Positions 1 to 64,000 of a stretch of 64,000 bases of DNA are shown here, piece after piece (positions within the stretch are counted from its first letter, which is position 1; every line of letters starts with the position of its first letter). The translations under genes and the position numbers were made by a program. Where the stretch lies: NCBI GenBank assembly GCA_002010065.2, contig MTMD02000008.1, positions 330,758-394,757 on the forward strand, written 5' to 3'. This DNA is from Candidatus Pyrohabitans jungbluthii. Lineage in GTDB: Archaea; Hydrothermarchaeota; Hydrothermarchaeia; Hydrothermarchaeales; BMS3B. Under the pieces are notes generated by a model, which searched no databases, had not been told where the DNA came from, and worked only from the letters and a program-made list of their open reading frames with translations.

Positions 1-554
1 ACGCGGTTATCTCAGCCGAAGACGAGGTTATGACGCGAGCTATTGAGCGCTTCCGCGGGTTAAGAATAACAAAGAATGACCCGTGGGAGACCCTCGTAGC
101 CTTCATCTGCTCCATAAACAACAACATCCCGCGAATAAGGAAGAATGTGCAGTGCCTTCTCAGCGGGGGCTGTGTATTGCCTCCGGAGCAGCTTGCCGCA
201 GCAGACTTGACCAAAGCAAAGCTGGGCTTCAGGGAGAGATACCTTAAAGCCACCGCAGCGAGAGTCGCTAACATGGACTTCAAAGCTCTTGGAAAGCTGA
301 GCTACACCGAAGCCAAGCAGGAGCTTATGAAGCTCCAGGGTGTTGGGGAGAAGGTTGCTGACTGCGTGCTCCTCTTTGGCTTCGGCTACCTTGAGGCTTT
401 TCCTGTGGATGTGTGGATAGCCCGTGCTATGCGTGCATATTATGGCATCGATAAAATTAAGGAGATGCGCCACTTTGCCCGCGAGAGGTGGCACCCCTAC
501 GAGGGCTACGCCCAGCAGTACCTCTACATGCTGGTGAGGGAGGAGAAGCCGTGA
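1..554 (+). CDS. 8-oxoguanine DNA glycosylase / HhH-GPD family (5' partial)
   Basis: Base-excision repair glycosylase/lyase of the HhH-GPD superfamily, Ogg1-like. The reading frame is open to the first base of the window, so the N-terminal part (about 100 residues in archaeal Ogg proteins) is missing. Counting from the Met at base 30, the helix-hairpin-helix LQGVGEKVADC lies at residues 102-112, with the catalytic Lys at 108 and the conserved Asp in PVDVW at 127. The segment FICSINNNIPRIR is typical of the Ogg1 branch and less so of AlkA or Nth. No Fe-S cysteine cluster is visible at the C-terminus. It converges on the UbiB-like gene, 6 bases away. The family call is firm; the exact substrate is inferred. 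Confidence 0.85.
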   Translation, partial: AVISAEDEVMTRAIERFRGLRITKNDPWETLVAFICSINNNIPRIRKNVQCLLSGGCVLPPEQLAAADLTKAKLGFRERYLKATAARVANMDFKALGKLSYTEAKQELMKLQGVGEKVADCVLLFGFGYLEAFPVDVWIARAMRAYYGIDKIKEMRHFARERWHPYEGYAQQYLYMLVREEKP

Positions 555-560
555 GGGTAA

Positions 561-2222
561 CTACAACCTCCCGCTCCTCAGAATGCTGAGCAGGAGCACT
601 GTGCCCAGAACGCTGGCGAACAGAAAGCCAAGGATGCCAAAGACCGGGTATCCCAGGAAGCTTGGCCCCTTATCTGTCTGCATTATAAGCGCCGAGCCTA
701 CAACTATAGCTGAGGTTATGAGCGCGAAGGAGATGCGGTTGCTCATCACCTCAAGCTCATATATCAGCTCGCTGAAGCCGCGGTGCTGCAGGGTGAGCTT
801 GCCCTCCTCCGCGCGCCTCAGCACCGCCTCGGTAGCCGTGGGAATCCTCCTCAGCGCCTGTACCAGAGATGAAAGCTCGCGAATAAAATCTCTGGCAAGG
901 CGGCGTGGAGCTAGGCGCTGGCGTATCATCTCCTTTACGAAGGGCTTGGCGGCAATGGTGAAGTTGAACTCAGGGTTCAGCGTTCTGGCAACGCCCTCTA
1001 TTGTAACCATGCTTTTGATTAGGAAGGCGAAGTTAGGGGGCATCATTACGCGATGCTTTAGCGCAATCTCCAGCATCTCGTTGAGCAGGGCAGCGACGTT
1101 CACCTGGCTAAGCTTGGTGTCGTAGTACTCAAGGATTAAGTCTTCAATATCACTGCGGAACTCACTCAAATCGCTCTCCGGCGTTACTACCCCTATGCGC
1201 AGAAGCTGCTCCACAACGCGCTCAACATCCTTATCAACCAGCGCTATCGCTAGGTCAGCGAGCTTGTCGCGCAGCTCGCTCTCTATGCGCGCCACCATTC
1301 CAAAGTCCACCATGGCTATGCGCTCGCCTTCAAGCACCAGCAGGTTGCCCGGGTGAGGGTCTGCCTGGAAAAGCCCATCCACAAAAAACTGCTTCATGAA
1401 CGCCTGGGCGAGCCTCTCAGCGAGCAGCTCAAGGTCGTAGCCCCTGTTTTTGAGCTCCTCAACTTTGCTTATCTTCACCCCCTCAATATACTCCATGCAT
1501 AGCACCCGCTTTGTGGTGTACTCCCAGTATATCTTTGGTATCTTTATGTAGTCTATGTCAGAGAAGTTCTTTGCAAAGCGCTCCGCATTTCTCCCTTCCC
1601 GCATGAAATCCAGCTCACGGCGAATAGTCTTGGCAAACTCGTTAACTATGCCAACGAGGTTGTAGCGCCTTGCCTCGCGCACACGAGCTTCAACCAGCGA
1701 TGCAAGCTGGTACAGCAGGGAGATGTCTGATTCGATAGTCTTTGCTATATTCGGGCGCTGCACCTTGACAACGACGCTCTCCCCGCTCTTGAGCTTCGCC
1801 CTGTGAACCTGCGCCAGTGAGGCGCTGGCTATGGGCTTGCGCTCAAAGTAAGCAAAAACCTCCTCTAAGCTCTTACCAAGCTCCTGCTCCACTACACCCT
1901 TTACTTCATCGAAGCTCAACGGCAGCGCTTCATCCTGAAGCTTGCTCAGCTCGTCGATATACTCCTTGGGTATTAAGTCTGGGCGAGTGCTCAGAATCTG
2001 CCCTAGCTTTATGTAGGTAGCGCCCAGCTCCTCCAGGATAAGGCGCACCTTCTCAGGCGTTGTAAGCCCCTCTATCTCCTCCGGGAAGAGCCTTCTCTTA
2101 AAGGGTATGTAGGAGTAGAGACCAGCGCGTTTTAGTACAATATCGAAGCCATACTTGCTGACAACACCTACTATCTCACGCAGCCTGGCTACGTTGCCTA
2201 TACCTCGCCTTCTGTGTAGCAT
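561..2222 (-). CDS. UbiB/AarF/ABC1-family atypical kinase
   Basis: Atypical protein-kinase-like ATPase of the UbiB/ADCK family, usually membrane-bound and linked to isoprenoid-lipid metabolism. Visible family motifs are the KxGQ-type YIKLGQILSTRPD near the N-terminus, the Ala-rich nucleotide loop SASLAQVHRAKL, VKVQRP, and the metal-binding HPGNLL plus VDFGMV. Two hydrophobic C-terminal segments look transmembrane. I chose the ATG at 2222, one base after the stop of the phasin-like gene upstream, because the longer reading would overlap that gene; this gives 553 aa. It is probably co-transcribed with 2224-2535. The substrate is unknown; a role with archaeal quinones or lipids is only inference. 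Confidence 0.85.
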   Translation of the reverse strand: MLHRRRGIGNVARLREIVGVVSKYGFDIVLKRAGLYSYIPFKRRLFPEEIEGLTTPEKVRLILEELGATYIKLGQILSTRPDLIPKEYIDELSKLQDEALPLSFDEVKGVVEQELGKSLEEVFAYFERKPIASASLAQVHRAKLKSGESVVVKVQRPNIAKTIESDISLLYQLASLVEARVREARRYNLVGIVNEFAKTIRRELDFMREGRNAERFAKNFSDIDYIKIPKIYWEYTTKRVLCMEYIEGVKISKVEELKNRGYDLELLAERLAQAFMKQFFVDGLFQADPHPGNLLVLEGERIAMVDFGMVARIESELRDKLADLAIALVDKDVERVVEQLLRIGVVTPESDLSEFRSDIEDLILEYYDTKLSQVNVAALLNEMLEIALKHRVMMPPNFAFLIKSMVTIEGVARTLNPEFNFTIAAKPFVKEMIRQRLAPRRLARDFIRELSSLVQALRRIPTATEAVLRRAEEGKLTLQHRGFSELIYELEVMSNRISFALITSAIVVGSALIMQTDKGPSFLGYPVFGILGFLFASVLGTVLLLSILRSGRL

Positions 2223-2223
2223 A

Positions 2224-2535
2224 CTACTTCTCGCCAGCCAGCTTGGCAATGGTGCGCTCGAGCTTTTCTATCTTCTTGCTCAGCTTTTCCACGTCCTTCT
2301 TGGAGGCGACACCTGTTTTAGCTAAAGCCTTCTCAACCTCCTCCGCGACTCTCTTCTGAAGCTCCTTCTTCTGCTTCTCCCGCTCAGCGAGAAGCTCTCT
2401 CACGAGGGCCTTGCCCTCCTCCCTGCTCAGCTCCCCCTTCTTCTCAAGCTCCGCCACAAACTCGCGGAGTTTCTCCTCTGTTATGGCAGCAAGACCTATT
2501 CCCAGAAGTAGAGCTTTCTTTATCAAATCCTTCAC
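2224..2535 (-). CDS. Phasin-like coiled-coil small protein
   Basis: Protein of 103 aa with a short hydrophobic N-terminus (about residues 5-18), then a highly charged Lys/Glu-rich helical region with heptad character to the end. This is the look of phasin-family (PHA granule-associated) or PhaF-like proteins. Such small proteins are often found next to UbiB/AarF kinases, as here, where its stop and the next start are one base apart. It probably acts at a membrane or lipid surface as partner of the kinase; that is inferred from position only. No catalytic motif is seen. Confidence 0.6.
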   Translation of the reverse strand: MKDLIKKALLLGIGLAAITEEKLREFVAELEKKGELSREEGKALVRELLAEREKQKKELQKRVAEEVEKALAKTGVASKKDVEKLSKKIEKLERTIAKLAGEK

Positions 2536-2594
2536 ACCAAATCCCTCCTAGTGTAATATGGGCACGGAGGATAAAAAAGTTTGTCATGATAGGA

Positions 2595-2623
2595 ACTTCG
2601 TTACCCTATCGCCTATCGGCGAG
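2595..2623. repeat. Degenerate copy of the 3.3-kb tandem repeat
   Basis: The stretch begins acttcgttaccctatcg and continues to cggcgaga, resembling the first half of the repeat units at 3310-3417. It sits between two minus-strand genes, just upstream of the phasin-like gene, so the repeat is dispersed and not confined to the tandem block. Confidence 0.45.
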
Positions 2624-2655
2624 ACCTCCTGCTACCATAGATTCAAGTTTGAATG

Positions 2656-2877
2656 TCAGGAGATCAGGCAGTAGTGGTTCACCCCGTTTATCTTAACCTT
2701 TCGCAGGTACCTGTAGAGCATGTGGTAGTAGATGAACATCTTTATGTGCCCTTCGTTAACTTTATACCCTCTCTCCGCCAGCCTCTCTGCTATTGTGCGC
2801 CCATCCACCACTTCACCAGGCTTAATGACCTCTAAAATCGCCCTAACCTTATTCGCGGTGTTCCCGAACTTCCTCAC
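2656..2877 (-). CDS. Small winged-helix-like protein
   Basis: Protein of 73 aa starting at a GTG. The sequence suggests a compact winged helix: a helix with KVRAILEVIKPG, a second helix GRTIAERLAERGYK, and a recognition-like segment EGHIKMFIYYHMLYRYL followed by a strand pair ending NGVNHYCLIS. It could be a DNA-binding regulator or part of a toxin/regulatory pair with the tiny membrane protein whose gene overlaps its 5' end. No family name can be given with confidence. Confidence 0.55.
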   Translation of the reverse strand: MRKFGNTANKVRAILEVIKPGEVVDGRTIAERLAERGYKVNEGHIKMFIYYHMLYRYLRKVKINGVNHYCLIS

Positions 2878-2965
2878 CTTTCATCACCTCCTTCAGGTAT
2901 AAGTCGAGGGCTACCCCGAGAGCAATGCTTGCCCCGGCGAAGAGCGCAGTTATGATTATGTCCAT
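2849..2965 (-). CDS. 38-aa predicted single-pass membrane peptide
   Basis: Short ORF MDIIITALFAGASIALG followed by a charged tail ending REHRE. It has one hydrophobic segment (residues 2-21) and a polar cytoplasmic-like C-terminus. A TATA-like ctatattttatc (minus strand, 2982-2993) lies about 25 bases upstream, which would place transcription start at or next to this ATG, as in leaderless archaeal mRNAs. It overlaps the start of the winged-helix gene by 29 bases, suggesting translational coupling. Function unknown. Confidence 0.45.
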   Translation of the reverse strand: MDIIITALFAGASIALGVALDLYLKEVMKGEEVREHRE

Positions 2966-2989
2966 TCTCATCACCTTTTGATAAAATAT

Positions 2990-3309
2990 AGTAGTACCCA
3001 TAATATTTATTATTTTTCCAGCAATAATGGATGTTTTAATAATAATTGGCGTTTAATTGGTCGCTTTAATGTTCACAAATGTTTATATTCGTGTATTATT
3101 GTAAAACAAGCCAATACCTCTTTTTGCGCTTTAGTCCACATCTACGAAATATAAAAATTCATGGCCGTTATGTTTCGAAAAGTTTCTCTGTGGTCATTTC
3201 CATAATATATGCCAGATTTATTGGCATTTGGTCAAATCATGGTAATCAATGCGTCATTACACAGCTACCTCGCCAAAATCGTAGGTATTTTGGCTACTTC
3301 ATTCCAGGT
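2990..3309. other. AT-rich intergenic stretch
   Basis: About 320 bases, distinctly AT-richer than the neighbouring genes, with no ORF that looks coding and no RNA gene I can recognise. The left edge holds the minus-strand promoter of the small membrane peptide; the right edge runs into the tandem repeat. Confidence 0.5.
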
Positions 3310-3417
3310 ACTTCGTCACCCTATCGTGCTTCGCACGAAACGGGTAACTTCGTCACACCGGAAGCTTCGCGAGACGGGTAACTTCGTCACCCTATCGTGC
3401 TTCGCACGAGACGGGTA
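3310..3417. repeat. Three-unit tandem repeat with hairpin core
   Basis: Three head-to-tail units at 3310-3346, 3347-3380 and 3381-3417 (37, 34 and 37 bases). Each starts acttcgtca and ends acgggta. Units 1 and 3 contain the perfect inverted repeat tcgtgcttcgcacga and differ by one base; unit 2 has a different core (gaagcttcgcgag). A degenerate copy lies at 2595-2623. The block ends 10 bases before the TATA box of the PfkB gene. There are no unique spacers, so it is not a CRISPR; it looks like a REP/palindromic intergenic element. Confidence 0.7.
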
Positions 3418-3430
3418 ACCCCCAGTAAAA

Positions 3431-3438
3431 AATTTATT
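3431..3438 (+). promoter_or_regulatory. TATA box of the PfkB-family kinase gene
   Basis: The sequence aatttatt within an A/T run is centred about 26 bases upstream of the ATG at 3460. This is the spacing expected for a leaderless archaeal transcript and supports that start over upstream in-frame codons. Confidence 0.55.
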
Positions 3439-3459
3439 CCCCGCCAGCCTGGTTATACC

Positions 3460-4386
3460 ATGGACATCGTTGCGATAGGGCATGCCAGCGTCGACTTGGT
3501 TAGAATCTCCGGCAAGGAGAAGAATCAGCTTGGTGGAGCAGCGGTTTACTCCGCGCTTGCAGCTAAAATCTTTTCTCGCGCTGGCGTTGTAACCCGCGTT
3601 GGTACCGACTTTCCCGGTGAGTTTTATTCCCTGCTCAGAAAGGCAGGAGTTGACACCTCTGGAATAAAGCAGGTTCAGGGAAAAAGCACAAGCTTTGAGA
3701 TTGAGTACGACGATAATGGGCAGGCGCACTACAAAAGCTACAATCTCGGAGTGGGCATACACATTCGCCCCAAGGACATACCCAGGAGCTACCTCACCGC
3801 CAAGGCATTTCACATCGCTCCTATGGCTGCGAGCAAGCAGCACTCGTTTGTCAGCTACCTCAGGGAGCACACTTACAGCTTAATTTCCCTCAACACCCAT
3901 GTGGCGTACTTCCAGAGGTATAAAAAGGAGCTTCTCGACCTCATAGGTGAGGTAGATATATTTACGATAAACGACGACGAAGCTATGCGCTTAACCGGTA
4001 CGCGCAGCCTTGAACACGCGATAAACGCCCTGAAAAAGCTCAAGCACAGCATTATCGTCGTGACGATGGGGGTTTACGGCAGCATAATACTCGAGCACGG
4101 AGAGGTCAGCTTCTCGCCTTCAGTGATTCAGCGGCGCATCGTGGATTTAACTGGCTGCGGCGATGCCTTTGCCGGCTCATTTCTGGCGAGCTACCTCAAG
4201 ACAGAGAACGCCGTGAAGGCTGCGAACATCGCAAATAGCGTCGCTGCGATAAACGCCAGCGACTGGAATTTCAGGGCACTCGCCAGGCTCTCCTTCCCCA
4301 GTTTAGAGGCATTTCAGGAGTTCGTCGTGGCGAGGCAGCGCAGGCTGAGCAAAAATCAGCGCAGCTTGGAGCACTTTCTGGGATAG
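3460..4386 (+). CDS. PfkB-family carbohydrate/nucleoside kinase
   Basis: Ribokinase-fold sugar or nucleoside kinase of 308 aa. The N-terminus MDIVAIGHASVDLV leads to the substrate-binding segment QLGGAAVYSA, and the C-terminal PfkB signature is DLTGCGDAFAGSF with the catalytic Asp in GCGDAF. The start is set by the homology-like N-terminus and the TATA box 26 bases upstream. It ends directly against the convergent hypF gene. Archaeal members include nucleoside, ribose-1-phosphate, ADP-sugar and adenosine kinases; the substrate cannot be told from sequence. Confidence 0.85.
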   Translation: MDIVAIGHASVDLVRISGKEKNQLGGAAVYSALAAKIFSRAGVVTRVGTDFPGEFYSLLRKAGVDTSGIKQVQGKSTSFEIEYDDNGQAHYKSYNLGVGIHIRPKDIPRSYLTAKAFHIAPMAASKQHSFVSYLREHTYSLISLNTHVAYFQRYKKELLDLIGEVDIFTINDDEAMRLTGTRSLEHAINALKKLKHSIIVVTMGVYGSIILEHGEVSFSPSVIQRRIVDLTGCGDAFAGSFLASYLKTENAVKAANIANSVAAINASDWNFRALARLSFPSLEAFQEFVVARQRRLSKNQRSLEHFLG

Positions 4387-6660
4387 CTATCTCCCCTCTT
4401 CTATCCGCTTTGCCGCTATGTAGCACTGCCCCAAGGCGATGCCTCCATCTCCCGGCGGGACTACGCGATGCTGTACAAGCGTAAATCCTTCTCTCTCCAC
4501 CACCTTCTTTATCCTTCTCACAATCGCGTCGTTGTAGGCAACGCCTCCGGTAACGCCTATCTTCTCCACGCCCTGCCGCTCAGCAGCAGCCACAGCAAGC
4601 ATGGCAATACCCTCAGCGAGCGCTGCTTGAGCGCTTGCGGCTATATCCTCTCGTCGCTCGCCTTCGCGCAGGTACTCCAAGGCTTTTGCAACGACGCCGC
4701 TTGTGTTGAGAACCTCGGAGCCACCTTCTCTCTTTATCTCCACAGGCATCTCCAGCTCAGCCTTGCCCTTCACAGCAAACGCTTCCAGCTTAATCGCCGG
4801 CTCGCCCTCATAGGTTCTCTTTCTGCAAACCCCAAGAAGCGCAGCTATTGCATCGAGCACCCTGCCCATACTTGAGGTCTCCACAACGTTAAAGCCCCGC
4901 TCAAGCTGTCTCACCACAACATTAGCCTCGCCCTCGCGCATCCCCAGGCTTGAAAGAAGCCCGATAAGCTCCTCTCTGGAGTAACGGGGGTGTAACATGC
5001 CCGCGAGCATGCGCAGAGGATAGCGAGTTGCTAGGTCTCCACCTGGAGCGGGGTTGTACTCCAGATGTGCCTCCCTGGAAAATTCATATCCTGAGCAGTA
5101 GAGCACCTCACCCCCCCAGGCACTGCCATCTTCGCCATAACCAAAGCCGTCTATAGCGATGCCCACAAGCTCCTCCTCGCCACTCTCAGCCATAAGCGCA
5201 GCGATATGAGCGTGGTGATGCTGCACCTGCATTATCTCGCAACCATAGAGCGAGGCGAGCTCCTCCGCAAGCTTAGAGGTGGCAAACTCCGGGTGAAGGT
5301 CACGAGCTATGCAGGCGAGTTCGTCCACCCTATTTAGCTCCATAAGGGTGGAGCACGCCTGCCTGAGAAACTCAAGCGTTGGGAGCTTCTTTGTATCGCC
5401 GATGTACTGGGTAAGAAAGGCACGTTTGCCGGAGAGCACGCAGCCGGCGACATTCTCCTCGGCGCCAAGAGCGATAATTGCACCTTCAAATTCTATATTA
5501 AGCTCTATGGGTAGAGGAACGTATCCCCGGGAGCGGCGCAAATATGCGGTGCTACCCGCCACCAGCTTGAGCACGCTGTCGTCAATGCGATTGCGAATCC
5601 TGCGATTGTGCACCAGAGAGTAGTCTTGGTAGCCGAGGCTCAGCACATCCTCACGGGTAATCGCCATTGGCTCTCCCGGCACATTGGCGGAGGTCATAAT
5701 AAAAGCTGGCTCCTTCGAATAGTGGAAGAGGAGGTGGTGTACCCCCGTATAGGGAAGCATAATCCCCACATTGCTGAGCCCTGGTGCCACAAGTGGTGAA
5801 AGAGGCGAATCCTCACGCCTGCGCAGGAGTACTATTGGGCGCTGGGCACTGAGAAGGAGCTTCTCCTCCACCTCGCTAATGTGGGCAAATAGCCTCGCCG
5901 CCTCTATATCGCGTGCCATTATTGCAAAGGGCTTCTCAGGCCTGCGCGAAGTTCTGCGGAGCCTCTCTATCGGCTCGTCCTCCGTAACCTTCGCCGCTAA
6001 GTGAGTGCCTCCCAAGCCCATTATCGCCACTATATACCCTTCATCAAGAAGCCTGGCAGCCTCACGTATGACATCGCTAACCTCAACCCTATTTTCGCCC
6101 TCATAAAGCTCATAGCTGGGGCCGCATTTCGGGCAGGCTATGGGTTCAGCATGAAAGCGCCTGTCTTCTGGATTACGGTATTCCCGGGCGCACGCATCGC
6201 ACATGCTAAAGTCGCGCATCGTCGTGTTCTCCCTGTCGTAGGGCAGAGCCTCAATAATCGCAAACCTGGGACCGCAGTCTGTGCACACTGTGAAGGGGTA
6301 CATGTAGCGCCTATCGCCGGGGTCGAACATCTCCTTTAAGCAAGCGTCGCAAATCGCAACATCCGGCGGTATTACGGAGCCCTCGCCACCCTCCTGCGAG
6401 CTTTCAAGCACCAGAAAATCATCATAGTGATCCTTATCGCCTGCCGGAAGCTCCTCTATGGAATGAATCTCCGCCAGGGGTGGAAGCTCCTCTCGAAGGC
6501 GATTGATAAAGCGCGCCACATCGCCAATCGCAAGAATCTCAACGCTGTTTCCACGGTTGCGAACGTAGCCACGGATTCCCAGACGCTTGGCTATGCGGTA
6601 AACGAAGGGTCTGAAGCCCACGCCCTGCACAACGCCACGGATAAGAAGGCGCTTCTTCAT
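4387..6660 (-). CDS. hypF: [NiFe]-hydrogenase maturation carbamoyltransferase HypF
   Basis: HypF makes the thiocarbamate precursor of the cyanide ligands of [NiFe]-hydrogenases from carbamoyl phosphate and transfers it to HypE. All domains are present in 757 aa: an acylphosphatase-like N-terminus (GVVQGVGFRPFVYRIAKRLG), two zinc-finger motifs of CxxC-x18-CxxC type (residues about 105-180), a YrdC-like domain (about 190-370) and the Kae1-like carbamoyltransferase with metal-binding HHHAHIA. No other hyp gene lies nearby. Its presence implies a [NiFe]-hydrogenase elsewhere in the genome. Confidence 0.95.
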   Translation of the reverse strand: MKKRLLIRGVVQGVGFRPFVYRIAKRLGIRGYVRNRGNSVEILAIGDVARFINRLREELPPLAEIHSIEELPAGDKDHYDDFLVLESSQEGGEGSVIPPDVAICDACLKEMFDPGDRRYMYPFTVCTDCGPRFAIIEALPYDRENTTMRDFSMCDACAREYRNPEDRRFHAEPIACPKCGPSYELYEGENRVEVSDVIREAARLLDEGYIVAIMGLGGTHLAAKVTEDEPIERLRRTSRRPEKPFAIMARDIEAARLFAHISEVEEKLLLSAQRPIVLLRRREDSPLSPLVAPGLSNVGIMLPYTGVHHLLFHYSKEPAFIMTSANVPGEPMAITREDVLSLGYQDYSLVHNRRIRNRIDDSVLKLVAGSTAYLRRSRGYVPLPIELNIEFEGAIIALGAEENVAGCVLSGKRAFLTQYIGDTKKLPTLEFLRQACSTLMELNRVDELACIARDLHPEFATSKLAEELASLYGCEIMQVQHHHAHIAALMAESGEEELVGIAIDGFGYGEDGSAWGGEVLYCSGYEFSREAHLEYNPAPGGDLATRYPLRMLAGMLHPRYSREELIGLLSSLGMREGEANVVVRQLERGFNVVETSSMGRVLDAIAALLGVCRKRTYEGEPAIKLEAFAVKGKAELEMPVEIKREGGSEVLNTSGVVAKALEYLREGERREDIAASAQAALAEGIAMLAVAAAERQGVEKIGVTGGVAYNDAIVRRIKKVVEREGFTLVQHRVVPPGDGGIALGQCYIAAKRIEEGR

Positions 6661-6699
6661 TGGTAAGAGTATTGGCGGCGTTGCTTAAAGGCTTTGCCT

Positions 6700-7305
6700 C
6701 TATTTTTCCTGCTTCCTGCCTTTCATAAAGGCATAGGTGTAGAAGATTCGCTCCAGCGCTGTGGAGTGGGAAAGCAATGCAACGAATGCCAGCGCGTAAT
6801 ATAGTGCACGTTCTGCTTCCATAAAGCCAGCAAGGCTAGCGGCAAGGGCGACGATAATTATTATAAGCCTCTCGGCGCGCTCCCCTAAACCAACGTCGCA
6901 GCGCGGAATGAAGAGCTCCGCCCTTGCACGAGTATAGCTCACCATGAAGCTGCCGAGAAGCGCGAGGAAGGCGAGCAGGTAGTGGCTCTCGAGATACAGC
7001 GCAATACCAATTATAACCGCAGCATCTGCATACCTGTCCAGGGTCGCGTCGAAAAAGGCGCCGAAGTCGCTAACGCGTTGCGTTAACCTCGCAACAGCGC
7101 CGTCAATGACATCGAAGAAGCCTGTGAGCAGAAGAAGTACAAAGGCAAGGTCGAGACGCTTGGCTGCAAGGGCAAAGGCAGTGGCAACGCTTGCAAGCAA
7201 ACCAAAGATAGTTAGAAGATTGGGTGCTATACCAAGCGCTGCGAATAGCCTGGCGATTGGTACGATGAAGATATTTGCAGTGCTTCTAAAACGGGCGCTC
7301 AGCAT
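6700..7305 (-). CDS. CDP-alcohol phosphatidyltransferase family protein
   Basis: Integral membrane enzyme of 201 aa with about six hydrophobic segments, joining a CDP-activated lipid to a polar head group. The CDP-alcohol transferase signature D-G-x2-A-R-x8-G-x3-D-x3-D is visible from DGAVARL to FFDATLDRYAD. In archaea this family includes archaetidylserine and archaetidylinositol-phosphate synthases. The short form with the signature near the first third fits the latter, but the head group is inferred. Confidence 0.85.
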   Translation of the reverse strand: MLSARFRSTANIFIVPIARLFAALGIAPNLLTIFGLLASVATAFALAAKRLDLAFVLLLLTGFFDVIDGAVARLTQRVSDFGAFFDATLDRYADAAVIIGIALYLESHYLLAFLALLGSFMVSYTRARAELFIPRCDVGLGERAERLIIIIVALAASLAGFMEAERALYYALAFVALLSHSTALERIFYTYAFMKGRKQEK

Positions 7306-7349
7306 GCTTGGATTTAAAACCTTTACTCGTTAAAATACTTATCGCGGAT

Positions 7350-8852
7350 ATGAAGGTGCTCATAGTTACGGGGAAGCTCGCAGCAGAGCGCGCTCTCGCA
7401 ATAGCCAAGCGCTTCTCCGCAAAGGTACACATAACCAGCGAGGAGGTGGCCAGCCTTTTAACTCCAAGAAAGATTGCAAAGAGCTTGGGCAGGGTTCGCG
7501 ACGCAGAGATGGTGCTCGTACCCGGCTTGATTAAGGGCGACGTCGCTGAGGTGGCTCGCGTAACCGGTGTACCCGTGTATAAAGGCACCCGTGACATCGC
7601 TGATTTGGAGATTCTCCTTAAAAATCTGGATAATATTGAACTCTCCACCACCACTCCAGCGGATGCCCTGCTTGAAGACAGGGTTATAGCTCAAGCGCTG
7701 CGCGAGCTCAAGCGCGTCGATTCCGCGAAGGTAAAAGAGAAGCTGCTCAAACGCAGGAGGAACATGCTAATAGGCAGCCTCGCTGTGGGCAGGGACTTTC
7801 CAATGCGAGTGCTGGCTGAGATTGTGGGGATAGAGCATCTGAGCGATGATGAGATTCTCAGGCGGGCGAACTACTTCAAGCGCAGCGGCGCTGACATAAT
7901 AGACCTGGGGATAATGGAGTCCTCGCCCAAGCGCGTCGCAGAGGTTATAGAACTGCTCAAACCTCTGGAAGTGCCCCTCTCCATTGATACCATGGAGGCG
8001 AGGAACATCGCCTCCGCCATAGATGCTGGGGCTGATCTCATTCTGAGCTTTGACCACGAGCTTTTGAAGGAGTTCTCTGGCATAGAAACGCCGAGCGTTA
8101 TAATCCCCCGTCGAGGAGGCGAGGTTCCCAGGCGGGCAGAGCAACGGGTAAAGCTCCTGGAGGAGAACATAGCTTTAGCAGAGGAACAGGGATTTAAAAA
8201 GATTATAGCCGACCCTCTGCTATCTCCTCTCAATTTCGGCTTCACCGAGAGCGTGGAAGCGTATCGCCGTTTTGGGGAGCGCAACCCTGAGCGGGTGATG
8301 CTCTTCGGCCTGGGCAATGTGAGCGAGCTGCTCGACGCGGATTCCACGGGCGTAAACGCTGTCCTCGCGGGCATAGCCAGCGAGGTGGGGGCGAGCATCC
8401 TCTTCACCCCAGAGGCAAGTGCTAAAACTAAGGGGAGCGTGCGCGAGCTGAGCGTAGCTGCGAAAATGATGTTCCTAGCGAAGCAGCGTGGAGCGATGCC
8501 CAAGGATCTGGGGCTCAGCTTGCTCGTGTGCAAAGAGAAGCGAATAAGGCGGGAGCCTCTGCCAGAGGAGGTAAAGCGAGCTAAGGCGGTAAAGGCTGAG
8601 CAAAGCGCCTCGCATGCATGGGATGCAAAGGGCTACTTCAAGATATACGTAGACGACGCGATGATTTACTGTGCCCATTTCATGGACGGGAAGCTCAACC
8701 TTGTTGTGACTGGCGAAAGCGCAAAAGACATAGGCGACACACTGCTGCGCCTGGGTTTAATAGGCGAGCTTTCCCATGCTCTGTACCTGGGCCGCGAACT
8801 TCAGCGCGCCGAGGATGCCCTTCGCCTTGGGAAGGGTTATGTTCAGCGGTGA
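7350..8852 (+). CDS. Dihydropteroate-synthase-like protein (tetrahydromethanopterin type)
   Basis: A 500-aa protein with a unique N-terminal domain and a TIM-barrel DHPS-like core (LIGSLAVGRDFPMRVLAEIV; GADIIDLGIMES; PLSIDTMEA; ADLILSFDHE). It belongs to the family of archaeal DHPS-related proteins thought to act in tetrahydromethanopterin biosynthesis. I chose the ATG at 7350 (MKVLIVTGKLA) because a TATA-like cgttaaaatacttat lies about 17-20 bases upstream and the alternative start falls before it. It is followed closely by pycB. Biochemical role of this family is only partly established. Confidence 0.8.
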   Translation: MKVLIVTGKLAAERALAIAKRFSAKVHITSEEVASLLTPRKIAKSLGRVRDAEMVLVPGLIKGDVAEVARVTGVPVYKGTRDIADLEILLKNLDNIELSTTTPADALLEDRVIAQALRELKRVDSAKVKEKLLKRRRNMLIGSLAVGRDFPMRVLAEIVGIEHLSDDEILRRANYFKRSGADIIDLGIMESSPKRVAEVIELLKPLEVPLSIDTMEARNIASAIDAGADLILSFDHELLKEFSGIETPSVIIPRRGGEVPRRAEQRVKLLEENIALAEEQGFKKIIADPLLSPLNFGFTESVEAYRRFGERNPERVMLFGLGNVSELLDADSTGVNAVLAGIASEVGASILFTPEASAKTKGSVRELSVAAKMMFLAKQRGAMPKDLGLSLLVCKEKRIRREPLPEEVKRAKAVKAEQSASHAWDAKGYFKIYVDDAMIYCAHFMDGKLNLVVTGESAKDIGDTLLRLGLIGELSHALYLGRELQRAEDALRLGKGYVQR

Positions 8853-8921
8853 GTTAAAAATTGTTACCGTTGAGACTGCTCGGCCTAATTGCGGCTTCAC
8901 AAGGCGAGAGAGGTTATAGGC

Positions 8922-10652
8922 GTGCCCAGGGTAAAGATTACCGACACAACTTTTCGCGATGCGCACCAGAGTTTGGCCGCAACCCGCATGCGGATGCGCC
9001 ATATGCTGCCCATAATTGAGAAGATGGATGAGGTTGGCTTCTTCTCTATGGAAGTGTGGGGCGGCGCCACCTTCGATTCGTGCATCCGCTACCTGAATGA
9101 GGACCCATGGGAGCGCATCCGCACCTTCAAGAAGCACATGAAGAACACACCCACGCAGATGCTCCTTAGAGGGCAGAACCTCGTAGGCTATAAACACTAC
9201 AGCGACGACATAGTGGAGAAGTTTGTGGAAAAGGCCTACGAGAACGGCGTGGATATATTCCGAATATTCGACGCCCTCAATGATATCCGTAACATGGAGT
9301 TTGCAATACGCGTCGCTAAGCGCCTAGGTGCGCACGTTCAGGGTACAATATGTTACACAATTTCGCCCGTGCACACCATTGAGAGCTACGTGGAGCTTGC
9401 GAAGAAGTTGGAAGAGCTTGAGTGCGATTCGCTGTGCATAAAGGATATGGCAGGGCTCATCTCCCCTCAGGCAGCGCGCGACCTCGTTAGGGCGCTGAAA
9501 AAGGAGATTTCCATACCTATAGACCTGCACTCCCACTGCACCTCCGGTATGGCGCCCATCGCCTACTTCGCCGCCATCGAAGCGGGTGTGGATATAATTG
9601 ACACCGCAATGTCCCCCTTTGCGTGGGGCACCTCGCAGCCACCCACGGAGAGCATGGTGGCCGCGCTTAAAGGTACGCCCTACGACACAGGCATTGACCT
9701 CGAGGCTTTTGCTGAAATAACACCCTTCTTCAAGGAGGTGCGAAGGCGATACGATGCGATTATCGAGGACATCTCAGAGATGGTCGACGTCAACGTGCTG
9801 CTATACCAGATTCCCGGGGGGATGATGTCTAACTTAATAGCCCAGCTCAAAGAGCAGAACGCCCTGGACAAGCTTCCCGAGGTTCTTGAAGAGGTGCCAC
9901 GGGTGCGAAAAGACCTGGGCTACCCGCCTCTGGTGACGCCCACGTCGCAGATAGTAGGCACGCAGGCGGTTATGAATGTCCTTGTGGGAGAGCGCTATAA
10001 GGTGGTGCCAAAGGAGGTTAAGGATTACGTTCGTGGCCTATACGGCAAGCCCCCCGCGCCCATAGACGAGGAGGTCAAGGCGAAGATAATAGGCGACGAG
10101 GAGGTTATAACCTGCCGCCCCGCAGATTTGCTCCCGCCTCAGCTACACCAGCTTAAAGAAGAGGCGGAGAAGCTGGGGATAATTAAAAAGGAGGAGGATC
10201 TGCTAACCTATGCCCTCTACCCGGCGATAGCGGTGAAGTTCCTCAAAGGCGAGTTACGCGAGGAGCCCCTGCCAGAGAAGCGCGAGGCTGCGGAGAAGGA
10301 GGAGAAAGGCATCCCCACGGAATACGTGGTAGAGGTGGATGGCGAGGAGTTCAATGTGCGCGTAAAGCCAGTGGGTGGCTTCATCGAAATCTCACAGGCG
10401 GCGAGGGCAGCACAGCAAAAAGCCCCGCCAAAGGATGTGGAGGGCGGCATTAAGGCACCGATGCAGGGGATGATAGTGAAGATCAATGTAAAGAAGGGCG
10501 ACAAGGTGAACAAGGGCGACGTCGTAGCTGTGCTCGAAGCCATGAAGATGCAGAATGACGTCATCGCAAGCCACGACGGCACAGTTGAGGAGATCTTCGT
10601 GGAGGAGGGGGCGAACGTCGCAGCTGGGGACGTTATAATGGCTGTGAGATGA
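8922..10652 (+). CDS. pycB: Pyruvate (oxaloacetate) carboxylase subunit B with biotin carrier domain
   Basis: Carboxyltransferase subunit of the two-subunit archaeal pyruvate carboxylase, or the equivalent subunit of oxaloacetate decarboxylase. The DRE-TIM barrel starts VKITDTTFRDAHQS, contains the carboxylated Lys in CIKDMAGL and metal-binding HSHCTSG, and is followed by a PYC/OADA domain. A C-terminal biotinyl domain carries the biotin site EAMKMQN, near residue 540. The GTG at 8922 (VPRVKITD) with upstream gagagg is preferred over a TTG 33 bases earlier, giving 576 aa. Subunit A and biotin ligase are not in the window. Confidence 0.92.
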   Translation: MPRVKITDTTFRDAHQSLAATRMRMRHMLPIIEKMDEVGFFSMEVWGGATFDSCIRYLNEDPWERIRTFKKHMKNTPTQMLLRGQNLVGYKHYSDDIVEKFVEKAYENGVDIFRIFDALNDIRNMEFAIRVAKRLGAHVQGTICYTISPVHTIESYVELAKKLEELECDSLCIKDMAGLISPQAARDLVRALKKEISIPIDLHSHCTSGMAPIAYFAAIEAGVDIIDTAMSPFAWGTSQPPTESMVAALKGTPYDTGIDLEAFAEITPFFKEVRRRYDAIIEDISEMVDVNVLLYQIPGGMMSNLIAQLKEQNALDKLPEVLEEVPRVRKDLGYPPLVTPTSQIVGTQAVMNVLVGERYKVVPKEVKDYVRGLYGKPPAPIDEEVKAKIIGDEEVITCRPADLLPPQLHQLKEEAEKLGIIKKEEDLLTYALYPAIAVKFLKGELREEPLPEKREAAEKEEKGIPTEYVVEVDGEEFNVRVKPVGGFIEISQAARAAQQKAPPKDVEGGIKAPMQGMIVKINVKKGDKVNKGDVVAVLEAMKMQNDVIASHDGTVEEIFVEEGANVAAGDVIMAVR

Positions 10653-10673
10653 GCTACTCAAAAATCTACTATT

Positions 10674-10704
10674 TTTCAGAATTCGAAAGAAAAAGCATAT
10701 ATAA
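10674..10704 (+). promoter_or_regulatory. Palindromic operator plus TATA box
   Basis: The 15-bp palindrome TTTCAG-AAT-TCGAAA occupies 10674-10688 and is followed by the TATA box atatataa at 10697-10704, about 20 bp centre to centre. This is the geometry found upstream of the motility operons 21-42 kb away. The first 17 bases (TTTCAGAATTCGAAAGA) are identical to the minus-strand copy at 53021-53037. Confidence 0.65.
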
Positions 10705-10727
10705 GCAGCAAATAAAATATTAGATAC

Positions 10728-10776
10728 TTTAATGGGGCCTAACGGGGGGAGGGGGAACCCTCTTATTTTCATTTTT
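10728..10776 (+). ncRNA. Putative G-rich small RNA with terminator-like hairpin
   Basis: Transcription from the TATA box at 10697-10704 should start near 10728. The predicted RNA contains GGGG, GGGGGG and GGGGG runs and the hairpin GAGGG-GGAA-CCCTC (10749-10762) followed by a T-rich tract. The only ORF here (22 codons from 10732) looks poor. The G-block GGGGGAGGGGG with following CCCT is nearly repeated at the same distance from the same palindrome near 52.95 kb. The nurA gene starts 49 bases after the T-tract, so a nurA leader is an alternative. Confidence 0.4.
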
Positions 10777-10824
10777 CCAGCGGTATGCAAAAGGATTTAA
10801 TAGCCCTGTGCCTTACTCTTTTTA

Positions 10825-11841
10825 ATGCTTGAGTTAACCTATGAGACCTTCGCGAGGAAGAGGGCGAAGCTAAGGGAGAAGATGATAAAGCTGCTACACA
10901 GTGAAGAGTTGAGCAGGTACCGCGAACTGTGGCACAGCTTTGAGCCCGAGGCGGGGCAGAGCGTTATTGCCGCCGTGGACGGAAGCAGCAACTACAAGCG
11001 CTACAAGAGCCTGCTGCTCTACGCGATTAACGCTGCGGTGGTGAGCTACGACGGCTCTCTTAAAGAGAAGGGATACGCGGATGTTGACTTCCTCACACCC
11101 TACAAGTACCTCACTGAGAGGCTTGACCTTTACCGCGCAACCCTTGAGCTAAAGGCAGCCCTTTCGGTGATAGATGAGGTGGAGCTTCTACTTCTTGACG
11201 GCTCACTCCACAGCAGCTTAACTGCGCCGAAGCAGTGGTGGAGGTTTATGGAGAGAGAAAAGGTAGAGGAGGTGCTTAACTATCTCCCCTTGCTGGAGGA
11301 GAGCGAGGAAACAGAGCTAATCTCAAAGGAAATAGCCGAAGAGTTGGAGGAAGCAGAGAAGATTATGCTGCTAGAGTACCTGGAGTACCTTGTGGCGATT
11401 CAGAAGTTGGTTGAGAGGGGGGTGAATAAGGTGGTGGGAGTAGCCAAAACTTCGACGGACACCAGCTTTAACAGGGGTATTCCAGATATAGCGGTGTTTG
11501 AGGAAATCACAAGCAGCGCTGGCTACTCTTCGCCGAGAGACAAGTTTATAAACATGCGCTACCCCATCTACGATGACTTCTTCAGAAGCCTAGTGTTCAC
11601 AACCTTCTATGCCAGGCTTGAGAGGGGTAAGGGCATGCTCATGATTGAGCTTCCGCGAGAGGCGAGAGAAGAGGAAATCCACGAGCTGCTTGCAAAGCTC
11701 AGAGGCATAAGCGTAGACGGTTACCCCTACCTGCTAAGAAAAGCCCACAAGAGAGTAGTAATAACCGGAAAGGACATGGAGAAGTTTGCAATCTCCCTAG
11801 GCATAAGCGAGAAAACTGGGAGGGAGGTGCTGGCATGGTAG
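10825..11841 (+). CDS. nurA: NurA 5'-3' nuclease of the HerA-NurA end-resection pair
   Basis: Nuclease that works with the HerA translocase and Mre11-Rad50 to resect DNA double-strand breaks. The 338-aa protein has the NurA signature with metal-binding Asp52 in AAVDGSSNYKRY and a second acidic cluster in LLLDGSLHSS, followed by the conserved GVAKTSTDTSF region. It is translationally coupled to herA by a 7-base overlap. No mre11-rad50 is seen here. A TATA-like gatttaata lies about 30 bases before the ATG. Confidence 0.88.
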   Translation: MLELTYETFARKRAKLREKMIKLLHSEELSRYRELWHSFEPEAGQSVIAAVDGSSNYKRYKSLLLYAINAAVVSYDGSLKEKGYADVDFLTPYKYLTERLDLYRATLELKAALSVIDEVELLLLDGSLHSSLTAPKQWWRFMEREKVEEVLNYLPLLEESEETELISKEIAEELEEAEKIMLLEYLEYLVAIQKLVERGVNKVVGVAKTSTDTSFNRGIPDIAVFEEITSSAGYSSPRDKFINMRYPIYDDFFRSLVFTTFYARLERGKGMLMIELPREAREEEIHELLAKLRGISVDGYPYLLRKAHKRVVITGKDMEKFAISLGISEKTGREVLAW

Positions 11842-13316
11842 AGGTTATAGGCGTGTGCATCGGCGAGGCTTCGCCCTCAAAAGTGTCCTTTATAGCAAAG
11901 AAAATGCCAAAACTTGGCGAGTATGTGGTGCTTGAGTTTGACGGCATGCGTGTGCTCGGCATGGTGGAAGCTCTAACCAGAGGTAACCCAAGCATCTCAG
12001 GGGACATCCTCGACCCCGAGGTGGTAGAGCGCATCCTTTCCTTCGAGAGTCAGGAGGAGCAATACATACGCGCCAGCCTTCGCCTTCTCGGGGAGATTTC
12101 GTCTCTAACCATGCCCAAGGTTCCACCGCCGCCAGGCACAAAGGTTTACCGCGCCGATGCACAAACGCTGAGGAGCATTTTTGGAGGAGGGAACATAAAG
12201 ATAGGGAGGCTCATCTCCCACCCTGAGGTGGAGGTTTACGTGGATGCGAACAAGATGATCACTAGGCATCTTGCGATTCTTGCAATTACCGGTGCTGGGA
12301 AGAGCAACACTGTTAGCGTAATCGTCGATGGTATCCTCAAGCTCAAGGGCATGCCCGTGATATTCGACATGCACTCCGAGTATGTAAATGCAGAATTTTC
12401 AGGTGGAGTTAAGCGCATCCTGCCAAAGCTTAATCCTATTTACCTGCTGTATGGCGAGCTGAAGCGTCTTGTGAACATCGATGAAAAGGCGTATATCCAG
12501 GAGAGGTACCTGCGCGAAGCTTATAACCATGCCATGGACCAGGTTAAGACCTCGCCCGCAAGCTTAATAGATGAGATGCTTCTTTATCTTCAAGAAGTCT
12601 ACTCCAGCGAAGAAACCAACACCAGCGAAAAGAACTCCATCTCGGGCGTTATTGGCAAGCTTTTGGACTTCCGGGAGAAATACGGTGATATCCTGGATGA
12701 GCACGCCCCTGAGATAGTTGAACTGTTTGAGCAGGGAAAGGCAAACGTCATAGACCTGGGAAGCGTTGACGAGGACTACGCCGACGTTATAGTGAGTCAT
12801 GTGCTGAGAAAGCTTCTGTACAAGCGGAAGCTTCGCGGGATACCTCCGGCTTTCTGCATTCTCGAAGAGGCGCACATCCTCGCCCCCGCGTACCGCCCCA
12901 CGCTTTCAAAGTACTGGATTGACCGCATCGCTCGCGAGGGGAGAAAGTTCGGCGTGGGTTTGTGCCTGGTGAGTCAGCGTCCAAAGAGCTTGGACGCAAA
13001 CTCGCTATCTCAGGCGAACAATGCGATAATAATGCGCCTTGTTGAGCCCAGCGATCAACGCCACGTTCAGCAGGCGAGCGAGAGGCTGAGCGATGACCTT
13101 TTGGCTCAGCTTAGCTCCCTTAACATAGGCGAGGCGGTTGTGCTCGGGCTGATGACGCGCATACCAGCGCTGGTAAAGATAGACAGATTTGAGGGTAAGC
13201 TCTCAGGCGGGGACCCGGACATAATCGCAGAGTGGGAGAGGATGAAAAATAGCGCTGAGGAAGAGGCTGAACAAGCTAAGAGAGAGGTGGAGGAGCTTTA
13301 CTCAGGGATGGAGTAG
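11835..13316 (+). CDS. herA: HerA bipolar DNA translocase/helicase
   Basis: Hexameric FtsK/HerA-class ATPase that drives NurA in double-strand-break resection. In the 493-aa sequence an N-terminal HAS-barrel (residues 1-100) precedes Walker A ITGAGKSNT (151-159), Walker B CILEEAHILAP, the R-finger-containing region RIAREGRKFGVG and the sensor-like SQRP. Its start overlaps the end of nurA, which is the classical archaeal arrangement. Confidence 0.92.
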   Translation: MVEVIGVCIGEASPSKVSFIAKKMPKLGEYVVLEFDGMRVLGMVEALTRGNPSISGDILDPEVVERILSFESQEEQYIRASLRLLGEISSLTMPKVPPPPGTKVYRADAQTLRSIFGGGNIKIGRLISHPEVEVYVDANKMITRHLAILAITGAGKSNTVSVIVDGILKLKGMPVIFDMHSEYVNAEFSGGVKRILPKLNPIYLLYGELKRLVNIDEKAYIQERYLREAYNHAMDQVKTSPASLIDEMLLYLQEVYSSEETNTSEKNSISGVIGKLLDFREKYGDILDEHAPEIVELFEQGKANVIDLGSVDEDYADVIVSHVLRKLLYKRKLRGIPPAFCILEEAHILAPAYRPTLSKYWIDRIAREGRKFGVGLCLVSQRPKSLDANSLSQANNAIIMRLVEPSDQRHVQQASERLSDDLLAQLSSLNIGEAVVLGLMTRIPALVKIDRFEGKLSGGDPDIIAEWERMKNSAEEEAEQAKREVEELYSGME

Positions 13317-13613
13317 CTATATCCTGACCATCTGCGCATGAGGCACGCCACACACGCGGAGCACATTCTCCTTGTCTATTATCCCTTCTTTTATTGCGAT
13401 GGAAACAACGCTTTCCCCAGCGAGGTTTGCGATTGTTGCCTCCTTCAGGAACACCACAACCTGCTCCTCCGTGAATGCCTCATCGCCGTAAAACTCCTTC
13501 CTTATATCAAGGACAAGTTCCCCTTCCTCGAATACCTTCCCACGAATATCCTCGTCGCACACCGCAACGAGAACCTCATTCTGCACCCGGTATACCTTGG
13601 CATAGTACTTCAT
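13317..13613 (-). CDS. DUF424 family protein
   Basis: Small archaeal protein of 98 aa. The DUF424 hallmarks are visible: NEVLVAVCDEDIRGK near the N-terminus, FYGDEAFTEEQV in the middle, ATIANLAGESVV, and a conserved GVPHAQMVRI close to the C-terminus. The family is widespread in archaea, often next to translation or replication genes, and has no established function that I can state. It ends directly against herA (convergent) and is 38 bases from the OB-fold gene. Confidence 0.8.
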   Translation of the reverse strand: MKYYAKVYRVQNEVLVAVCDEDIRGKVFEEGELVLDIRKEFYGDEAFTEEQVVVFLKEATIANLAGESVVSIAIKEGIIDKENVLRVCGVPHAQMVRI

Positions 13614-13651
13614 TTCACCCAGGCGGCGCAGTTTAACGTTTTACGCCAATC

Positions 13652-14365
13652 TTAAACACGTTTGAACCTGCCAATCTTGGGCTCGTATATCTCGCCTTCG
13701 CTAAGAAGCTCATTAAGTACTTCTTCCAGCTGCTCCTCTTCCAGAGCGCTCTCCCTGAGGAGGGTGATGTACTTCACACCATCGCCGTCGTCAAGCTCCT
13801 CGATGAGGTGGAGCACCTTCAGCTTCGGCTCCTCCTTTTCCTCGCGCTCGACGAGTTCAGCTGACTCAGCGTTTTCTACGCCTACAACCTCTTCCTCTAC
13901 CACTGGCTCTTCAAAGCTCGCCTCAGCGGCACTCTCCTCTGCCGGTGCCTCCACCTCTGGCAACCGCCTCTCAGCTATCGCAAGCTCAAGCTCACGCACC
14001 AGCTCCCAGTTGGGATCGTCGATTACTCTTACCACCTCTGCAAGGATGTAAATCTCACCATCGTACTCCTTCACCTTGCCCACCACATCGACGGTATCGC
14101 CCACGCTAACCTTAACCAGAGGGTCAACCTCGCGGAAGGCGCGCACAGCTATCGTAGCCGAGGCGTCATCAAGGGTTATGCTGGAGTATTTGCCATCATC
14201 GCTCACAAACTTGGCAACGACAACACCCATAACGCGTACCCTCGAGGCTTTTACGCCTCGCCTCGTGATTATATAATTGGGCTCAAAGCGTTCACTGCTG
14301 CGGTGAAAACTAGCTTCCACCACATCTTTAATTCTGAGCTTTACTGCAGTGCCCCTCTCAATCAT
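13652..14365 (-). CDS. RPA-associated OB-fold protein
   Basis: A 237-aa protein with a single OB-fold (about residues 35-120, with VRVMGVVVAKFVSDDGKYSSITLDDAS cut by turns), an acidic linker rich in Glu/Ala (about 130-185) and a C-terminal winged-helix-like module. This fits the COG3390 type of proteins that accompany archaeal replication protein A. It lies 9 bases downstream of mcm with RBS agggtaggag, so it is probably co-transcribed with the replicative helicase. The C-terminal wHTH resembles that of the MCM upstream. Confidence 0.75.
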   Translation of the reverse strand: MIERGTAVKLRIKDVVEASFHRSSERFEPNYIITRRGVKASRVRVMGVVVAKFVSDDGKYSSITLDDASATIAVRAFREVDPLVKVSVGDTVDVVGKVKEYDGEIYILAEVVRVIDDPNWELVRELELAIAERRLPEVEAPAEESAAEASFEEPVVEEEVVGVENAESAELVEREEKEEPKLKVLHLIEELDDGDGVKYITLLRESALEEEQLEEVLNELLSEGEIYEPKIGRFKRV

Positions 14366-14374
14366 CTCCTACCC

Positions 14375-16417
14375 TCATGTAGTTTTAAAGTGGTCGTACT
14401 TTGGCTCAAATATATCGCCTTGCTGGCGCAGCTTCTCTATAAGCTCCTGCGCAGTGCTCTTAGAAATGCCTCTTTCCTCGGCCAAGCTGAGAATCTCAGA
14501 GCGCTTGGCAGTGCCGTACTCATCCTCAAGCTCCTTTATTATGCTCAATATCTCTTTAATCTTGTCCCTCTGGGACTTGGTGACGCCCACGTAAATCTTA
14601 TCTATGTCTACCCTGCCTGTTTCTAAATCCAGACCCGCCTGCGCCAGCGAGGTTTTGACCAGCGCGATGGCGCGATGGGCATCCTCTGCCGTAACTACGT
14701 TGCTCAGCCTCACCCGTGCACTTGCTTTGGCTAACCTAACTATCGCCCAGAGCTGCCTCGCAGTAAGAGGTATTGGCACATCTTCGCTGCGCTGCGCCAC
14801 CTCGCGCATCTCCACGTAGAAGTCCTCAATGGCTCGGCGCGCCTCCTCGCTGAGCTCAGGGAACACGTTCTGCCTAGCGTAGGCGATGTACTTTTTGAGC
14901 AACTCCGGCGGTATGGGTGGCTTTATGCTCTCAGGCGAAGAGGCTGTATCCAGTATGTGCCTTGCAATCTCGCGCGTCTTTGAGAGGTCATCTTTAACAA
15001 AAAAGATCAAATCAAAGCGGGAGAGTATCGTGGGTGGGAGATTAACCTGCTCTGAGATTGGGCGGTACTCATCGAAGCGCCCATACTTGGGGTTCGCCGC
15101 CGCAAGGATAGCGCAGCGCGAGCGAAAGGTGGCGAGGATGCCAGCTTTGGCAATGCTTACACTCTGCTGCTCCATTGCCTCGTGCATGGCTGAGCGATCA
15201 CTCGGATCCATCTTGTCAAACTCGTCAATACATGCGATTCCACGGTCGGCGAGTACCAGGGCGCCTGCCTCCAAGCTCCAGCCACCATCGCCAAACTCAT
15301 CCTTTACAGCGGCTGCTGTCAAGCCAGCGCCGCTGGTGCCCTTACCGCTCGCATAAACTCCACGGGGAGCAAGCTCCTTGGCGACATACTGCAGTATCTC
15401 GCTTTTACCTGTGGCGGGTTCACCCATGATTATTATGTGGGAATCGCCGCGAATTCGTCCTCCATCTGGCAACTCCACGGCAGGAGCAGAGAAAAGCTGA
15501 TACATTATTGCCTCTTTAATCTCCTCGTAGCCGAAAATGTGGGGAGCTATGCTTTTGCGAATCCTCTCGTAAATCTCTGGGTCGCGGGAGAGCTCTATAA
15601 TCTTCTTTTCATCCTCCTTTGAGATGCGAACCTCCTCAAACTCTATTTGCACTGGATTGAAATTATTCGCCTCAATGAATATGTCGAAGACGCGAGACTT
15701 CGCATTGCCCATCTTTCGCCTCGCCGCACGGAGAATGCCTATAACCTCAATAGAATCGCCAGGTGTGATTTTCCCTGTCAGGTCGTCCTCCAGAAGCACA
15801 GTTATCTGCTTTGGATGCTCTCCTCCGCGCAGGTCTTCCAGATTCTCCTGAACAAGAATCTTTTGAGAGTCCACAAACACCGAGTTGTCCACATCAAGCT
15901 TGAAAGGACCGCGCTTTTCGCAGCTTTCGCACAGGTAGGGCTCCTTCAGCGAGTCGTCGTTCTGGGGGATGTGCATTATGTTTCCGCAGCGCTGGCACTC
16001 AAAGGCACCAACCACCAGCTTGGGGCGCACATCGGTGGCTTTCCTCACTATACCCTCGACAGCAATAAGCCTACCCACGTCGGCGCTGCGGATGTCGCGT
16101 ATCAACAACCTACTCGTGGGTGGAAGATTGGTAAAGCGAAGGTTGAGTCTTATTGAGGGGTAATCCACGGGTAGCTCAATTTTGGTAAGGGCACGCTGAG
16201 CGGCAGAAATCGCAACGTCCGGGTTGCTGAGCACCTCGTCAGCAAGGGATATGTCGTACCTATCTAAATCTTCAAAGTTGACAACAAGGCTCTTCTCCTC
16301 AGGATAACCACGCACCACACGCAGAATCTCCCGCGAATAGTACGCCCGGAAGAACCTGTCGAACCTCTCCTCCAGGTCAGTTGCTTGAAAAACCTCCGCA
16401 CTATGTTCAGCCTCCAT
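14375..16417 (-). CDS. mcm: Replicative helicase MCM
   Basis: Hexameric 3'-5' helicase of the archaeal replisome, 680 aa from the ATG at 16417. The N-terminal OB domain carries the zinc ribbon CQRCGN...CESC. The AAA+ module has Walker A GEPATGKSEIL, the beta-alpha-beta insert GAGLTAAAVKDEFGDGGWS and Walker B CIDEFDKM, followed by the arginine-finger motif SRFDLIFF. A winged helix ends the protein. A GTG at 16459 is possible, but a TATA-like element (ttaaaagg, minus strand near 16450) lies between the two, favouring the shorter form. Confidence 0.95.
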   Translation of the reverse strand: MEAEHSAEVFQATDLEERFDRFFRAYYSREILRVVRGYPEEKSLVVNFEDLDRYDISLADEVLSNPDVAISAAQRALTKIELPVDYPSIRLNLRFTNLPPTSRLLIRDIRSADVGRLIAVEGIVRKATDVRPKLVVGAFECQRCGNIMHIPQNDDSLKEPYLCESCEKRGPFKLDVDNSVFVDSQKILVQENLEDLRGGEHPKQITVLLEDDLTGKITPGDSIEVIGILRAARRKMGNAKSRVFDIFIEANNFNPVQIEFEEVRISKEDEKKIIELSRDPEIYERIRKSIAPHIFGYEEIKEAIMYQLFSAPAVELPDGGRIRGDSHIIIMGEPATGKSEILQYVAKELAPRGVYASGKGTSGAGLTAAAVKDEFGDGGWSLEAGALVLADRGIACIDEFDKMDPSDRSAMHEAMEQQSVSIAKAGILATFRSRCAILAAANPKYGRFDEYRPISEQVNLPPTILSRFDLIFFVKDDLSKTREIARHILDTASSPESIKPPIPPELLKKYIAYARQNVFPELSEEARRAIEDFYVEMREVAQRSEDVPIPLTARQLWAIVRLAKASARVRLSNVVTAEDAHRAIALVKTSLAQAGLDLETGRVDIDKIYVGVTKSQRDKIKEILSIIKELEDEYGTAKRSEILSLAEERGISKSTAQELIEKLRQQGDIFEPKYDHFKTT

Positions 16418-16568
16418 CACAACACCCACTTCCCATTCTATCCCTATCCTTTTAACCACTTTCGATTGCCTCAGCTTTACTTCCCATGCTTCTCTTGCAG
16501 GTTGTGGAGTTTATATTAAGAAGGAGAGTAAAGAGACTTTGCCGAGAGAGCGCAGGAAAAGTTAAAAC

Positions 16569-17450
16569 TCAAACAAACACCCCGTAAGTGCGCTCCACCT
16601 CCTCCTTGTGAATCCTCCAGATATCCTCTTCGCTGAGCAGCCCCTCCGCGTAGAGTTTCTTAGTAACCCTGGGCACACTCCGCGGGGATACCACCGCTCC
16701 CGGACGGGAGGCATCATCGATATAATCTGACTCCATGAGAAACCTCGTCCCCTGCTCCAACGCGGCGACTATATTCTTCCTCGTGGCTATAAGCGAGGGC
16801 ATTATCCTCAACTCCCTGCTTTTTTTAATCAAAGGCGGGGAGAAGTGTTTCACAACGCGCTCCCTGCGCAGCCCAGCCTTGTCCGCAAGCTCAGCTATCG
16901 CAGTGAAGCCAGCTTCATCTATGCTCTCAGTGTGGAGCTGCACAGCGCAGTCTGCATCGCGGGCTAACTCAAAGGCATAGAGCATCAAAGCCTCGCACGC
17001 CTCGCGTATCTCGTTTGACACAGGATAGTGGGGTCTGCCCACCTCGCCTATAGCGAAAGCCTCGCCATCGCACACATGCTTAGCGGCGAGCTCAAGCGCC
17101 TTCTCCGCGATTTCTTTAGCCTCCTCGAGGCTTCGCTGCCTTACCATGAAGTGAAACTCCGCCGGGTGAACCCCAAGCACAGGGAAGGCGCGCACTCCAA
17201 GCTCACTAACCAGCTCTGCAAGCTTTATGGTCTCCTCGTAGAGCCTCGCAAAATTCTCCACACTAACCCCACTCAGCCCCAGGTCTTTGGTCAGCTTGTT
17301 CACTAGGAATATATTTTTGCCGCCCTCGCGGACGAACTTTTTAACCGCCTCTATGCCCTCGCCATTCCTAGGATCGAGATGCATGTGGTTGTCTGTGATG
17401 GGAAACTCCTTCTTGAAGAGGGTGGCTTCCCTGCTAAGAACAGCCGCCAT
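16569..17450 (-). CDS. TatD-related metal-dependent hydrolase
   Basis: Amidohydrolase-fold protein of 293 aa with metal-binding motifs TDNHMHLDP near the N-terminus, GVHPAEFHF, AIGEVGRPHY, LHTES and MESDYIDD near the C-terminus. This pattern belongs to the archaeal TatD-related group (COG1099) and not to classical TatD DNases. It follows the DUF116 gene by 3 bases and is probably in its operon. Substrate unknown. Confidence 0.82.
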   Translation of the reverse strand: MAAVLSREATLFKKEFPITDNHMHLDPRNGEGIEAVKKFVREGGKNIFLVNKLTKDLGLSGVSVENFARLYEETIKLAELVSELGVRAFPVLGVHPAEFHFMVRQRSLEEAKEIAEKALELAAKHVCDGEAFAIGEVGRPHYPVSNEIREACEALMLYAFELARDADCAVQLHTESIDEAGFTAIAELADKAGLRRERVVKHFSPPLIKKSRELRIMPSLIATRKNIVAALEQGTRFLMESDYIDDASRPGAVVSPRSVPRVTKKLYAEGLLSEEDIWRIHKEEVERTYGVFV

Positions 17451-17453
17451 TGG

Positions 17454-18149
17454 CTACACCTTCTGCGGCGATGAGGAGCAGCTCCGCGATGCTTCGTGGG
17501 CGACCTCCTCTATACCTAACCTCATTGTACGCAGTATCTCCTCAAGGTTGACCTCTGTTTCCACGCAGCCATCCTTGAGGAGGGGCACGCCCATGACAGC
17601 ACAGCTCTTACGGGAGATCTCGTGCATTCCCATGTTTAAGTCACGGTGACATGCTACTCCGAGAGCAGCCTTGGGTTTCGTCGCCTTGATTATTCTCTTC
17701 ACAAAGCTGCCCCCTGGCACTATGTAGAACTTGTAGCCAAGGCGCTCCGCTTCAGCTTTTAAGTCCTTAATTATGCACATCCCACAATCCTTGCAGCTTA
17801 TGCCGGTCTTCGCATCCAGACGTGCGGGACAGCGTATGTGGCGGATGCACTGGGGCACAACTAGAATGCGCTCGCTCGGCGGTGTGCGCGCAAACTTCTC
17901 GCGGTTGAGATGGTTTCTAACCTCTATTCCAATGGCATCCACAAGCTTCTCACTCAACCCGAAGGCGCGGGCGACCTTCTTGAACTGCAGGTAGAGGGCG
18001 TCCATGGTGAAGAGCAGCAGGTGGGGCAGAATCAGCTTCTTCTTTTTAATCAGAAGCAGGCCGAGAAGCAGGGATACTAGGAGGAGCGCCAGTAAAATCG
18101 CCAGCGAATATACCGCCAGCCTCCCTACAATCTCATAAAAAGAAACCAT
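17454..18149 (-). CDS. DUF116 family membrane-anchored cysteine-rich protein
   Basis: A 231-aa protein with one or two N-terminal hydrophobic segments (residues 12-35) and a soluble Cys-rich domain: VVPQCIRHIRCPA, CKDCGMCI, GVACHRDL and DGCVETEV. The spacing suggests metal or Fe-S binding and matches DUF116. The family is common in archaea and some anaerobic bacteria without an assigned function. It forms a tight pair with the TatD-related gene. Confidence 0.78.
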   Translation of the reverse strand: MVSFYEIVGRLAVYSLAILLALLLVSLLLGLLLIKKKKLILPHLLLFTMDALYLQFKKVARAFGLSEKLVDAIGIEVRNHLNREKFARTPPSERILVVPQCIRHIRCPARLDAKTGISCKDCGMCIIKDLKAEAERLGYKFYIVPGGSFVKRIIKATKPKAALGVACHRDLNMGMHEISRKSCAVMGVPLLKDGCVETEVNLEEILRTMRLGIEEVAHEASRSCSSSPQKV

Positions 18150-18177
18150 CTTCCCACCTGTCTAATGTTAGCATGAA

Positions 18178-18453
18178 GTGCTTAAATATTTTACCTGTGC
18201 TGTGGTTGCAACCGCAGCAACCTTTTTATCCAATCTTTCACAATATTCTTTTGTGGCTGAAGAATTCTCCACCCGCGAGGGGGTTAAGTACATCCTGCTA
18301 ATCCTAGCTCCGGCTGTGGTGATAGTGGCAGCCTCGCTTATGATATCCTCCGGAAGGCTGGGACTGGTGGCTGGTGCCGGGGTAATACTTGCCTCCTATG
18401 CCGCTGTTTACGCAGTGGTGAGGAGTTTCAGAAAGAGATTTCTCTCCAAATAA
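18178..18453 (+). CDS. Small two-pass membrane protein, unknown
   Basis: ORF of up to 91 aa. The C-terminal part has two clear hydrophobic segments separated by a short polar turn (SSGRLG) and a basic end FRKRFLSK, so it is probably a membrane protein. The start is uncertain: the first ATG gives a hydrophobic leader, while a GTG near 18253 (VAEEFSTREG) would give a cleaner soluble N-terminus of a 66-aa protein. No family recognised. Confidence 0.5.
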   Translation: MLKYFTCAVVATAATFLSNLSQYSFVAEEFSTREGVKYILLILAPAVVIVAASLMISSGRLGLVAGAGVILASYAAVYAVVRSFRKRFLSK

Positions 18454-18520
18454 GTAACACAGATTAAGACTTCAGACAGCACAGATAAAACTAAATACAT
18501 TAAGAGTTAAAAGACCTAAC

Positions 18521-18739
18521 ATGGCAGTTTTGCCCATCTTTGGCGCACAGGAAAGCATGGTGATTTTTGGAGTTGCTGTTCTCTCTATATGGGAGATTTT
18601 CTGGAAGGGTATTGCCCTCTGGAAGGCTGCTAAGGCTGAGCAAAAAGGATGGTTTGTTGCCATGCTTGTACTTAACACCGCCGGGATACTGCCAATTTTG
18701 TACATCTTTGTTTTCCAGAAAGGCAGAAAGGGGATCTAA
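18521..18739 (+). CDS. DUF5652 family small membrane protein
   Basis: A 72-aa protein with two transmembrane helices. The first, IFGVAVLSIWEIFWKGIALW, leads to the polar loop KAAKAEQKGWFVAML, and the second is NTAGILPILYIFVF, followed by a basic tail. This pattern (WKGxALWxAAK...KxWFxxxLxxNTxGILxxxY) matches the DUF5652 domain seen in many bacteria and archaea. Role unknown; probably monocistronic. Confidence 0.65.
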   Translation: MAVLPIFGAQESMVIFGVAVLSIWEIFWKGIALWKAAKAEQKGWFVAMLVLNTAGILPILYIFVFQKGRKGI

Positions 18740-18759
18740 TTTTTTGATTTACCGAACTC

Positions 18760-19440
18760 CTAATTATCCACCAGCGACACGAAGATCTCGCCGAATAACT
18801 CCTCCTGCCACACATTGATTTTCCGCTGGGAATCTAGATAAAGAAGGCAGAGCAGGGTTTCAACCACAGCAAGGCGATTACTCCTGTCCTCTACGATGTC
18901 GAAAAAGTGGATAACCCCTGAGAGGGAGCAAAGGCGCTTGACCTTCTCGTACACCTTCGCAATCTTCTCCTTTATGCCCTCCTCGTCCACCTGAATCACG
19001 AGCTTGGGCTTCTCGCGCGTGCGTGGAAAGTTGCGGCGAATCATCTCTTCACCAAGAGCGCGCTGCAGTGCCTCTACAAGCTCGAATAGCGTGGTCCTGC
19101 GCTCTTCTCTGCGACGCATAGGCACGGGTATCGCGGGTATGTCGTCAATGCGCTTCTCTATGTCCACCTCTTCCTCAAGGGGTTCAAAGTACTCCTCCTC
19201 TTCCTCAGTTTCTTCTCGCGGCAAAAGCGACTCGCTCTTCATGCGCAGCAGTATCGCCGCAGCTAAAATAGCACGACCGCTTAAGCGCAGGTTGAGCTTC
19301 TGCATGCGCTTAACCTTCTCAAGAAAGCGCTGCGCAATGTCGGCGATATCAATATCCCAGGGGTCCATTTCCTCACTGATAACCAAATCAACAAGCATGT
19401 CCACCGGGTGGATCTCCTCGTAGAGCTCAGACTCTAACAT
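18760..19440 (-). CDS. scpA: Segregation and condensation protein A (kleisin)
   Basis: Kleisin subunit that bridges the heads of the SMC dimer in the prokaryotic condensin complex. In 226 aa the N-terminal helices PVDMLVDLVISEEMDPWDID and IDIADIAQRFLEKVK match the SMC-neck-binding region. An acidic linker (residues 75-95) follows, and a C-terminal winged helix binds the SMC cap. Its start overlaps the end of smc by 14 bases, so the two are translationally coupled. Confidence 0.9.
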   Translation of the reverse strand: MLESELYEEIHPVDMLVDLVISEEMDPWDIDIADIAQRFLEKVKRMQKLNLRLSGRAILAAAILLRMKSESLLPREETEEEEEYFEPLEEEVDIEKRIDDIPAIPVPMRRREERRTTLFELVEALQRALGEEMIRRNFPRTREKPKLVIQVDEEGIKEKIAKVYEKVKRLCSLSGVIHFFDIVEDRSNRLAVVETLLCLLYLDSQRKINVWQEELFGEIFVSLVDN

Positions 19441-22400
19441 CCTCCAGCTCCACCCCTATAACCTTAGAAACTCCATCCTCGTTGGTAACACCAAAAAGCT
19501 GGTCCGCTGCCACCATCATGTTGTCGCGCAGGCTTACGACTATGAACTGCGCCTCCTTCGATGCTTCTTTAATCATCTCTGAAATCTTCTTAACGTTGTT
19601 GTCGTCCAGAAACATGTCTATCTCGTCGAGAATATAGAAGGGCGCGGGCTGGAAGCGCTGTATCGCAAAGAGGAAAGAAAGCGCCGTCAGGGTGCGCTCC
19701 CCGCCTGAGAGCAGCTCTATGTACTGCGGATTCTTCCCAGGGGGCTTAGCCTGAATTTGTAACCCGCCCTCCAGCGGGGCTTCCTCGTCGAGTATCAGCT
19801 CAGCTTCGCCGCCTTCGCTGAGGCGGTTGAAGATTCGCCTGAAGTTCATCGCAACGTTCTCAAAGACCTCCATGAACACCGCCAGCTTGCGCTGCTCTAT
19901 CTCCTCCATTAGCCTGAGAATCGCCTCGCGCTCCTCCTCAAGCTTGTGTATGCGAAACTCCAGCTTGTCGTACTTCTCCTTAACCTCCTCGTAGTCCTCC
20001 ACGGCGCGCATGTTCACCGGCTCCAGCGAGCGGATCTCCGCCTCCATCTTTGCAATCTCCTTCTCAAGCTCCTCCGTCTCTATAGGCACAAGAAGCTCCA
20101 CCTCAACGTCGGCGAACTCCTTTAGAGCTTCGCGCAGGCTCTCCTGCTTTGTCTGAAGCTTTGCCTGCTCTATCTTCGCCGCCTCCAGCTTCTTCCTGAG
20201 CTTGGCCTCGCGCCGCTGGAGTTCCTCAATTTTATGGGTAATAAGCTTAATAGCATGGGAGAATCTCTCTCGGCGCTGCTTCATCTCCTGAAGCTCGCGC
20301 TTAACCGCCTGCTCCCGCTCCTGCGCCTCTCTAAGCTCTCTCTCGGCGCTGCGCAGCTCCTCGCTAAGCTTGTTCTTAACTTCGCGCGCAGTACGCCTCG
20401 CCTTGAGAGCCTCAAGAAGAGCGTGGCGCAGTGCATTAGCCTGCGTCTCCACAACCTCCTTCAACCTCGAGCGAAGGAAGCGCATCTCTCCGCGAAGTGT
20501 CTCAAGAGCGCGCTCCTTCTCCAGCATCGCCTCCTCCTTCGCTCGAATCTCCTTAAGCAGAGCCTCAGCCTCAGCGGTGCGCAGCTCCTCCTCCAGCAGG
20601 CGCTTCTCCTCAGTTAGCTTACTCACCTCTTCCCTTAACTTATGAAGCTCTGGCTCTAACTCTTCCCTTCTCCGCCTTATCTCGCTCAGCTTAGCCCTGC
20701 GCTCCCTCAGCTCTGCCTCTACTTTAGCAAGCGCTTGCGAGAGCTCCGCCTTCTCCGCCTCAAGCGTAGCTATCGTCGCGCCCAAAAGCTCAACCCTCTT
20801 CTCAGCCTCTAGAATCTCCCGATCAAGCTTATCCTTCAGCTCAAGCTTCGTCTCAAGCTCCGCCTCAAGCTTATCCCTGCGCTGCTGAAGCTCAGCCACC
20901 TCGCGCTCAAGCTTGGTAAGCTTGCTTCCCGAGATTTCCAGCTTGACTCTGCGCTGGTAGTATCCGCCTGTGATTCTTCCCGAAGCCTCGATGAGGTCAC
21001 CCTCAAGCGTGACCATGCGCGCCTTGCCTATCTCTCGCCTGGCAAAGGCAAGGTCCTCCACGACAACGGTATCGCCAAAAACGTGAGAAAACGCTGGGTA
21101 AAAGCGGTCGTCGAAATCCACTAAATCGAGAGCGAAGCCATAGCTCCGCGAGGCAAGCTCCTCTGCCTCTCGCGAAATTCGCCTTGGCTTAATCTTGTTC
21201 AACGGCAGGAAGGTCGCTCTGCCTATCTTGTTCTCCTTAAGATATCGGATGCACTCCTCAGCCACAGCGTCGCTCTCAACAACGATGCTGCGCAGGCCTC
21301 TGCCTGCGGCAACCTCTATCGCGAGGGCAAACTTCTCATCAACGCTTGCAAGCTCTGCTATGGTGCCGTAAATACCGGCGACTTCACCCGAGTCGCGCAG
21401 CTTGAGCACCGCCTCCACTGCGGCGTCGCCGCTGCTGCGACGCACCTCCTCAATCGCACGCTGCTTCGCCTTTAGCTGGGAGAGCTCATCGCGCTTGAAC
21501 TCGAGCTCGCCAGCCACTTTAGCTAAGCTGCTTTTAAGCTCCTGCACCTTCTCAGAAGTCTTCGCTGCACTTTCCCTCGCTCTGGCAAGCTCTTTCTCAC
21601 TCTCTGCAAGCTCACCTTTGCTAAGCTCAAGCCGCGAGCTTACCTCTGAGTACTTCTCCTTCAACCTGGAGAGCTCCTCCTCCAGGCTTTTTAGCTGGGC
21701 GCTGCTCTCCTTCTCCCTATCGCTAAGGAGCGCCTCCTCCCGCTCTGCCTTTAGAAGCCTGTCTCTCGCCTCCTCTAAGCGCGCAGCAACCTCGCCAAGA
21801 AGCTCACGCTTTCCAGCGCTGTGCTCGTCCAAGCTGCGAAGCTCAGCGTAAAGCTCCCTCACCTCTTCACGAAGCGTCGCAAGCTGAGACTCAGCCTCTC
21901 TAGTCTCTTCCTCAAGCTCCGCAAGCCTCTTTGTCGCATCCACACGCTCCCGGTGCAGTGCAAGCAGGCCGCGCTTAGCCTCTTCCAGCTTCTGGCTGTG
22001 CTCCTGTATCTCCCGCTCCACAGTGGCGAGCTTCTCGCGAAGATAGTTTGCTCTGCTCCTCGCCTGCTCCACCCTGCGGAATATCTCGTAATGCTCACTC
22101 TCCTCCTTCACTGCAATCTCACGGTTTATGCGCTCCATCTGCTCCTTCTTGACCTGCTTTTTAAGACTGAGGATCTCCATGTGCCTTGCTATTCGAGCAA
22201 GCGCAGCTTCGCCCTCAGTGAGCTGCTCCTCAAGCTCCTCCAGCCTCTCCTGAATCTCTAAAAACCTGGAGTTGAGCACCAGCGCCTTACTCCTCCTAAC
22301 CTGCTTTGTAAGCTCCTCATAGCGCAGCGCCGCCTCCCTCTCGCGGGCGAGCTTCTCAAGCTGAGAGCTCACCTCATGGAAAACGTCCTTGGCACGGGTG

Positions 22401-22963
22401 AGGTTATCCTGCACCTTCTCCAGTTCACGCATGGCTTTATTCTTCTTCTCGTCGTACTCCGCTATGCCGGCGATTTCATCGATAATCTTCCGCCTCTCAA
22501 CAGGATTCATCTCTATTATCCGCGTAATATCCCCCTGAAGGATTATGTTATGCCCGTCGGGGCGAATATTCGCCTGCCTGAGAATGTCGAGAATCTCAGC
22601 CCTCGAGACGCGCTTCCCGTTCAGCCTGTAAACGCTGTTGCCGTTAACGTCTATGCTTCGGGTAATCTTCACCTCCCGCGTTGGCACTGGAAGCTCCCTG
22701 CCCGAGTTGTCGAAGTATATACTCACCTCCGCCTCCTTCGCAGGTTCGCCCTTCTTACCCCCATTGAAAATTAGGTCAGAGAAACGCTCAGCGCGCAGGC
22801 TCTTGGCACTGCTCCTCCCCAGCACAAAACATATGGCGTCGACGATGTTGCTCTTCCCCGAGCCATTGGGACCGACGATGGCAGTAAATCCCTTGGGGAT
22901 AGGCAGGCTAACCCGCTTGAACGACTTGAAATTCTTAAGGGTTATCTTTGAGATGTGGATCAC
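19427..22963 (-). CDS. smc: Chromosome segregation ATPase SMC
   Basis: Structural maintenance of chromosomes protein of 1178 aa with a GTG start and RBS gaggtg. The N-terminal head has Walker A GPNGSGKSN (residues 30-38). Two very long charged coiled coils flank a hinge (about 500-660, containing GRITGGYYQ). The C-terminal head has the ABC signature LSGGERTLTALS, Walker B YILDEIDMFLDD and the D-loop. Forms an operon with scpA. A scpB gene is not visible. Confidence 0.97.
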   Translation of the reverse strand: MIHISKITLKNFKSFKRVSLPIPKGFTAIVGPNGSGKSNIVDAICFVLGRSSAKSLRAERFSDLIFNGGKKGEPAKEAEVSIYFDNSGRELPVPTREVKITRSIDVNGNSVYRLNGKRVSRAEILDILRQANIRPDGHNIILQGDITRIIEMNPVERRKIIDEIAGIAEYDEKKNKAMRELEKVQDNLTRAKDVFHEVSSQLEKLAREREAALRYEELTKQVRRSKALVLNSRFLEIQERLEELEEQLTEGEAALARIARHMEILSLKKQVKKEQMERINREIAVKEESEHYEIFRRVEQARSRANYLREKLATVEREIQEHSQKLEEAKRGLLALHRERVDATKRLAELEEETREAESQLATLREEVRELYAELRSLDEHSAGKRELLGEVAARLEEARDRLLKAEREEALLSDREKESSAQLKSLEEELSRLKEKYSEVSSRLELSKGELAESEKELARARESAAKTSEKVQELKSSLAKVAGELEFKRDELSQLKAKQRAIEEVRRSSGDAAVEAVLKLRDSGEVAGIYGTIAELASVDEKFALAIEVAAGRGLRSIVVESDAVAEECIRYLKENKIGRATFLPLNKIKPRRISREAEELASRSYGFALDLVDFDDRFYPAFSHVFGDTVVVEDLAFARREIGKARMVTLEGDLIEASGRITGGYYQRRVKLEISGSKLTKLEREVAELQQRRDKLEAELETKLELKDKLDREILEAEKRVELLGATIATLEAEKAELSQALAKVEAELRERRAKLSEIRRRREELEPELHKLREEVSKLTEEKRLLEEELRTAEAEALLKEIRAKEEAMLEKERALETLRGEMRFLRSRLKEVVETQANALRHALLEALKARRTAREVKNKLSEELRSAERELREAQEREQAVKRELQEMKQRRERFSHAIKLITHKIEELQRREAKLRKKLEAAKIEQAKLQTKQESLREALKEFADVEVELLVPIETEELEKEIAKMEAEIRSLEPVNMRAVEDYEEVKEKYDKLEFRIHKLEEEREAILRLMEEIEQRKLAVFMEVFENVAMNFRRIFNRLSEGGEAELILDEEAPLEGGLQIQAKPPGKNPQYIELLSGGERTLTALSFLFAIQRFQPAPFYILDEIDMFLDDNNVKKISEMIKEASKEAQFIVVSLRDNMMVAADQLFGVTNEDGVSKVIGVELEDVRV

Positions 22964-23203
22964 GGGTGCACCTCTTTAGGTTAGCTAAATTCTTTTCCCC
23001 GGGGTATTAAGAAACTATTGCCCCCGCAGCTTTTAAATCTTTTGATATAAATTTTATTAACTTTTAACACCCGTATGTATCGAAAAGTTAATCGATAACA
23101 CACTGCCTTTTATGATGGAGCACTGGAGTTAAAATTCATAACCACATTGCTTTTGAGCTTTTGTTGTAGTATGTGAAGTTTCCGCTAAAATAAAGGTGCA
23201 TCC

Positions 23204-24379
23204 ATGGGTAAGGGCAAGCTTTTGCTGGTGAGCTTCACGAGTAGTGTGCTTACTGCGCTGCTTGTGCTCGCTCTTCTTTACCAGGCAGGAGTTCTCTCCA
23301 AGGAGGGGAGCTATACCATTATAATATATGGGGATAACCCGGAAAAACTCTCCGTGCCCAGGGGGATAGAGAAGGTTAACCTGGTCTTTGTGAACGGCTC
23401 GCTGGTGCAGGAGGAGATTGTTACCCGTATCTTTGAGGAAACCCTTCCTAGCGTGGTGCACATTACCACAGAGCGAAACGCAGTGGGATTCTCCCACCCT
23501 GTTCCAATAGAGGGCACGGGCACAGGGATAATTATCCGTGAGGACGGGTACATCCTGACCAACGACCACGTTGTGAGCAACGCCAGCAAAATAATCGTGG
23601 TGCTCTATACAGGTGAGGAGTACGAGGCAACGCTGGTGGGCACAGACCCGATGACTGACATCGCCGTGATTAAGATACCTGCCCGCAACCTCAAGCCTGC
23701 GAATTTGGGCGACTCCTCACAGCTTAAGCCAGGACAGCTCGCCATAGCCATAGGCAATCCCTTCCGCTTTGACAACACTGTTACGGTTGGTGTGATAAGT
23801 GCCCTCAACAGAACCATAGAAGCAAGCAAGGGCTATAAGATACGCGATATTATCCAGACAGACGCTGCAATAAATCCTGGTAACAGCGGCGGACCTCTGA
23901 TAAACTCCCGCGGCGAGGTTATAGGCGTTAACACCGCTATCTTCTCCACCAGCGAGGGCTTTCAGGGCATAGGGTTCGCGATACCAATAAACACCGCCAA
24001 GGAGGTTGCAGAGAGCATAATTGAGAAGGGGAAGGTCATACGCCCGTGGATGGGCATCACTGGCGTGGATTTAACACCTCCTCTTGCGGAGAAGCTCAAC
24101 CTGAGCATAAAGCAGGGGGCGATTGTGATTGACGTAACCCCAGGTTCGCCGGCAGAAGAGGCTGGCCTACAGGGAAGCGAAGGTACACCCGGCGAGGAGG
24201 ACTTCAAGCTGGGCGACGTTATTGTGGAATTAGCCGGCATAGAAATTAAAAACATGGACGATGTTATTCGCGTTGTGCTCATGCACAACATAGGGGATAC
24301 CATCGAGGTGAAGTACTACCGCGATGGAGAGTTTAATGTGACATACGTAACTCTGGGGGAACGTCCTCCCAACCTTTAG
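23204..24379 (+). CDS. HtrA/DegP-like membrane-anchored serine protease with PDZ domain
   Basis: Extracytoplasmic quality-control protease of 391 aa. An N-terminal signal anchor (residues 6-29) is followed by a trypsin-like domain with the full catalytic triad: His122 in TNDHVVS, Asp152 in PMTDIAVIK and Ser228 in NPGNSGGPL. A single C-terminal PDZ domain spans about 290-385. The ATG follows aaggtg. It ends convergently with cofC, overlapping by 4 bases. Confidence 0.93.
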   Translation: MGKGKLLLVSFTSSVLTALLVLALLYQAGVLSKEGSYTIIIYGDNPEKLSVPRGIEKVNLVFVNGSLVQEEIVTRIFEETLPSVVHITTERNAVGFSHPVPIEGTGTGIIIREDGYILTNDHVVSNASKIIVVLYTGEEYEATLVGTDPMTDIAVIKIPARNLKPANLGDSSQLKPGQLAIAIGNPFRFDNTVTVGVISALNRTIEASKGYKIRDIIQTDAAINPGNSGGPLINSRGEVIGVNTAIFSTSEGFQGIGFAIPINTAKEVAESIIEKGKVIRPWMGITGVDLTPPLAEKLNLSIKQGAIVIDVTPGSPAEEAGLQGSEGTPGEEDFKLGDVIVELAGIEIKNMDDVIRVVLMHNIGDTIEVKYYRDGEFNVTYVTLGERPPNL

Positions 24380-25002
24380 CGCCACTTTTCTTCGTACCTC
24401 TTAAGAAAATCGTAGGTTCTTGTGCCTGCGCCGTGGTGCATGAACTCGCGTATGTCCTCTACCGTATCTATGTCCAAGGAGAGGTAGAAGGAGTCGTAGA
24501 CCTTCACGGGCACGCGAAGCTTTGCTGCGACGCGCTGAATGTCTGTGAAGCTGCTCTGGGTGAACACCTCATGAATAACATCTGGAGGGCGGCGATATAT
24601 TATTCCCACTCCACCCTTCCGCGCCGGAGAGATTACGAGCGGGTGCTTCTTTCCCAGGTTCAAAACCTCTTCCACGTGGTGCTTTTTTATTAGAGGCACA
24701 TCCGCGGGCACGAAGAGCGTTGCCTCCGCGCCCTGCGACATGGCATAGGAGTTGCCCCTCCTCACCGCCTCGGCTAGGCCTCTCTTCTCCTCCTCGAGGA
24801 TTAGCTCATAGTCTCTGCTCACGTATTTTTCCAGGTTTGAGGGGCTGACCACCACGGGGGTAACAACTCCCTCGAGCGCGTCCAGCACATCCTCAAGCAT
24901 GCACAGCAGAAGCTCAGCCCTCTCCTGAGGTGTGAAAACCTCACTCAACCTAGTTTTGGCTCGCTCAAGCTGATTTACCGGAATTATGGCAAACGCTTGC
25001 AC
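24376..25002 (-). CDS. cofC: 2-phospho-L-lactate (or PEP) guanylyltransferase CofC
   Basis: Enzyme of coenzyme F420 biosynthesis that activates 2-phospholactate (or phosphoenolpyruvate) with GTP. The 208-aa protein has the nucleotidyltransferase fold with AIIPVNQLERAKTRLS at the N-terminus, VVSPSNLE, TLFVPADVPLI (metal-binding Asp) and VISPARKGGVGII. I chose the GTG at 25002 because the TATA box at 25024-25035 lies about 27 bases upstream, as in a leaderless message; the longer ATG start at 25047 lies upstream of that TATA box. Implies F420 in this organism. Confidence 0.85.
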   Translation of the reverse strand: MQAFAIIPVNQLERAKTRLSEVFTPQERAELLLCMLEDVLDALEGVVTPVVVSPSNLEKYVSRDYELILEEEKRGLAEAVRRGNSYAMSQGAEATLFVPADVPLIKKHHVEEVLNLGKKHPLVISPARKGGVGIIYRRPPDVIHEVFTQSSFTDIQRVAAKLRVPVKVYDSFYLSLDIDTVEDIREFMHHGAGTRTYDFLKRYEEKWR

Positions 25003-25023
25003 GGGGTTAAGGGCGAGGTTTGT

Positions 25024-25035
25024 GGATAAATAGTT
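25024..25035 (-). promoter_or_regulatory. TATA box of cofC
   Basis: On the minus strand the sequence reads aactatttatcc, centred about 27 bases before the GTG at 25002. It supports a leaderless cofC mRNA. Confidence 0.5.
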
Positions 25036-25122
25036 TTCTGTTGGCATACCATTCTAAGCACCCATAGCCTATTCCGAACATTTTCGGCACAAATGTATTA
25101 AATTAGGCAACCCTAATTATTA

Positions 25123-25410
25123 ATGGTGATGGCAATGGTAGATGAAAGCAAGGTTGTTGAGAAGCTTAAGGGCGTTATAGACCCCCACACGGGGCAGAGT
25201 GTTTACGACATGGGGCTTATCGAAGACCTTAACGTCTCTGAAGCTGGAGTTTCCCTCAAGTTCAGACCCTCCTCGCCCTTCTGCCCCCTCGGGGTGCAGC
25301 TGGCAAAGAGCATAAAGGCGGCGCTGAGAGAGGTTGCAGAGAAGGTAGACATTACAGTAGTAGGATATATTAATGAGGAAGAGTTAAATAAGCAGTTGAG
25401 GGAGGAATAG
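25123..25410 (+). CDS. DUF59/MIP18-family protein
   Basis: A 95-aa single-domain protein of the MIP18 (DUF59) family, whose members act in Fe-S cluster assembly or repair. The core reads VVEKLKGVIDPHTGQSVYDMGLIEDL, interrupted by turns, and it keeps the reactive Cys in SSPFCPLG. It heads a short operon with a DUF2249 protein and a haem-copper-oxidase-like membrane protein. A TATA-like attaaatta at 25094 lies about 27 bases upstream of the first ATG. Confidence 0.8.
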   Translation: MVMAMVDESKVVEKLKGVIDPHTGQSVYDMGLIEDLNVSEAGVSLKFRPSSPFCPLGVQLAKSIKAALREVAEKVDITVVGYINEEELNKQLREE

Positions 25411-25435
25411 CTATGTATGGCAAGGGGGGTGTTGT

Positions 25436-25642
25436 ATGGAGACTTTGGATGTAAGGGGGTTACCCCACAGCGAGAGACCCCAGCTTATATTAAAAAAGCT
25501 TGAGGAACTGGGAGAGCTTGAGATACTGGTGGAGGTCAAGCCTGTACCAGTAATAACCATGCTGGAGAGTAAGGGCTACACCTGCGAGGCGGAGCAGAGC
25601 CAGGGAGTATGGCGGGTTAAGATAAGAAAGAAGCAGGGATAA
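25436..25642 (+). CDS. DUF2249 family small protein
   Basis: A 68-aa protein with the DUF2249 layout: METLDVRGLPHSERPQLIL, GELEILVEVKPVPVITML and a terminal strand with Trp in GVWRVKIRKK. The fold is TusA-like, and the DVRGLP motif resembles the TusA start but lacks its sulfur-carrier Cys at that place. DUF2249 proteins commonly occur near DUF59 and NnrS or haem-copper-type membrane proteins, as here. The following gene starts 2 bases after its stop. Confidence 0.75.
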   Translation: METLDVRGLPHSERPQLILKKLEELGELEILVEVKPVPVITMLESKGYTCEAEQSQGVWRVKIRKKQG

Positions 25643-25644
25643 GT

Positions 25645-26829
25645 ATGAGAAGAATGCTGAAGCTTTTACCCATAAGATTTCTTAGTGCCGCCCTTATCTA
25701 CCTGGTGGCAGGCATTACTTTAGGAACTCTTGACGCCCTCGGCTATGGAAGCTTTAAGTCTGTGCACTCCCACCTTCTTGCAGGTGCCTTCTTCACCCTC
25801 GTTATAATGGGCTCCATGTACCAGCTCCTTCCCACCATAATAGGAGCAGAGCTGAAGCACCGCTCGCTGGCGGAGTTTCAGTTTATACTTGCAAATTTGG
25901 GCTTCATCTCTCTTGCATATTCCTTCCTGAGCAACTACAGCTTTCTTAAAGTAGCAGGGCTAATAGCCTTTATCTCCTTCATACTCTTTGCATTTGAAAT
26001 CTTTGCCACCGCATTAAGCGTAAAAGACTTCTATAGGCGAAGCTTGGCTATATGGTTCTTCCTTGCGGCAGTGGTTTACCTCGTCGTTGGCTCCGCCTAT
26101 GCATTAGCAGGGGTTCTTGGCATAACCAGCTTCAGCGCTGCGAGGCACGCTCATATATTAACCCTCGGCTTCGTGGCGATGACCAACTTCGGTGGACTCT
26201 ATGAACTTTTCCCCATGCTCTCCTTAAAAAAGCTGCATTCGCGGAGGCTGGGCGAGGTTCACTTCTTTATCGCCAACATCGCGGCGATTGGCATGTTCCT
26301 GGGATTCCCTGAGCGAGGCAACCTCTTTATCCTCTCCTCCCTCCTCTTCCTGGCAGGCTTCTACCTCTTTGCGTACAATCTTACCAGAACCTATTTCAGC
26401 AAATCTCATGGCCCTGAGGTGGAGATGGATATAAGCGCGAGGTTTATGGCCTACGCTTTAGCCTTTGGTGTTGCAGGCGTCACCGCTGGCTTTACCAGCG
26501 CCACGCTCGGCTTCCCTGGCAGCTTCACTCATGTGCATCTAATCCTCACAGGCTGGGTGGGCTTGACGATAGTAGGCGCGATGTACCACATTGTACCCAT
26601 GCTCACCTGGCTTGAGAAGTACAGCACGAAGGTAGGGCAGGAGGGCGTGCCTCTCATTCAGGACCTGTACAACAAACCCCTCGCAAAGGCGCTCTTTATC
26701 ACGCTGAATACAACTTTAGCGCTGTTTGCCTTCAGCAGCCTTTTGCCAGCGCTCAGCATTTTTGCAGTTCCCCTGGCAATCGCCTTCCTTGTATTTGCTG
26801 TGGAGATGCTGCTGGTGCTGGGGAGGTAG
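25645..26829 (+). CDS. Haem-copper oxidase subunit I-like / NnrS-like membrane protein
   Basis: Polytopic membrane protein of 394 aa with about 12 hydrophobic helices. Three helices carry the same motif HxH followed by G-G-Y-P spacing: VHSHLLAG...MYQLLP, RHAHILTLG...LYELFP and THVHLILTG...MYHIVP. Such His-rich helices occur in subunit I of cbb3-type oxidases/NO reductases and in NnrS. The dinuclear-site pattern of true oxidases is not evident, so catalysis should not be assumed. It forms a compact operon with DUF59 and DUF2249 proteins. Confidence 0.6.
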   Translation: MRRMLKLLPIRFLSAALIYLVAGITLGTLDALGYGSFKSVHSHLLAGAFFTLVIMGSMYQLLPTIIGAELKHRSLAEFQFILANLGFISLAYSFLSNYSFLKVAGLIAFISFILFAFEIFATALSVKDFYRRSLAIWFFLAAVVYLVVGSAYALAGVLGITSFSAARHAHILTLGFVAMTNFGGLYELFPMLSLKKLHSRRLGEVHFFIANIAAIGMFLGFPERGNLFILSSLLFLAGFYLFAYNLTRTYFSKSHGPEVEMDISARFMAYALAFGVAGVTAGFTSATLGFPGSFTHVHLILTGWVGLTIVGAMYHIVPMLTWLEKYSTKVGQEGVPLIQDLYNKPLAKALFITLNTTLALFAFSSLLPALSIFAVPLAIAFLVFAVEMLLVLGR

Positions 26830-26882
26830 TTATTTTTCATTTTATTTTTTAACACAAAATAGAGAAATAGCCTCAGAGAGCT

Positions 26883-29800
26883 TCATTCCACCTCCCGTAT
26901 CGAAATCCTGAACTCCTTGCCCTCTATTTTCCAGACCTTTTCGTAACCTTCATGGGTAAGCTGCGTGGCTATCTCAAGCTGCTTGGAGCGAGTCTCCCTC
27001 GCGATGTACTCGCGCTGTGCTTCCAAGTAATCCACGATTTCCTCATCGCCAACGCTCACCTTTGTGGAGATATAGGCCTCCACCGCTAAATCAAGCTCCT
27101 TGCGCATCTCCTGTATCCTGCGTACCACCTCGCGAGCGTAGCCGAGTTCCAGAATCTCTCTCGTCTTCGTGGCGTCTATGTATACAACGCCGTGGTCGAA
27201 GCTGGCAGAAGCCATATTCTCAGGCAGGCGCTTCTTAAACTCCACATGCTTCTCCTTTATAAGTACCTCCTCACCCTTTACCGTAAGCGGGTAGCCCTTT
27301 TCTATACCAGCGTGGAGCTTCCTCGCGTCCTCCCTCCTAATCGCCTCAGCCACATCCTTGGCCAAGCCCTTAAACTCAGGACCCAGCGTGGCGAAATTCG
27401 GCTCCGCTACCAGCTCTACCTCAGCAGGCTCTTCCCCTGGCGGGAGAATCACCAGCTCCATAGCGTTGCCCTGCCTCTTTATGAGCTCCTCCAGATGCTT
27501 CGCAGCCTTAGCTGCCCTATCATCAATGGGAGAGAATATTAGCCTCAGCACCGGCCATCGCCGTTTTACGCCCAGCTTTTCCCTTGCGCTGGCAGTAGCC
27601 TCCACTACGCCCCGAGCTACAAGCATGTCCTCCTCAAGCTCTTTATCGATGTACTCCTCATGAGGCGAGGGGAACTTTTCGAGGTGAACGCTGTCCTCGC
27701 CTATCCCGAGGCTCGCCACGAGGTTTTGATAAATCTCCTCGCTCACGTGTGGCGCTATTGGTGCAAGAAGCTTCGCAAGGTGGCACAGAACGCGATAGAG
27801 CACCGAGTAGGCTGCGATTTTATCAATGCTCTCCTTCTCCACCCAGGTGCGCGGTCTCACAAGCGTAATGTACCACCTGCTCAAGTCCTCGACTATAAAC
27901 TCATTCAGAGCGCGGGTTGCCTTGTACAGGTGCAGCGTATCAAAGGCTTCAGAAACCTCCTTAATCACAGAGTTCAGCTTGGAGAGAATCCACTTATCCT
28001 CGCTGCGGCAGTGCTTTCGCAGGTTAGGGGGAACCTTCTCTGGCGTAAACCCATCGAGGCTCATATAGGTGGTAGCAAAAACGTAGACGTTCCACAGGAT
28101 GTTGAACATCTTCGATACAACCTTCACCTCTTCCCAGTTGAAGCGCAGATCCTCCCAAGGCTTGTTTGCCCACAGCACGTAAAAGCGAAGGATGTCAGCG
28201 GAGAAGCGCTCTATAACCTCCTCCGGCGTAACAACATTGCCCAGGCTCTTGCTCATCTTCTCCCCTTTCTCGTCGAGGGTGAAGCCATGCATCAGTACCC
28301 GCCTGTAAGGCACCTCGTCAAAGGCGAGCAAACCGCAGCCCAGCTGGGAGTAGAACCATCCGCGAGTCTGGTCATGCCCCTCTGTTATAAAGTCCACAGG
28401 GTAAAGGGAGCGGAAGGGTTCTTCCTTTGCCGGGTAGCCCAGTGACGCCCAGCCGGCGACGCCTGAGTCGAACCAAACGTCGAGCACATCGCTAACGCGA
28501 CGCTTCTCGCCCCCGCACTCGCAAGCGAAGCTCACATCCACGTAGGGGCGGTGAAGCTCCTTCACCTTGCCCGCCTTTGCCTCCAGCTCAGCCTTTGAGG
28601 CGATAACCTCCATGCTTCCGCAGCTATCACACACCCACACCGGCAAAGGGATACCCCAGTAGCGCTGCCTTGAGATGGTCCAGTCCTTTGCATTTGAAAT
28701 CCAGTCCTTAAAGCGGGCGCTGCCCGCCCACTCGGGAATCCACTCAACGCGCTCTATCTCGCTGAGCATCTTCTCTTTAAGCTTTGTAATCGCAATAAAC
28801 CACTGCTCTGTGGCGCGGTAGATTATGGGCGACTTGCAACGCCAGCAGTGACCGTAGCGGTGGGTGATGTGCTCCGCCTTAAGCAGAGCCCCCTTCTTGC
28901 TTAAATCCTGGATGATTACCTTGTCATCCTTCTTTGTTTTATATCCTGCGTATTTGCCAGCTATTTCAGTAAATCTGCCCTCCTCGTCCACAGGGCAGAT
29001 CGCAGGTATACCATAGCGCTTCGCTGCCTCGAAGTCCTCGGGACCATGCCCAGGAGCGCAGTGCACTAAACCTGTGCCCTCGCCCAGGGTTACGAAATCT
29101 GCCAGAATAACCCTGTAAGCGTTCTCCGGAGCCTCCACCTTTATGTAGTCCTTCAGCGGGTTCTCGTACTGCAAGCCTTCAAGCTCTCTACCCTTGAACT
29201 CCTCTAACACCTCGTAGCTGAGCCCGAACTTGTCTTCAAGAAGGTGCACCAGCTCTTTTGCTATTATGAGCTTCCCCTGAGAAGTTTTCACCTTAACGTA
29301 GTCGAAATCGGGGTGAACCACAACCGCGAGATTGCCTACCAGCGTCCAAGGCGTAGTTGTCCAGATGAGCAGGTATTCGTTCTCAGCACCAACGACTGGA
29401 AACTTCACATAAATGCTCGGGTCGGTGCGCTCCGCATACTCTATCTCAGCGTCAGCAAGCGCAGTCTCACAGCGCGGGCACCACGTTACGACGCGCAGGT
29501 CTCGAGTGAGGAGGCCCTTTTCGTGCGCTCGCTTTATCGTCCACCAGGCTGACTCGATGTAGTCATCCTTCAGCGTCATGTATGGCTCATCCCAGTCCAT
29601 CCACACGCCTAGACGCTTAAACTGGGAGGTCATTATTTCCACGTGGCGCAGAGCCCAGTTTCTGCAAGCCTCGATGAAGGCTTCGACGTTCTCCTCAATC
29701 TCCCGCTTGTTCTTTATGCCCATCTCCTTCTCTACCTTCACTTCGATGGGCAGGCCGTGACAATCCCAGCCAGGCTGGCGGCGCACATTATAGCCGCGCA

Positions 29801-30020
29801 TCGCCAGGTAGCGCAGTATCGCATCCTTCATTATCTTATTCCAAGCGGTGCCGAGATGAATCGCTCCGCTCGCATAGGGAGGACCGTCCAGGAAGTAGTA
29901 CGCAGGCTTATCCCTTAGCGCCTCCTTGCTCTTTTCATAAACCTTATGCTCCTTCCAGAACTTCTGAACCTTCTCCTCCAGCTTTTTCAGGTCGATGTTT
30001 CGCGGTGCCGGCGCTATCAT
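26883..30020 (-). CDS. ileS: Isoleucyl-tRNA synthetase
   Basis: Class I aminoacyl-tRNA synthetase of 1045 aa. The HIGH motif appears as SGAIHLGTAWNK near residue 52 and KMSKS as GEKMSKSLGN near residue 600. The CP1 editing domain includes WTTTPWTLVGN, and the anticodon-binding and C-terminal domains are complete. The zinc ligands CWRCKSP in the editing/connective region and the WVCDSC segment fit the archaeal/eukaryotic type. Stands alone on the minus strand. Confidence 0.97.
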   Translation of the reverse strand: MIAPAPRNIDLKKLEEKVQKFWKEHKVYEKSKEALRDKPAYYFLDGPPYASGAIHLGTAWNKIMKDAILRYLAMRGYNVRRQPGWDCHGLPIEVKVEKEMGIKNKREIEENVEAFIEACRNWALRHVEIMTSQFKRLGVWMDWDEPYMTLKDDYIESAWWTIKRAHEKGLLTRDLRVVTWCPRCETALADAEIEYAERTDPSIYVKFPVVGAENEYLLIWTTTPWTLVGNLAVVVHPDFDYVKVKTSQGKLIIAKELVHLLEDKFGLSYEVLEEFKGRELEGLQYENPLKDYIKVEAPENAYRVILADFVTLGEGTGLVHCAPGHGPEDFEAAKRYGIPAICPVDEEGRFTEIAGKYAGYKTKKDDKVIIQDLSKKGALLKAEHITHRYGHCWRCKSPIIYRATEQWFIAITKLKEKMLSEIERVEWIPEWAGSARFKDWISNAKDWTISRQRYWGIPLPVWVCDSCGSMEVIASKAELEAKAGKVKELHRPYVDVSFACECGGEKRRVSDVLDVWFDSGVAGWASLGYPAKEEPFRSLYPVDFITEGHDQTRGWFYSQLGCGLLAFDEVPYRRVLMHGFTLDEKGEKMSKSLGNVVTPEEVIERFSADILRFYVLWANKPWEDLRFNWEEVKVVSKMFNILWNVYVFATTYMSLDGFTPEKVPPNLRKHCRSEDKWILSKLNSVIKEVSEAFDTLHLYKATRALNEFIVEDLSRWYITLVRPRTWVEKESIDKIAAYSVLYRVLCHLAKLLAPIAPHVSEEIYQNLVASLGIGEDSVHLEKFPSPHEEYIDKELEEDMLVARGVVEATASAREKLGVKRRWPVLRLIFSPIDDRAAKAAKHLEELIKRQGNAMELVILPPGEEPAEVELVAEPNFATLGPEFKGLAKDVAEAIRREDARKLHAGIEKGYPLTVKGEEVLIKEKHVEFKKRLPENMASASFDHGVVYIDATKTREILELGYAREVVRRIQEMRKELDLAVEAYISTKVSVGDEEIVDYLEAQREYIARETRSKQLEIATQLTHEGYEKVWKIEGKEFRISIREVE

Positions 30021-30082
30021 GAGGATCCCTCGCTATCTTAAAGAGGTTATTTTATTAAGGCTGGGAGGATATAAAGGTTAGC

Positions 30083-30469
30083 GTGGGAGAGCCGAAAAAT
30101 GCTAAAGGAAAGGTCGAGCAAGCGCTCATGCTCCTCGCCAGCGTTGAGGCTGAGAGCATAAGTGTTAAAGAGGCAGTGGAGATTGTGGAGCTTGTCACCG
30201 CCGTGCCTGAGCTCGTGAGGAGAACAATTGCCATAGCTGAGGAAAGGGGCATTGTCAAAAGAGAGGGTGGCAGGCTGGTAATAAGGGAAAGAGTCGTTGG
30301 GACAAAGGGGCATGGTGTCCAGGTTAAGCGCCGAGAATGCAATGCTCAATGCATGCGCTGTGGACGGAGGATTTCCACATGCTTCTTCCTTATCGTCGCT
30401 GAGTCTGAATTTGGCCCCTTCGGTAGCGAATGTATAAAGAGGCTCAGGCTAGGAACGCAAAGGTTATAA
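30083..30469 (+). CDS. DUF5830-like zinc-binding winged-helix protein
   Basis: A 128-aa protein with an N-terminal helical, winged-helix-like part (residues 8-75) and a C-terminal zinc-binding knuckle: CNAQCMRCGRRISTCFF then GPFGSECIKRL. The pattern C-x2-C-G...GPFGSxC is that of the DUF5830 family known mainly from haloarchaea. It may be a DNA- or RNA-binding protein; no direct evidence. Gene start may be slightly later. Confidence 0.6.
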   Translation: MGEPKNAKGKVEQALMLLASVEAESISVKEAVEIVELVTAVPELVRRTIAIAEERGIVKREGGRLVIRERVVGTKGHGVQVKRRECNAQCMRCGRRISTCFFLIVAESEFGPFGSECIKRLRLGTQRL

Positions 30470-30505
30470 GGACATGCACGTTATGAATATCAATCAGGTG
30501 CTGCT

Positions 30506-31702
30506 ATGCGTTTAAATGCAGAAGAACTTGAGAAAAGGGGAAAGCTGGTAAAGAAGGATGAGCGCTATGAGGTCTACGACATAGAGATGGAAGACCTAGT
30601 GCTCTCCCTCACAAAGCTCTTCCCTGGCAAAGCCACGTCTGGACACTACCACGAGGATAGCGAGGAGGTGTACTACTTCCTGAGTGGTAGGGGCAAGATA
30701 AAGCTAGGCGAGGAAGTGCACGAAGCTCAGGCTGGGGACATATTCACAGTGCCCAAGGACACCTTCCATCAGGTTATCAACACTGGCGATGATGTGTTAA
30801 AGTTTATAGCTGTATTTGAAAAGTATGAAGGGCGGGGGACGAAGCTCAAGGCGATAATTCCCGCGGCTGGACACGGAACGCGCTTCCTTCCAATAACCAA
30901 AGCTCAGCCAAAGGAGATGCTTCCGGTTTTTGATAAACCTGTGATTCAGTATGTGGTTGAAGAGGCTCTGGACGCGGGCATCGACAACATTTTAATAATC
31001 ACAGGCAGGGGTAAGCGCGCCATCGAGGACCACTTCGACCGCTCACCTGAGCTGGAGCAGTTCCTCGAAAAGGCAGGGAAGCTGGAGTACCTTGAAGAGA
31101 TAAGAAAAATCAGCGAGCTTGCAAACATAACCTACATACGCCAGAAGGAGGCTCTTGGTCTTGGGCATGCGGTGCTCCAGGCGCGAGAGTTTGTGGGCAA
31201 CGCCTACTTCGCGGTGCTCCTGGGAGACGTTATAACAAAGCCCGCGTGCATAAGGGATATGCTGGAGGTGCACAAGCGCTACAGAGCCAGCGTAATTGCC
31301 CTGCAGGAAGTGCCCAAGCAGGAAGTTAGCAAGTACGGCGTCGCTGAGCTGGGCAAGAGCCTGGGAGAAGGAGTGTATGAACTAACTGATGTGATAGAGA
31401 AACCCTCACCCGAAGAAGCGCCCTCCAATCTCGCCATCACTGGCAGGTACATCCTGAGCAGTAAAATTTTCACCTACCTTGCACAGGGTGAGCGAGGCTA
31501 TGGTGGCGAGATTCAGCTCACCGACGCGATCAGGAAGCTAATCCAAGATGGAGAGCGCGTGGTAGGTTACATCTACCCAGGCAAAGTCTTCGACATAGGA
31601 AACAAGCTGGACTGGATTAAGAGCACCATAATGCTCAGCCTGGAGAGTGAGTTCAGGGAAGAGATAGAGAGGTTTCTCAGAGAGCTTGGCTACGCCCACT
31701 GA
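30506..31702 (+). CDS. Cupin-GalU fusion: UTP-glucose-1-phosphate uridylyltransferase
   Basis: A 398-aa two-domain protein. Residues 1-110 form a cupin with the metal ligands His47, His49, Glu53 and His88 (GHYHEDSEE...TFHQV). Residues 114-398 form a complete GalU nucleotidyltransferase with AAGHGTRFLPITKAQPKEML (120-139), QPKEML, GLGHAVLQA and LLGDVI. GalU makes UDP-glucose for glycans, including the N-glycans of S-layer and archaellins. The cupin resembles the mannose-6-phosphate isomerase C-terminal type. It lies immediately before the motility island but lacks the motility palindrome. Confidence 0.88.
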   Translation: MRLNAEELEKRGKLVKKDERYEVYDIEMEDLVLSLTKLFPGKATSGHYHEDSEEVYYFLSGRGKIKLGEEVHEAQAGDIFTVPKDTFHQVINTGDDVLKFIAVFEKYEGRGTKLKAIIPAAGHGTRFLPITKAQPKEMLPVFDKPVIQYVVEEALDAGIDNILIITGRGKRAIEDHFDRSPELEQFLEKAGKLEYLEEIRKISELANITYIRQKEALGLGHAVLQAREFVGNAYFAVLLGDVITKPACIRDMLEVHKRYRASVIALQEVPKQEVSKYGVAELGKSLGEGVYELTDVIEKPSPEEAPSNLAITGRYILSSKIFTYLAQGERGYGGEIQLTDAIRKLIQDGERVVGYIYPGKVFDIGNKLDWIKSTIMLSLESEFREEIERFLRELGYAH

Positions 31703-31772
31703 TTTTGACACCATACTCAGCACTTATGTAAATCTGTATTCTGTAAATAGGAGGTATTGTAAACATTAATAC

Positions 31773-31784
31773 ACAATATTTATA
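31773..31784 (+). promoter_or_regulatory. Strong TATA box with no ORF directly downstream
   Basis: The AT-rich acacaatatttatatatc contains a strong TATA box whose start site would fall near 31803. The next ORF starts 200 bases later and has its own promoter (palindrome 31926-31940, TATA near 31950), so this box probably drives a separate transcript. Confidence 0.45.
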
Positions 31785-31802
31785 TATCATTAATTGTTAA
31801 TA

Positions 31803-31925
31803 ATTATTTCCATAGGATGCATAGGAAGCAAAGGTGACAAATAAGGGAAGTGGTGGGTGTGAGAGTGGTGTTGCCCTGCAGGGGGGAAAGCGGTGCAATT
31901 TCTCCGGGGAAACTTCTGGTGTAAG
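31803..31925 (+). ncRNA. Possible untranslated RNA between two promoters
   Basis: About 120 bases between a strong TATA box and the next promoter, with no convincing ORF. It holds the self-complementary ccctgcaggg, a possible stem closing ttgc with gcaa around it, and the string ctccggggaaa, which also occurs in the minus-strand G-rich element near 52.98 kb. It could be a small RNA or simply leader sequence. Evidence is weak. Confidence 0.25.
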
Positions 31926-31940
31926 TTTCGAAAGCTGAAA
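31926..31940 (+). promoter_or_regulatory. Motility palindrome, copy for the MEDS-PadR operon
   Basis: TTTCGA-AAG-CTGAAA, centred at 31933, with the TATA-like agtttatgtaag centred about 19 bp downstream. Start site expected near 31977, then a G-rich RBS before the ATG at 32003. Confidence 0.7.
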
Positions 31941-32002
31941 AGCAAAGTTTATGTAAGCTCCTATAGTAGGAATTACTTAACAAATAAAAGGGGGAGTGGG
32001 TC

Positions 32003-32242
32003 ATGAAGTCATCTCTTCGCTGTCCAAAGTGCGGAAGTTTAAATGTAGAGAAAGGACATCAAGAAGTATTTCCCAGCACTTTTATGAAAGATACTAAATA
32101 TTCGCTGATAAAGGCTCTTACAAGCTCCAAAGAATTTGAAATATACGCCTGCATGGATTGTGGATACGCCGAATGGTATATCCAGGAGAAGTACCTTGAG
32201 GATGGAAACCGGGCAAAGGCTGTTGCAAGTTCCAGAGCCTAG
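32003..32242 (+). CDS. Zinc-ribbon protein at head of MEDS-PadR-receiver operon
   Basis: A 79-aa protein with an N-terminal CPKCGS and a central CMDCGY, together a four-Cys zinc ribbon with a 40-residue insert. The insert contains a helix (DTKYSLIKALTSSKEFEIY). The RBS is gggggagtggg before the ATG. It is 36 bases upstream of the MEDS-PadR gene and under the motility palindrome, so it is likely a small regulator or adaptor; no family assigned. Confidence 0.7.
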   Translation: MKSSLRCPKCGSLNVEKGHQEVFPSTFMKDTKYSLIKALTSSKEFEIYACMDCGYAEWYIQEKYLEDGNRAKAVASSRA

Positions 32243-32277
32243 ATTTCCAACTCCTTCAGATGAAGGAGGTTATAGGC

Positions 32278-33213
32278 GTGAGAAGAGCCAGGAATACAAA
32301 GAAGAATGGGCCAATTTACATCTTCAACGACTTCTACGACAGGGGCAATGACCTTTATCTCTACGACTCAAAGGAGGAGCGGCGTTACTACGTGACCAAA
32401 TCCTTCTTTCAAGCGGGTATAGATAAAAATAAGCTCTGCATTTATGCATTTCCCAGGAAACAGGATAGATTCCAGTTCAAGAGCTTTTCTGGTGATGCTT
32501 TTCGTGAAATAGAGCTCATAAGAGGGAATATAAAGATGCTAAAAGGGAGGGACCTAGAAGCATTTTATTCTGATTTTGAGGAGCTCAAGGATTATGCAAA
32601 AGATAATGGATATGAGGGCATCCACCTGAAAATCGACTTCGGCAAAGTTAGAGATGATATAATCGACGAAGTTATCGAGCTTGAAAAAAAGCTTCATAAT
32701 TCCACGAATGGCATTCCCGTAGCCTCAATAAGCTCATACAACATGAATTTTCTCAACCAGGATGCTGTTAACAGCCTCACAAAGCTTCATGACAGGGTGA
32801 TGATAACCACCGAAAAAGGGGAAACTTCAATAGCATTTTTCCAGCAGCCAAAAGCAAGACCGGTGCACATCCCGAGAATTGAGGTTATTTCTTCGAAAAT
32901 GATGGAGCAGATCGTCAAGAAGTCTCTCCAGATTATAATTCTATCCCTCCTGAAGCAGCAGCCCATGTGCGGGTTTGACATAATCAAGAGCCTGGTGCAC
33001 AACTTCAATGTGCTTCTCAGCCAGGGCACGGTGTATCCAATTCTGTACTCGCTGGAAAAGGAGGGATACCTCAAGACGGTTATAAAGTCGGATAACAAGA
33101 CAAAGCTTTATGTGCCCACAGAGATGGCCCATGAGTACATAGAGCGCCAGATACGAGAGTATATCCAAGCTCAGGAGAAGATACTCGCCCTTATCGCGAG
33201 GGGATTGAAATGA
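32278..33213 (+). CDS. MEDS sensory domain - PadR winged-helix fusion regulator
   Basis: A 311-aa protein. Residues about 8-190 resemble the MEDS domain (a KaiC-related ligand sensor described from methanogens and the DcmR regulator): IYIFNDFYDRGNDLYLYDSKEE, split at turns, FFQAGIDKNKLCIYAF and LHDRVMITTEKGE. Residues about 205-305 form a PadR-type winged helix with QIIILSLLKQQPMCGFDIIK, GTVYPILYSLEKEGYL and a C-terminal dimerisation helix. GTG at 32278 has a perfect GGAGG 8 bases upstream; ATG at 32260 is the alternative. Its stop overlaps the next receiver gene by 4 bases. This is the best candidate in the window for a motility transcription factor, by position. Confidence 0.75.
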   Translation: MRRARNTKKNGPIYIFNDFYDRGNDLYLYDSKEERRYYVTKSFFQAGIDKNKLCIYAFPRKQDRFQFKSFSGDAFREIELIRGNIKMLKGRDLEAFYSDFEELKDYAKDNGYEGIHLKIDFGKVRDDIIDEVIELEKKLHNSTNGIPVASISSYNMNFLNQDAVNSLTKLHDRVMITTEKGETSIAFFQQPKARPVHIPRIEVISSKMMEQIVKKSLQIIILSLLKQQPMCGFDIIKSLVHNFNVLLSQGTVYPILYSLEKEGYLKTVIKSDNKTKLYVPTEMAHEYIERQIREYIQAQEKILALIARGLK

Positions 33214-33578
33214 AGATAATGGTCGTGGACGACGATGATATAATCATCGAAGCCATGAAGAATATCCTCACGCCTGAAGGGTTCACAGTCATTGGGGCGA
33301 GAAGCGGTGAGGAGTGTCTGCGCATACTTGAAAGGGAGAAACCAGACTACATCTTTATAGATATCCAGATGCCAGGTATGGACGGTTGGGAAACCCTGCG
33401 GGAGATCAAGAAGAGGGAGGAACTTCGCCACATTCCCATTGCAATGCTCACCGCCCAGCCTCTGACAAAGGAAACCCTGAAAAAGGACGACATCTACGCG
33501 CTTGTGGATTACGTGGTCAAGCCCTTCACTAAGAGGGATATAACAGAGACCCTGAAGCAGGCGCTCGTGCTCGTCTGA
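33210..33578 (+). CDS. Stand-alone response-regulator receiver
   Basis: A 122-aa CheY-like receiver. Acidic pocket DDDD at residues 7-10, phosphoacceptor Asp51 in FIDIQMP, Thr in AMLTAQPL and Lys in VVKPFTKRD. It has the same unusual AMLTxQPL segment as the receiver at 43066, marking the two as paralogues distinct from CheY. Translation is coupled to the MEDS-PadR gene by ATGA overlap, so the two products probably interact. Confidence 0.9.
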   Translation: MKIMVVDDDDIIIEAMKNILTPEGFTVIGARSGEECLRILEREKPDYIFIDIQMPGMDGWETLREIKKREELRHIPIAMLTAQPLTKETLKKDDIYALVDYVVKPFTKRDITETLKQALVLV

Positions 33579-33969
33579 GGCACTCAGATTTTTTCATGCT
33601 TTTTCGTCGTCAAAGTTGAGATTTGGCTTCTCGTGCTCGGAGAGTTGTTATAAAGCCGAGATGTTTGATGTTCCACCACGCGGTGTCTTTTACTTCTATT
33701 TTTGGTCTCTATATTTATCATGCTGAGCCTCTAAAAGAGATCCACTATCCTGGGTGTCTTTAGCTAACCGTTTCTGTGCTTAATTTTCAGTGAGGCTCCA
33801 GAACTTTTTGTTGTGTGAGTTTAGAATTACCAAGAGGGGAGTATGGAGCTTGTGAGCAGGCGTCTCGGCTAGCAGAGAGCGCCGCAACAAAAATCAGAAG
33901 GAACAGAATAATCCGGTGCTAACCAGCGGGAGAAAGCCACAGGGTTTAGATTGGATGCGGACGACGGGT
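33579..33969. other. Gene-free interval after the receiver operon
   Basis: Nearly 400 bases with no ORF of coding character on either strand and no RNA gene I recognise. It separates the convergent receiver operon and the fourth archaellin gene. Two T-rich tracts just after 33580 (ttttttc, ctttttc) could be terminators. Confidence 0.5.
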
Positions 33970-34614
33970 TCACACCCAATTTCTAACGAAGATGGAGCGA
34001 ATCCCGCTGGGCGAAACCCTGGTGATTTCGCTCATTGTTCCGCCCACTGGCAGGATTGTTATTGTGAACTCCTTGTTTCCCTCAAGCGGATATGCTCTGT
34101 TGTTGGCCTCTATCCAGAAGTGCAGCTCTACATATTCCCCCTTCTCAAGCACATTGTTGTGGTTCTGCTCAAACACAGGCACCACGTAAAAATCAGCCAC
34201 CCCGTTCGCTATACCAGAACTGCTGTTTGTGCTGTTCTCCGCGAGGCTCAAGTCGTTAGTAATGGTCGCGTTATGCCTTATCCCGCTTATGTATACATCT
34301 CCGGAGTAGTAGTTTAAAATTATATCGTCATAGCGTATTTCAGAGCTTCCCGGCGCAAGGGTTACCAGGATTATGAGCTTTGTTATGTTTGGTCCGCCGT
34401 TGTTCCAAGTTTCGTTGGCGTAGGCGTAACCGGTTAAGTCCACTATCTTAACATTGGTGGAGACCTCCTTCGTCGCCTCCTCGCCGGTAGACCTTGCCTT
34501 TGATTGAAGCGTGCCCGTAGTTTTAAGGAGCACGCCTGCAGTGATTGCAGCCACCATTACCATTGCTATGAATACTATAAGCGTTCCAATACCAATCTGC
34601 GCACGGTTGTTCAT
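33970..34614 (-). CDS. flaB: Archaellin (archaeal flagellin), fourth paralogue
   Basis: Structural subunit of the archaellum filament, 214 aa from the ATG at 34614. The class III signal is very short (MNNRAQ) and leads directly into the conserved hydrophobic helix IGIGTLIVFIAMVMVAAITAGVLL, interrupted here for length, where FlaK/PibD-type peptidase would cut just before QIGIG. Several N-x-S/T sequons lie in the outer domain (for example NATI, NSTN). It ends in NWV, whereas the other three copies end in EWG. A GTG five codons earlier is an alternative start. Own promoter with palindrome at 34685. Confidence 0.92.
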   Translation of the reverse strand: MNNRAQIGIGTLIVFIAMVMVAAITAGVLLKTTGTLQSKARSTGEEATKEVSTNVKIVDLTGYAYANETWNNGGPNITKLIILVTLAPGSSEIRYDDIILNYYSGDVYISGIRHNATITNDLSLAENSTNSSSGIANGVADFYVVPVFEQNHNNVLEKGEYVELHFWIEANNRAYPLEGNKEFTITILPVGGTMSEITRVSPSGIRSIFVRNWV

Positions 34615-34684
34615 TGAAATCGCCGGCACTTTAATTTTTATTCCCCCGTTTTAATCTGGTAGAGTATATTATATAAACATTTTT

Positions 34685-34699
34685 TTTCTTATTCTGAAA
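34685..34699 (-). promoter_or_regulatory. Motility palindrome, copy for archaellin 4
   Basis: TTTCTT-ATT-CTGAAA, a weaker match on the left half. The minus-strand TATA box tttatataata lies about 19-20 bp away at 34666-34677, with the start site expected near 34647. Confidence 0.6.
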
Positions 34700-34704
34700 A
34701 TTGG

Positions 34705-35145
34705 CTAGGTGTTAAAGTAATATTCATCCCACACATCCATTTTTACCAGAGCTTTGATGACGTAGCGCCCTGAGGGAAGTGCGGTTATATTTGCTTCAAG
34801 AACCTCATTAGGATCCCACAGGGAATTTTGAAGGTTTGTGCTCCTGTTAACTATCCGCGTGCCCAGAATGTTCACTCTCTCCCCGTTGAGGAAGAGCATC
34901 AAGCTATCTTTAGTGAGTATCGTGCTCCCAGCGTTCAGGATGTAAACCGACGTGTTGTCGCTTCCGGGATAAACATGAATCACCTTTATCTCAGTGTTTA
35001 GCCTCTCTGATATAAGATGGGACTTCTGGGAAATTCCTGTTTTGACCGCCTGAGAAGCTTCGCTAACCACACCTGCCACGCCAGCAGCAATTATGACTGC
35101 AGCGATGAAGAAAATTGCATGCGCTGCCGTGGTACTGAATCCCAT
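34705..35145 (-). CDS. flaG: FlaG/FlaF-type archaellum stator protein
   Basis: A 146-aa protein starting MGFSTTAAHAIFFIAA: one N-terminal membrane helix, a short coiled segment (KTGISQKSHLISERLNTE) and a beta-sandwich like the periplasmic-space domains of FlaF/FlaG, with the characteristic VYILNAGSTIL. FlaF and FlaG anchor the archaellum motor to the S-layer. The ATG at 35145 is preferred over an upstream start because the preceding gene stops at 35147. Which of FlaF or FlaG it is orthologous to cannot be settled by eye. Confidence 0.75.
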   Translation of the reverse strand: MGFSTTAAHAIFFIAAVIIAAGVAGVVSEASQAVKTGISQKSHLISERLNTEIKVIHVYPGSDNTSVYILNAGSTILTKDSLMLFLNGERVNILGTRIVNRSTNLQNSLWDPNEVLEANITALPSGRYVIKALVKMDVWDEYYFNT

Positions 35146-35146
35146 C

Positions 35147-35593
35147 TCAGCTGCCACCTTTAAACCTGTAATAGGGGGTCCAGAGGTTCCTGTTGAGCAC
35201 TGCAACGTAGTTCCAGCCCTGTATAAGGCTGGCTGTGAGGTTTATCTCGATTATCTCATTCAGACCCCACAGCTCGTTTCCGCGTGGGTTTATCACCTCT
35301 ATCGAAGAAGGTTCAACCCACTCCCCGTTTATCCTCACTTTACTCTGGTCGGGGTCCAGAGCCACGCTTCCCACATTTTCCACATAGATGGAGAGGTTAT
35401 TCCCCTCGGTATTCACATGCACCACCTTTATGCCTCCCACAAGCTTCTCCTCAAGCTCTGACTTTTTTGCCAGCGCATTGCTTTCCATGTGGGATACCTG
35501 CTGGTTCAGCACACCCACCAGACTTGCTGCCACCACCACCACGCCTATGAAGAGAATGACCGAGGGCAGGGATTCAGACACTGCTAATCCCAC
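35147..35593 (-). CDS. flaG: FlaG-like archaellum stator protein
   Basis: A 148-aa protein with a GTG start (MGLAVSESLPSVILFIG), one membrane helix and a beta-sandwich containing SIYVENVGSVALDPD, the NxGS signature of FlaF/FlaG folds. Its start overlaps the end of the preceding FlaF-like gene by 10 bases, so the three stator genes are a tight operon. It is the closest of the three to FlaG by the hydrophobic start SVILFIGVVVVAASLVG. Confidence 0.78.
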   Translation of the reverse strand: MGLAVSESLPSVILFIGVVVVAASLVGVLNQQVSHMESNALAKKSELEEKLVGGIKVVHVNTEGNNLSIYVENVGSVALDPDQSKVRINGEWVEPSSIEVINPRGNELWGLNEIIEINLTASLIQGWNYVAVLNRNLWTPYYRFKGGS

Positions 35594-36270
35594 CCGTAGT
35601 TGTAGTTATCCGCAGGCAGAGTGTGCGCATGAGGCAGAGCCTCACCCACGCGGTATTCATCCCAGACGCCGTTCTTCACAATCACCTTGACGCTGCTCTG
35701 CACACTGCGCTGGGTGGTTATCTCTACCACATCCCCAGGTCTCCAGTAGAAGCTGGGAGAGGTATTCGTAGCCACAAACTTGCCGGTTGCAATGGTTATG
35801 TTGAACCACCCCACTATACCATAAAGCTGATCAGGAGCCGGTGTGGAGGGGTTGTATACCTGGGTGTCGTCCTGGGTTGTTAGAGTTAAGGAGGGGTTTG
35901 CGCTGCTGTCGTGATATGCACCCTTAACCAAGTAGGTCTTGTTAACATAGCTCACCTGGAAGTAGCCTAGGGCGCTCACAGTATACGCATCGCTCTCGAG
36001 CCATGCGCCATCTATAACCAGAGACACATAGTCAGGGTCTAAAGTGGTGCTTCCTGTGTTCTCCACATAGATTAAAGTATTTCCTCCGCTTTCGGTTATA
36101 TTCACTATCTCTATTTTGGTGCTCAGCACCTCCAGGTCTCGCTTTGACTGCTCCTTTATATTCTCGGCAAGCGTGGTCAGGTAGCTCTCGCCAGCGCTTA
36201 AAAGCTCCACCGCTGCAGTTATGCCTGCCATGAAAATTATAAGAAAGGCCGCAGCGGTGGCAAATCCCAA
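35584..36270 (-). CDS. flaF: FlaF-like archaellum stator protein, enlarged
   Basis: A 228-aa protein, longer than usual FlaF (about 130-170 aa). MGFATAAAFLIIFMAGITAAV forms the membrane helix (cut after 20 in practice), then a helix KEQSKRDLEVLS and a beta-sandwich with LIYVENTGSTTLDPD; an extra 70-residue region rich in Thr/Asn lies before the conserved C-terminal GVWDEYRV. I prefer a TTG start at 36270 (MGF-, as in FlaF) with gggggtgg upstream; a GTG at 36288 is the alternative. Confidence 0.75.
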   Translation of the reverse strand: MGFATAAAFLIIFMAGITAAVELLSAGESYLTTLAENIKEQSKRDLEVLSTKIEIVNITESGGNTLIYVENTGSTTLDPDYVSLVIDGAWLESDAYTVSALGYFQVSYVNKTYLVKGAYHDSSANPSLTLTTQDDTQVYNPSTPAPDQLYGIVGWFNITIATGKFVATNTSPSFYWRPGDVVEITTQRSVQSSVKVIVKNGVWDEYRVGEALPHAHTLPADNYNYGWD

Positions 36271-36284
36271 CCCACCACCCCCTA

Positions 36285-37190
36285 TCACACTATGCCCGAC
36301 TCATCGAGCTGGTTTACAACCTCTGAGTAAAGGGTGGGGCTTACATCCATTCCCTGAAGCTTGATTATGAAGAAGAGGGAGATGATGTGCTCTAGGATGG
36401 TGAGTTTTCGATTGCCTCTCGAAGCACGTGTACCGCCGAGGTCGCGGGAATACTTTATTATCTGGTCCCTAACCTCCTTGGTTATCCAGCCAACCTCCTC
36501 ATAGAATAGCAATGTTTTTATCATGCCCTGGTAGCCCACCTTCTTTATAAGAAAGTCCAACCACTTGAAGAGGAGGAGCAGCGAGTTGGGGTCGTTGTTT
36601 ATCCGCGTTAGCCTCACCACTGCACCATCTGGCTTTATATCCACCATCCCCTTTTCCACCATGCGCTCCTCTAGCATCTGCCCTTCAGAAGTAGCCGACA
36701 GCACAGATTTCTTCTCCTTTTTCTCCAGCTCATTACCATTCCCGTTTTCAATCCCGTTGGAATACCCTATAAATGGATTTATCTCATTGGTCACAAGCTC
36801 ATAAACAGAGAGCAGACCTTCCATATTTTTCTCAATCTTTGATATCCTTTCATCAAAACCGCTAACAAGGTTCTCAATCTTTGCCACTGTATCGCTTATC
36901 TCTGAAACCCTTTCCTCGAGCTGGGAAATAGCTTCCTGGGACACAGAAGCGGCTGGGCTAAAGCTCTCCTCCGCCGGTGCCTCCCCGAAGGGCGGAGCAT
37001 CACTTGCTTTATCTTCAGCCTCAGAAAAGAAGGGCGGGAGGTCCTCATCCTCTGCGTCTGTTTTCACCACCTCTCCAAAGGGCGGCACCTCTGATTTTTC
37101 CTCTTCCAGCGCCTTTTCGTTCAGTTCCCCAAGGTCGATCTTCTTATCCTTCAATCCGAGAACCAGCCCAACGCTAAGCAGTTCAAGCAT
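36285..37190 (-). CDS. flaD: Archaellum accessory protein FlaD/E (ArlD/E)
   Basis: Cytosolic archaellum protein of 301 aa. An acidic low-complexity N-terminal half with three PPFGE-type repeats (PPFGEVV, PPFFSEA, PPFGEAP) is followed by a coiled coil (residues 95-130, SQLEERVSEISDTVAKIE) and the FlaCE motif SVYELVTNEINPFIGY. The C-terminal FlaD/E domain reads SLLLLFKWLDFLIKKVG and YEEVGWITKEVRDQI. In Euryarchaeota FlaC/D/E proteins link the motor to CheY/CheF signalling. The ATG at 37190 overlaps the preceding gene. Confidence 0.9.
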   Translation of the reverse strand: MLELLSVGLVLGLKDKKIDLGELNEKALEEEKSEVPPFGEVVKTDAEDEDLPPFFSEAEDKASDAPPFGEAPAEESFSPAASVSQEAISQLEERVSEISDTVAKIENLVSGFDERISKIEKNMEGLLSVYELVTNEINPFIGYSNGIENGNGNELEKKEKKSVLSATSEGQMLEERMVEKGMVDIKPDGAVVRLTRINNDPNSLLLLFKWLDFLIKKVGYQGMIKTLLFYEEVGWITKEVRDQIIKYSRDLGGTRASRGNRKLTILEHIISLFFIIKLQGMDVSPTLYSEVVNQLDESGIV

Positions 37191-37797
37191 CAATTTTTAT
37201 CCCCTCTCTCCTCGTATTTACCTGGTTGACCGGTATATCACGCCTCATTCTGAGAAGTTCCACTTCTTTTCTGGCGGATCTCAACTCTCTCTCCAGCTCT
37301 TTTATCCTTCTTCTCAGGTTTCTTATGTTTATCTCCTTTATTATTCCTAATCTGTACCATTTCTCGATTTCTTTTGCTGCCAAGGTGGGGTTTCTGAGAT
37401 TCTGAACCTTCGATCTTTTAAACCACTCTTCGAGTTCCTTCAAACTGTAGAGCAGCTCCAGGTCTTCACTGGGCAGGTTTATGCCGCGCACCTCCCCCAG
37501 CACAGGCTGCGATATCCTCTTTTTTACAGGTATGGGATCGCTCACATTCATCCTGCCCTTCAGGAGAGCGCCGTAGGTTATCAGAGCAATGGCGGCGAAG
37601 GCTACGTAGAGAATAAACCAAGTCGCCAGGTTACCTTCCTTGTTTACCACAAGATTTACAGGTAGTAGCATTATAAGCATGCCCACTGTCGCTGTCAGTG
37701 ACCAGTATAGACTCCACACCATCTTATTCTTCCTCTTTATATAACTCTCAAGTTCATCCATCAGCACAGCATCTGGCGAGGTCTGGATTATATACAT
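37183..37797 (-). CDS. Two-pass membrane protein with C-terminal coiled coil, head of fla accessory operon
   Basis: A 204-aa protein not assigned to a family. Two membrane helices (about residues 28-52 and 60-80) are joined by a short loop, then a soluble part with a long basic coiled coil (NIRNLRRRIKELERELRSAR, 150-175). It is the first gene of the operon with flaD, flaF and two flaG genes, and carries the motility palindrome. Crenarchaeal FlaX is also a membrane protein with a coiled-coil domain that forms a ring around the motor, so a similar scaffold role is possible; this is analogy only. Confidence 0.65.
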   Translation of the reverse strand: MYIIQTSPDAVLMDELESYIKRKNKMVWSLYWSLTATVGMLIMLLPVNLVVNKEGNLATWFILYVAFAAIALITYGALLKGRMNVSDPIPVKKRISQPVLGEVRGINLPSEDLELLYSLKELEEWFKRSKVQNLRNPTLAAKEIEKWYRLGIIKEINIRNLRRRIKELERELRSARKEVELLRMRRDIPVNQVNTRREGIKIDA

Positions 37798-37849
37798 CCC
37801 CCCATGTATGTTATAATAACCCCATTTTTCTGTCTATTTAAAGGTTGTT

Positions 37850-37864
37850 TTTCGGAAAATGAAG
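37850..37864 (-). promoter_or_regulatory. Motility palindrome, copy for the fla accessory operon
   Basis: TTTCGG-AAA-ATGAAG, with minus-strand TATA cctttaaatag at 37834-37844, 18 bp centre to centre. Two further half-sites (tttttcgaa) lie at 37890-37896 and 37909-37915 toward the divergent small zinc-ribbon gene. Confidence 0.6.
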
Positions 37865-37965
37865 CTGGAAGAAAAATAAGCCATATAGTTTTTCGAATCT
37901 TTTTACGTTTTTCGAAACTAAACCTATATCTACCTTAATTGATAATTTTGAAGAAGGTGTTAAAA

Positions 37966-38112
37966 ATGTGGAGCTGTCCTGTTTGCGGATCAACGGAGTT
38001 TGTTCTAACGCCAAATGGGGGTAAAGTGCAGAAGGTACGCTGCGCTACATGCGAACGTACCTTTATACTTGAGGAGCTCCGCCTCCTTGACGGATACAGC
38101 AGAAACTGGTAG
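37966..38112 (+). CDS. 48-aa zinc-ribbon protein
   Basis: Short ORF starting MWSCPVCGSTEF and containing a second knuckle RCATCERTF, so a CxxC-x18-CxxC zinc ribbon makes up nearly the whole protein. The tail is LDGYSRNW. It is divergent from the fla accessory operon, with tttttcgaa half-sites between them, and its stop ends one base before the cheD stop on the other strand. It is likely a real small regulator of the motility island. Confidence 0.6.
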   Translation: MWSCPVCGSTEFVLTPNGGKVQKVRCATCERTFILEELRLLDGYSRNW

Positions 38113-38113
38113 C

Positions 38114-38596
38114 TCACAGTTCTCTCACGCCTTCCCTCACGGTTCTTACCAAGAGCTTCCCGGAAGAGGTGTCAAATTCCAGGGTTCTCCCAACATTTCC
38201 ACCGGTATCTTCAGCAACTATCCTTATATCTTCTTTTTCAAGGATATTTTTTACAGCGATGACATTTTTTCTTCCTATATAGTCATTTTTTGGTGTAAAA
38301 TAGAACATCTTCGCCCCACCTGCTATCTTTGCAACAATTCTGGATTTTGATGCTCCGAGTTTCAGCATCTTCTCAATTGCCAGAGGAATAGCGGTGTCCA
38401 CATACTTTGCTCTGTTCTCCACTGGTTGGAAATTCCTGCTGCTGGGCAGCATTATATGAGCTAAAGACCCAACCTTGGACGTGGAATCGAAAAGGGCGAC
38501 GCCAACACAGGAACCCAACCCAATACTCACCAGCTTCGCTGGTTTGGTCGCGGCTTTAACGTCGGCGATGTCTACAACAATCACCGGCGGAGACAT
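38114..38596 (-). CDS. cheD: Chemoreceptor glutamine deamidase CheD
   Basis: Deamidates glutamines of chemoreceptors and is modulated by CheC in the adaptation system. The 160-aa protein has the catalytic Cys30 in GLGSCVGVALFD and His47 in AHIMLP, plus IAGGAKMF and the terminal GGNVGRTLEFDT. It starts 2 bases after the cheC stop, so it is the last gene of the HK-cheY-cheA-cheC-cheD operon. Confidence 0.93.
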   Translation of the reverse strand: MSPPVIVVDIADVKAATKPAKLVSIGLGSCVGVALFDSTSKVGSLAHIMLPSSRNFQPVENRAKYVDTAIPLAIEKMLKLGASKSRIVAKIAGGAKMFYFTPKNDYIGRKNVIAVKNILEKEDIRIVAEDTGGNVGRTLEFDTSSGKLLVRTVREGVREL

Positions 38597-38598
38597 GC

Positions 38599-39222
38599 TC
38601 AGGCACCCATCCCCACCTTCTCCCTGAGAAGGGCGATTATCCTGTCAAGAGACTCCGGATCAGGCATGAGAAAGATTTTCCCTGTTATCTGCTTCTGCTG
38701 GAACATGAACTTGGTTTTGAAAAGTATAACCTCATTCGCTTTTTGCGCCTGCTCGAGCATGATAAAGTCCAGAATGGCGACGCCCATATCAACTGCTAAA
38801 GCAGGAGGCGCGGGCATTATCTTCAATCCCAGAAAGTCTGCAAGTGCATTTGAGAAGTGAGAGGCCATTATGTTGCCCACCTCCTGTAAAACAGACACCT
38901 CCATATCGGAAAGCTCCTCCGATGCAGATGGCATACCTGTGATCTGGGTCACGAGTTCCACCACCGAGGCTATATCAAGGAGAAGCATTATGACACCGCA
39001 TATATCACCCTGAAGCTCCACATACACCCCAGCCACGAGGTCTTCTCCTCCCTCGCTGGCGAGCAGTTCTTCCACAGGCTTTATCTCAAGCGCCGGCACC
39101 TCTATGTCCACCTTAGTATTCGTCAGCTCAGCGAGGGAGTTTGTGGCGTGGCTAGCGCCAATGCTCCCCACCTCGCGCAACATATCCTTCTCAAGCTCGT
39201 TCAACATCACTTGCCCTACCAT
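38599..39222 (-). CDS. cheC: CheY-P phosphatase CheC
   Basis: Phosphatase that dephosphorylates CheY-P and regulates CheD. The 207-aa duplicated fold normally has two S/D-x3-E-x2-N sites. The second (SVLQEVGNIMASH, with the downstream Pro) is intact; in the first (LREVGSIGASH) the Asn is replaced by Ser, so only one active site is expected to work. Overlaps the end of cheA by 7 bases. Confidence 0.92.
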   Translation of the reverse strand: MVGQVMLNELEKDMLREVGSIGASHATNSLAELTNTKVDIEVPALEIKPVEELLASEGGEDLVAGVYVELQGDICGVIMLLLDIASVVELVTQITGMPSASEELSDMEVSVLQEVGNIMASHFSNALADFLGLKIMPAPPALAVDMGVAILDFIMLEQAQKANEVILFKTKFMFQQKQITGKIFLMPDPESLDRIIALLREKVGMGA

Positions 39223-41105
39223 TCTCCAACCCCCAGAGAAGCTATGTCAAGAATTAGAGACACTCTGCCATCGCCCAATATGGTTGAGCCTGCAAACCCA
39301 CGTACGTCCCTCAGCTTTCCATCCAGGCTCTTTATCACTATCTCCTGCTGTCCTATAAGCCCGTCAACCGCAAGGCCTATGAGGTTGCCTCCCTTCTCCA
39401 CTATCACAACGGGACGATTATGCTTGCTGTTGGTTCCCGAAGATTTTCCTAGAAGGGAGAGAAGGTCATACACCGGCAGAATCCTGCCCCTAAGCTGAAT
39501 AACCTCCTGTCCCATTACAGTACTTATATCCTCCGCCTTCACATTCAGAATCTCATTCACGTTGTTCAATGGAATGGCGTATATCTTCCCGCCAGCGGAG
39601 ATGAGCAACGCCTTTGTTATCGCAAGCGTTAGAGGCAGCTTGAGCACAAACCGTGTGCCCTTATCCACCTCAGATTCAAGCTCAACGGTCCCACCGAGGG
39701 AGAGTATCTTGTTTCTCACCACGTCAAGCCCAACGCCTCTACCTGAGATGTCGGTTACCTTATCCGCAGAGCTGAAGCCAGGGGTAAATATAAGCATCTT
39801 TGCTTCGTCGTCGGACATCTTTGCTGCTTCACTTTCGCTTATTAACCCCTTCTCGACGGCGATTCTCTTTATTTTCTCTGGGTCGATTCCTCTGCCGTCG
39901 TCCTCGACGATTATCTCAACGTGGTCCTTAACCCTCCTTGCCTTAAGTAGTATCCTTCCCTTCTCATCCTTTCCCTTTCTAACCCTCTCCTCCGGTGCCT
40001 CTATGCCATGGTCTATGCAGTTCCTGAGGAGGTGTACCAGAGGGTCACCTATCTCATCTAGCACCGTCCTGTCAAGCTCTATGTCCTTACCCTCAATCAC
40101 AAACTCAACAAGCTTTCCCTCCTTCTTGGCGAGATCTCTGACCATCCTCGGGAACCTGTCAAAGACATACCTCACCTCCACCATTCGCATCTCCTGTACC
40201 TCTTCCTGTAGGCTTGTGGTGAGTTTGTCAATGTAGGCAAGAGTTTCGTTGAGTTCGTCAATCGCATACTTGTTTTTAATTTGGAAGAGCCGGCTCTTGC
40301 TTATCACAAGCTCCCCAACGAGGTTCATCAGAGAATCTAGGCGCTCTATTGACACGCGCACCGTTTGCACGCTCTTTATATCTCCCACTTTTTTAGCCTT
40401 GCCCTCTTTTGCAGGTGACGCTTCACCTGAGTAAATCTCTACCCTGCTCACCTCGCTCACTTTTTTAAGCCTTGCCCTTATTTCCTCCTCGCTTGCGTTG
40501 GTTTTCAGAAATATTGAGAAGCTGCGGTCGAAGTTGCCGTCCTCCAGCTTCTCCTCGTCGGGGATGCATTTTACAATCTCTCCCAGCTCCCTGAGTTCCC
40601 TGAAAGCCATGTAAACCCTTACCGACTTAAGGGTGCAGTCCTCGTCAAGCTGTATATCAATCCTTTTAATCCCCTCCTCCGGCAAGGAGACCTCTACTTT
40701 CCTCCCCGCTGCATCTTTATCACCTTTCCTTTTTATTTGAGTGAATTTGCTCAGCTTCTGGCTAACCTCCTGGGCGTCGATGTTCTCCTCATCGCTCTCT
40801 GAGAGGGAATCCAGCGCCGACTCAAGAATATCCACAGCCTCGAACAGGACGTCTATAACCTCAGAGCTTATCTCCAGTTCTCCATTCCTAACTGCATCGA
40901 GAAGGTTTTCCATATCATGGGTTATCTGTGCCATGCCTTCGTAACCCATCGTAGCGGACATACCCTTAAGGGTATGGGCTGCCCTGAATATCTCTGTGAT
41001 AACCTCCTTATTGCCGGGATTCTTCTCCAGCTCCAGAAGCCCCTGAGTCAGAGAGTTGATGTGTTCCATCGACTCACTTATAAAGACGTCCTTATAGTTC
41101 TCCAT
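39216..41105 (-). CDS. cheA: Chemotaxis histidine kinase CheA
   Basis: Central kinase of the chemosensory array, 629 aa. P1 HPt domain with the phospho-accepting His44 in RAAHTLKG; a P2-like CheY-binding ferredoxin fold (about 135-235); P3 dimerisation (about 265-330); the P4 ATPase with LLRNCIDHGIEAP (N box), DDGRGID (G1) and GRGVGLDVV (G2); and P5 CheW-like regulatory domain with KIYAIPLNNV. Complete and canonical. CheW and receptors must be elsewhere. Confidence 0.96.
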   Translation of the reverse strand: MENYKDVFISESMEHINSLTQGLLELEKNPGNKEVITEIFRAAHTLKGMSATMGYEGMAQITHDMENLLDAVRNGELEISSEVIDVLFEAVDILESALDSLSESDEENIDAQEVSQKLSKFTQIKRKGDKDAAGRKVEVSLPEEGIKRIDIQLDEDCTLKSVRVYMAFRELRELGEIVKCIPDEEKLEDGNFDRSFSIFLKTNASEEEIRARLKKVSEVSRVEIYSGEASPAKEGKAKKVGDIKSVQTVRVSIERLDSLMNLVGELVISKSRLFQIKNKYAIDELNETLAYIDKLTTSLQEEVQEMRMVEVRYVFDRFPRMVRDLAKKEGKLVEFVIEGKDIELDRTVLDEIGDPLVHLLRNCIDHGIEAPEERVRKGKDEKGRILLKARRVKDHVEIIVEDDGRGIDPEKIKRIAVEKGLISESEAAKMSDDEAKMLIFTPGFSSADKVTDISGRGVGLDVVRNKILSLGGTVELESEVDKGTRFVLKLPLTLAITKALLISAGGKIYAIPLNNVNEILNVKAEDISTVMGQEVIQLRGRILPVYDLLSLLGKSSGTNSKHNRPVVIVEKGGNLIGLAVDGLIGQQEIVIKSLDGKLRDVRGFAGSTILGDGRVSLILDIASLGVGEW

Positions 41106-41129
41106 GAACCCCTCCCCTTTGCCTCGAAG

Positions 41130-41486
41130 CTAGCAGAGCTTCTCAATTACCTCGAGCACCTTATTCTCCTTGAAGGGCTTCACAATGAAATCCCTTGCTC
41201 CAGCATCAAGCGCTTCCTTGACCATAGCCTCCTGTCCTAGGGCACTTACCATTACTATCTTCGCCTCCGGGTCAATTGCCATAATCTGCCGCACCGCCTC
41301 TATTCCATTCACTTCCGGCATTATTATGTCCATTGTTACAACGTCTGGCTTGAGCTCCGTATATTTCTTCACGCCTTCTGCGCCGTTCTGGGCCTCCCCA
41401 ACTATTTGATGCCCGTTTTTACCCAGAATGTTCTTCAGCATCATTCTCATAAAGGCAGCATCGTCCACAATCAACACCTTTGCCAT
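41130..41486 (-). CDS. cheY: Response regulator CheY
   Basis: Single-domain receiver of 118 aa: DD at residues 8-9, phosphoacceptor Asp53 in VTMDIIMP, Thr/Ser switch in MVSALG and Lys in FIVKPFKE. The MPEVNG and VSALGQE segments are those of archaeal CheY, and its place between the kinase and cheA supports the assignment over the other receivers. The stop-to-cheA gap is 24 bases. Confidence 0.93.
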   Translation of the reverse strand: MAKVLIVDDAAFMRMMLKNILGKNGHQIVGEAQNGAEGVKKYTELKPDVVTMDIIMPEVNGIEAVRQIMAIDPEAKIVMVSALGQEAMVKEALDAGARDFIVKPFKENKVLEVIEKLC

Positions 41487-41490
41487 GTCC

Positions 41491-42699
41491 TCACCTCCTC
41501 CTGTTTACTGGAAGTATGACCTTGCACGTGCACCCTCTGTTGCGCCCCATGCTCTCAATCTTAATACTCCCCCCATGAAACTCTATTATCTTCCTAGCAA
41601 GCGTTAATCCAAGACCTATTCCGGGATACTTCCGTGATGTAGAGGAGTCCTCCTGGTAAAAGGGTTCAAAAATCCTCTCTAGGTTCTCCTCTGCTATACC
41701 TACGCCCGTGTCCTCCACCGCTATCTCCACCATCCCATTCCTTACATGTGTGCTCACTCTGACCAAGCCCCCTCGCTTGTTAAACTTTATGGAGTTGTCA
41801 ATTATTTGCTCAACCGCATAGATTAAATAGGCGGGGTCTACCTCCACCTTTGGCAGGTCTCGAAGCTCCATCTCAACTCTCACACCCCTCTGCATGGCAA
41901 AGGGAAGCTTTTCTTTTACAGCTTTCTGGACCAGAGTGGAGATGTTCTCTCTCCTGAACATAAGTGTCATGACGCCGCGCCGGATCTTGGATAGCTCAAG
42001 CATCCCGTCTATTATCCGGTTCTCACGCATGAGGTTTCTCCTTGCCATTAGCAGGATTCTCTTCCTCTTCTCCGTATCCTCCTCTTCTAATGCCAGGTCG
42101 ATGCACCCAAGGGAGATGGTGAGGGGAGTTTTCAGCTCATGGGAAACAATGGCGAGGATGTCACTGGTTACACCTTCAAGGTCTCTCAGCCTCCTGTTGA
42201 CACTCAAAAGCCTAGAATACGATCTTTCAAGTTCCGACTTAAGCCTCCGTATTACCCCTGAAAAGTCGGCTATCGCCACTAGAACCCTTCTGACATTTCC
42301 TCCTGAATCTCTGATCGGATAAAAAGTAAACTGATACGGCCCCGGAATGCCAGTGCATGGTTGCTTATCAATTATGTTGAGAGGCTCACCTGAGGCAAAG
42401 GTCTGGAGAACCGGACAGGAATGCGCAGAGAATACGCAGTTGAATATCACCCTGCAAGAGGAGCAAACCAGTTTGTCCATGGGCATGTGCACAAGCTTTG
42501 CGAACTCATCGTTGCATGAGCATACCCTCAGCCTGCTGTCTATCTCAACTATAGCGATTCCTACTACCCCTCCCCTATCCACAAGGGCAGTCCTGAGTTT
42601 GGCGTTCTTGCGGCTATCTAAGGCTGCGTGTGCAGATACCCCAAAATACTTGGCAACTGAGGTGTAATCCCCCCTTCCCATGTCTATCATTCTCTCCAA
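41491..42699 (-). CDS. PAS histidine kinase with cysteine-rich sensor
   Basis: First gene of the chemotaxis operon, 402 aa, predicted soluble. A PAS-like domain (about residues 40-150) holds seven cysteines: C60, C62, C79, C82, C88, C95 and C115, an unusual density that suggests redox or metal sensing. The HisKA domain follows with His187 in IVSHELKTPL, then HATPase with EQIIDNSIKFN, DTGVGI and GIGLGLTLA. The TATA box lies only about 23 bases before the ATG, so the mRNA may be leaderless or use the ATG at 42681. cheY follows by 4 bases and may be its partner. Confidence 0.9.
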   Translation of the reverse strand: MERMIDMGRGDYTSVAKYFGVSAHAALDSRKNAKLRTALVDRGGVVGIAIVEIDSRLRVCSCNDEFAKLVHMPMDKLVCSSCRVIFNCVFSAHSCPVLQTFASGEPLNIIDKQPCTGIPGPYQFTFYPIRDSGGNVRRVLVAIADFSGVIRRLKSELERSYSRLLSVNRRLRDLEGVTSDILAIVSHELKTPLTISLGCIDLALEEEDTEKRKRILLMARRNLMRENRIIDGMLELSKIRRGVMTLMFRRENISTLVQKAVKEKLPFAMQRGVRVEMELRDLPKVEVDPAYLIYAVEQIIDNSIKFNKRGGLVRVSTHVRNGMVEIAVEDTGVGIAEENLERIFEPFYQEDSSTSRKYPGIGLGLTLARKIIEFHGGSIKIESMGRNRGCTCKVILPVNRRR

Positions 42700-42733
42700 A
42701 TTTAAAGAGAGGTGAAGGTTAATAAAGGTTATT

Positions 42734-42748
42734 TTTCAGGACTCAAAA
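42734..42748 (-). promoter_or_regulatory. Motility palindrome, copy for the HK-cheYACD operon
   Basis: TTTCAG-GAC-TCAAAA with minus-strand TATA ccttttatta-like sequence (aataaagg at 42721-42728), about 18 bp centre to centre. Confidence 0.6.
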
Positions 42749-42782
42749 CAGAAAAAAGAAGAGAATGGAGATACCCCTCTGC

Positions 42783-42890
42783 TCACTGTGGCCCATGAGT
42801 CTGCTCTTCCAACTCATAGGTGATGCTCTGGCCTCTTGTGCTATAATAGACGATCTTATCCCCCACTATCTCAAAGGCATCGTATCGCAT
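42783..42890 (-). CDS. 35-aa orphan protein between chemotaxis operons
   Basis: Short ORF MRYDAFEIVGDKIVYYSTRG ending QTHGPQ, with a G-rich Shine-Dalgarno (gggggg) 7-12 bases upstream, a TATA box (actttatttaaag, minus strand near 42927) and its own motility palindrome at 42940-42954. The full promoter and RBS make it likely to be translated. The sequence suggests a small beta-sheet protein; no family recognised. Confidence 0.5.
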   Translation of the reverse strand: MRYDAFEIVGDKIVYYSTRGQSITYELEEQTHGPQ

Positions 42891-42939
42891 CCTCTTACCC
42901 CCCAACACTTGTTTTTCAGGTCTTTAAATAAAGTTTATT

Positions 42940-42954
42940 TTTCGGATCTTGAAC
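42940..42954 (-). promoter_or_regulatory. Motility palindrome, copy for the 35-aa gene
   Basis: TTTCGG-ATC-TTGAAC centred at 42947, about 20 bp upstream (minus direction) of the TATA box actttatttaaag. A further weak match (tttcaggtctttaaa, 42914-42928) overlaps the TATA box itself. Confidence 0.5.
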
Positions 42955-42971
42955 AACGGGTATTATCACAG

Positions 42972-42986
42972 TTTCGGCTACCGAAA
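42972..42986 (+). promoter_or_regulatory. Motility palindrome, copy for the receiver-HK operon
   Basis: TTTCGG-CTA-CCGAAA, a perfect inverted repeat with 3-base spacer, centred at 42979. The TATA box ttaatatatata follows at 42994-43005, 20 bp centre to centre. Start site expected near 43025. Confidence 0.75.
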
Positions 42987-43065
42987 AGTTAAGTTAATAT
43001 ATATAGTTTAAATATTCCTTAGTGATATATACTGTTGAAAAATCCATAGTTCGGAGGATTAAAAT

Positions 43066-43488
43066 TTGAAAAAAATTTTAATTGTTGACGACGAAAAGGA
43101 GATAACCCATCTTGTGAAAAAGCTTCTGGAGCCTGAGGGTCTCGAAGTAATTACCGCAAACTCTGGAAAGGAAGCTCTGTCACTTCTCAAATCCTTTACT
43201 CCAGACTTTATATTTCTCGACCTTTTCATGCCCGAGATGTCGGGCTGGGATTTGCTGAAAGAGATAAGGAAGAAGCTGAAGGATGTGCCCGTGGCAATGC
43301 TCACTGTTCAGCCCCTTTACGAATCGATTGAGAGGGAAGAAGTTGAGGAGATAGTTGACTACATAACAAAGCCCTTTGACAAGGTGGATTTGATAGAAAC
43401 TCTAAAGCAAATTCCCGACTTTTTTGCGGAGGGAGATAATGCTGGAGGGGGAGATTCCAAACAGGAAACTGGTGGAGAGGATAGTTGA
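43066..43488 (+). CDS. Stand-alone response-regulator receiver
   Basis: A 140-aa receiver with TTG start and RBS ggagg 9 bases upstream. DDE at residues 8-10, Asp52 in FLDLFMP, AMLTVQPL and the Lys in YITKPFDK. The last 20 residues are a Gly/Ser-rich polar tail. Paralogue of the receiver at 33210 (shared AMLTxQPL and GW). The following histidine kinase starts inside its 3' end, so the two form a two-component pair. Confidence 0.9.
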   Translation: MKKILIVDDEKEITHLVKKLLEPEGLEVITANSGKEALSLLKSFTPDFIFLDLFMPEMSGWDLLKEIRKKLKDVPVAMLTVQPLYESIEREEVEEIVDYITKPFDKVDLIETLKQIPDFFAEGDNAGGGDSKQETGGEDS

Positions 43489-44557
43489 GCTGTCAGCAGA
43501 TGCGATGTTGCTCCTGGATTCCAGAGGTAAAGTGACGTATAGCATATGCAGCCCTTCTTTCAATCTCTGCAGCGAGCTTATGGGAAAGCCTCTGCTTGAG
43601 CTCTGGTTGCCTGAACTCAGGCGTGAGGGAGAGAGAATTATCCACGCGGCTATGCATGGAAGGATGCTCAGGGGCATAATCTCAGGGTGGAAATCAAGCG
43701 GCCATGAGCCAGTAGTGGTTAGCCTCTCCCTCGCACCACTGGATGAGGAAAACCCTGAGAGTGGTGTGATTGTAATTGTAAGGGACATAACCAGAGAAGT
43801 GGAGGCAGAGAAGAGGGTTAGCAGATACATTCACGAATTGATGGAGTACGTTAAGCACGTGGAGAACTCGAACCAGCTTAAAGATACCTTCGCAGATATA
43901 ATGCGGCATGACCTGCTTAATCCCCTCTCTGCAATTAAAAGTGTGGCTTCCACAGGCAATATTGGAAAGGAAGGCATAGAGCTTATAAAAAAGAGTGTGG
44001 AGAGGATAGAAAAAATAGTTTCCACCTTCTCCAAGTATGCCCTCCTGCATAGCCTTGAGGACCTTGACTTCCAGGAAGACAACCTCGCAAAGATGCTGGA
44101 CGAGGTTGTGGATATGCTGGCACCTGTGGCAGAGGAGAAGGGGATAAGCATTGTGAGAAACTACCCTGCTGAAATCAGGGCACGTTTCAGCCCTTTTCTT
44201 GAAGAGGCAGTCGCCAACCTGCTTTCAAATGCGATAAAGTTCAGCCCCCCTCGCGGAGAGGTAACCCTTGAGGTTCTCGTGGACAAGTTTTACTTAACAA
44301 TAAGGGTAAAAGATCAGGGCATCGGCGTGCCTGACAGGTACAAGAAAAGTATATTTGAGCGCTTCGTGAGGGGTAAAAAGGAAGGCATTCAGGGCTCAGG
44401 GCTTGGTTTGGCGATTGTGAAGCGCATAGCAGAACTCCACTCCGGCGAGGTGTGGGTGGAAGATAACGTGGTGGAGTACCAGGATAACTCGGGCAGGGTG
44501 CATCAGAAGAAGCGGGGAAGTGTTTTTGTGCTCAGGATACCTCGAGGTGTGGGATAG
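43439..44557 (+). CDS. PAS histidine kinase, partner of the upstream receiver
   Basis: Soluble sensor kinase of 372 aa. PAS domain (about 12-120, LSADAMLLLDSRGKVTY), coiled linker, HisKA with His157 in IMRHDLLNPLSAIK, and HATPase with NLLSNAIKFSPP (N box), DQGIGVP (G1) and SGLGLAIVKR (G2). The MRHDLLNPL type H-box is common in archaeal kinases. ATG at 43439 has RBS ggaggg 6 bases upstream and overlaps the receiver gene by 50 bases. Confidence 0.9.
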   Translation: MLEGEIPNRKLVERIVELSADAMLLLDSRGKVTYSICSPSFNLCSELMGKPLLELWLPELRREGERIIHAAMHGRMLRGIISGWKSSGHEPVVVSLSLAPLDEENPESGVIVIVRDITREVEAEKRVSRYIHELMEYVKHVENSNQLKDTFADIMRHDLLNPLSAIKSVASTGNIGKEGIELIKKSVERIEKIVSTFSKYALLHSLEDLDFQEDNLAKMLDEVVDMLAPVAEEKGISIVRNYPAEIRARFSPFLEEAVANLLSNAIKFSPPRGEVTLEVLVDKFYLTIRVKDQGIGVPDRYKKSIFERFVRGKKEGIQGSGLGLAIVKRIAELHSGEVWVEDNVVEYQDNSGRVHQKKRGSVFVLRIPRGVG

Positions 44558-45104
44558 AAAAAAATAAGGTACGCTTCCCAACTTCTTTAATGCCTTCGAC
44601 CACAGTCTTACCGTGCTGGTGAACTTTGACTCGACGATTATAAAGGTGTCGCTCCTCCGCAAGGCACAGTAGATTACTTCATCGGCTGAGCCTCAGTTGT
44701 GTGGTTTTGGCAACAGAACCGACCTTTACAACCTAAAATAGAGCGCTATCCCGGAGTTCAACTAGTTCAATAGGAGGGAAATATGGCTGCATATACCCCA
44801 CATCACCATTTATAAAATTCTCCAGTAAGCAGGACTGGTGTGGTGGAATGAGGTGTAAAATTAATTAGGGATACTAAACTTGACATAACTTCGATACCCT
44901 TTTCAATGGTGAATGTTCACGATCTCGATCAGCCTAAGCTCCCATAACTTTTATATATCTCCCCTTCCACAGCCTAGAATCCCATCCACAACTTGGACAG
45001 AAGCGACTCTTATCCTGGTTAAATGGTCTTTTACAACTTAAGCACTTGTACAGTCTTTTTCCCACGGTCTATGCCTCCTCATCCCCCTACATCCCATTTT
45101 TATT
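44558..45104. other. Decayed interval with ORF fragments
   Basis: About 550 bases without an intact gene. On the minus strand an open stretch (about 44558-44690) translates to a protein-like segment containing DTFIIVESKFTSTVRLWSKA, without a start, and a frameshifted zinc ribbon lies at 44934-45067. This looks like a stretch of gene decay and not a designed spacer. I could not identify what the first fragment was. Confidence 0.4.
44934..45067 (-). pseudogene. Frameshifted small zinc-ribbon gene
   Basis: A GTG with RBS gaggagg 8 bases upstream opens an ORF reading KRLYKCLSCKRPFNQDKSRF. Near 44999 the frame is broken, and a second knuckle CPSCGWDSRLWKGRY continues in another frame to a stop at 44934. 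Joined, they would make a 43-44-aa CxxC...CPSCG zinc ribbon. The break is compatible with a 2-base insertion (tctc for tc). Either a pseudogene or a sequencing error. Confidence 0.5.
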
Positions 45105-46451
45105 TTATATTTCCCAAGGTGGCTTCTCCTCTGATTCCTGCATGCTCTCCTTTCTGCTTTTGATCCGCTCCTCTATCTTAGCCATGTCATCCCAGTCTTC
45201 CTGAACCTCCTCCTTCGCTGGATATGCGTTCCTCGCAAAGGTGAGGAACACCTCGCCTAGAGGAGTCATCTTAACCTCGGTAGCTGCCCGCTGCACAATC
45301 CCGTAGTATTCCAGCACCTTCAGCGCTTCGTTCACCTCCTCTTTTGGCAGGTCGCTTTTCTGCACAATCTCCTGAAGCTGCATGGTGCCCTTCTCCAGAA
45401 GATTCAGAAGCACAATATCGCTCGCCGTTGGTAGCACCGAGAAGGCATCTATCTGCTCAAGGGTAATTTCATACACACACGCAGCGCCACCTGCGTTTCT
45501 GCACTCTACCTCCCTTATTGTGACGCCAATCTTCAGGTTCTCCATGAAGAACCTTCCCACTGCCGTCGAAGTTGTGTGACATGCCCCACCCGGCACCATT
45601 GCACAAACGTGGCAGCCCTCCACACGGAGGCGGTAGGTTAGCGGTGCCTTGCTTTGGAGCGAGACCTTTTCGCCAATTCCCGCGCGCATGAGCATGTTCT
45701 CAATCAGGAGCCGAAGCCTGTCATCCTCGAAAACACCTGTCGCGGAAGAGCGCAGAAATGCTCGCCTCGCAGCCACTGGCACTGTGATACTTTCAAGGAA
45801 ATCATTAACCCTCTCTTCAACCTCAAATAATTTCTCAAAGCTTCCCAGCAGCTCTGAGAAGTTCAGAGGTTCCTCCTCAAACCCCTGAAGCTCAACATTC
45901 ATTATCCTCCGGATGTCCTCCTCATTCAGATAGAAATACAGGTGACAGTAGGTGAAATCAGAATCCTGCAGGGAAGTACTGAAAAAGAGCACACCCTCCT
46001 TATTTACGCCGAGAGCTGCAAGAAGGTCCGGAATTGAGCGAATTCTGCCTGCGCTCAAATCTGGAGAGGAGATTTTCACCTTCACCCCAAAAAAATCAGA
46101 AATCGCCTTTACGAAGGAACCTGCCATCTTTCTGCCTACTTCCTGGAGCATACCATCAAGCTCCGAAACGGAACCGGGATTACCAATACACTGACCTACT
46201 TTCAGCGCACCCTTAATAGGAAAAAAGAAGAGAAGGGTACCTGTTATTGCATCTCCAAAGGTATAGACGCTGACAATCACCCCCTCCTCTCCCACCTTCT
46301 CCGCCATATCCTTCCCCGCTATTACGTCTATCACCGGCGGCGTTATTGACACCTTTGCGCTCAGCATATCCGAGAGGGAGCTTGCAGAGTGGCTAGAGCC
46401 AATGTTTCCAACCTCACGCAGCGCATCCTTAGCAAAACTGCTGAGGTTCAC
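45105..46451 (-). CDS. CheC - V4R - winged-helix fusion protein
   Basis: A 448-aa fusion. Residues 1-190 are a CheC-like phosphatase fold: the first site (DALREVGNIGSSH) is intact, while in the second (LQEVGRKMAGS) Asn is replaced by Arg. Residues about 205-345 form a V4R (4-vinyl-reductase) ligand-binding domain with its cysteines in GCHVCAMVPGGACHT and VECRNAGGAACVYE. Residues about 350-415 form a winged helix (DIVLLNLLEKGTMQLQEIV). A charged tail follows. It overlaps cheF by 4 bases with RBS gaggagg. It probably couples a small-molecule or metal signal to CheY-P turnover; the wing may mediate protein or DNA contacts. Confidence 0.8.
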   Translation of the reverse strand: MNLSSFAKDALREVGNIGSSHSASSLSDMLSAKVSITPPVIDVIAGKDMAEKVGEEGVIVSVYTFGDAITGTLLFFFPIKGALKVGQCIGNPGSVSELDGMLQEVGRKMAGSFVKAISDFFGVKVKISSPDLSAGRIRSIPDLLAALGVNKEGVLFFSTSLQDSDFTYCHLYFYLNEEDIRRIMNVELQGFEEEPLNFSELLGSFEKLFEVEERVNDFLESITVPVAARRAFLRSSATGVFEDDRLRLLIENMLMRAGIGEKVSLQSKAPLTYRLRVEGCHVCAMVPGGACHTTSTAVGRFFMENLKIGVTIREVECRNAGGAACVYEITLEQIDAFSVLPTASDIVLLNLLEKGTMQLQEIVQKSDLPKEEVNEALKVLEYYGIVQRAATEVKMTPLGEVFLTFARNAYPAKEEVQEDWDDMAKIEERIKSRKESMQESEEKPPWEI

Positions 46452-46966
46452 TTATACCCCTCCTCCATCATTATGAGCTTCCCCTTCTCTGTGAGTATCC
46501 CTGCCTCTGTGCATATCCCCTCTCGCTTAAACTCCTCCAGAATGCTCACTATCTCATCGTAATCACGCTTGACAAGGGGCATTATGTTCTCAGGCCTCCT
46601 CACACCGTGATAAAGCGCCTTAAGCACCAGCCTCTTGGCGTCGGTAAATTTAATGGCGCCCACGGTATCAGAGGCCGTGGGGAGCACGCTCATTAGGGCG
46701 TTGTAGAGGGAATAGACCTTTGGCTTCTTTCCCCCTATAAAGGTCTTGGTGTTGTCGATAACCATCACCAAGATAGAGTTTCCGCCGGCGGCGTCCTTTA
46801 TCTCAGAGATGCTGACATGCTCATTGGGTATCTTTTTCCAGCCCTTATCTGTCTTTATCCAAACGTTCAAATCCGTTGAAGCAAGAACTATCTTCTTCCA
46901 GTCCTTAAAATTCGTTGAGAAGTACACATTCTCCACTTTAAAGAGAAGCTTCTCCTGCTCCGCCAT
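46448..46966 (-). CDS. cheF: Archaeal chemotaxis adaptor CheF
   Basis: CheF links CheY-P, CheC/CheD and the FlaC/D/E part of the archaellum motor. The 172-aa protein starts LFKVENVYFSTNFKDWKKI, shows the membrane/PH-like N-terminal part, then SDTVGAIKFTDAKRLVLKAL and a C-terminal winged helix (VKRDYDEIVSILEEF) as in the CheF-arch family. ATG at 46966 directly follows the archaellin stop at 46969. Co-transcribed with archaellin 3 and the CheC-V4R fusion. Confidence 0.82.
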   Translation of the reverse strand: MAEQEKLLFKVENVYFSTNFKDWKKIVLASTDLNVWIKTDKGWKKIPNEHVSISEIKDAAGGNSILVMVIDNTKTFIGGKKPKVYSLYNALMSVLPTASDTVGAIKFTDAKRLVLKALYHGVRRPENIMPLVKRDYDEIVSILEEFKREGICTEAGILTEKGKLIMMEEGYK

Positions 46967-46968
46967 GA

Positions 46969-47652
46969 TTAGCCCCACTCAGAGATGTACTTCTTGCCGA
47001 AGGAACTGGGCGCCGTTTTCTTTACCGTGGTGGTCTGCCCTGCTTTTGGCTGAAGAATCAGGGTGAACTCCTGGTCGGGCTGAATGGGCAGATCGTTGCC
47101 CAGGTTGTCCTCAATCCAGTAGATTATCTCTACTATCTCGCTCTGCTCCAGTACAGAGTTGGGATTCTGGGGGTTCTTGTCCTTTATCCTTCTTATGTAG
47201 AACTGAGCCACGTCGGTGTCTGTACCATTTATAACATTCTCGGCTTTTGAAATTTCGTCAGTAAGACTAAGAATCCCCTGCGAGGCGTTGTTGCTTCCGG
47301 TGCCATTGAACTTTATGCCCACAATGTAGTTATCGCCGGAATGGTAGGCAAGCACCATATCCTCGTACTTCACATCCCCACTTCCTGCGGCAAGCTGCAC
47401 GCGTAGTATTACCGCATTTATTCTCTCCCGAGATGTATCGTTCACATAACCTATTACATCCACAACCTTTACATTCGTCGAGACTTCTTTGGTTGCTTGC
47501 TCACCCGTTACAGTGGCCTTCTGTTGAAGTCCACCAGAAGTGCGAAGCAGCACACCTGCTGCGACCGCAGCCACGAGAACCATGGCTATGAAGATTATCA
47601 GCGTGCCAATACCCACCTGCGCCCTGCGACAGGATAGCAAATTCCTCCCCAT
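46969..47652 (-). CDS. flaB: Archaellin (archaeal flagellin), third paralogue
   Basis: Archaellum filament subunit of 227 aa. Class III leader MGRNLLSCRRA precedes the conserved QVGIGTLIIFIAMVLVAAVA helix. The C-terminal half has the shared block ending FTLILQPKAGQTTTVKK and the terminal EWG. More diverged at the DNA level from archaellins 1 and 2 than these are from each other. It heads its own operon with cheF and the CheC-V4R gene. Confidence 0.93.
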   Translation of the reverse strand: MGRNLLSCRRAQVGIGTLIIFIAMVLVAAVAAGVLLRTSGGLQQKATVTGEQATKEVSTNVKVVDVIGYVNDTSRERINAVILRVQLAAGSGDVKYEDMVLAYHSGDNYIVGIKFNGTGSNNASQGILSLTDEISKAENVINGTDTDVAQFYIRRIKDKNPQNPNSVLEQSEIVEIIYWIEDNLGNDLPIQPDQEFTLILQPKAGQTTTVKKTAPSSFGKKYISEWG

Positions 47653-47701
47653 TTTATCTCCCCGTGTATAGTGTGAATAAATGAGAATTATAAAGGTTAT
47701 T

Positions 47702-47716
47702 TTTTGGATTTCGAAA
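47702..47716 (-). promoter_or_regulatory. Motility palindrome, copy for the archaellin 3-cheF operon
   Basis: TTTTGG-ATT-TCGAAA with minus-strand TATA cctttataatt at 47686-47696, 18 bp centre to centre. Confidence 0.65.
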
Positions 47717-47751
47717 ATTAAATAAAAAAGAAAAAGAGAGATTTTTCTTGT

Positions 47752-48441
47752 TTATCCCCACTCTGTGGTGTACTTCTGGTTAATCACGCTGGGTGCAGTC
47801 TTCTTGACCGTTGTTGTCTGTCCTGCCTTGGGCTGCACTGTGAGCACAAACTGATCGTCCGGGTCAAGAGGCACGTCGGTGCCGTCGTTCTTCTCAAGCC
47901 AGAAGAGTATCTCTATTATCTCCCCCGGCTCAAGCACTTCGTTGGGCGTTGAATCTCTGTCCTTCAGCCTGCGGATGTAGAACTGAGCCTTGTCGTAGTC
48001 TGTACCCGAACTGAGATTGGCATTCTCTATGCCAGAAGCGATGCCCCCACTGAGGGAGTACAGACTGTCGCTCAATGCTTTTGTACTGTTGTACTTGATG
48101 CCACTCACGTAGGTGTCTCCCTCCTGGTAGGTGAGCACTATGTCCTCATACTTGACGTCGCCGCTGCCAGAGGCGAGCTGCGCCGTGAGGATGAGTGCCC
48201 TTATCTTCTTGTTGCTCGTGGTGTCGTTACTGTAGCCCACGACGTTCGTAACCTTGATGTTCGTTGAGACTTCTTTTGTTGCTTGTTCACCTGTCACCGT
48301 GGCCTTCTGCTGAAGTCCACCCGACGTCTTGAGAAGAACGCCCGCTGCCACCGCTGCAACCAGGATCATCGCTATGAAGATTATCAGTGTGCCAATTCCT
48401 ACCTGCGCTCGCTTGTCCCTGAAAAATTTCTCACCCCTCAT
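47752..48441 (-). CDS. flaB: Archaellin (archaeal flagellin), second paralogue
   Basis: Archaellum filament subunit of 229 aa. I start it at the ATG at 48441 (MRGEKFFRDKRAQVGIG), which follows RBS ggaggtgatt; the upstream in-frame start overlaps archaellin 1. It ends VLTVQPKAGQTTTVKKTAP...EWG. A 157-base block (48231-48387) covering the N-terminal helix and neck is identical to archaellin 1 (48947-49103). Several N-x-S/T sequons lie in the outer domain. Confidence 0.95.
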   Translation of the reverse strand: MRGEKFFRDKRAQVGIGTLIIFIAMILVAAVAAGVLLKTSGGLQQKATVTGEQATKEVSTNIKVTNVVGYSNDTTSNKKIRALILTAQLASGSGDVKYEDIVLTYQEGDTYVSGIKYNSTKALSDSLYSLSGGIASGIENANLSSGTDYDKAQFYIRRLKDRDSTPNEVLEPGEIIEILFWLEKNDGTDVPLDPDDQFVLTVQPKAGQTTTVKKTAPSVINQKYTTEWG

Positions 48442-48494
48442 ATTCCAATCACCTCCATAAAATGGAAGAGAAGGCAGGGGAGGGCATTTTCTCC

Positions 48495-49157
48495 CTATCC
48501 CCACTCAGTTATGAACTGCTGGGAAATCACGCTGGGCACTGTCTTCTTGACCGTGGTAGTCTGTCCTGCCTTGGGCTGCACTGTGAGCACAAACTGGTCG
48601 TCTGGTGCCAATGGATTGGTCAGCGCCAGCTCGTTGCCGCTGTTGTCCACCAGCCAGTAGACGATCTCTATTATCTCCCCAGGCTCCAGCACGGTATTGG
48701 GAGTGGAATCCTTGTCCTTGAGTCTGCGGATTTCGAAGACCGCTTTGTTCTGTGAGTCTGCTGTAGTGTTAACATTTTCCAGCGCGTCAGTGAGACTCAG
48801 TACGCCACCATAGGCGATGCCGCTCACGTAGGTGTCGCCTTCCTGGTAGGTGAGCACTATGTCGTCGTACTTCACATCCCCGCTACCAGAGGCAAGCTGA
48901 GCGGTGAGAATGATGGCATCAACGCGGTTGTTGTTGGTATTGTTGGTGTAGCCCACGACGTTCGTAACCTTGATGTTCGTTGAGACTTCTTTTGTTGCTT
49001 GTTCACCTGTCACCGTGGCCTTCTGCTGAAGTCCACCCGACGTCTTGAGAAGAACGCCCGCTGCCACCGCTGCAACCAGGATCATCGCTATGAAGATTAT
49101 CAGAGTGCCAATTCCTACCTGTGCTTTCCTGTTTCTCAGAAACTCCCCAACCTTCAT
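48495..49157 (-). CDS. flaB: Archaellin (archaeal flagellin), first paralogue
   Basis: Archaellum filament subunit of 220 aa. Leader MKVGEFLRNRKA, then QVGIGTLIIFIAMILVAAVA, a sequon-containing variable middle and the conserved end VQPKAGQTTTVKK and EWG. RBS aggaggggtt sits just before the ATG. First gene of a two-archaellin operon with the palindrome at 49218 and a strong TATA box (attatatatacaa on the minus strand). Confidence 0.95.
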   Translation of the reverse strand: MKVGEFLRNRKAQVGIGTLIIFIAMILVAAVAAGVLLKTSGGLQQKATVTGEQATKEVSTNIKVTNVVGYTNNTNNNRVDAIILTAQLASGSGDVKYDDIVLTYQEGDTYVSGIAYGGVLSLTDALENVNTTADSQNKAVFEIRRLKDKDSTPNTVLEPGEIIEIVYWLVDNSGNELALTNPLAPDDQFVLTVQPKAGQTTTVKKTVPSVISQQFITEWG

Positions 49158-49217
49158 ACAACCCCTCCTATTAGGTTTTAAGAACTAACACCCTGAGAAT
49201 TGTATATATAATTTTTT

Positions 49218-49232
49218 TTTCGAGCTTCGAAA
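49218..49232 (-). promoter_or_regulatory. Motility palindrome, copy for the archaellin 1-2 operon
   Basis: TTTCGA-GCT-TCGAAA, a perfect 15-bp inverted repeat, centred at 49225. The minus-strand TATA box (tatatataca, near 49206) is 19 bp away. Best match to the consensus in the window, in front of the major filament genes. Confidence 0.78.
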
Positions 49233-49317
49233 CCACGGTTCAGATTGTGTGGATATTTTATTACACAAATATATACGTATTGTAAAAATAAAATTTTCAA
49301 TCCTATATATTTATATT

Positions 49318-49812
49318 TCATTTGATTAACTGCCACCATGCATTGTGAAAATATGAAAAATCGCATGAATTATCATAAGCAGATAAGAATCTATTGGAAT
49401 ACCTATCCAGATAAACTTCCACGCGCCATTTTTGATTTTTTGGGTCATATTTAAATTTTCTGTCCGCAAACAATTTTTCAAGCTCCAGAGTATTTATTAT
49501 AAAGAAATCATAGTCTATCGCATTCCTCTCGCTTTGGTCAAAATGAACCCCCACTAATACATAGAAGACATTCTCGCTAAGTATCTCCCTGTGAAGCATC
49601 CTTGATATTTCCCACCAGTAGCTGTACTGCGCTCCTCTGGGTAGATATCTGTCGAAGTACTTTTTGCTTGTTTTTATCTGAAGAGCTATAAACTTATTCC
49701 TGTTATACCCGACAACATCTATTCCTTTATCTTTCACCGGAGCAAAGCTGCCAAATTCCATGTGTGTGAGGCGATGGAAGACCTCCAAAACGCCTAAGCT
49801 GCCGGTATCCAA
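49318..49812 (-). CDS. PD-(D/E)XK nuclease-like protein in the motility island
   Basis: A 164-aa protein, alpha/beta, with a restriction-endonuclease-like core: GVLEVFHRLTHMEFG helix, then KDKGIDVVGYNR...FIALQIKTSKK, the D...QxK pattern of PD-(D/E)XK families (DUF4365-like). The ORF is open back to 49914, but the promoter (palindrome 49862-49876, minus TATA near 49851) puts the transcript start near 49826, so I chose the TTG at 49812; an ATG at 49761 is also possible. Base composition is slightly more A/T-rich than the neighbours. Why a nuclease-like protein should share a motility promoter is unknown. Confidence 0.6.
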   Translation of the reverse strand: MDTGSLGVLEVFHRLTHMEFGSFAPVKDKGIDVVGYNRNKFIALQIKTSKKYFDRYLPRGAQYSYWWEISRMLHREILSENVFYVLVGVHFDQSERNAIDYDFFIINTLELEKLFADRKFKYDPKNQKWRVEVYLDRYSNRFLSAYDNSCDFSYFHNAWWQLIK

Positions 49813-49861
49813 GGCTTCGCACCAAGTAGTTTGAAGCTCCTTAAAAAAGATATAATTTATT

Positions 49862-49876
49862 TTTCGAACTCCGAAA
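49862..49876. promoter_or_regulatory. Motility palindrome in a bidirectional promoter
   Basis: TTTCGA-ACT-CCGAAA centred at 49869. TATA boxes lie on both sides at matching distance: agatttataac (plus, near 49888, 19 bp) and aattatatc on the minus strand (near 49851, 18 bp). One operator appears to serve the 114-aa gene and the nuclease-like gene. Confidence 0.72.
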
Positions 49877-49912
49877 CAATAAAGATTTATAACCTCTCGA
49901 GAAGGTGCTTCC

Positions 49913-50257
49913 ATGGGGGGTAATAAAAAGGAAAATCTTGAACTACGAGCCTACAAACTTGGTTTTGAGGTCGGCTTCCACACACACGACGAATGGACAA
50001 GCTGGGTCTGGAAGGAGAAAAAGAAGATTTTTGATGAGGCAAGGAAAAGCAAACTTCTGGATAGAATAGAAGTTGCATATGAAAGGGGCAAATTTGAGGG
50101 TTTTTTGAGAAAAAAGAGAATGAAGGGAAAGGAGAGTATAATTAAGAATAAGTCAGGAATAAAAGTTATAGAAAAGCCATCATTTATCTCAAAACCTGCA
50201 ATGACGGATGTTATGAAAGCAGTTCTTCTACCAAAATTTCTCAAATTTTTTAAATAG
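49913..50257 (+). CDS. Conserved-looking 114-aa protein, unknown
   Basis: Basic protein with an N-terminal alpha-helical module AYKLGFEVGFHTHDEWTSWV followed by KIFDEARKSKLLDRIEVAYERGK and a Lys-rich C-terminus. I recall similar LGxExGFHxH proteins in other motile Euryarchaeota but can name no function. The ATG lies at the predicted transcription start, so the message may be leaderless. It is the plus-strand partner of the bidirectional motility promoter at 49862. Confidence 0.65.
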   Translation: MGGNKKENLELRAYKLGFEVGFHTHDEWTSWVWKEKKKIFDEARKSKLLDRIEVAYERGKFEGFLRKKRMKGKESIIKNKSGIKVIEKPSFISKPAMTDVMKAVLLPKFLKFFK

Positions 50258-50975
50258 TTTTAAGAAGACTGGTGATTCTTATACCATTTTTAGTTATTTC
50301 GAATCTGCGGAGGTTACAATCATGCTTTGTGCCCCGCATTTTTATTATCTGAATCGCCCGTGTCATCTGGGAATTTGAAAGAAAGTTGTGGAGGAAGATT
50401 ACCCCATGGGCAAGGAAGTGCTCCGGAAGATACCTCTCCGGGTCAGTCATTTCGGAGAGCAGCAGGGTGGTGCACCCGATTTTCTGAAGCCCCCGCATAA
50501 ACTCCCCCATCTGTTTCTTCTCAAACCTCGGATCGGCGCCTATAAATTTGATGGCGGAGAGGGAGTCTATCACGAGCCTTTTAATCCCTCTGAACTTCAC
50601 GTGCTCGGAGATTCTCGAAAGAAGCTGCTTGTAGGTTGGAAACTCCACAGAGGTCTCCAGCATTTCCCCAATGTCCATGAACAGGAGCTTTCCAGATGTA
50701 ACAAGTTCTTCTATTTTGAAGGAAAAGGAAGTCATATCAGATATTATGTTCTCTACATCCTCCACAAGAGAGACAAAAAGGCCACGCTCCCCCTGCCAAG
50801 CACCGCAGGCAAGGAACTGCACTCCAAAGGTGGTCTTTCCACTGCCCGGAGGGCCACTAACCACATAAATTCTGTTGGGCAAAAGACCGCCCTCAATCAG
50901 GGAGTCCAGCCCGGTGATGCCTGTATTTACTCGAGTTTTAGGCCTAGGTGTTCTAAGAGCTGCCATCAATTTCAT
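50250..50975 (-). CDS. KaiC-like RecA-superfamily ATPase
   Basis: Single-domain KaiC-family ATPase of 241 aa. TGITGLDSLIEGGLLPN, Walker A VVSGPPGSGKTT, SLVEDVENI at the catalytic acidic position, and Walker B LVIDSLSAIKF are in place; the C-terminal part TRAIQIIKMRGTKH is typical of KaiC-like proteins. FlaH of the archaellum is a relative, but this one has an ordinary KaiC-like Walker set and lies outside a flaHIJ context, so I do not call it FlaH. It carries its own motility palindrome, so a signalling role in motility is likely. Confidence 0.8.
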   Translation of the reverse strand: MKLMAALRTPRPKTRVNTGITGLDSLIEGGLLPNRIYVVSGPPGSGKTTFGVQFLACGAWQGERGLFVSLVEDVENIISDMTSFSFKIEELVTSGKLLFMDIGEMLETSVEFPTYKQLLSRISEHVKFRGIKRLVIDSLSAIKFIGADPRFEKKQMGEFMRGLQKIGCTTLLLSEMTDPERYLPEHFLAHGVIFLHNFLSNSQMTRAIQIIKMRGTKHDCNLRRFEITKNGIRITSLLKTI

Positions 50976-51017
50976 TCCCCGTATGATGAGTTCTTAAAGA
51001 ACTAATTAAAGATTTTT

Positions 51018-51032
51018 TTTCATTTCTCGAAA
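51018..51032 (-). promoter_or_regulatory. Motility palindrome, copy for the KaiC-like gene
   Basis: TTTCAT-TTC-TCGAAA with minus-strand TATA ctttaattag at 51002-51011, 18 bp centre to centre. The divergent cheB promoter (TATA ttatttaag near 51067) is 42 bp away, so the fit there is not the usual one. Confidence 0.58.
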
Positions 51033-51104
51033 CATATCCAGAAGGATTAACCTTAAAAGAATCTTATTTAAGCTAAAGTTTAGCACAAATTTCGGAGGGA
51101 ATGG

Positions 51105-52127
51105 ATGGGGGAGCGCATAAAAGTACTCGTAGTAGACGACTCGGCATTAATGCGCAAGCTGATTTCAGACATGATTAATTCCTCACCAGACTGCGAGGTT
51201 ATAGGCATAGCAAGAGACGGAGAAGAAGCTATTGAAAAGGTAAACCAGCTTCGTCCGGACGTTGTTACCCTCGACGTGGAGATGCCCCGTATTAATGGCT
51301 TAGAGGCGCTGGCGCACATCATGATGCACATGCCCACGCCTGTGATAATGCTCTCGGCACTCACAAAGGAAGGCGCGGAAACAACAATGAGAGCGCTTGA
51401 GCTGGGTGCCGTCGATTTTATCGCCAAACCTGGAGGAAAGAGTATATCCGTGGGCATAGAGGAAATAAAGGAAGAGCTTTTGAAAAAGATACGCGTGGCT
51501 GCGCGTGCGAAGCCTAAGAGGCTTTATATTCGTAGGAAAAAGAAGCATTTACTGCCGAAAAAACTGCGTGAAAACATTGCTATCGTCTTCGGCGCTTCCA
51601 CAGGTGGACCGGGAACTTTGATGGATATACTTCAAGCTTTACCCGCCGACATGCCCCCTGTTTTTATAGTCCAGCACATGCCCCCTGGCTTCACCTCCTC
51701 CTTCGCGAAGAGACTTAATGCCCTTTCTCGCTTTGAGGTTAAAGAAGCGGAGGATGGGGACGTCATAGAGTCTGGGGTGGGGTATGTAGCACCAGGAGAT
51801 TACCACATGGTCATCCGGAGAGGTCGCATAAGGCTCACTAAGGAACCAAAGCTGCATGGCGTAAGACCTGCGGTGGACAAGACCATGGAAAGTGCAGCAG
51901 AGGTCTACGGGAAAAACACCATCGGTGTTCTTCTCACTGGAATGGGTAACGACGGAGCGGAGGGGCTCAAAAAAATCAGGGCCTTAGGGGGTAGGACAAT
52001 CGTTGAAGACAGCTCCACCTGCGTGGTCTTCGGCATGCCCAAGGCTGCGATCGAAGCTGGGGCAGCTGAAGTTATCGCCCCCAACTATAGAATCGCTGAC
52101 GAGATTATAAGGATGCTGGGAGAATGA
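51105..52127 (+). CDS. cheB: Chemoreceptor methylesterase CheB
   Basis: Receiver-methylesterase of 340 aa that removes methyl groups from receptors and deamidates them. Receiver domain with Asp57 in VTLDVEMP, linker (about 110-150), and CheB catalytic domain with Ser165 in GASTGGP, His191 in VQHMPPGF and Asp283 in GMGNDGAEG. RBS cggaggg 5 bases before the ATG. Overlaps cheR by 4 bases. Confidence 0.96.
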   Translation: MGERIKVLVVDDSALMRKLISDMINSSPDCEVIGIARDGEEAIEKVNQLRPDVVTLDVEMPRINGLEALAHIMMHMPTPVIMLSALTKEGAETTMRALELGAVDFIAKPGGKSISVGIEEIKEELLKKIRVAARAKPKRLYIRRKKKHLLPKKLRENIAIVFGASTGGPGTLMDILQALPADMPPVFIVQHMPPGFTSSFAKRLNALSRFEVKEAEDGDVIESGVGYVAPGDYHMVIRRGRIRLTKEPKLHGVRPAVDKTMESAAEVYGKNTIGVLLTGMGNDGAEGLKKIRALGGRTIVEDSSTCVVFGMPKAAIEAGAAEVIAPNYRIADEIIRMLGE

Positions 52128-52939
52128 TCACCTCAAGCCAGGACTATTTCCCGCTGCTGAAAAGGAAGATTAAGGACATTATGGACTTCAATAGCGAATT
52201 CTACGAAGACAAACATCTGAGGAGAAGGGTTGCCATCAGAATGCGTGCCCTCGACATCGCCTCCTACAGAGAATACCTGAGGATACTAGAAAGGGACAGA
52301 GATGAGCGCATAAAACTTTCAAAGGTTCTCACGGTCAATGTCACAGAATTCTTCCGCAATCCAGAGACCTTTGAGGTTATCAGGCGCGACGTATTACCTG
52401 AACTGATTAAGCTCAAGCTGAACAACAGCAGTAGGGTGCTCCGCCTGTGGAGCGCCGGATGTGCTGACGGCAAAGAGCCCTATTCTCTTGCGATGCTCAT
52501 AAAAGATGTGCTCAACGGAAGAGATGACTTCATGGTAAAGATAATGGCAACTGATATAGATATAGACAGTCTTGAAAAGGCAAGACTCGGCATATATCAC
52601 AAGGACGAGTTGAGGGGGATAAGAAAGGACTACCTTAAGAAGTACTTTGAAAAGACCGCAAGGGGCTACAGGGTAAAGGAGGAAATAAGGAAGATGGTGA
52701 CATTTGAGCGCAGGGATCTAATCTCAGATAGAAAGTACAAGGTTATGGACGTAATACTGTGCAGGAATGTGATTATATACTTCTCGAAGGAGTTAAAAGA
52801 AAAGCTGTTTATGGACTTCTATGACTCGCTAAACACAGGCGGTTTTCTGATTCTGGGTAAGACTGAGAACTTGACCGGCCCTGCAAGGAAAAAATTTGTG
52901 GTGTACAACAATGTTGAAAGAATTTATAGAAAGATGTAG
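52124..52939 (+). CDS. cheR: Chemoreceptor methyltransferase CheR
   Basis: SAM-dependent methyltransferase of 271 aa that methylates receptor glutamates. N-terminal helical domain with LTVNVTEFFRNPE, SAM site RLWSAGCADGKEPYSLAM, ATDIDIDSLEKAR and CRNVIIYFSKE. Complete. Its stop lies in the 5' arm of a strong hairpin. Confidence 0.95.
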   Translation: MITSSQDYFPLLKRKIKDIMDFNSEFYEDKHLRRRVAIRMRALDIASYREYLRILERDRDERIKLSKVLTVNVTEFFRNPETFEVIRRDVLPELIKLKLNNSSRVLRLWSAGCADGKEPYSLAMLIKDVLNGRDDFMVKIMATDIDIDSLEKARLGIYHKDELRGIRKDYLKKYFEKTARGYRVKEEIRKMVTFERRDLISDRKYKVMDVILCRNVIIYFSKELKEKLFMDFYDSLNTGGFLILGKTENLTGPARKKFVVYNNVERIYRKM

Positions 52940-52961
52940 GGGAACCCTAAAAGGGCCCCCC
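52939..52961. terminator. GC-rich hairpin at the end of cheR
   Basis: A 9-bp stem with a 5-base loop: ggggaaccc / taaaa / gggcccccc (two G-T pairs on one strand). It overlaps the last base of the cheR stop codon. No T-run follows on the plus strand; on the minus strand it lies within the G-rich element that follows the palindrome at 53023. Confidence 0.5.
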
Positions 52962-52985
52962 TCCCCCACACCTTTCCCCGGAGGT
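52945..52985 (-). ncRNA. Putative G-rich small RNA, second copy
   Basis: Read on the minus strand. The TATA box (near 53009) predicts a start near 52985, then an RNA with GGGG, GGGGG and GGGGGG runs and CCCTTTT. Aligned with 10728-10776, the block GGGGGAGGGGG plus following CCCT is shared at the same distance (63 versus 64 bases) from an identical palindrome. No plausible ORF. It would run antisense into the 3' end of cheR if not terminated at the hairpin. Confidence 0.4.
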
Positions 52986-53022
52986 ATTGAGTTATCTGTA
53001 ATAGTAATATAAGTAGATTATC

Positions 53023-53037
53023 TTTCGAATTCTGAAA
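53023..53037 (-). promoter_or_regulatory. Motility palindrome at the cheR end of the island
   Basis: Minus strand TTTCAG-AAT-TCGAAA, centred at 53030, with minus-strand TATA cttatattac near 53009, 21 bp away. The only thing downstream in that direction is the G-rich element and the end of cheR. Confidence 0.65.
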
Positions 53038-53206
53038 CACGCGGTTTACTGTGCCATATGTGCCATTAGTTTGTGCAGGCACCGTTGCAGCACGATGCGT
53101 TTAAGTTTTATTAATATTTCTTAAAATAAGATTTAATTATTCCTGAACTGCCCACAACAAAATGGAGAAATGTCAGAATCTGCAGCCATGCTGCTATACA
53201 TTTAAG

Positions 53207-54469
53207 TTACTCCAGCTCCCTAGGGTCAGTGATTCGCCCAGTAACAGCGCTCGCAGCGACCACAGCAGGGTTGGCGAGGTATACCTCGCTTTCCTTGTGG
53301 CCCATCCTGCCTATGAAGTTGCGATTCGTCGAGGAGATCGCCCGCTCGCCCTTGCCCAGGACGCCCATATAGCCACCTAAGCAGGCACCGCAGGTTGGGC
53401 CTGAGACAAAGGCTCCAGCCTCGACAAATGTCTCAACAAGACCCTCACGAATCGCCTGCTGGTAAACCTCCTGCGTCGCGGGTACGACGATCATGCGCAC
53501 ATTGGGATGAACCTTCCGCCCGCGCAGTATCTTAGCTGCTACACGCAGGTCCTCTATTCTGCCATTGGTGCAGGAGCCTAGGTATGCCTGATCTATAGTT
53601 ATGTCGCCAAGCTCACTCGCCGGCGAGGTGTTGCTCGGCAAAAAGGGCTTAGCCACAGTGGGGGGGATCTCTTTCGCATCGTAGGTGAAGGTCTCCTCAT
53701 AGCTTGCGTCGTCGTCGGCGTAAACAGGCTCATAGGCGCCGCGAACCCTGCCCTTGAGGTATTCGAAGACCTTCTCGTCAGGGGGTATAATCCCCGCCTT
53801 GCCTCCTGCCTCAATTGCCATGTTGGCTATGCTTATCCTGTCGGCCAAGCTCAGGCTTGTAATCGCTGAGCCGTAGAACTCCATCGCCTTGTACAGCGCG
53901 CCATCCACGCCTATATCGCCGATGATGTGGAGGATGATATCCTTTCCCATCACATACTTGCCAAGCTTGCCCTCTACAACAAAGCGCAGGCTCTCAGGCA
54001 CGCGGAACCACAGCTTACCCAGTGCCATTACACTCGCAGCTTCTGTGGAACCAACGCCAGTAGCAAAAGCGCCAAGGGCGCCGTAGCTGCAGGTATGGGA
54101 GTCTGCCCCTACAATAAGCCTTCCAGGGGCGACGAAGCCCTGCTCTATCATCACCTGGTGGCATACCCCGCCTCGACCTACTTCGAAGTAGTGGGGAAGG
54201 TTATACTTCCGGGCAAACTCCCGCATCGCCTTGGCTTGTTCTGCACTGGGGATGTCCTTATTTGGGACGTAGTGGTCAGGGATAAGCACCGTTTTTTCTT
54301 TAATGGGCTTAGCACGCTCCCCAAAGCGCTTAAAAACTTCAAAAGCGGGCAAACCCGTGATGTCATTCACCATAACATAATCCACTTCAGCTTCTACAAT
54401 CTCACCCGGCGAAACTTCGCGCTTGCCAGCCTTCTTTGCCAGGATTTTCTCAGATATGGTTGCGCCCAT
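53207..54469 (-). CDS. leuC: 3-isopropylmalate dehydratase / homoaconitase-family large subunit
   Basis: Aconitase-superfamily hydro-lyase large subunit of 420 aa. Acts in leucine biosynthesis (isopropylmalate) or, in methanogens, in the homoaconitase step toward coenzyme B; sequence alone does not separate the two. Fe-S cluster cysteines occur in SHTCSYGALGA, YLGSCTNGR and PTCGACLGGYMG. DHYVPNKD and the length fit the archaeal LeuC/HacA type. The small subunit is not in the window. Confidence 0.9.
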   Translation of the reverse strand: MGATISEKILAKKAGKREVSPGEIVEAEVDYVMVNDITGLPAFEVFKRFGERAKPIKEKTVLIPDHYVPNKDIPSAEQAKAMREFARKYNLPHYFEVGRGGVCHQVMIEQGFVAPGRLIVGADSHTCSYGALGAFATGVGSTEAASVMALGKLWFRVPESLRFVVEGKLGKYVMGKDIILHIIGDIGVDGALYKAMEFYGSAITSLSLADRISIANMAIEAGGKAGIIPPDEKVFEYLKGRVRGAYEPVYADDDASYEETFTYDAKEIPPTVAKPFLPSNTSPASELGDITIDQAYLGSCTNGRIEDLRVAAKILRGRKVHPNVRMIVVPATQEVYQQAIREGLVETFVEAGAFVSGPTCGACLGGYMGVLGKGERAISSTNRNFIGRMGHKESEVYLANPAVVAASAVTGRITDPRELE

Positions 54470-54545
54470 GGTGTGCCTCCATGACGTGGGGCAAGATTAA
54501 TCAGGATAATAATTTTTATTAACCCCTCCCTAGGTAGAAAAAGCC

Positions 54546-54704
54546 CTACTTCTTCTCCTTCCACACAGTGTAGCCGCACTTCCCGCAGGAGAGGCGGTTG
54601 CTGTGCTCAGCCATGAACACACCTTCGCCGCACCTGGGGCAAGATTGGCGCTTCCTCTCCAGCTTATCACCTTTAACCTCATAGTATTTCCACTTCTGCG
54701 TCAT
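54546..54704 (-). CDS. rps27ae: Ribosomal protein S27ae
   Basis: Small zinc-ribbon ribosomal protein of 52 aa, missed by longer ORF filters. Reads [19 protein letters not shown] with knuckles CPRCGEG and CGKCGYT, ending VWKEKK. ATG at 54704 has gaggcg 8 bases upstream. Last gene of the minus-strand translation cluster, 10 bases after S24e. Confidence 0.9.
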
Positions 54705-54714
54705 AATCATCGCC

Positions 54715-55077
54715 TCACTCGCTTTCGCTCTTCTCTTCCTTTTCCTTGGCTTCCTCTTTTATTGGAATCTCCTTGCCAGCCTTCAACGCTGCGATCTCCT
54801 CCTCAGAGAAGTTCTTTCGCAGGACATGCTCCTCCTCAACGCTCAGCATAGCATCGCGGCTCTCGTATATCTTAACATAGGCTATGCTCTCCCGGGCACC
54901 AAAGCGGGAGCGCAGACTATGGAGGATTACCCTGTCCCTGCTCGCATCCTTAAGGGCTATAATCTTCTCTCTCACCTCAGCCCTGCGCGGAGTAGCTCCG
55001 TTATGACTCACCTTAACCTTGAGCTCAACCCTTTTAAGAAGCGGATTCTCCTTCTCCTCAAGTATCTCTATCTCCAC
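54715..55077 (-). CDS. rps24e: Ribosomal protein S24e
   Basis: Small-subunit ribosomal protein of 120 aa. [16 protein letters not shown] at the start, then [14 protein letters not shown] and [18 protein letters not shown], as in S24e; an acidic/basic C-terminal tail is longer than usual. I use the GTG at 55077 (RBS gaggtgg) rather than the start at 55104. Confidence 0.9.
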
Positions 55078-55088
55078 GCTACCACCTC

Positions 55089-55616
55089 TCACTTTTTCAA
55101 CCACTCGTCCTTGCTGAATATGACCTTGAAGATTGAGCCAGCGTTGAACTTGGCGTCGTCATCCACATGAACAAGCACCACACCTTCGTTCGGCTGCCCA
55201 TATATAATATCGTCGCCCCACTCCGCTTCGATTATGCACGGGAGCACCGCAAGGTCTTCCTCACCCTCGACGAGCACAACCTGTTCGCCCTCACTGTGAA
55301 GCGCCTCATGTATCGCATCCCACAGTTGCTTTGTTATCCAGCCAGCGGGGTTCTTCACCCTTCTCACTTCTCCAGATAGCTCGTACTCATCTATCTCCTC
55401 CCGTTTGACCTTGTAGTCAATTACAGCCAGCTTTGGCTTCAGCCCAAGCTTCAAAGCGTTGCGGTAGCTCTCATCGCCCACTACAATAAGGTTGCCATCG
55501 CCCAGCTCTTCTTTGGCTAGCTTCATCGCCTCGATGCCCTCGCCGCTGAAGAGTTTCCCCATGGGCTTGCGCAGGTAGCTCCTGAGCTCGTCGGGTAGCT
55601 TTAAGTCCTCCATCAT
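55089..55616 (-). CDS. GTP-dependent dephospho-CoA kinase (DUF359)
   Basis: Last step of archaeal CoA biosynthesis: phosphorylation of dephospho-CoA with GTP. In 175 aa the family motifs are NLIVVGDES, KLAVIDYKVKRE, VLVEGEEDLAVLP and the terminal IIYGQPNEGVVLV. Lies in the usual place between Spt4 and S24e. Overlaps the stop of spt4 by 4 bases. Confidence 0.88.
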   Translation of the reverse strand: MMEDLKLPDELRSYLRKPMGKLFSGEGIEAMKLAKEELGDGNLIVVGDESYRNALKLGLKPKLAVIDYKVKREEIDEYELSGEVRRVKNPAGWITKQLWDAIHEALHSEGEQVVLVEGEEDLAVLPCIIEAEWGDDIIYGQPNEGVVLVHVDDDAKFNAGSIFKVIFSKDEWLKK

Positions 55617-55804
55617 TTAATCCTCAGAGCAAACTTACCCTTAGCATTGATACCCAGCTTCTGGGCAATCTCCGACTTCTCCGGCGAGATAATTCTCACA
55701 TAACCCAGCCAGTCGGGCGAAGTGGGTGCATTGCAGTACACGCACACCTCCTGACTGGTGTATATCCTTCCGCACTCCTTGCACGCTCTTTCCTTTTTAG
55801 CCAT
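55613..55804 (-). CDS. spt4: Transcription elongation factor Spt4 (RpoE'')
   Basis: Zinc-binding 63-aa partner of Spt5. CKECGRIY and CVYCNAP knuckles, then SPDWLGYVRIISPEKSEIA as in archaeal Spt4. Starts 2 bases after rpo7, with which it is co-transcribed. Confidence 0.92.
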   Translation of the reverse strand: MAKKERACKECGRIYTSQEVCVYCNAPTSPDWLGYVRIISPEKSEIAQKLGINAKGKFALRIK

Positions 55805-55806
55805 GC

Positions 55807-56403
55807 CTACTTCTCCTTCTTCTTAGCCTTCTGCTTCTCCTCCATAATCCACTCAAACTTGCCCAGGGCGGGCTGACGCATGGTGAGATTAATCTTGGAC
55901 TCTTTGGTCTTCTCAGGATTCAGGCTCACCGCAACAACGCGCGCGCGCACGCGGTCGCCCACCTCAAGCGCTCTGCGTGTTTCCTTGCCCACCAGCGCTC
56001 CCCGCTTCTTGTCGTACACTATGAAGTCGTCGGTAAGCTGGGAAACGTGCACCAGACCATCGAAGCTCGCAAAGCGCACAAAGGCGCCGAAGTCCACAAT
56101 TTCCACCACTTCACCGTCGACGATCTCATGAAGCTCTGGCTTAAACACCAGCATCTCAAAGGTTGTGGGGTGGTAGGCTGCACCGTCGCCGGGGATCACT
56201 CGCCCATCCTCTATGTCCACTATCTTTGTTACGGCGAGTATCATTCCCAGCTCCGGATGGAGCCTGCCCTCATAGCCACCTTCCTGCCTGCCACGGTAGT
56301 CATAGCCCCGCTTGAGGATGTCCATTACTGTCTCCTCAAGCTTTGTGCCGAAGCGCTCAGGAGGCACGCGCACCAGTTCCTTCATCACCGCTAACTTGAA
56401 TAT
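55807..56403 (-). CDS. rpoE: RNA polymerase subunit Rpo7 (RpoE')
   Basis: Stalk subunit of archaeal RNA polymerase, about 198 aa. N-terminal RNP-like domain FKLAVMKELVRVPPERFG and C-terminal S1 domain VEIVDFGAFVRFASFDGLVH. The start is unusual: the family start M(F/Y)KL falls on an ATA codon at 56403 with a perfect GGAGG 7 bases upstream. GTG at 56388 is too far from that RBS, and a TTG at 56442 overlaps hppA. I mark the ATA position. A Lys-rich tail ends the protein. Confidence 0.9.
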   Translation of the reverse strand: MFKLAVMKELVRVPPERFGTKLEETVMDILKRGYDYRGRQEGGYEGRLHPELGMILAVTKIVDIEDGRVIPGDGAAYHPTTFEMLVFKPELHEIVDGEVVEIVDFGAFVRFASFDGLVHVSQLTDDFIVYDKKRGALVGKETRRALEVGDRVRARVVAVSLNPEKTKESKINLTMRQPALGKFEWIMEEKQKAKKKEK

Positions 56404-56422
56404 GGGAATTCCTCCTTCAAAG

Positions 56423-58471
56423 CTATAGGAATATCTTCGCAATCAGTGGCGCAAAGATCACAGCTATGGTGTTCATCACCTTAATCAGAGGGTTGATCGC
56501 CGGACCTGCGGTATCCTTATATGGATCGCCCACAGTGTCGCCAACTACCGCAGCTTTGTGGGCATCGCTTCCCTTTCCTCCATAATTACCGTCTTCAATA
56601 AATTTCTTTGCATTATCCCAGGCGCCGCCGCCGTTGGCCATGGTCAGGGCGAGAAGTAAGCCAGAGATTATGCTGCCTATCAGCAGGCCACCAAGGGCGA
56701 GCGGACCAAGGATAAAACCAACCGCCAGCGGGGAAAGCACCGCCAGCAGCGCGGGTAAGGACATCTTCTGCAGTGCTCCCTTGGTTACTATGTCAACGCA
56801 GCGCGCATAGTCGGGGTCTGCCTTGCCCTCCATTATGCCCGGAATCTCGCGGAACTGGCGGCGAACCTCTTCCACAACGCGGTAAGCAGTTGCGCCAACT
56901 GCCTCCATCGCCAAAGCGGCGAAGAGGAATGGTATAAGTCCACCTATAAGCAAGCCCGCCAGTACGCTGGGGTCTGCGATGTTAAATGCAAGGATACTTA
57001 CCTGCCTGCCAAGCTCCTCTGCAACCCTGCTTATCTCCTGCAGGTAAGCGGCGAACAGCGCGAGAGCAGCCAAGCCAGCGCTGCCTATTGCGTAGCCCTT
57101 GGTCACCGCCTTGGTGGTGTTGCCCACGGCGTCAAGGGCATCGGTGACCTTTCGCGTTTCCTCGGGCAGGTCTGCCATCTCTGCAATACCGCCCGCGTTG
57201 TCTGTGATTGGACCATAGCTGTCTAAGGAGACTATTATCCCTGTAACTGAGAGCATCGCCATTGCAGCTATGGCAACGCCGTATAAGCCAGCGAAGTGAT
57301 AGCTTGCAAGTATGCCAGCTACGACTACCAGCACGGGCAAGGTGGTGCTCTTATAACCGACTGCCAAACCAGTGATTATATTCGTCGCAGGCCCGGTGAC
57401 GCTCGCCTTGGCGATGCTCTGCACCGGGTGAAACTTGGTGGAGGTGAAGTACTCCGTTATGACTATTATGGCTATTGTTATACCAAGCCCCACAAGAGCA
57501 GTAAAGTACAGGTCAGCGGCGCTTACACTCATGCTCCCCTTTATGGGGTCCACGTATCTCAGCCCCTGTGAGAACAGCTTTGCGGTTATCACATAAAACA
57601 GTACCGCCGAAATCACGCCGCTTGCGATTGCACCCTTATAGAGAGTGCCCATTATGCTGCCATTGCTGTAGCGCACGAAGAACACGCCAAGTATCGAAGC
57701 AACAATCGCCGCCGCCCCAAGGGCGAGGGGGTATTCCACCGCCAGGCGGTCCTTAATAAGAACCCAGCCTAAGAGCATGGCGCCTATTGCAGTCACAGCA
57801 TAGGTCTCAAATAGGTCGGCACCCATGCCCGCGCAGTCGCCAACGTTGTCACCAACGTTGTCTGCGATAACCGCAGGATTGCGCGGGTCATCTTCGGGTA
57901 TACCAGCCTCAACCTTACCCACCAGGTCTGCGCCTACGTCCGCGGCTTTGGTATAAATTCCGCCGCCAATTCGCGCAAACAGGCTTATAAGCGAGCCGCC
58001 AAAGCCGAAGCCTACGATGAGGAAGGGATCGCGGAAGAGGTAGTAGAAGATGCTCACGCCAAGCAACCCTAGGCCAACGACGCACATGCCGGTGACGGCA
58101 CCGCCTCGAAATGCGAGGGGCAGAGCCTCGCTAATCCCGCGGCGGGCAGCATTGGCAACGCGCACGTTGGCGCGAACTGAGATGTTCATGCCTATGTAGC
58201 CGGCTAAGGCTGAGAAAGCTGCGCCCACCAGGAAGCTCACGCCCGTCTGCCAGTTTATGGCAGCGCTTAGTATTATGAACAGGAGTACCGCGAATATTGC
58301 TATTGTCTTATACTGGCGATTCAGGTATGCCATCGCTCCCTCCTGAATCGCCCTCGCAATCTTGCGCATCCTCTCGCTGCCCGCATCGTAGCGGAGCACG
58401 TCCTTAACAAGGTATCCTGCGAAAGCAAGAGCTAATAGGCTGACCGCAATTGAAGCAATAACTATCTCCAT
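56423..58471 (-). CDS. hppA: Membrane-bound proton-pumping pyrophosphatase, K+-independent type
   Basis: Hydrolyses pyrophosphate and pumps H+ across the membrane. The 682-aa protein has about 16 membrane helices and the catalytic loops [36 protein letters not shown] and the terminal KKFIEDGN...[13 protein letters not shown]. In [10 protein letters not shown], Lys454 and Thr457 replace the Ala/Gly of K+-dependent enzymes, marking the K+-independent class. ATG at 58471 follows ggaggtaa. It occupies the place between the PIN gene and rpo7. Confidence 0.94.
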
Positions 58472-58484
58472 TTTCTTACCTCCT

Positions 58485-58868
58485 TCAGTAAACGTAACCC
58501 TCAACCGATAACTTCTGGCGCTCTCTCAAGAATATAACTGCCGAGCCTCTCTTTCTGACTTTCTCCTTTAAAACTTTATCGTTGGTGCAGATTATTGTAC
58601 CCCTGCCAGCGAGCTTCTCCAAGGCTTCGTCGGCGTTGCTCGCGTCGACGCTGACCACCTCGCAGCGCTGCTTCGCAAGGGTTATTGCAGAGCGAGCGAA
58701 CTTCGCAAGTTTGCCTCTGCCCTTCGACAAATGCTCCAGCTCGAGGAGCACCTGCTCCGGCACCGCATACCTAGGCTTCGTGGCCAGCAGCGCCTCTATC
58801 TCAGCGAAGATGTCAATGCGAAACTGGAAGGTGAGCAGCAGGAAGTTAGAGTCAAGCAGCACAAGCAT
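58485..58868 (-). CDS. PIN-domain nuclease, Fcf1/UTP24-like
   Basis: PIN-domain protein of 127 aa, conserved next to aIF2-gamma in many archaea and probably an rRNA-processing or quality-control RNase. Acidic active-site residues: LLDSNFLL at the start, LELEHLSKG, and [18 protein letters not shown] at 58868 lies 2 bases after the aIF2-gamma stop; an upstream start would overlap it deeply. Confidence 0.85.
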
Positions 58869-58870
58869 GG

Positions 58871-60094
58871 CTACACAATTATTCCATAACCTATAAGCCG
58901 CCAGCGCGCCCCTATTCTGCGCGAAATCGCGACGCGATCGCCCTGCTGCGCACACACAGGCAGCTTGAGCACCATCTCCGCGACGTCGTCGCGAGCGGAG
59001 GTGACTATTCCGACGGTCGTAGCTGTGCCAACGTTGAGCATTAAAGGTTCAGAGGTCTTAATCTTCTCAACCTCGAGCTCTTCCTTTGCTCCGACAACGC
59101 GCTCCATTAAGTGAACTTCAAGGGTAAACTTGTTCCAGGTAGGTGGTAGCGTACCCGGCTTGCCCAGAACCATTCCCGAGAGTCCATCTGCCTTTGTCAG
59201 GCTGGGATCAAGCTTTGTGCCTATGCCAATGAGCCCGCCCGGCCTAACCTCATCCACGCGCTTTGCACCCACGTGCAGGGAGACAACCTCGCTGGTAAGC
59301 TCCTTCCACTTCGTCGCCCCGCCTTCTGTAATCCTGTATCCTGGCCTAATCTCAATCTCATCCCCTACCCTAAGAACGCCCTGAATAAGCGAACCTCCCA
59401 CGACGCCTCCGCGCAAATCTTCGGGCTTCGTTCCTGGCTTGTTGACGTCGAAGCTTCTCGCTATGTACATCCTCGCCGGCTTGGACTCGTCCCTCTTGGG
59501 CGTTGGTATGTGCTCTTCTATGGCACGGATTAACACGTCGATATTAGCCTTGTGCTGTGCCGCCACGGGTATTATGGGGGCGTTCTCAGCCACAGTACCC
59601 TTGACGAACTCCTTTATCTCTTGGTAGCTCTCGAGCACGCGCTCCTTGCTCACTATGTCTATCTTGTTCTGAGCTATTACTATATTCTTAATACCTATAA
59701 TCTCCAGTGCCATCAGGTGCTCTTTGGTCTGAGGCTGCGGGCAGGGTTCATTAGCGGCTATAACAAGAATGGCACCGTCCATCAAAGCAGCGCCGCTGAG
59801 CATTGTCGCCATGAGCGTCTCGTGCCCCGGGGAATCCACGAAGGAAACCTCACGCAGAAAGCGCGTCTCTCCACCGCATTTAGGGCAGGTCTTTTGTGTG
59901 GTGTAGTAATCGCATTTCTCGCATTTCCAGAAGCTTATATTCGCATAGCCCAGCCTTATCGAAATTCCCCGCTTTATCTCCTCGCTGTGCTCGTCGGTCC
60001 ACTTACCCGACAACGCCTGGGTAAGCGTGGTTTTTCCATGGTCCACATGCCCTACAAGACCTATGTTTATCTCTGACTGGACTATGCTTACCAA
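58871..60094 (-). CDS. eif2g: Translation initiation factor aIF2 gamma subunit
   Basis: GTPase core of the aIF2 complex that delivers Met-tRNAi. In 407 aa: P-loop GHVDHGKTT, switch 2 DSPGHE, AQNKID; zinc knuckle [18 protein letters not shown] (residues about 57-74); domains II and III complete. Sits between S6e and the PIN gene as in other archaea. Confidence 0.97.
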
Positions 60095-60100
60095 CCCCTT

Positions 60101-60508
60101 CTACTTTTTCTCCTCTCCGCCGCCGAGTAGTTCTTCTATGCCCTTCTTACCCTTCTCCACTACCTTGGCGTTAACCTGCACTATCTCAGGCACATACACA
60201 TTGCCGCGCACGCGTTTGCGGCGAATCTCACCCTTCTCCTTTGGGCGAAACCCTGGCCCTGAGCGCAGCAGAATGCGCGGCCTCACGCGTCCGTGAACGT
60301 CGCGGCGCATTGGAAAGCCATCCTTATCGCTCCCGCCAGTGAGCTGAATCTTGTACCCGGCCAAGCCAATAGCGGAGCCATCTATCACATCACCAATCTT
60401 GCGCCCAACTATGCTGCGCATCTTCGCTTCGTCGAGATCAATATTATAAGCTCTCCCGGTCTCGGGGTCTGAGAGCACCATCGTCGCAACTTTCTCCTTC
60501 TCAGCCAT
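60101..60508 (-). CDS. rps6e: Ribosomal protein S6e
   Basis: Small-subunit ribosomal protein of 135 aa. MVLSDPETGRAYNIDLDE, DGFPMRRDVHGRVRPRILL (conserved S6e core) and RKRVRGN. ATG at 60508 with ggaggc upstream is preferred over the upstream in-frame start. Confidence 0.93.
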   Translation of the reverse strand: MAEKEKVATMVLSDPETGRAYNIDLDEAKMRSIVGRKIGDVIDGSAIGLAGYKIQLTGGSDKDGFPMRRDVHGRVRPRILLRSGPGFRPKEKGEIRRKRVRGNVYVPEIVQVNAKVVEKGKKGIEELLGGGEEKK

Positions 60509-60529
60509 CCTTATGCCTCCTGATAACAA

Positions 60530-62308
60530 TTATTCTCCTACGGCCCAGAAAGGATTCTCTCTGCGCCTTATCCTGAGGATTTCTTCAAAGGCAGAAGCTT
60601 CATCCTCGGTCAGGAAATCTCTGTACTTCTGGTTTATTAATTTTGCCTCGTTTTCAGGAATATCTGTAAAGAGGATGTCGCCCTCGTTTATGTTCCTTCC
60701 AACAACCGCGCCCTCGATGCTCATCGCCACCTGCATACCTTTCGTTGCCTGAGGTATGTTCTCGCCCTTATCCTGCAAACCCTTGACAACGCCCACACTC
60801 TTGCCCTCACTGTTCATTAACCTGAAACGCGGCTTCACCACGCCAGCGAGTACTTCAATTCCGACTATTGCCGGCTTGCTGCTCCTGAACACGTACCCAG
60901 GCAGAAGCTTAATCTTCGCCGGCCTTGTGAGCTTCTCGAACTCCTGGGCACGCTCCCGCGCGCGCTCCATCTCCACGTGCATCTCATAGTCTTCGATGAG
61001 CTTGTAAATGACGTTGTTTATTATTATAGGCACTCCCCTGTCCTGCGCTCTCGCCTCGGCGTCTCGGAGCACCTTCACATTAAAGCCCAAGATAACGCCC
61101 AGCAGGGGGTCTTCCTCGCGAACCGCCTCCGCCTCGAGCACGTCTCTACGAGAGATATCGCCCACGTCCGCATGCTTTACAGGTATTCCTTCGCGCTTAA
61201 GCATGTTGACGAGAGCCTCGAGGGAGCCCAGCGTGTCCGCCTTAACTACGATGCCCTTCTTATCTGTTGTTATCTTTATGTCCTCTATCTCGCTTTTAAC
61301 CTCCTGCACCGCCTGCTCTATACCATCGCCTGCCACCACTACAGGAGAACCGGCTATTGCGTCCTCCAGCTTGGGTGCTGCGATTTTAACGCCCGCGCTG
61401 GCGTGCACTTCCTTAACATGGTCGAAGCGATAGCGGGGATCGCGAATCTCGTCCAGTGGCTTGGGTTTGAGCAGGGAGCGTACCTTTGTGACTATTATAT
61501 CACCCCTCCCAGCGAGCACTATGGTATCGCCGCGCTTAATCTTCCCCTCATACACTATCACATCGATGGTGGTGCCGAGCCCGACCTCCTCCTTAACCTC
61601 GAGGATTGTGCCCTTGCCGGGCTTTTCAGTGTCTATGTCCAGCTTTCTGCCCAGGAACTTCTGCGCCAAGCCGGTGAGCACCATGAGAAGCTCAGGTATC
61701 CCTTCGCCTGTAACAGCACTCACCGGCACAATAGCAACCTGCCGCTCAAACTCGCGAACCCTGTCGTAACGCTCACACTGAAACCCCTCCTCGTAAAGCT
61801 TGCCCACTATCTCGTAAATCTTCGTATCCAGGGCAGCTTTGACAGCCTCGCTCTGCTTAGCATAGCTGTGAGCGAAGGGATAGTTCTCAAACACCTGCCA
61901 GCCATGGATTTTGTCAATCTTGTTCGCAGCCACAAGAAAAGGCGTGCGATATGTGCGCAGTATGTCCAGCGCCTCCTTGGTCTGGTCTTTGAAACCCTCG
62001 TTTACATCCACCACAAGAATAGCGAGGTCTGCAAGGGCACCGCCTCGCTTTCGCAGTGTGGTGAAAGCCTCATGCCCCGGTGTATCGATGAAGAGCAGCC
62101 CGGGTATGGTGAGCTTTATCTTGAGCTGCTTCAGCAAGCCTCCACATAGCTTCTCAATAACCTCTATGGGTATCTCTGTCGCACCTATGTGCTGGGTTAT
62201 GCCTCCAGCCTCGCGGGCGGCGACGGCACTACCCCTAATCTTGTCTAAAAGTGTTGTCTTGCCGTGGTCTACGTGACCCAGAACCGAAACTATTGGCTGG
62301 CGTATCAT
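60530..62308 (-). CDS. infB: Translation initiation factor aIF5B/IF2
   Basis: Ribosomal subunit-joining GTPase of 592 aa. P-loop [18 protein letters not shown] at the very N-terminus, DTPGHEAF (G3), NKIDKIHGW (G4); domains II-IV with the archaeal/eukaryotic layout. No intein is seen. Confidence 0.97.
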   Translation of the reverse strand: MIRQPIVSVLGHVDHGKTTLLDKIRGSAVAAREAGGITQHIGATEIPIEVIEKLCGGLLKQLKIKLTIPGLLFIDTPGHEAFTTLRKRGGALADLAILVVDVNEGFKDQTKEALDILRTYRTPFLVAANKIDKIHGWQVFENYPFAHSYAKQSEAVKAALDTKIYEIVGKLYEEGFQCERYDRVREFERQVAIVPVSAVTGEGIPELLMVLTGLAQKFLGRKLDIDTEKPGKGTILEVKEEVGLGTTIDVIVYEGKIKRGDTIVLAGRGDIIVTKVRSLLKPKPLDEIRDPRYRFDHVKEVHASAGVKIAAPKLEDAIAGSPVVVAGDGIEQAVQEVKSEIEDIKITTDKKGIVVKADTLGSLEALVNMLKREGIPVKHADVGDISRRDVLEAEAVREEDPLLGVILGFNVKVLRDAEARAQDRGVPIIINNVIYKLIEDYEMHVEMERARERAQEFEKLTRPAKIKLLPGYVFRSSKPAIVGIEVLAGVVKPRFRLMNSEGKSVGVVKGLQDKGENIPQATKGMQVAMSIEGAVVGRNINEGDILFTDIPENEAKLINQKYRDFLTEDEASAFEEILRIRRRENPFWAVGE

Positions 62309-62364
62309 CTCTACCTCGCCTTACCTTAGCCTGCTGAAGCTTGTGCTCTTTTTATATAAAAAAG

Positions 62365-62817
62365 CTACTCCTCGTACACCCACTCCTCGCCTGCACGGGA
62401 GTAGCTCATAATTTCGCTCTCATCAAAAAACAGCGAAATCTCGCGCTCCGCTGAAGCAGGAGAGTCGCTGGCGTGCACCACATTGCGCCCAACCTCAAGA
62501 GCGAAGTCCCCGCGTATTGTGCCGGGAGCAGCCTCTCCCGGATTTGTAGCGCCTATCATGGTGCGCAGCACTTTAATAGCGTCCTTGCCCTCAACCACCA
62601 TGGCTACGACTGGGCCAGAGGTTATGTAGCTTATTAAGCTCGAGAAGAAGGGCTTATCGCGGTGCTCGCCGTAGTGCTGCTCCGCAAGCTTGCGCTCTAT
62701 CCTGAGCATCTTCATTGCGACGATTTTCAGCCCGCGCCTTTCAACGCGAGAGATAACCTCACCCACCAAGCCGCGAGCGACACCGTCCGGCTTAACCATC
62801 AGAAAGCTTCTCTCCAT
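62365..62817 (-). CDS. ndk: Nucleoside diphosphate kinase
   Basis: Makes NTPs from NDPs. In 150 aa: [38 protein letters not shown] and the active-site His in [16 protein letters not shown]. Commonly found in this archaeal ribosomal cluster. No anomalies. Confidence 0.96.
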
Positions 62818-62820
62818 GCT

Positions 62821-62991
62821 CTAACCCCTGCGAACCCACCTGACTTTGCGAGGGTTTCGCCCAAGCTTGAGCATGTTCTTCTCGCACTTGCTGGAGCAGA
62901 AGTAGAATATAGTTCCATCCTTCTTCACGAACATCTTGCCTGTGCCCGGCTCTATGCTGCGCTTGCAGAAGGAGCACTCTCTAGTTTCCAT
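62821..62991 (-). CDS. rpl24e: Ribosomal protein L24e
   Basis: Zinc-binding large-subunit protein of 56 aa. [33 protein letters not shown] and [12 protein letters not shown] are the L24e signature, with ligands CxxC and CxxxC. Too short for usual ORF cut-offs. It starts 10 bases after the S28e stop and ends 3 bases before ndk. Confidence 0.93.
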
Positions 62992-63001
62992 ACCATCTCA
63001 C

Positions 63002-63223
63002 CTACGGCACCTTTAGCTCACGCGCCTCGCGCTCAGTCTCCATGAGTATTATTATATCTCCCACGCGTGTTGGACCCTTGACGTTTCTGCGTATTATCCT
63101 TCCTTTATCCCTGCCTTCGAGGATGCGCACCTTAACCTGGAGAATCTCACCCGTCATCCCAGTCCTGCCTATTACTTCCACAACCTCTGCTGCAAAGCCA
63201 CTAGTTTCTTCTTCCTTCGCCAT
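63002..63223 (-). CDS. rps28e: Ribosomal protein S28e
   Basis: Small-subunit ribosomal protein of 73 aa: [39 protein letters not shown] and the terminal [15 protein letters not shown] at 63223 follows the L7Ae stop by 5 bases. Confidence 0.95.
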
Positions 63224-63228
63224 AGCTA

Positions 63229-63597
63229 TCACTTCTTGAGCGCCTTCACCTTCTCGGCTATCTCATCCACAAGCTCCTTGGCTTTGCCAGGTGTTACTAT
63301 GCACGCTGCGGAGGCAGCCACCTCTATTCCACAAGCCTTGCCCAACTCATGCTTGCTGGGCACATAAACGTAGGGTATGCCCTTCTCCTCGCAGAGAATG
63401 GGGAGGTGCGCGACTATCTCCTCGGGCTCAACATCCTCACTTATCACAACGAGCACGCTCTGCCCGCGTTCCGCGTACTTGGTAACCTCATTTGTTCCCT
63501 TGCCAACCTTGCCGGTGCTTCTCGCCAGCTCAATCGCCTCGTAAGCCTTATCAGCCAGCTCCTTAGGTGTTTCAAAGCGAACATACATTTTCGCCAT
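63229..63597 (-). CDS. rpl7ae: Ribosomal protein L7Ae
   Basis: Kink-turn RNA-binding protein of the ribosome, of C/D and H/ACA RNPs and of archaeal RNase P. The 122-aa protein has [53 protein letters not shown] and [13 protein letters not shown] aggagg lies 7 bases before the ATG. First gene of the translation cluster. Confidence 0.97.
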
Positions 63598-63653
63598 TCA
63601 TCTACCTCCTGTCATCGGTATCATGACAACTCAGCCATGGTAGGTTAACATCT

Positions 63654-63663
63654 ATAAAAAGTT
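63654..63663 (-). promoter_or_regulatory. TATA box of the L7Ae cluster
   Basis: Minus strand ctttttatag, with the start site expected near 63630, about 30 bases before the L7Ae start codon. Likely the main promoter of the long translation operon. Confidence 0.55.
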
Positions 63664-63935
63664 TTCCCCGTGAAGGGTGACGTAAATTCACCCTCATCCT
63701 TTTTAAAGGTTACTGTGGAATCGGAAAAACGCTAGGGGTTAATATGGAAGTAGGCTGAATGGCGGGTGGTTAAGAGTAGAGTATTATACTTAAGTGTCAA
63801 CGAAAATTTGTGGGTAGAGAGAGGGAGCTGAAGTTTCTCGATGAGGCGTATAATTTGGAATAACCCAGATGCACTAAAACGCACTGACGTGAACCTAATA
63901 TCAAGATGTAAAATCCCATATCGTCTAAATTATGA
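63664..63935. other. Spacer holding a gene remnant
   Basis: About 270 bases between the L7Ae promoter and the receiver end. It has a short inverted repeat gggtga-cgtaaat-tcaccc at 63676-63694 and the AAA-ATPase remnant at 63804-63863. No intact gene. Confidence 0.4.
63804..63863 (+). pseudogene. Remnant of an archaeal AAA ATPase N-terminus
   Basis: The frame reads KFVGRERELKFLDEAYNLE and stops. FVGREREL followed by LxxxY is the opening of the archaeal ATPase (PF01637-like) family, where it precedes the P-loop by some 20 residues. Here there is no start codon in frame close by and no P-loop, so this is a relic of a lost gene. Confidence 0.5.
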
Positions 63936-64000
63936 TTAAGCAGACCTTCTTAACATATTTTCCACCAGTTCGAGCAGCTCTTCCTTATCGAAGGGTTTGT
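63936..64000 (-). CDS. Response-regulator receiver, C-terminal end (partial)
   Basis: The minus-strand frame entering from the window edge reads KPFDKEELLELVENMLRRSA and stops at 63936. KPF with the following acidic helix is the conserved Lys and last helix of receiver domains, and KPFDK is shared with the receiver at 43066. Only 21 codons are visible; N-terminal partners cannot be known. Confidence 0.65.
   Translation of the reverse strand, partial: KPFDKEELLELVENMLRRSA

Follow-up and report, generated by a model that had tools for sequence, protein, structure and literature searches.

The stretch of DNA analysed here, a 64-kb window, comes from an uncultured hydrothermal archaeon of the genus Pyrohabitans (Candidatus Hydrothermarchaeota), a phylum of the hot subseafloor whose motility is suggested to be an adaptive trait (PMC6775978). 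Between 32 and 53 kb, the window carries archaellins, arl accessory genes, a che operon, receivers, a CheF-like gene, a CheC-V4R-HTH gene, a KaiC-like gene and cheBR (Table 1). Few archaellum regulators are known. Recurring through this region is a 15-bp palindrome, TTTCRR-N3-YYGAAA. A sequence-only reading had placed the motif or a close variant at 12 positions in the window, and all 12 were confirmed.

Table 1. Palindrome copies and the genes they accompany, in window positions
Feature	Position	Strand	Match	Context
Palindrome	10674..10688	+	exact, 12/12	Upstream of nurA-herA; conserved in G006
Palindrome	31926..31940	+	exact, 12/12	Promoter of zinc-ribbon/MEDS-PadR/receiver operon; none of the 15 bases differs among 5 congeneric genomes
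Small zinc-ribbon ORF, 79 aa	32003..32242	+		First gene of MEDS-PadR operon
MEDS-PadR protein	32260..33213	+		Proposed palindrome binder; Pfam PadR 1e-11, MEDS 3.5e-8
Stand-alone receiver	33210..33578	+		Same operon, adjoins MEDS-PadR; pairing kept in several relatives
Archaellins	33970, 46969, 47752, 48495	- (all)
Palindrome	34685..34699	-	10/12	Promoter of archaellin 33970-34629; TATA-matrix register
arl accessory genes	34705-37797	-
Palindrome variant	37850..37864	-	10/12	Promoter of arl accessory operon; TATA-matrix register
Kinase-CheY-CheA-CheC-CheD operon	42699-38114	-
Palindrome	42734..42748	-	11/12	Promoter of kinase-CheY-CheA-CheC-CheD operon
Palindrome	42940..42954	-	11/12	Promoter of small ORF region
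Palindrome	42972..42986	+	exact, 12/12	Promoter of receiver 43066 and kinase 43424; conservation footprint
Palindrome	47702..47716	-	11/12	Promoter of archaellin 46969, CheF-like 46448 and CheC-V4R-HTH 45105; conservation footprint
Palindrome	49218..49232	-	exact, 12/12	Promoter of tandem archaellins 48495 and 47752; conservation footprint
Palindrome	49862..49876	.	exact, 12/12	Common to divergent orf198 and orf114 promoters; conservation footprint
Palindrome	51018..51032	.	11/12	KaiC-like promoter (-), possibly cheBR (+); conservation footprint
Palindrome	53023..53037	-	exact, 12/12	Promoter-like context conserved, target unknown

Distribution of the palindrome

A pattern search of the 1.99-Mb genome returned 10 exact copies, six of which fall inside motility loci that total about 25 kb (binomial P 8e-10). 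The remaining four comprise two inside unrelated genes and two at non-motility promoters (nurA-herA and an ABC transporter). Under a dinucleotide model, the window holds six exact copies against 0.13 expected, and 12 copies matching at least 11/12 against 2.5. For intergenic sequence only, the corresponding figures are five against 0.009 and 10 against 0.34. One-mismatch palindromes show no genome-wide enrichment (79, versus 95 for the reversed pattern), and we therefore count weaker copies only where TATA geometry and conservation accompany them.

Individual sites differ in how well they fit a motility assignment. The copy at 10674 had been listed among the motility sites; it precedes nurA-herA, which act in DNA end processing, and not a motility gene. 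With an exact palindrome and a good TATA box, it appears as a regulon member without evident motility role. An exact palindrome in the standard TATA register also stands before an ABC transporter ATPase gene elsewhere in the genome (G000:C10:51601; L011:4102). The proposal that the copy at 49862 serves two divergent promoters held. The flanking orf198 and orf114 (49318-50257) form a fast-evolving divergent pair of unknown family, without matches in Pfam, NCBIfam or PADLOC. At 51018, the KaiC-like side held, while on the cheB side the TATA box is more distant by some 11 bp, roughly a helical turn. Other copies surpass site 31926 in symmetry, a point against the reading favoured below. Further, the window encodes a CheC-V4R-winged-helix fusion (45105-46451, minus strand), in which a chemotaxis phosphatase domain is joined to a DNA-binding domain.

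The copy at 53023 failed as a motility promoter, since it sits between the convergent cheR and aconitase-like genes. Across 52955-53037 on the minus strand, the palindrome, a TATA box and a downstream G-rich stretch are kept in three congeners. No gene could be assigned to this region, no Rfam match was found and the RNA fold z was only -1.4; on the latter two results a small-RNA reading was rejected. A small antisense transcript toward the 3′ end of cheR remains a possibility.

Promoter geometry and conservation

The element is a true inverted repeat with fixed geometry, conserved at motility promoters. In intergenic sequence of the motility loci of its own genome, TTTCRR-Nk-YYGAAA was sought at every k from 0 to 14, and all five occurrences have k=3. 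Among the motility loci of relatives, there are 30 palindromes at k=3, at most one at any other k up to 14, and four at k=15. A stack of 41 promoters reads G-TTTCGR-N3-YYGAAA, followed by an A-rich BRE and then TTTATATA at +23 to +30, and in this stack the two arms, distal TTTC and proximal, are equally invariant. The palindrome abuts the BRE, ending before it without covering it. Its centre lies about 18.5 bp from that of the TATA box, in one register, as anticipated by the sequence-only reading (18-21 bp upstream). When a TATA matrix was built from promoters of other genera alone, its best offset fell at the exact expected position in 10 of 15 own promoters; on the opposite side of the same 15 sites, best offsets were scattered with no preferred position. 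That reading would have been refuted had the motif been equally common elsewhere and its spacing to TATA unfixed; the motif passed.

The element persists at the orthologous promoters of four congeners (G006-G009). The arms and the BRE/TATA core are conserved at 0.73-1.00 of columns (at least 0.80 outside the nurA set), compared with only 0.14-0.53 in the 60 bp upstream of the element, and the 3-base spacer drifts freely in several orthologous sets. The relatedness of these congeners makes their copies non-independent, and several of the genomes compared are fragmented. Independent support comes from arlH, from earA in three lineages, and from G015 and G017. The arlHIIJ operon lies outside the window, on contig C6. 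Its promoter carries an 11/12 element in the standard register, kept in the four congeners, and a second, exact copy stands 51 bp further upstream (C6:17909), out of register. Beyond the genus, G015, a member of another family, bears the palindrome at its arlB, arlF, arlH and cheF promoters. The expectation that the motif is conserved in relatives thus held, both at the orthologous promoters of the congeners and at the arl and che promoters of G015. As a separate observation, the type B arlHIIJ operon (L010:2069-7125) has two adjacent genes for ArlI-like secretion ATPases (541 and 564 aa), where usually there is one.

EarA, two archaellum types and a candidate regulator

In sequence and spacing, the element is distinct from those of EarA, CsmR and MsvR. 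It resembles the EarA elements in that the regulator site directly adjoins an A-rich BRE, on the upstream side, at archaellin promoters, and in that both belong to euryarchaeal archaellum control. EarA boxes of Methanococcus and the Thermococcales are, however, short, often repeated TACATA sequences at the first archaellin promoter, whereas the palindrome spans 15 bp and stands at some ten motility promoters. The sequence-only reading had correctly stated that EarA binds a different motif (TACATA, and A[CG][CG]TACA[TC] in Thermococcales; PMC5512572, PMC10665913). CsmR of Haloferax, a wHTH motility regulator unrelated to EarA and with a multi-target regulon, likewise uses a semi-palindromic, promoter-proximal motif near TATA, but this motif (TATCA-N4-TGATA) differs in sequence and spacer and does not describe the 41-promoter stack. 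Published work places CsmR mainly in Halobacteria and some Thaumarchaeota (PMC13286277). MsvR boxes (TTCGTA-N4-TACGAA; TTCG-N7-9-CGAA) share the TTCG/CGAA half-sites upstream of TATA. In the palindrome, these are separated by N5, not N7-9, within 6-bp arms at spacer 3, and the MsvR-like V4R protein of the window (CheC-V4R-HTH) is absent from most palindrome-bearing genomes. RosR, of the haloarchaeal PadR family, also has a palindromic site and also controls other regulators, but its motif is 20 bp long (TCGnCGACGAGnTCGnCGAC) and serves oxidative stress, not motility (PMC4287449).

An ArlH tree separates two archaellum types with full support: type B, in the genus Pyrohabitans, G017 and one G015 copy, and type A, in g2, g3, G019 and the other G015 copy. 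G015 accordingly has two archaellum systems in one genome (L165-L169), one EarA-type and one palindrome-type. Protein and profile searches find EarA (PF07381) in G001, G002, G004, G005, G015 and G019, and neither search gives a match in any of the five Pyrohabitans-genus genomes (G000, G006-G009). Next to the type A arl operon lies a zinc-ribbon protein that was considered as a possible EarA; family searches ruled this out, and EarA was found elsewhere. EarA boxes, A[CG][CG]TACA[TC], stand at type A archaellin promoters in G001, G003, G005 and G019; none occur in the 200 bp upstream of the arl genes of the genome studied here.

The palindrome reappears at earA itself. An exact 12/12 copy lies upstream of earA in five of the six EarA-bearing genomes (G001, G002, G004, G005 and G019), with a chance expectation, for each of three lineages, of about 4.5e-4 per 300 bp. 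In g3, this copy is some 13 bp further from TATA. Upstream of earA in G015, no palindrome of at least 10/12 was found; in that genome the palindrome is on the type B promoters. The operator is therefore found either at earA or directly at motility genes.

Whatever binds the element must exist wherever the element does; by this reasoning EarA and CheC-V4R-HTH fail and MEDS-PadR fits. EarA is excluded as binder by its absence from the genus Pyrohabitans. CheC-V4R-HTH, whose V4R domain recalls MsvR, is excluded by its restriction to the genus Pyrohabitans and G015; it has no match in g2 or g3, and G017 and G019 yield CheC-domain matches only. Full-length MEDS-PadR, by contrast, is present in all 12 genomes with archaellins, as well as in G002 (where a contig breaks at arlJ), and absent from all seven genomes without archaellins. 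The sequence-only reading had named no regulator, and this candidate comes from inference in the follow-up.

Several features tie MEDS-PadR to the element and to the archaellum. Its operon starts at site 31926 in the genome studied here, and in G017 a palindrome and TATA box directly precede padR; no palindrome of at least 10/12 was found at padR in G003-G005. A receiver usually accompanies the protein, and arl genes are nearby in the genus Pyrohabitans, G001/G002 and G015. Among orthologues, the DNA-binding domain is near-invariant. This PadR domain models as an LmrR-like winged helix, matched by Foldseek to LmrR/Cth-833 at a target-normalised TM of 0.7-0.85; the AlphaFold model is of moderate confidence (pLDDT 76), and fold matches were used for this domain only. 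We consider MEDS-PadR the best candidate binder, an inference from distribution, operon and fold that amounts to association, not proof, as there are no binding data. A PadR domain related to that of MEDS-PadR also occurs near KaiC-like and receiver genes in Methanosarcinales/Methanotrichaceae loci (L128-L132).

Proposed mechanism and alternatives

On balance, and by a modest margin, we favour the view that a dimeric winged-helix factor turns on the motility regulon with the palindrome as its operator, MEDS-PadR being the likeliest such factor; neither binding nor expression data exist. Each arm of the palindrome would take one subunit of the dimer. Sitting just upstream of the A-rich BRE, about 18.5 bp from the TATA centre (near -45), the dimer would help TFB and TBP to load. 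The factor's direct targets would be the archaellin, arl, che and receiver promoters in type B genomes and earA in type A genomes, where EarA would then act on the arl operon. The KaiC-like MEDS domain is predicted to sense a signal and the PadR domain to bind DNA, and MEDS-PadR may regulate itself through site 31926. Binding by MEDS-PadR, activation and signal sensing are all inferred from sequence alone, whereas the element itself, its geometry, conservation and presence at earA, and which genomes have each candidate, were observed directly.

The sequence-only reading had called the position that of an archaeal activator site, which is supported. The palindrome shows the fixed register immediately upstream of BRE/TATA that is expected of such sites, and archaeal activators such as EarA work from this position (PMC5512572, PMC10665913); activation at the palindrome is unproven. 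We infer, without expression data, that activation is likely, and comfortably the better choice over repression.

The strongest alternative, which we consider less likely than not, is that the motility operator is bound by a different regulator that tracks archaella in the order, such as another wHTH protein. The regulator inventory is incomplete, as whole genomes were not available, so that DNA-binding proteins of the same distribution are not excluded, and the shared distribution of the element and MEDS-PadR is correlation only. Against this, two other candidates (CheC-V4R-HTH and EarA) have been excluded, and MEDS-PadR is linked to the archaellum by neighbourhood (g1, G001/G002, G015) and, in g1 and G017, has an operon that bears the motif.

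It is also possible that the palindrome is a motility operator whose bound dimer represses, blocking TFB at the BRE until released by a signal. Box B of MaMsvR, just upstream of TATA, has been interpreted as obstructing the BRE (PMC3729527), and RosR, an archaeal PadR protein, acts as a repressor on many of its targets (PMC4287449). The palindrome does abut the BRE. However, it stops short of the BRE, and the g3 copy at earA lies too far out for simple blocking. Further, these sites either take the place of EarA or control it, and EarA is an activator that binds next to the BRE on its upstream side (PMC5512572).

A third reading, that the element is merely an extended BRE (CGAAA...) beside TATA with a coincidental distal arm, is very unlikely and already refuted. 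The extended BRE of M. jannaschii, MRCCGAAAAG (cited in PMC5512572), does resemble the proximal arm and A-run. Yet the distal arm is equally invariant, is found only at spacer 3 and is conserved while its flank drifts, and one copy is common to two divergent promoters; the spacer and conservation tests thus reject this reading. Lastly, AT-rich intergenic sequence and unenriched one-mismatch copies could suggest chance AT-rich palindromes picked by eye, a reading all but excluded, and indeed refuted, by the excess of exact copies in the window and by the placements at arlH and earA, which are independent of the window sites.

Promoter-proximal control of the archaellum is already known. What is likely new here is the operator, a probable new regulator (itself inferred) and a layer above EarA. 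The literature we searched held no direct account of archaellum control by PadR or MEDS proteins, no paper on what regulates earA, and none on archaellum control in Hydrothermarchaeota, for which PMC6775978 reports genes only. A bolder version of our favoured reading, slightly likelier to prove wrong than right, is that MEDS-PadR is an order-wide master switch of swimming that stands above EarA, acting through earA in type A; in genomes without EarA, each arl and che promoter of type B would be its direct target. In either version, the element offers a handle on the system: its sequence is exact and its geometry fixed, a candidate protein is named, and genomes that have EarA can be compared with those that lack it. 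Between the two archaellum types, the motility regulon may have been rewired around an unchanged operator. If the bolder reading is true, this would be a case of regulatory rewiring in which the operator was preserved and the intermediate activator, EarA, was dropped.
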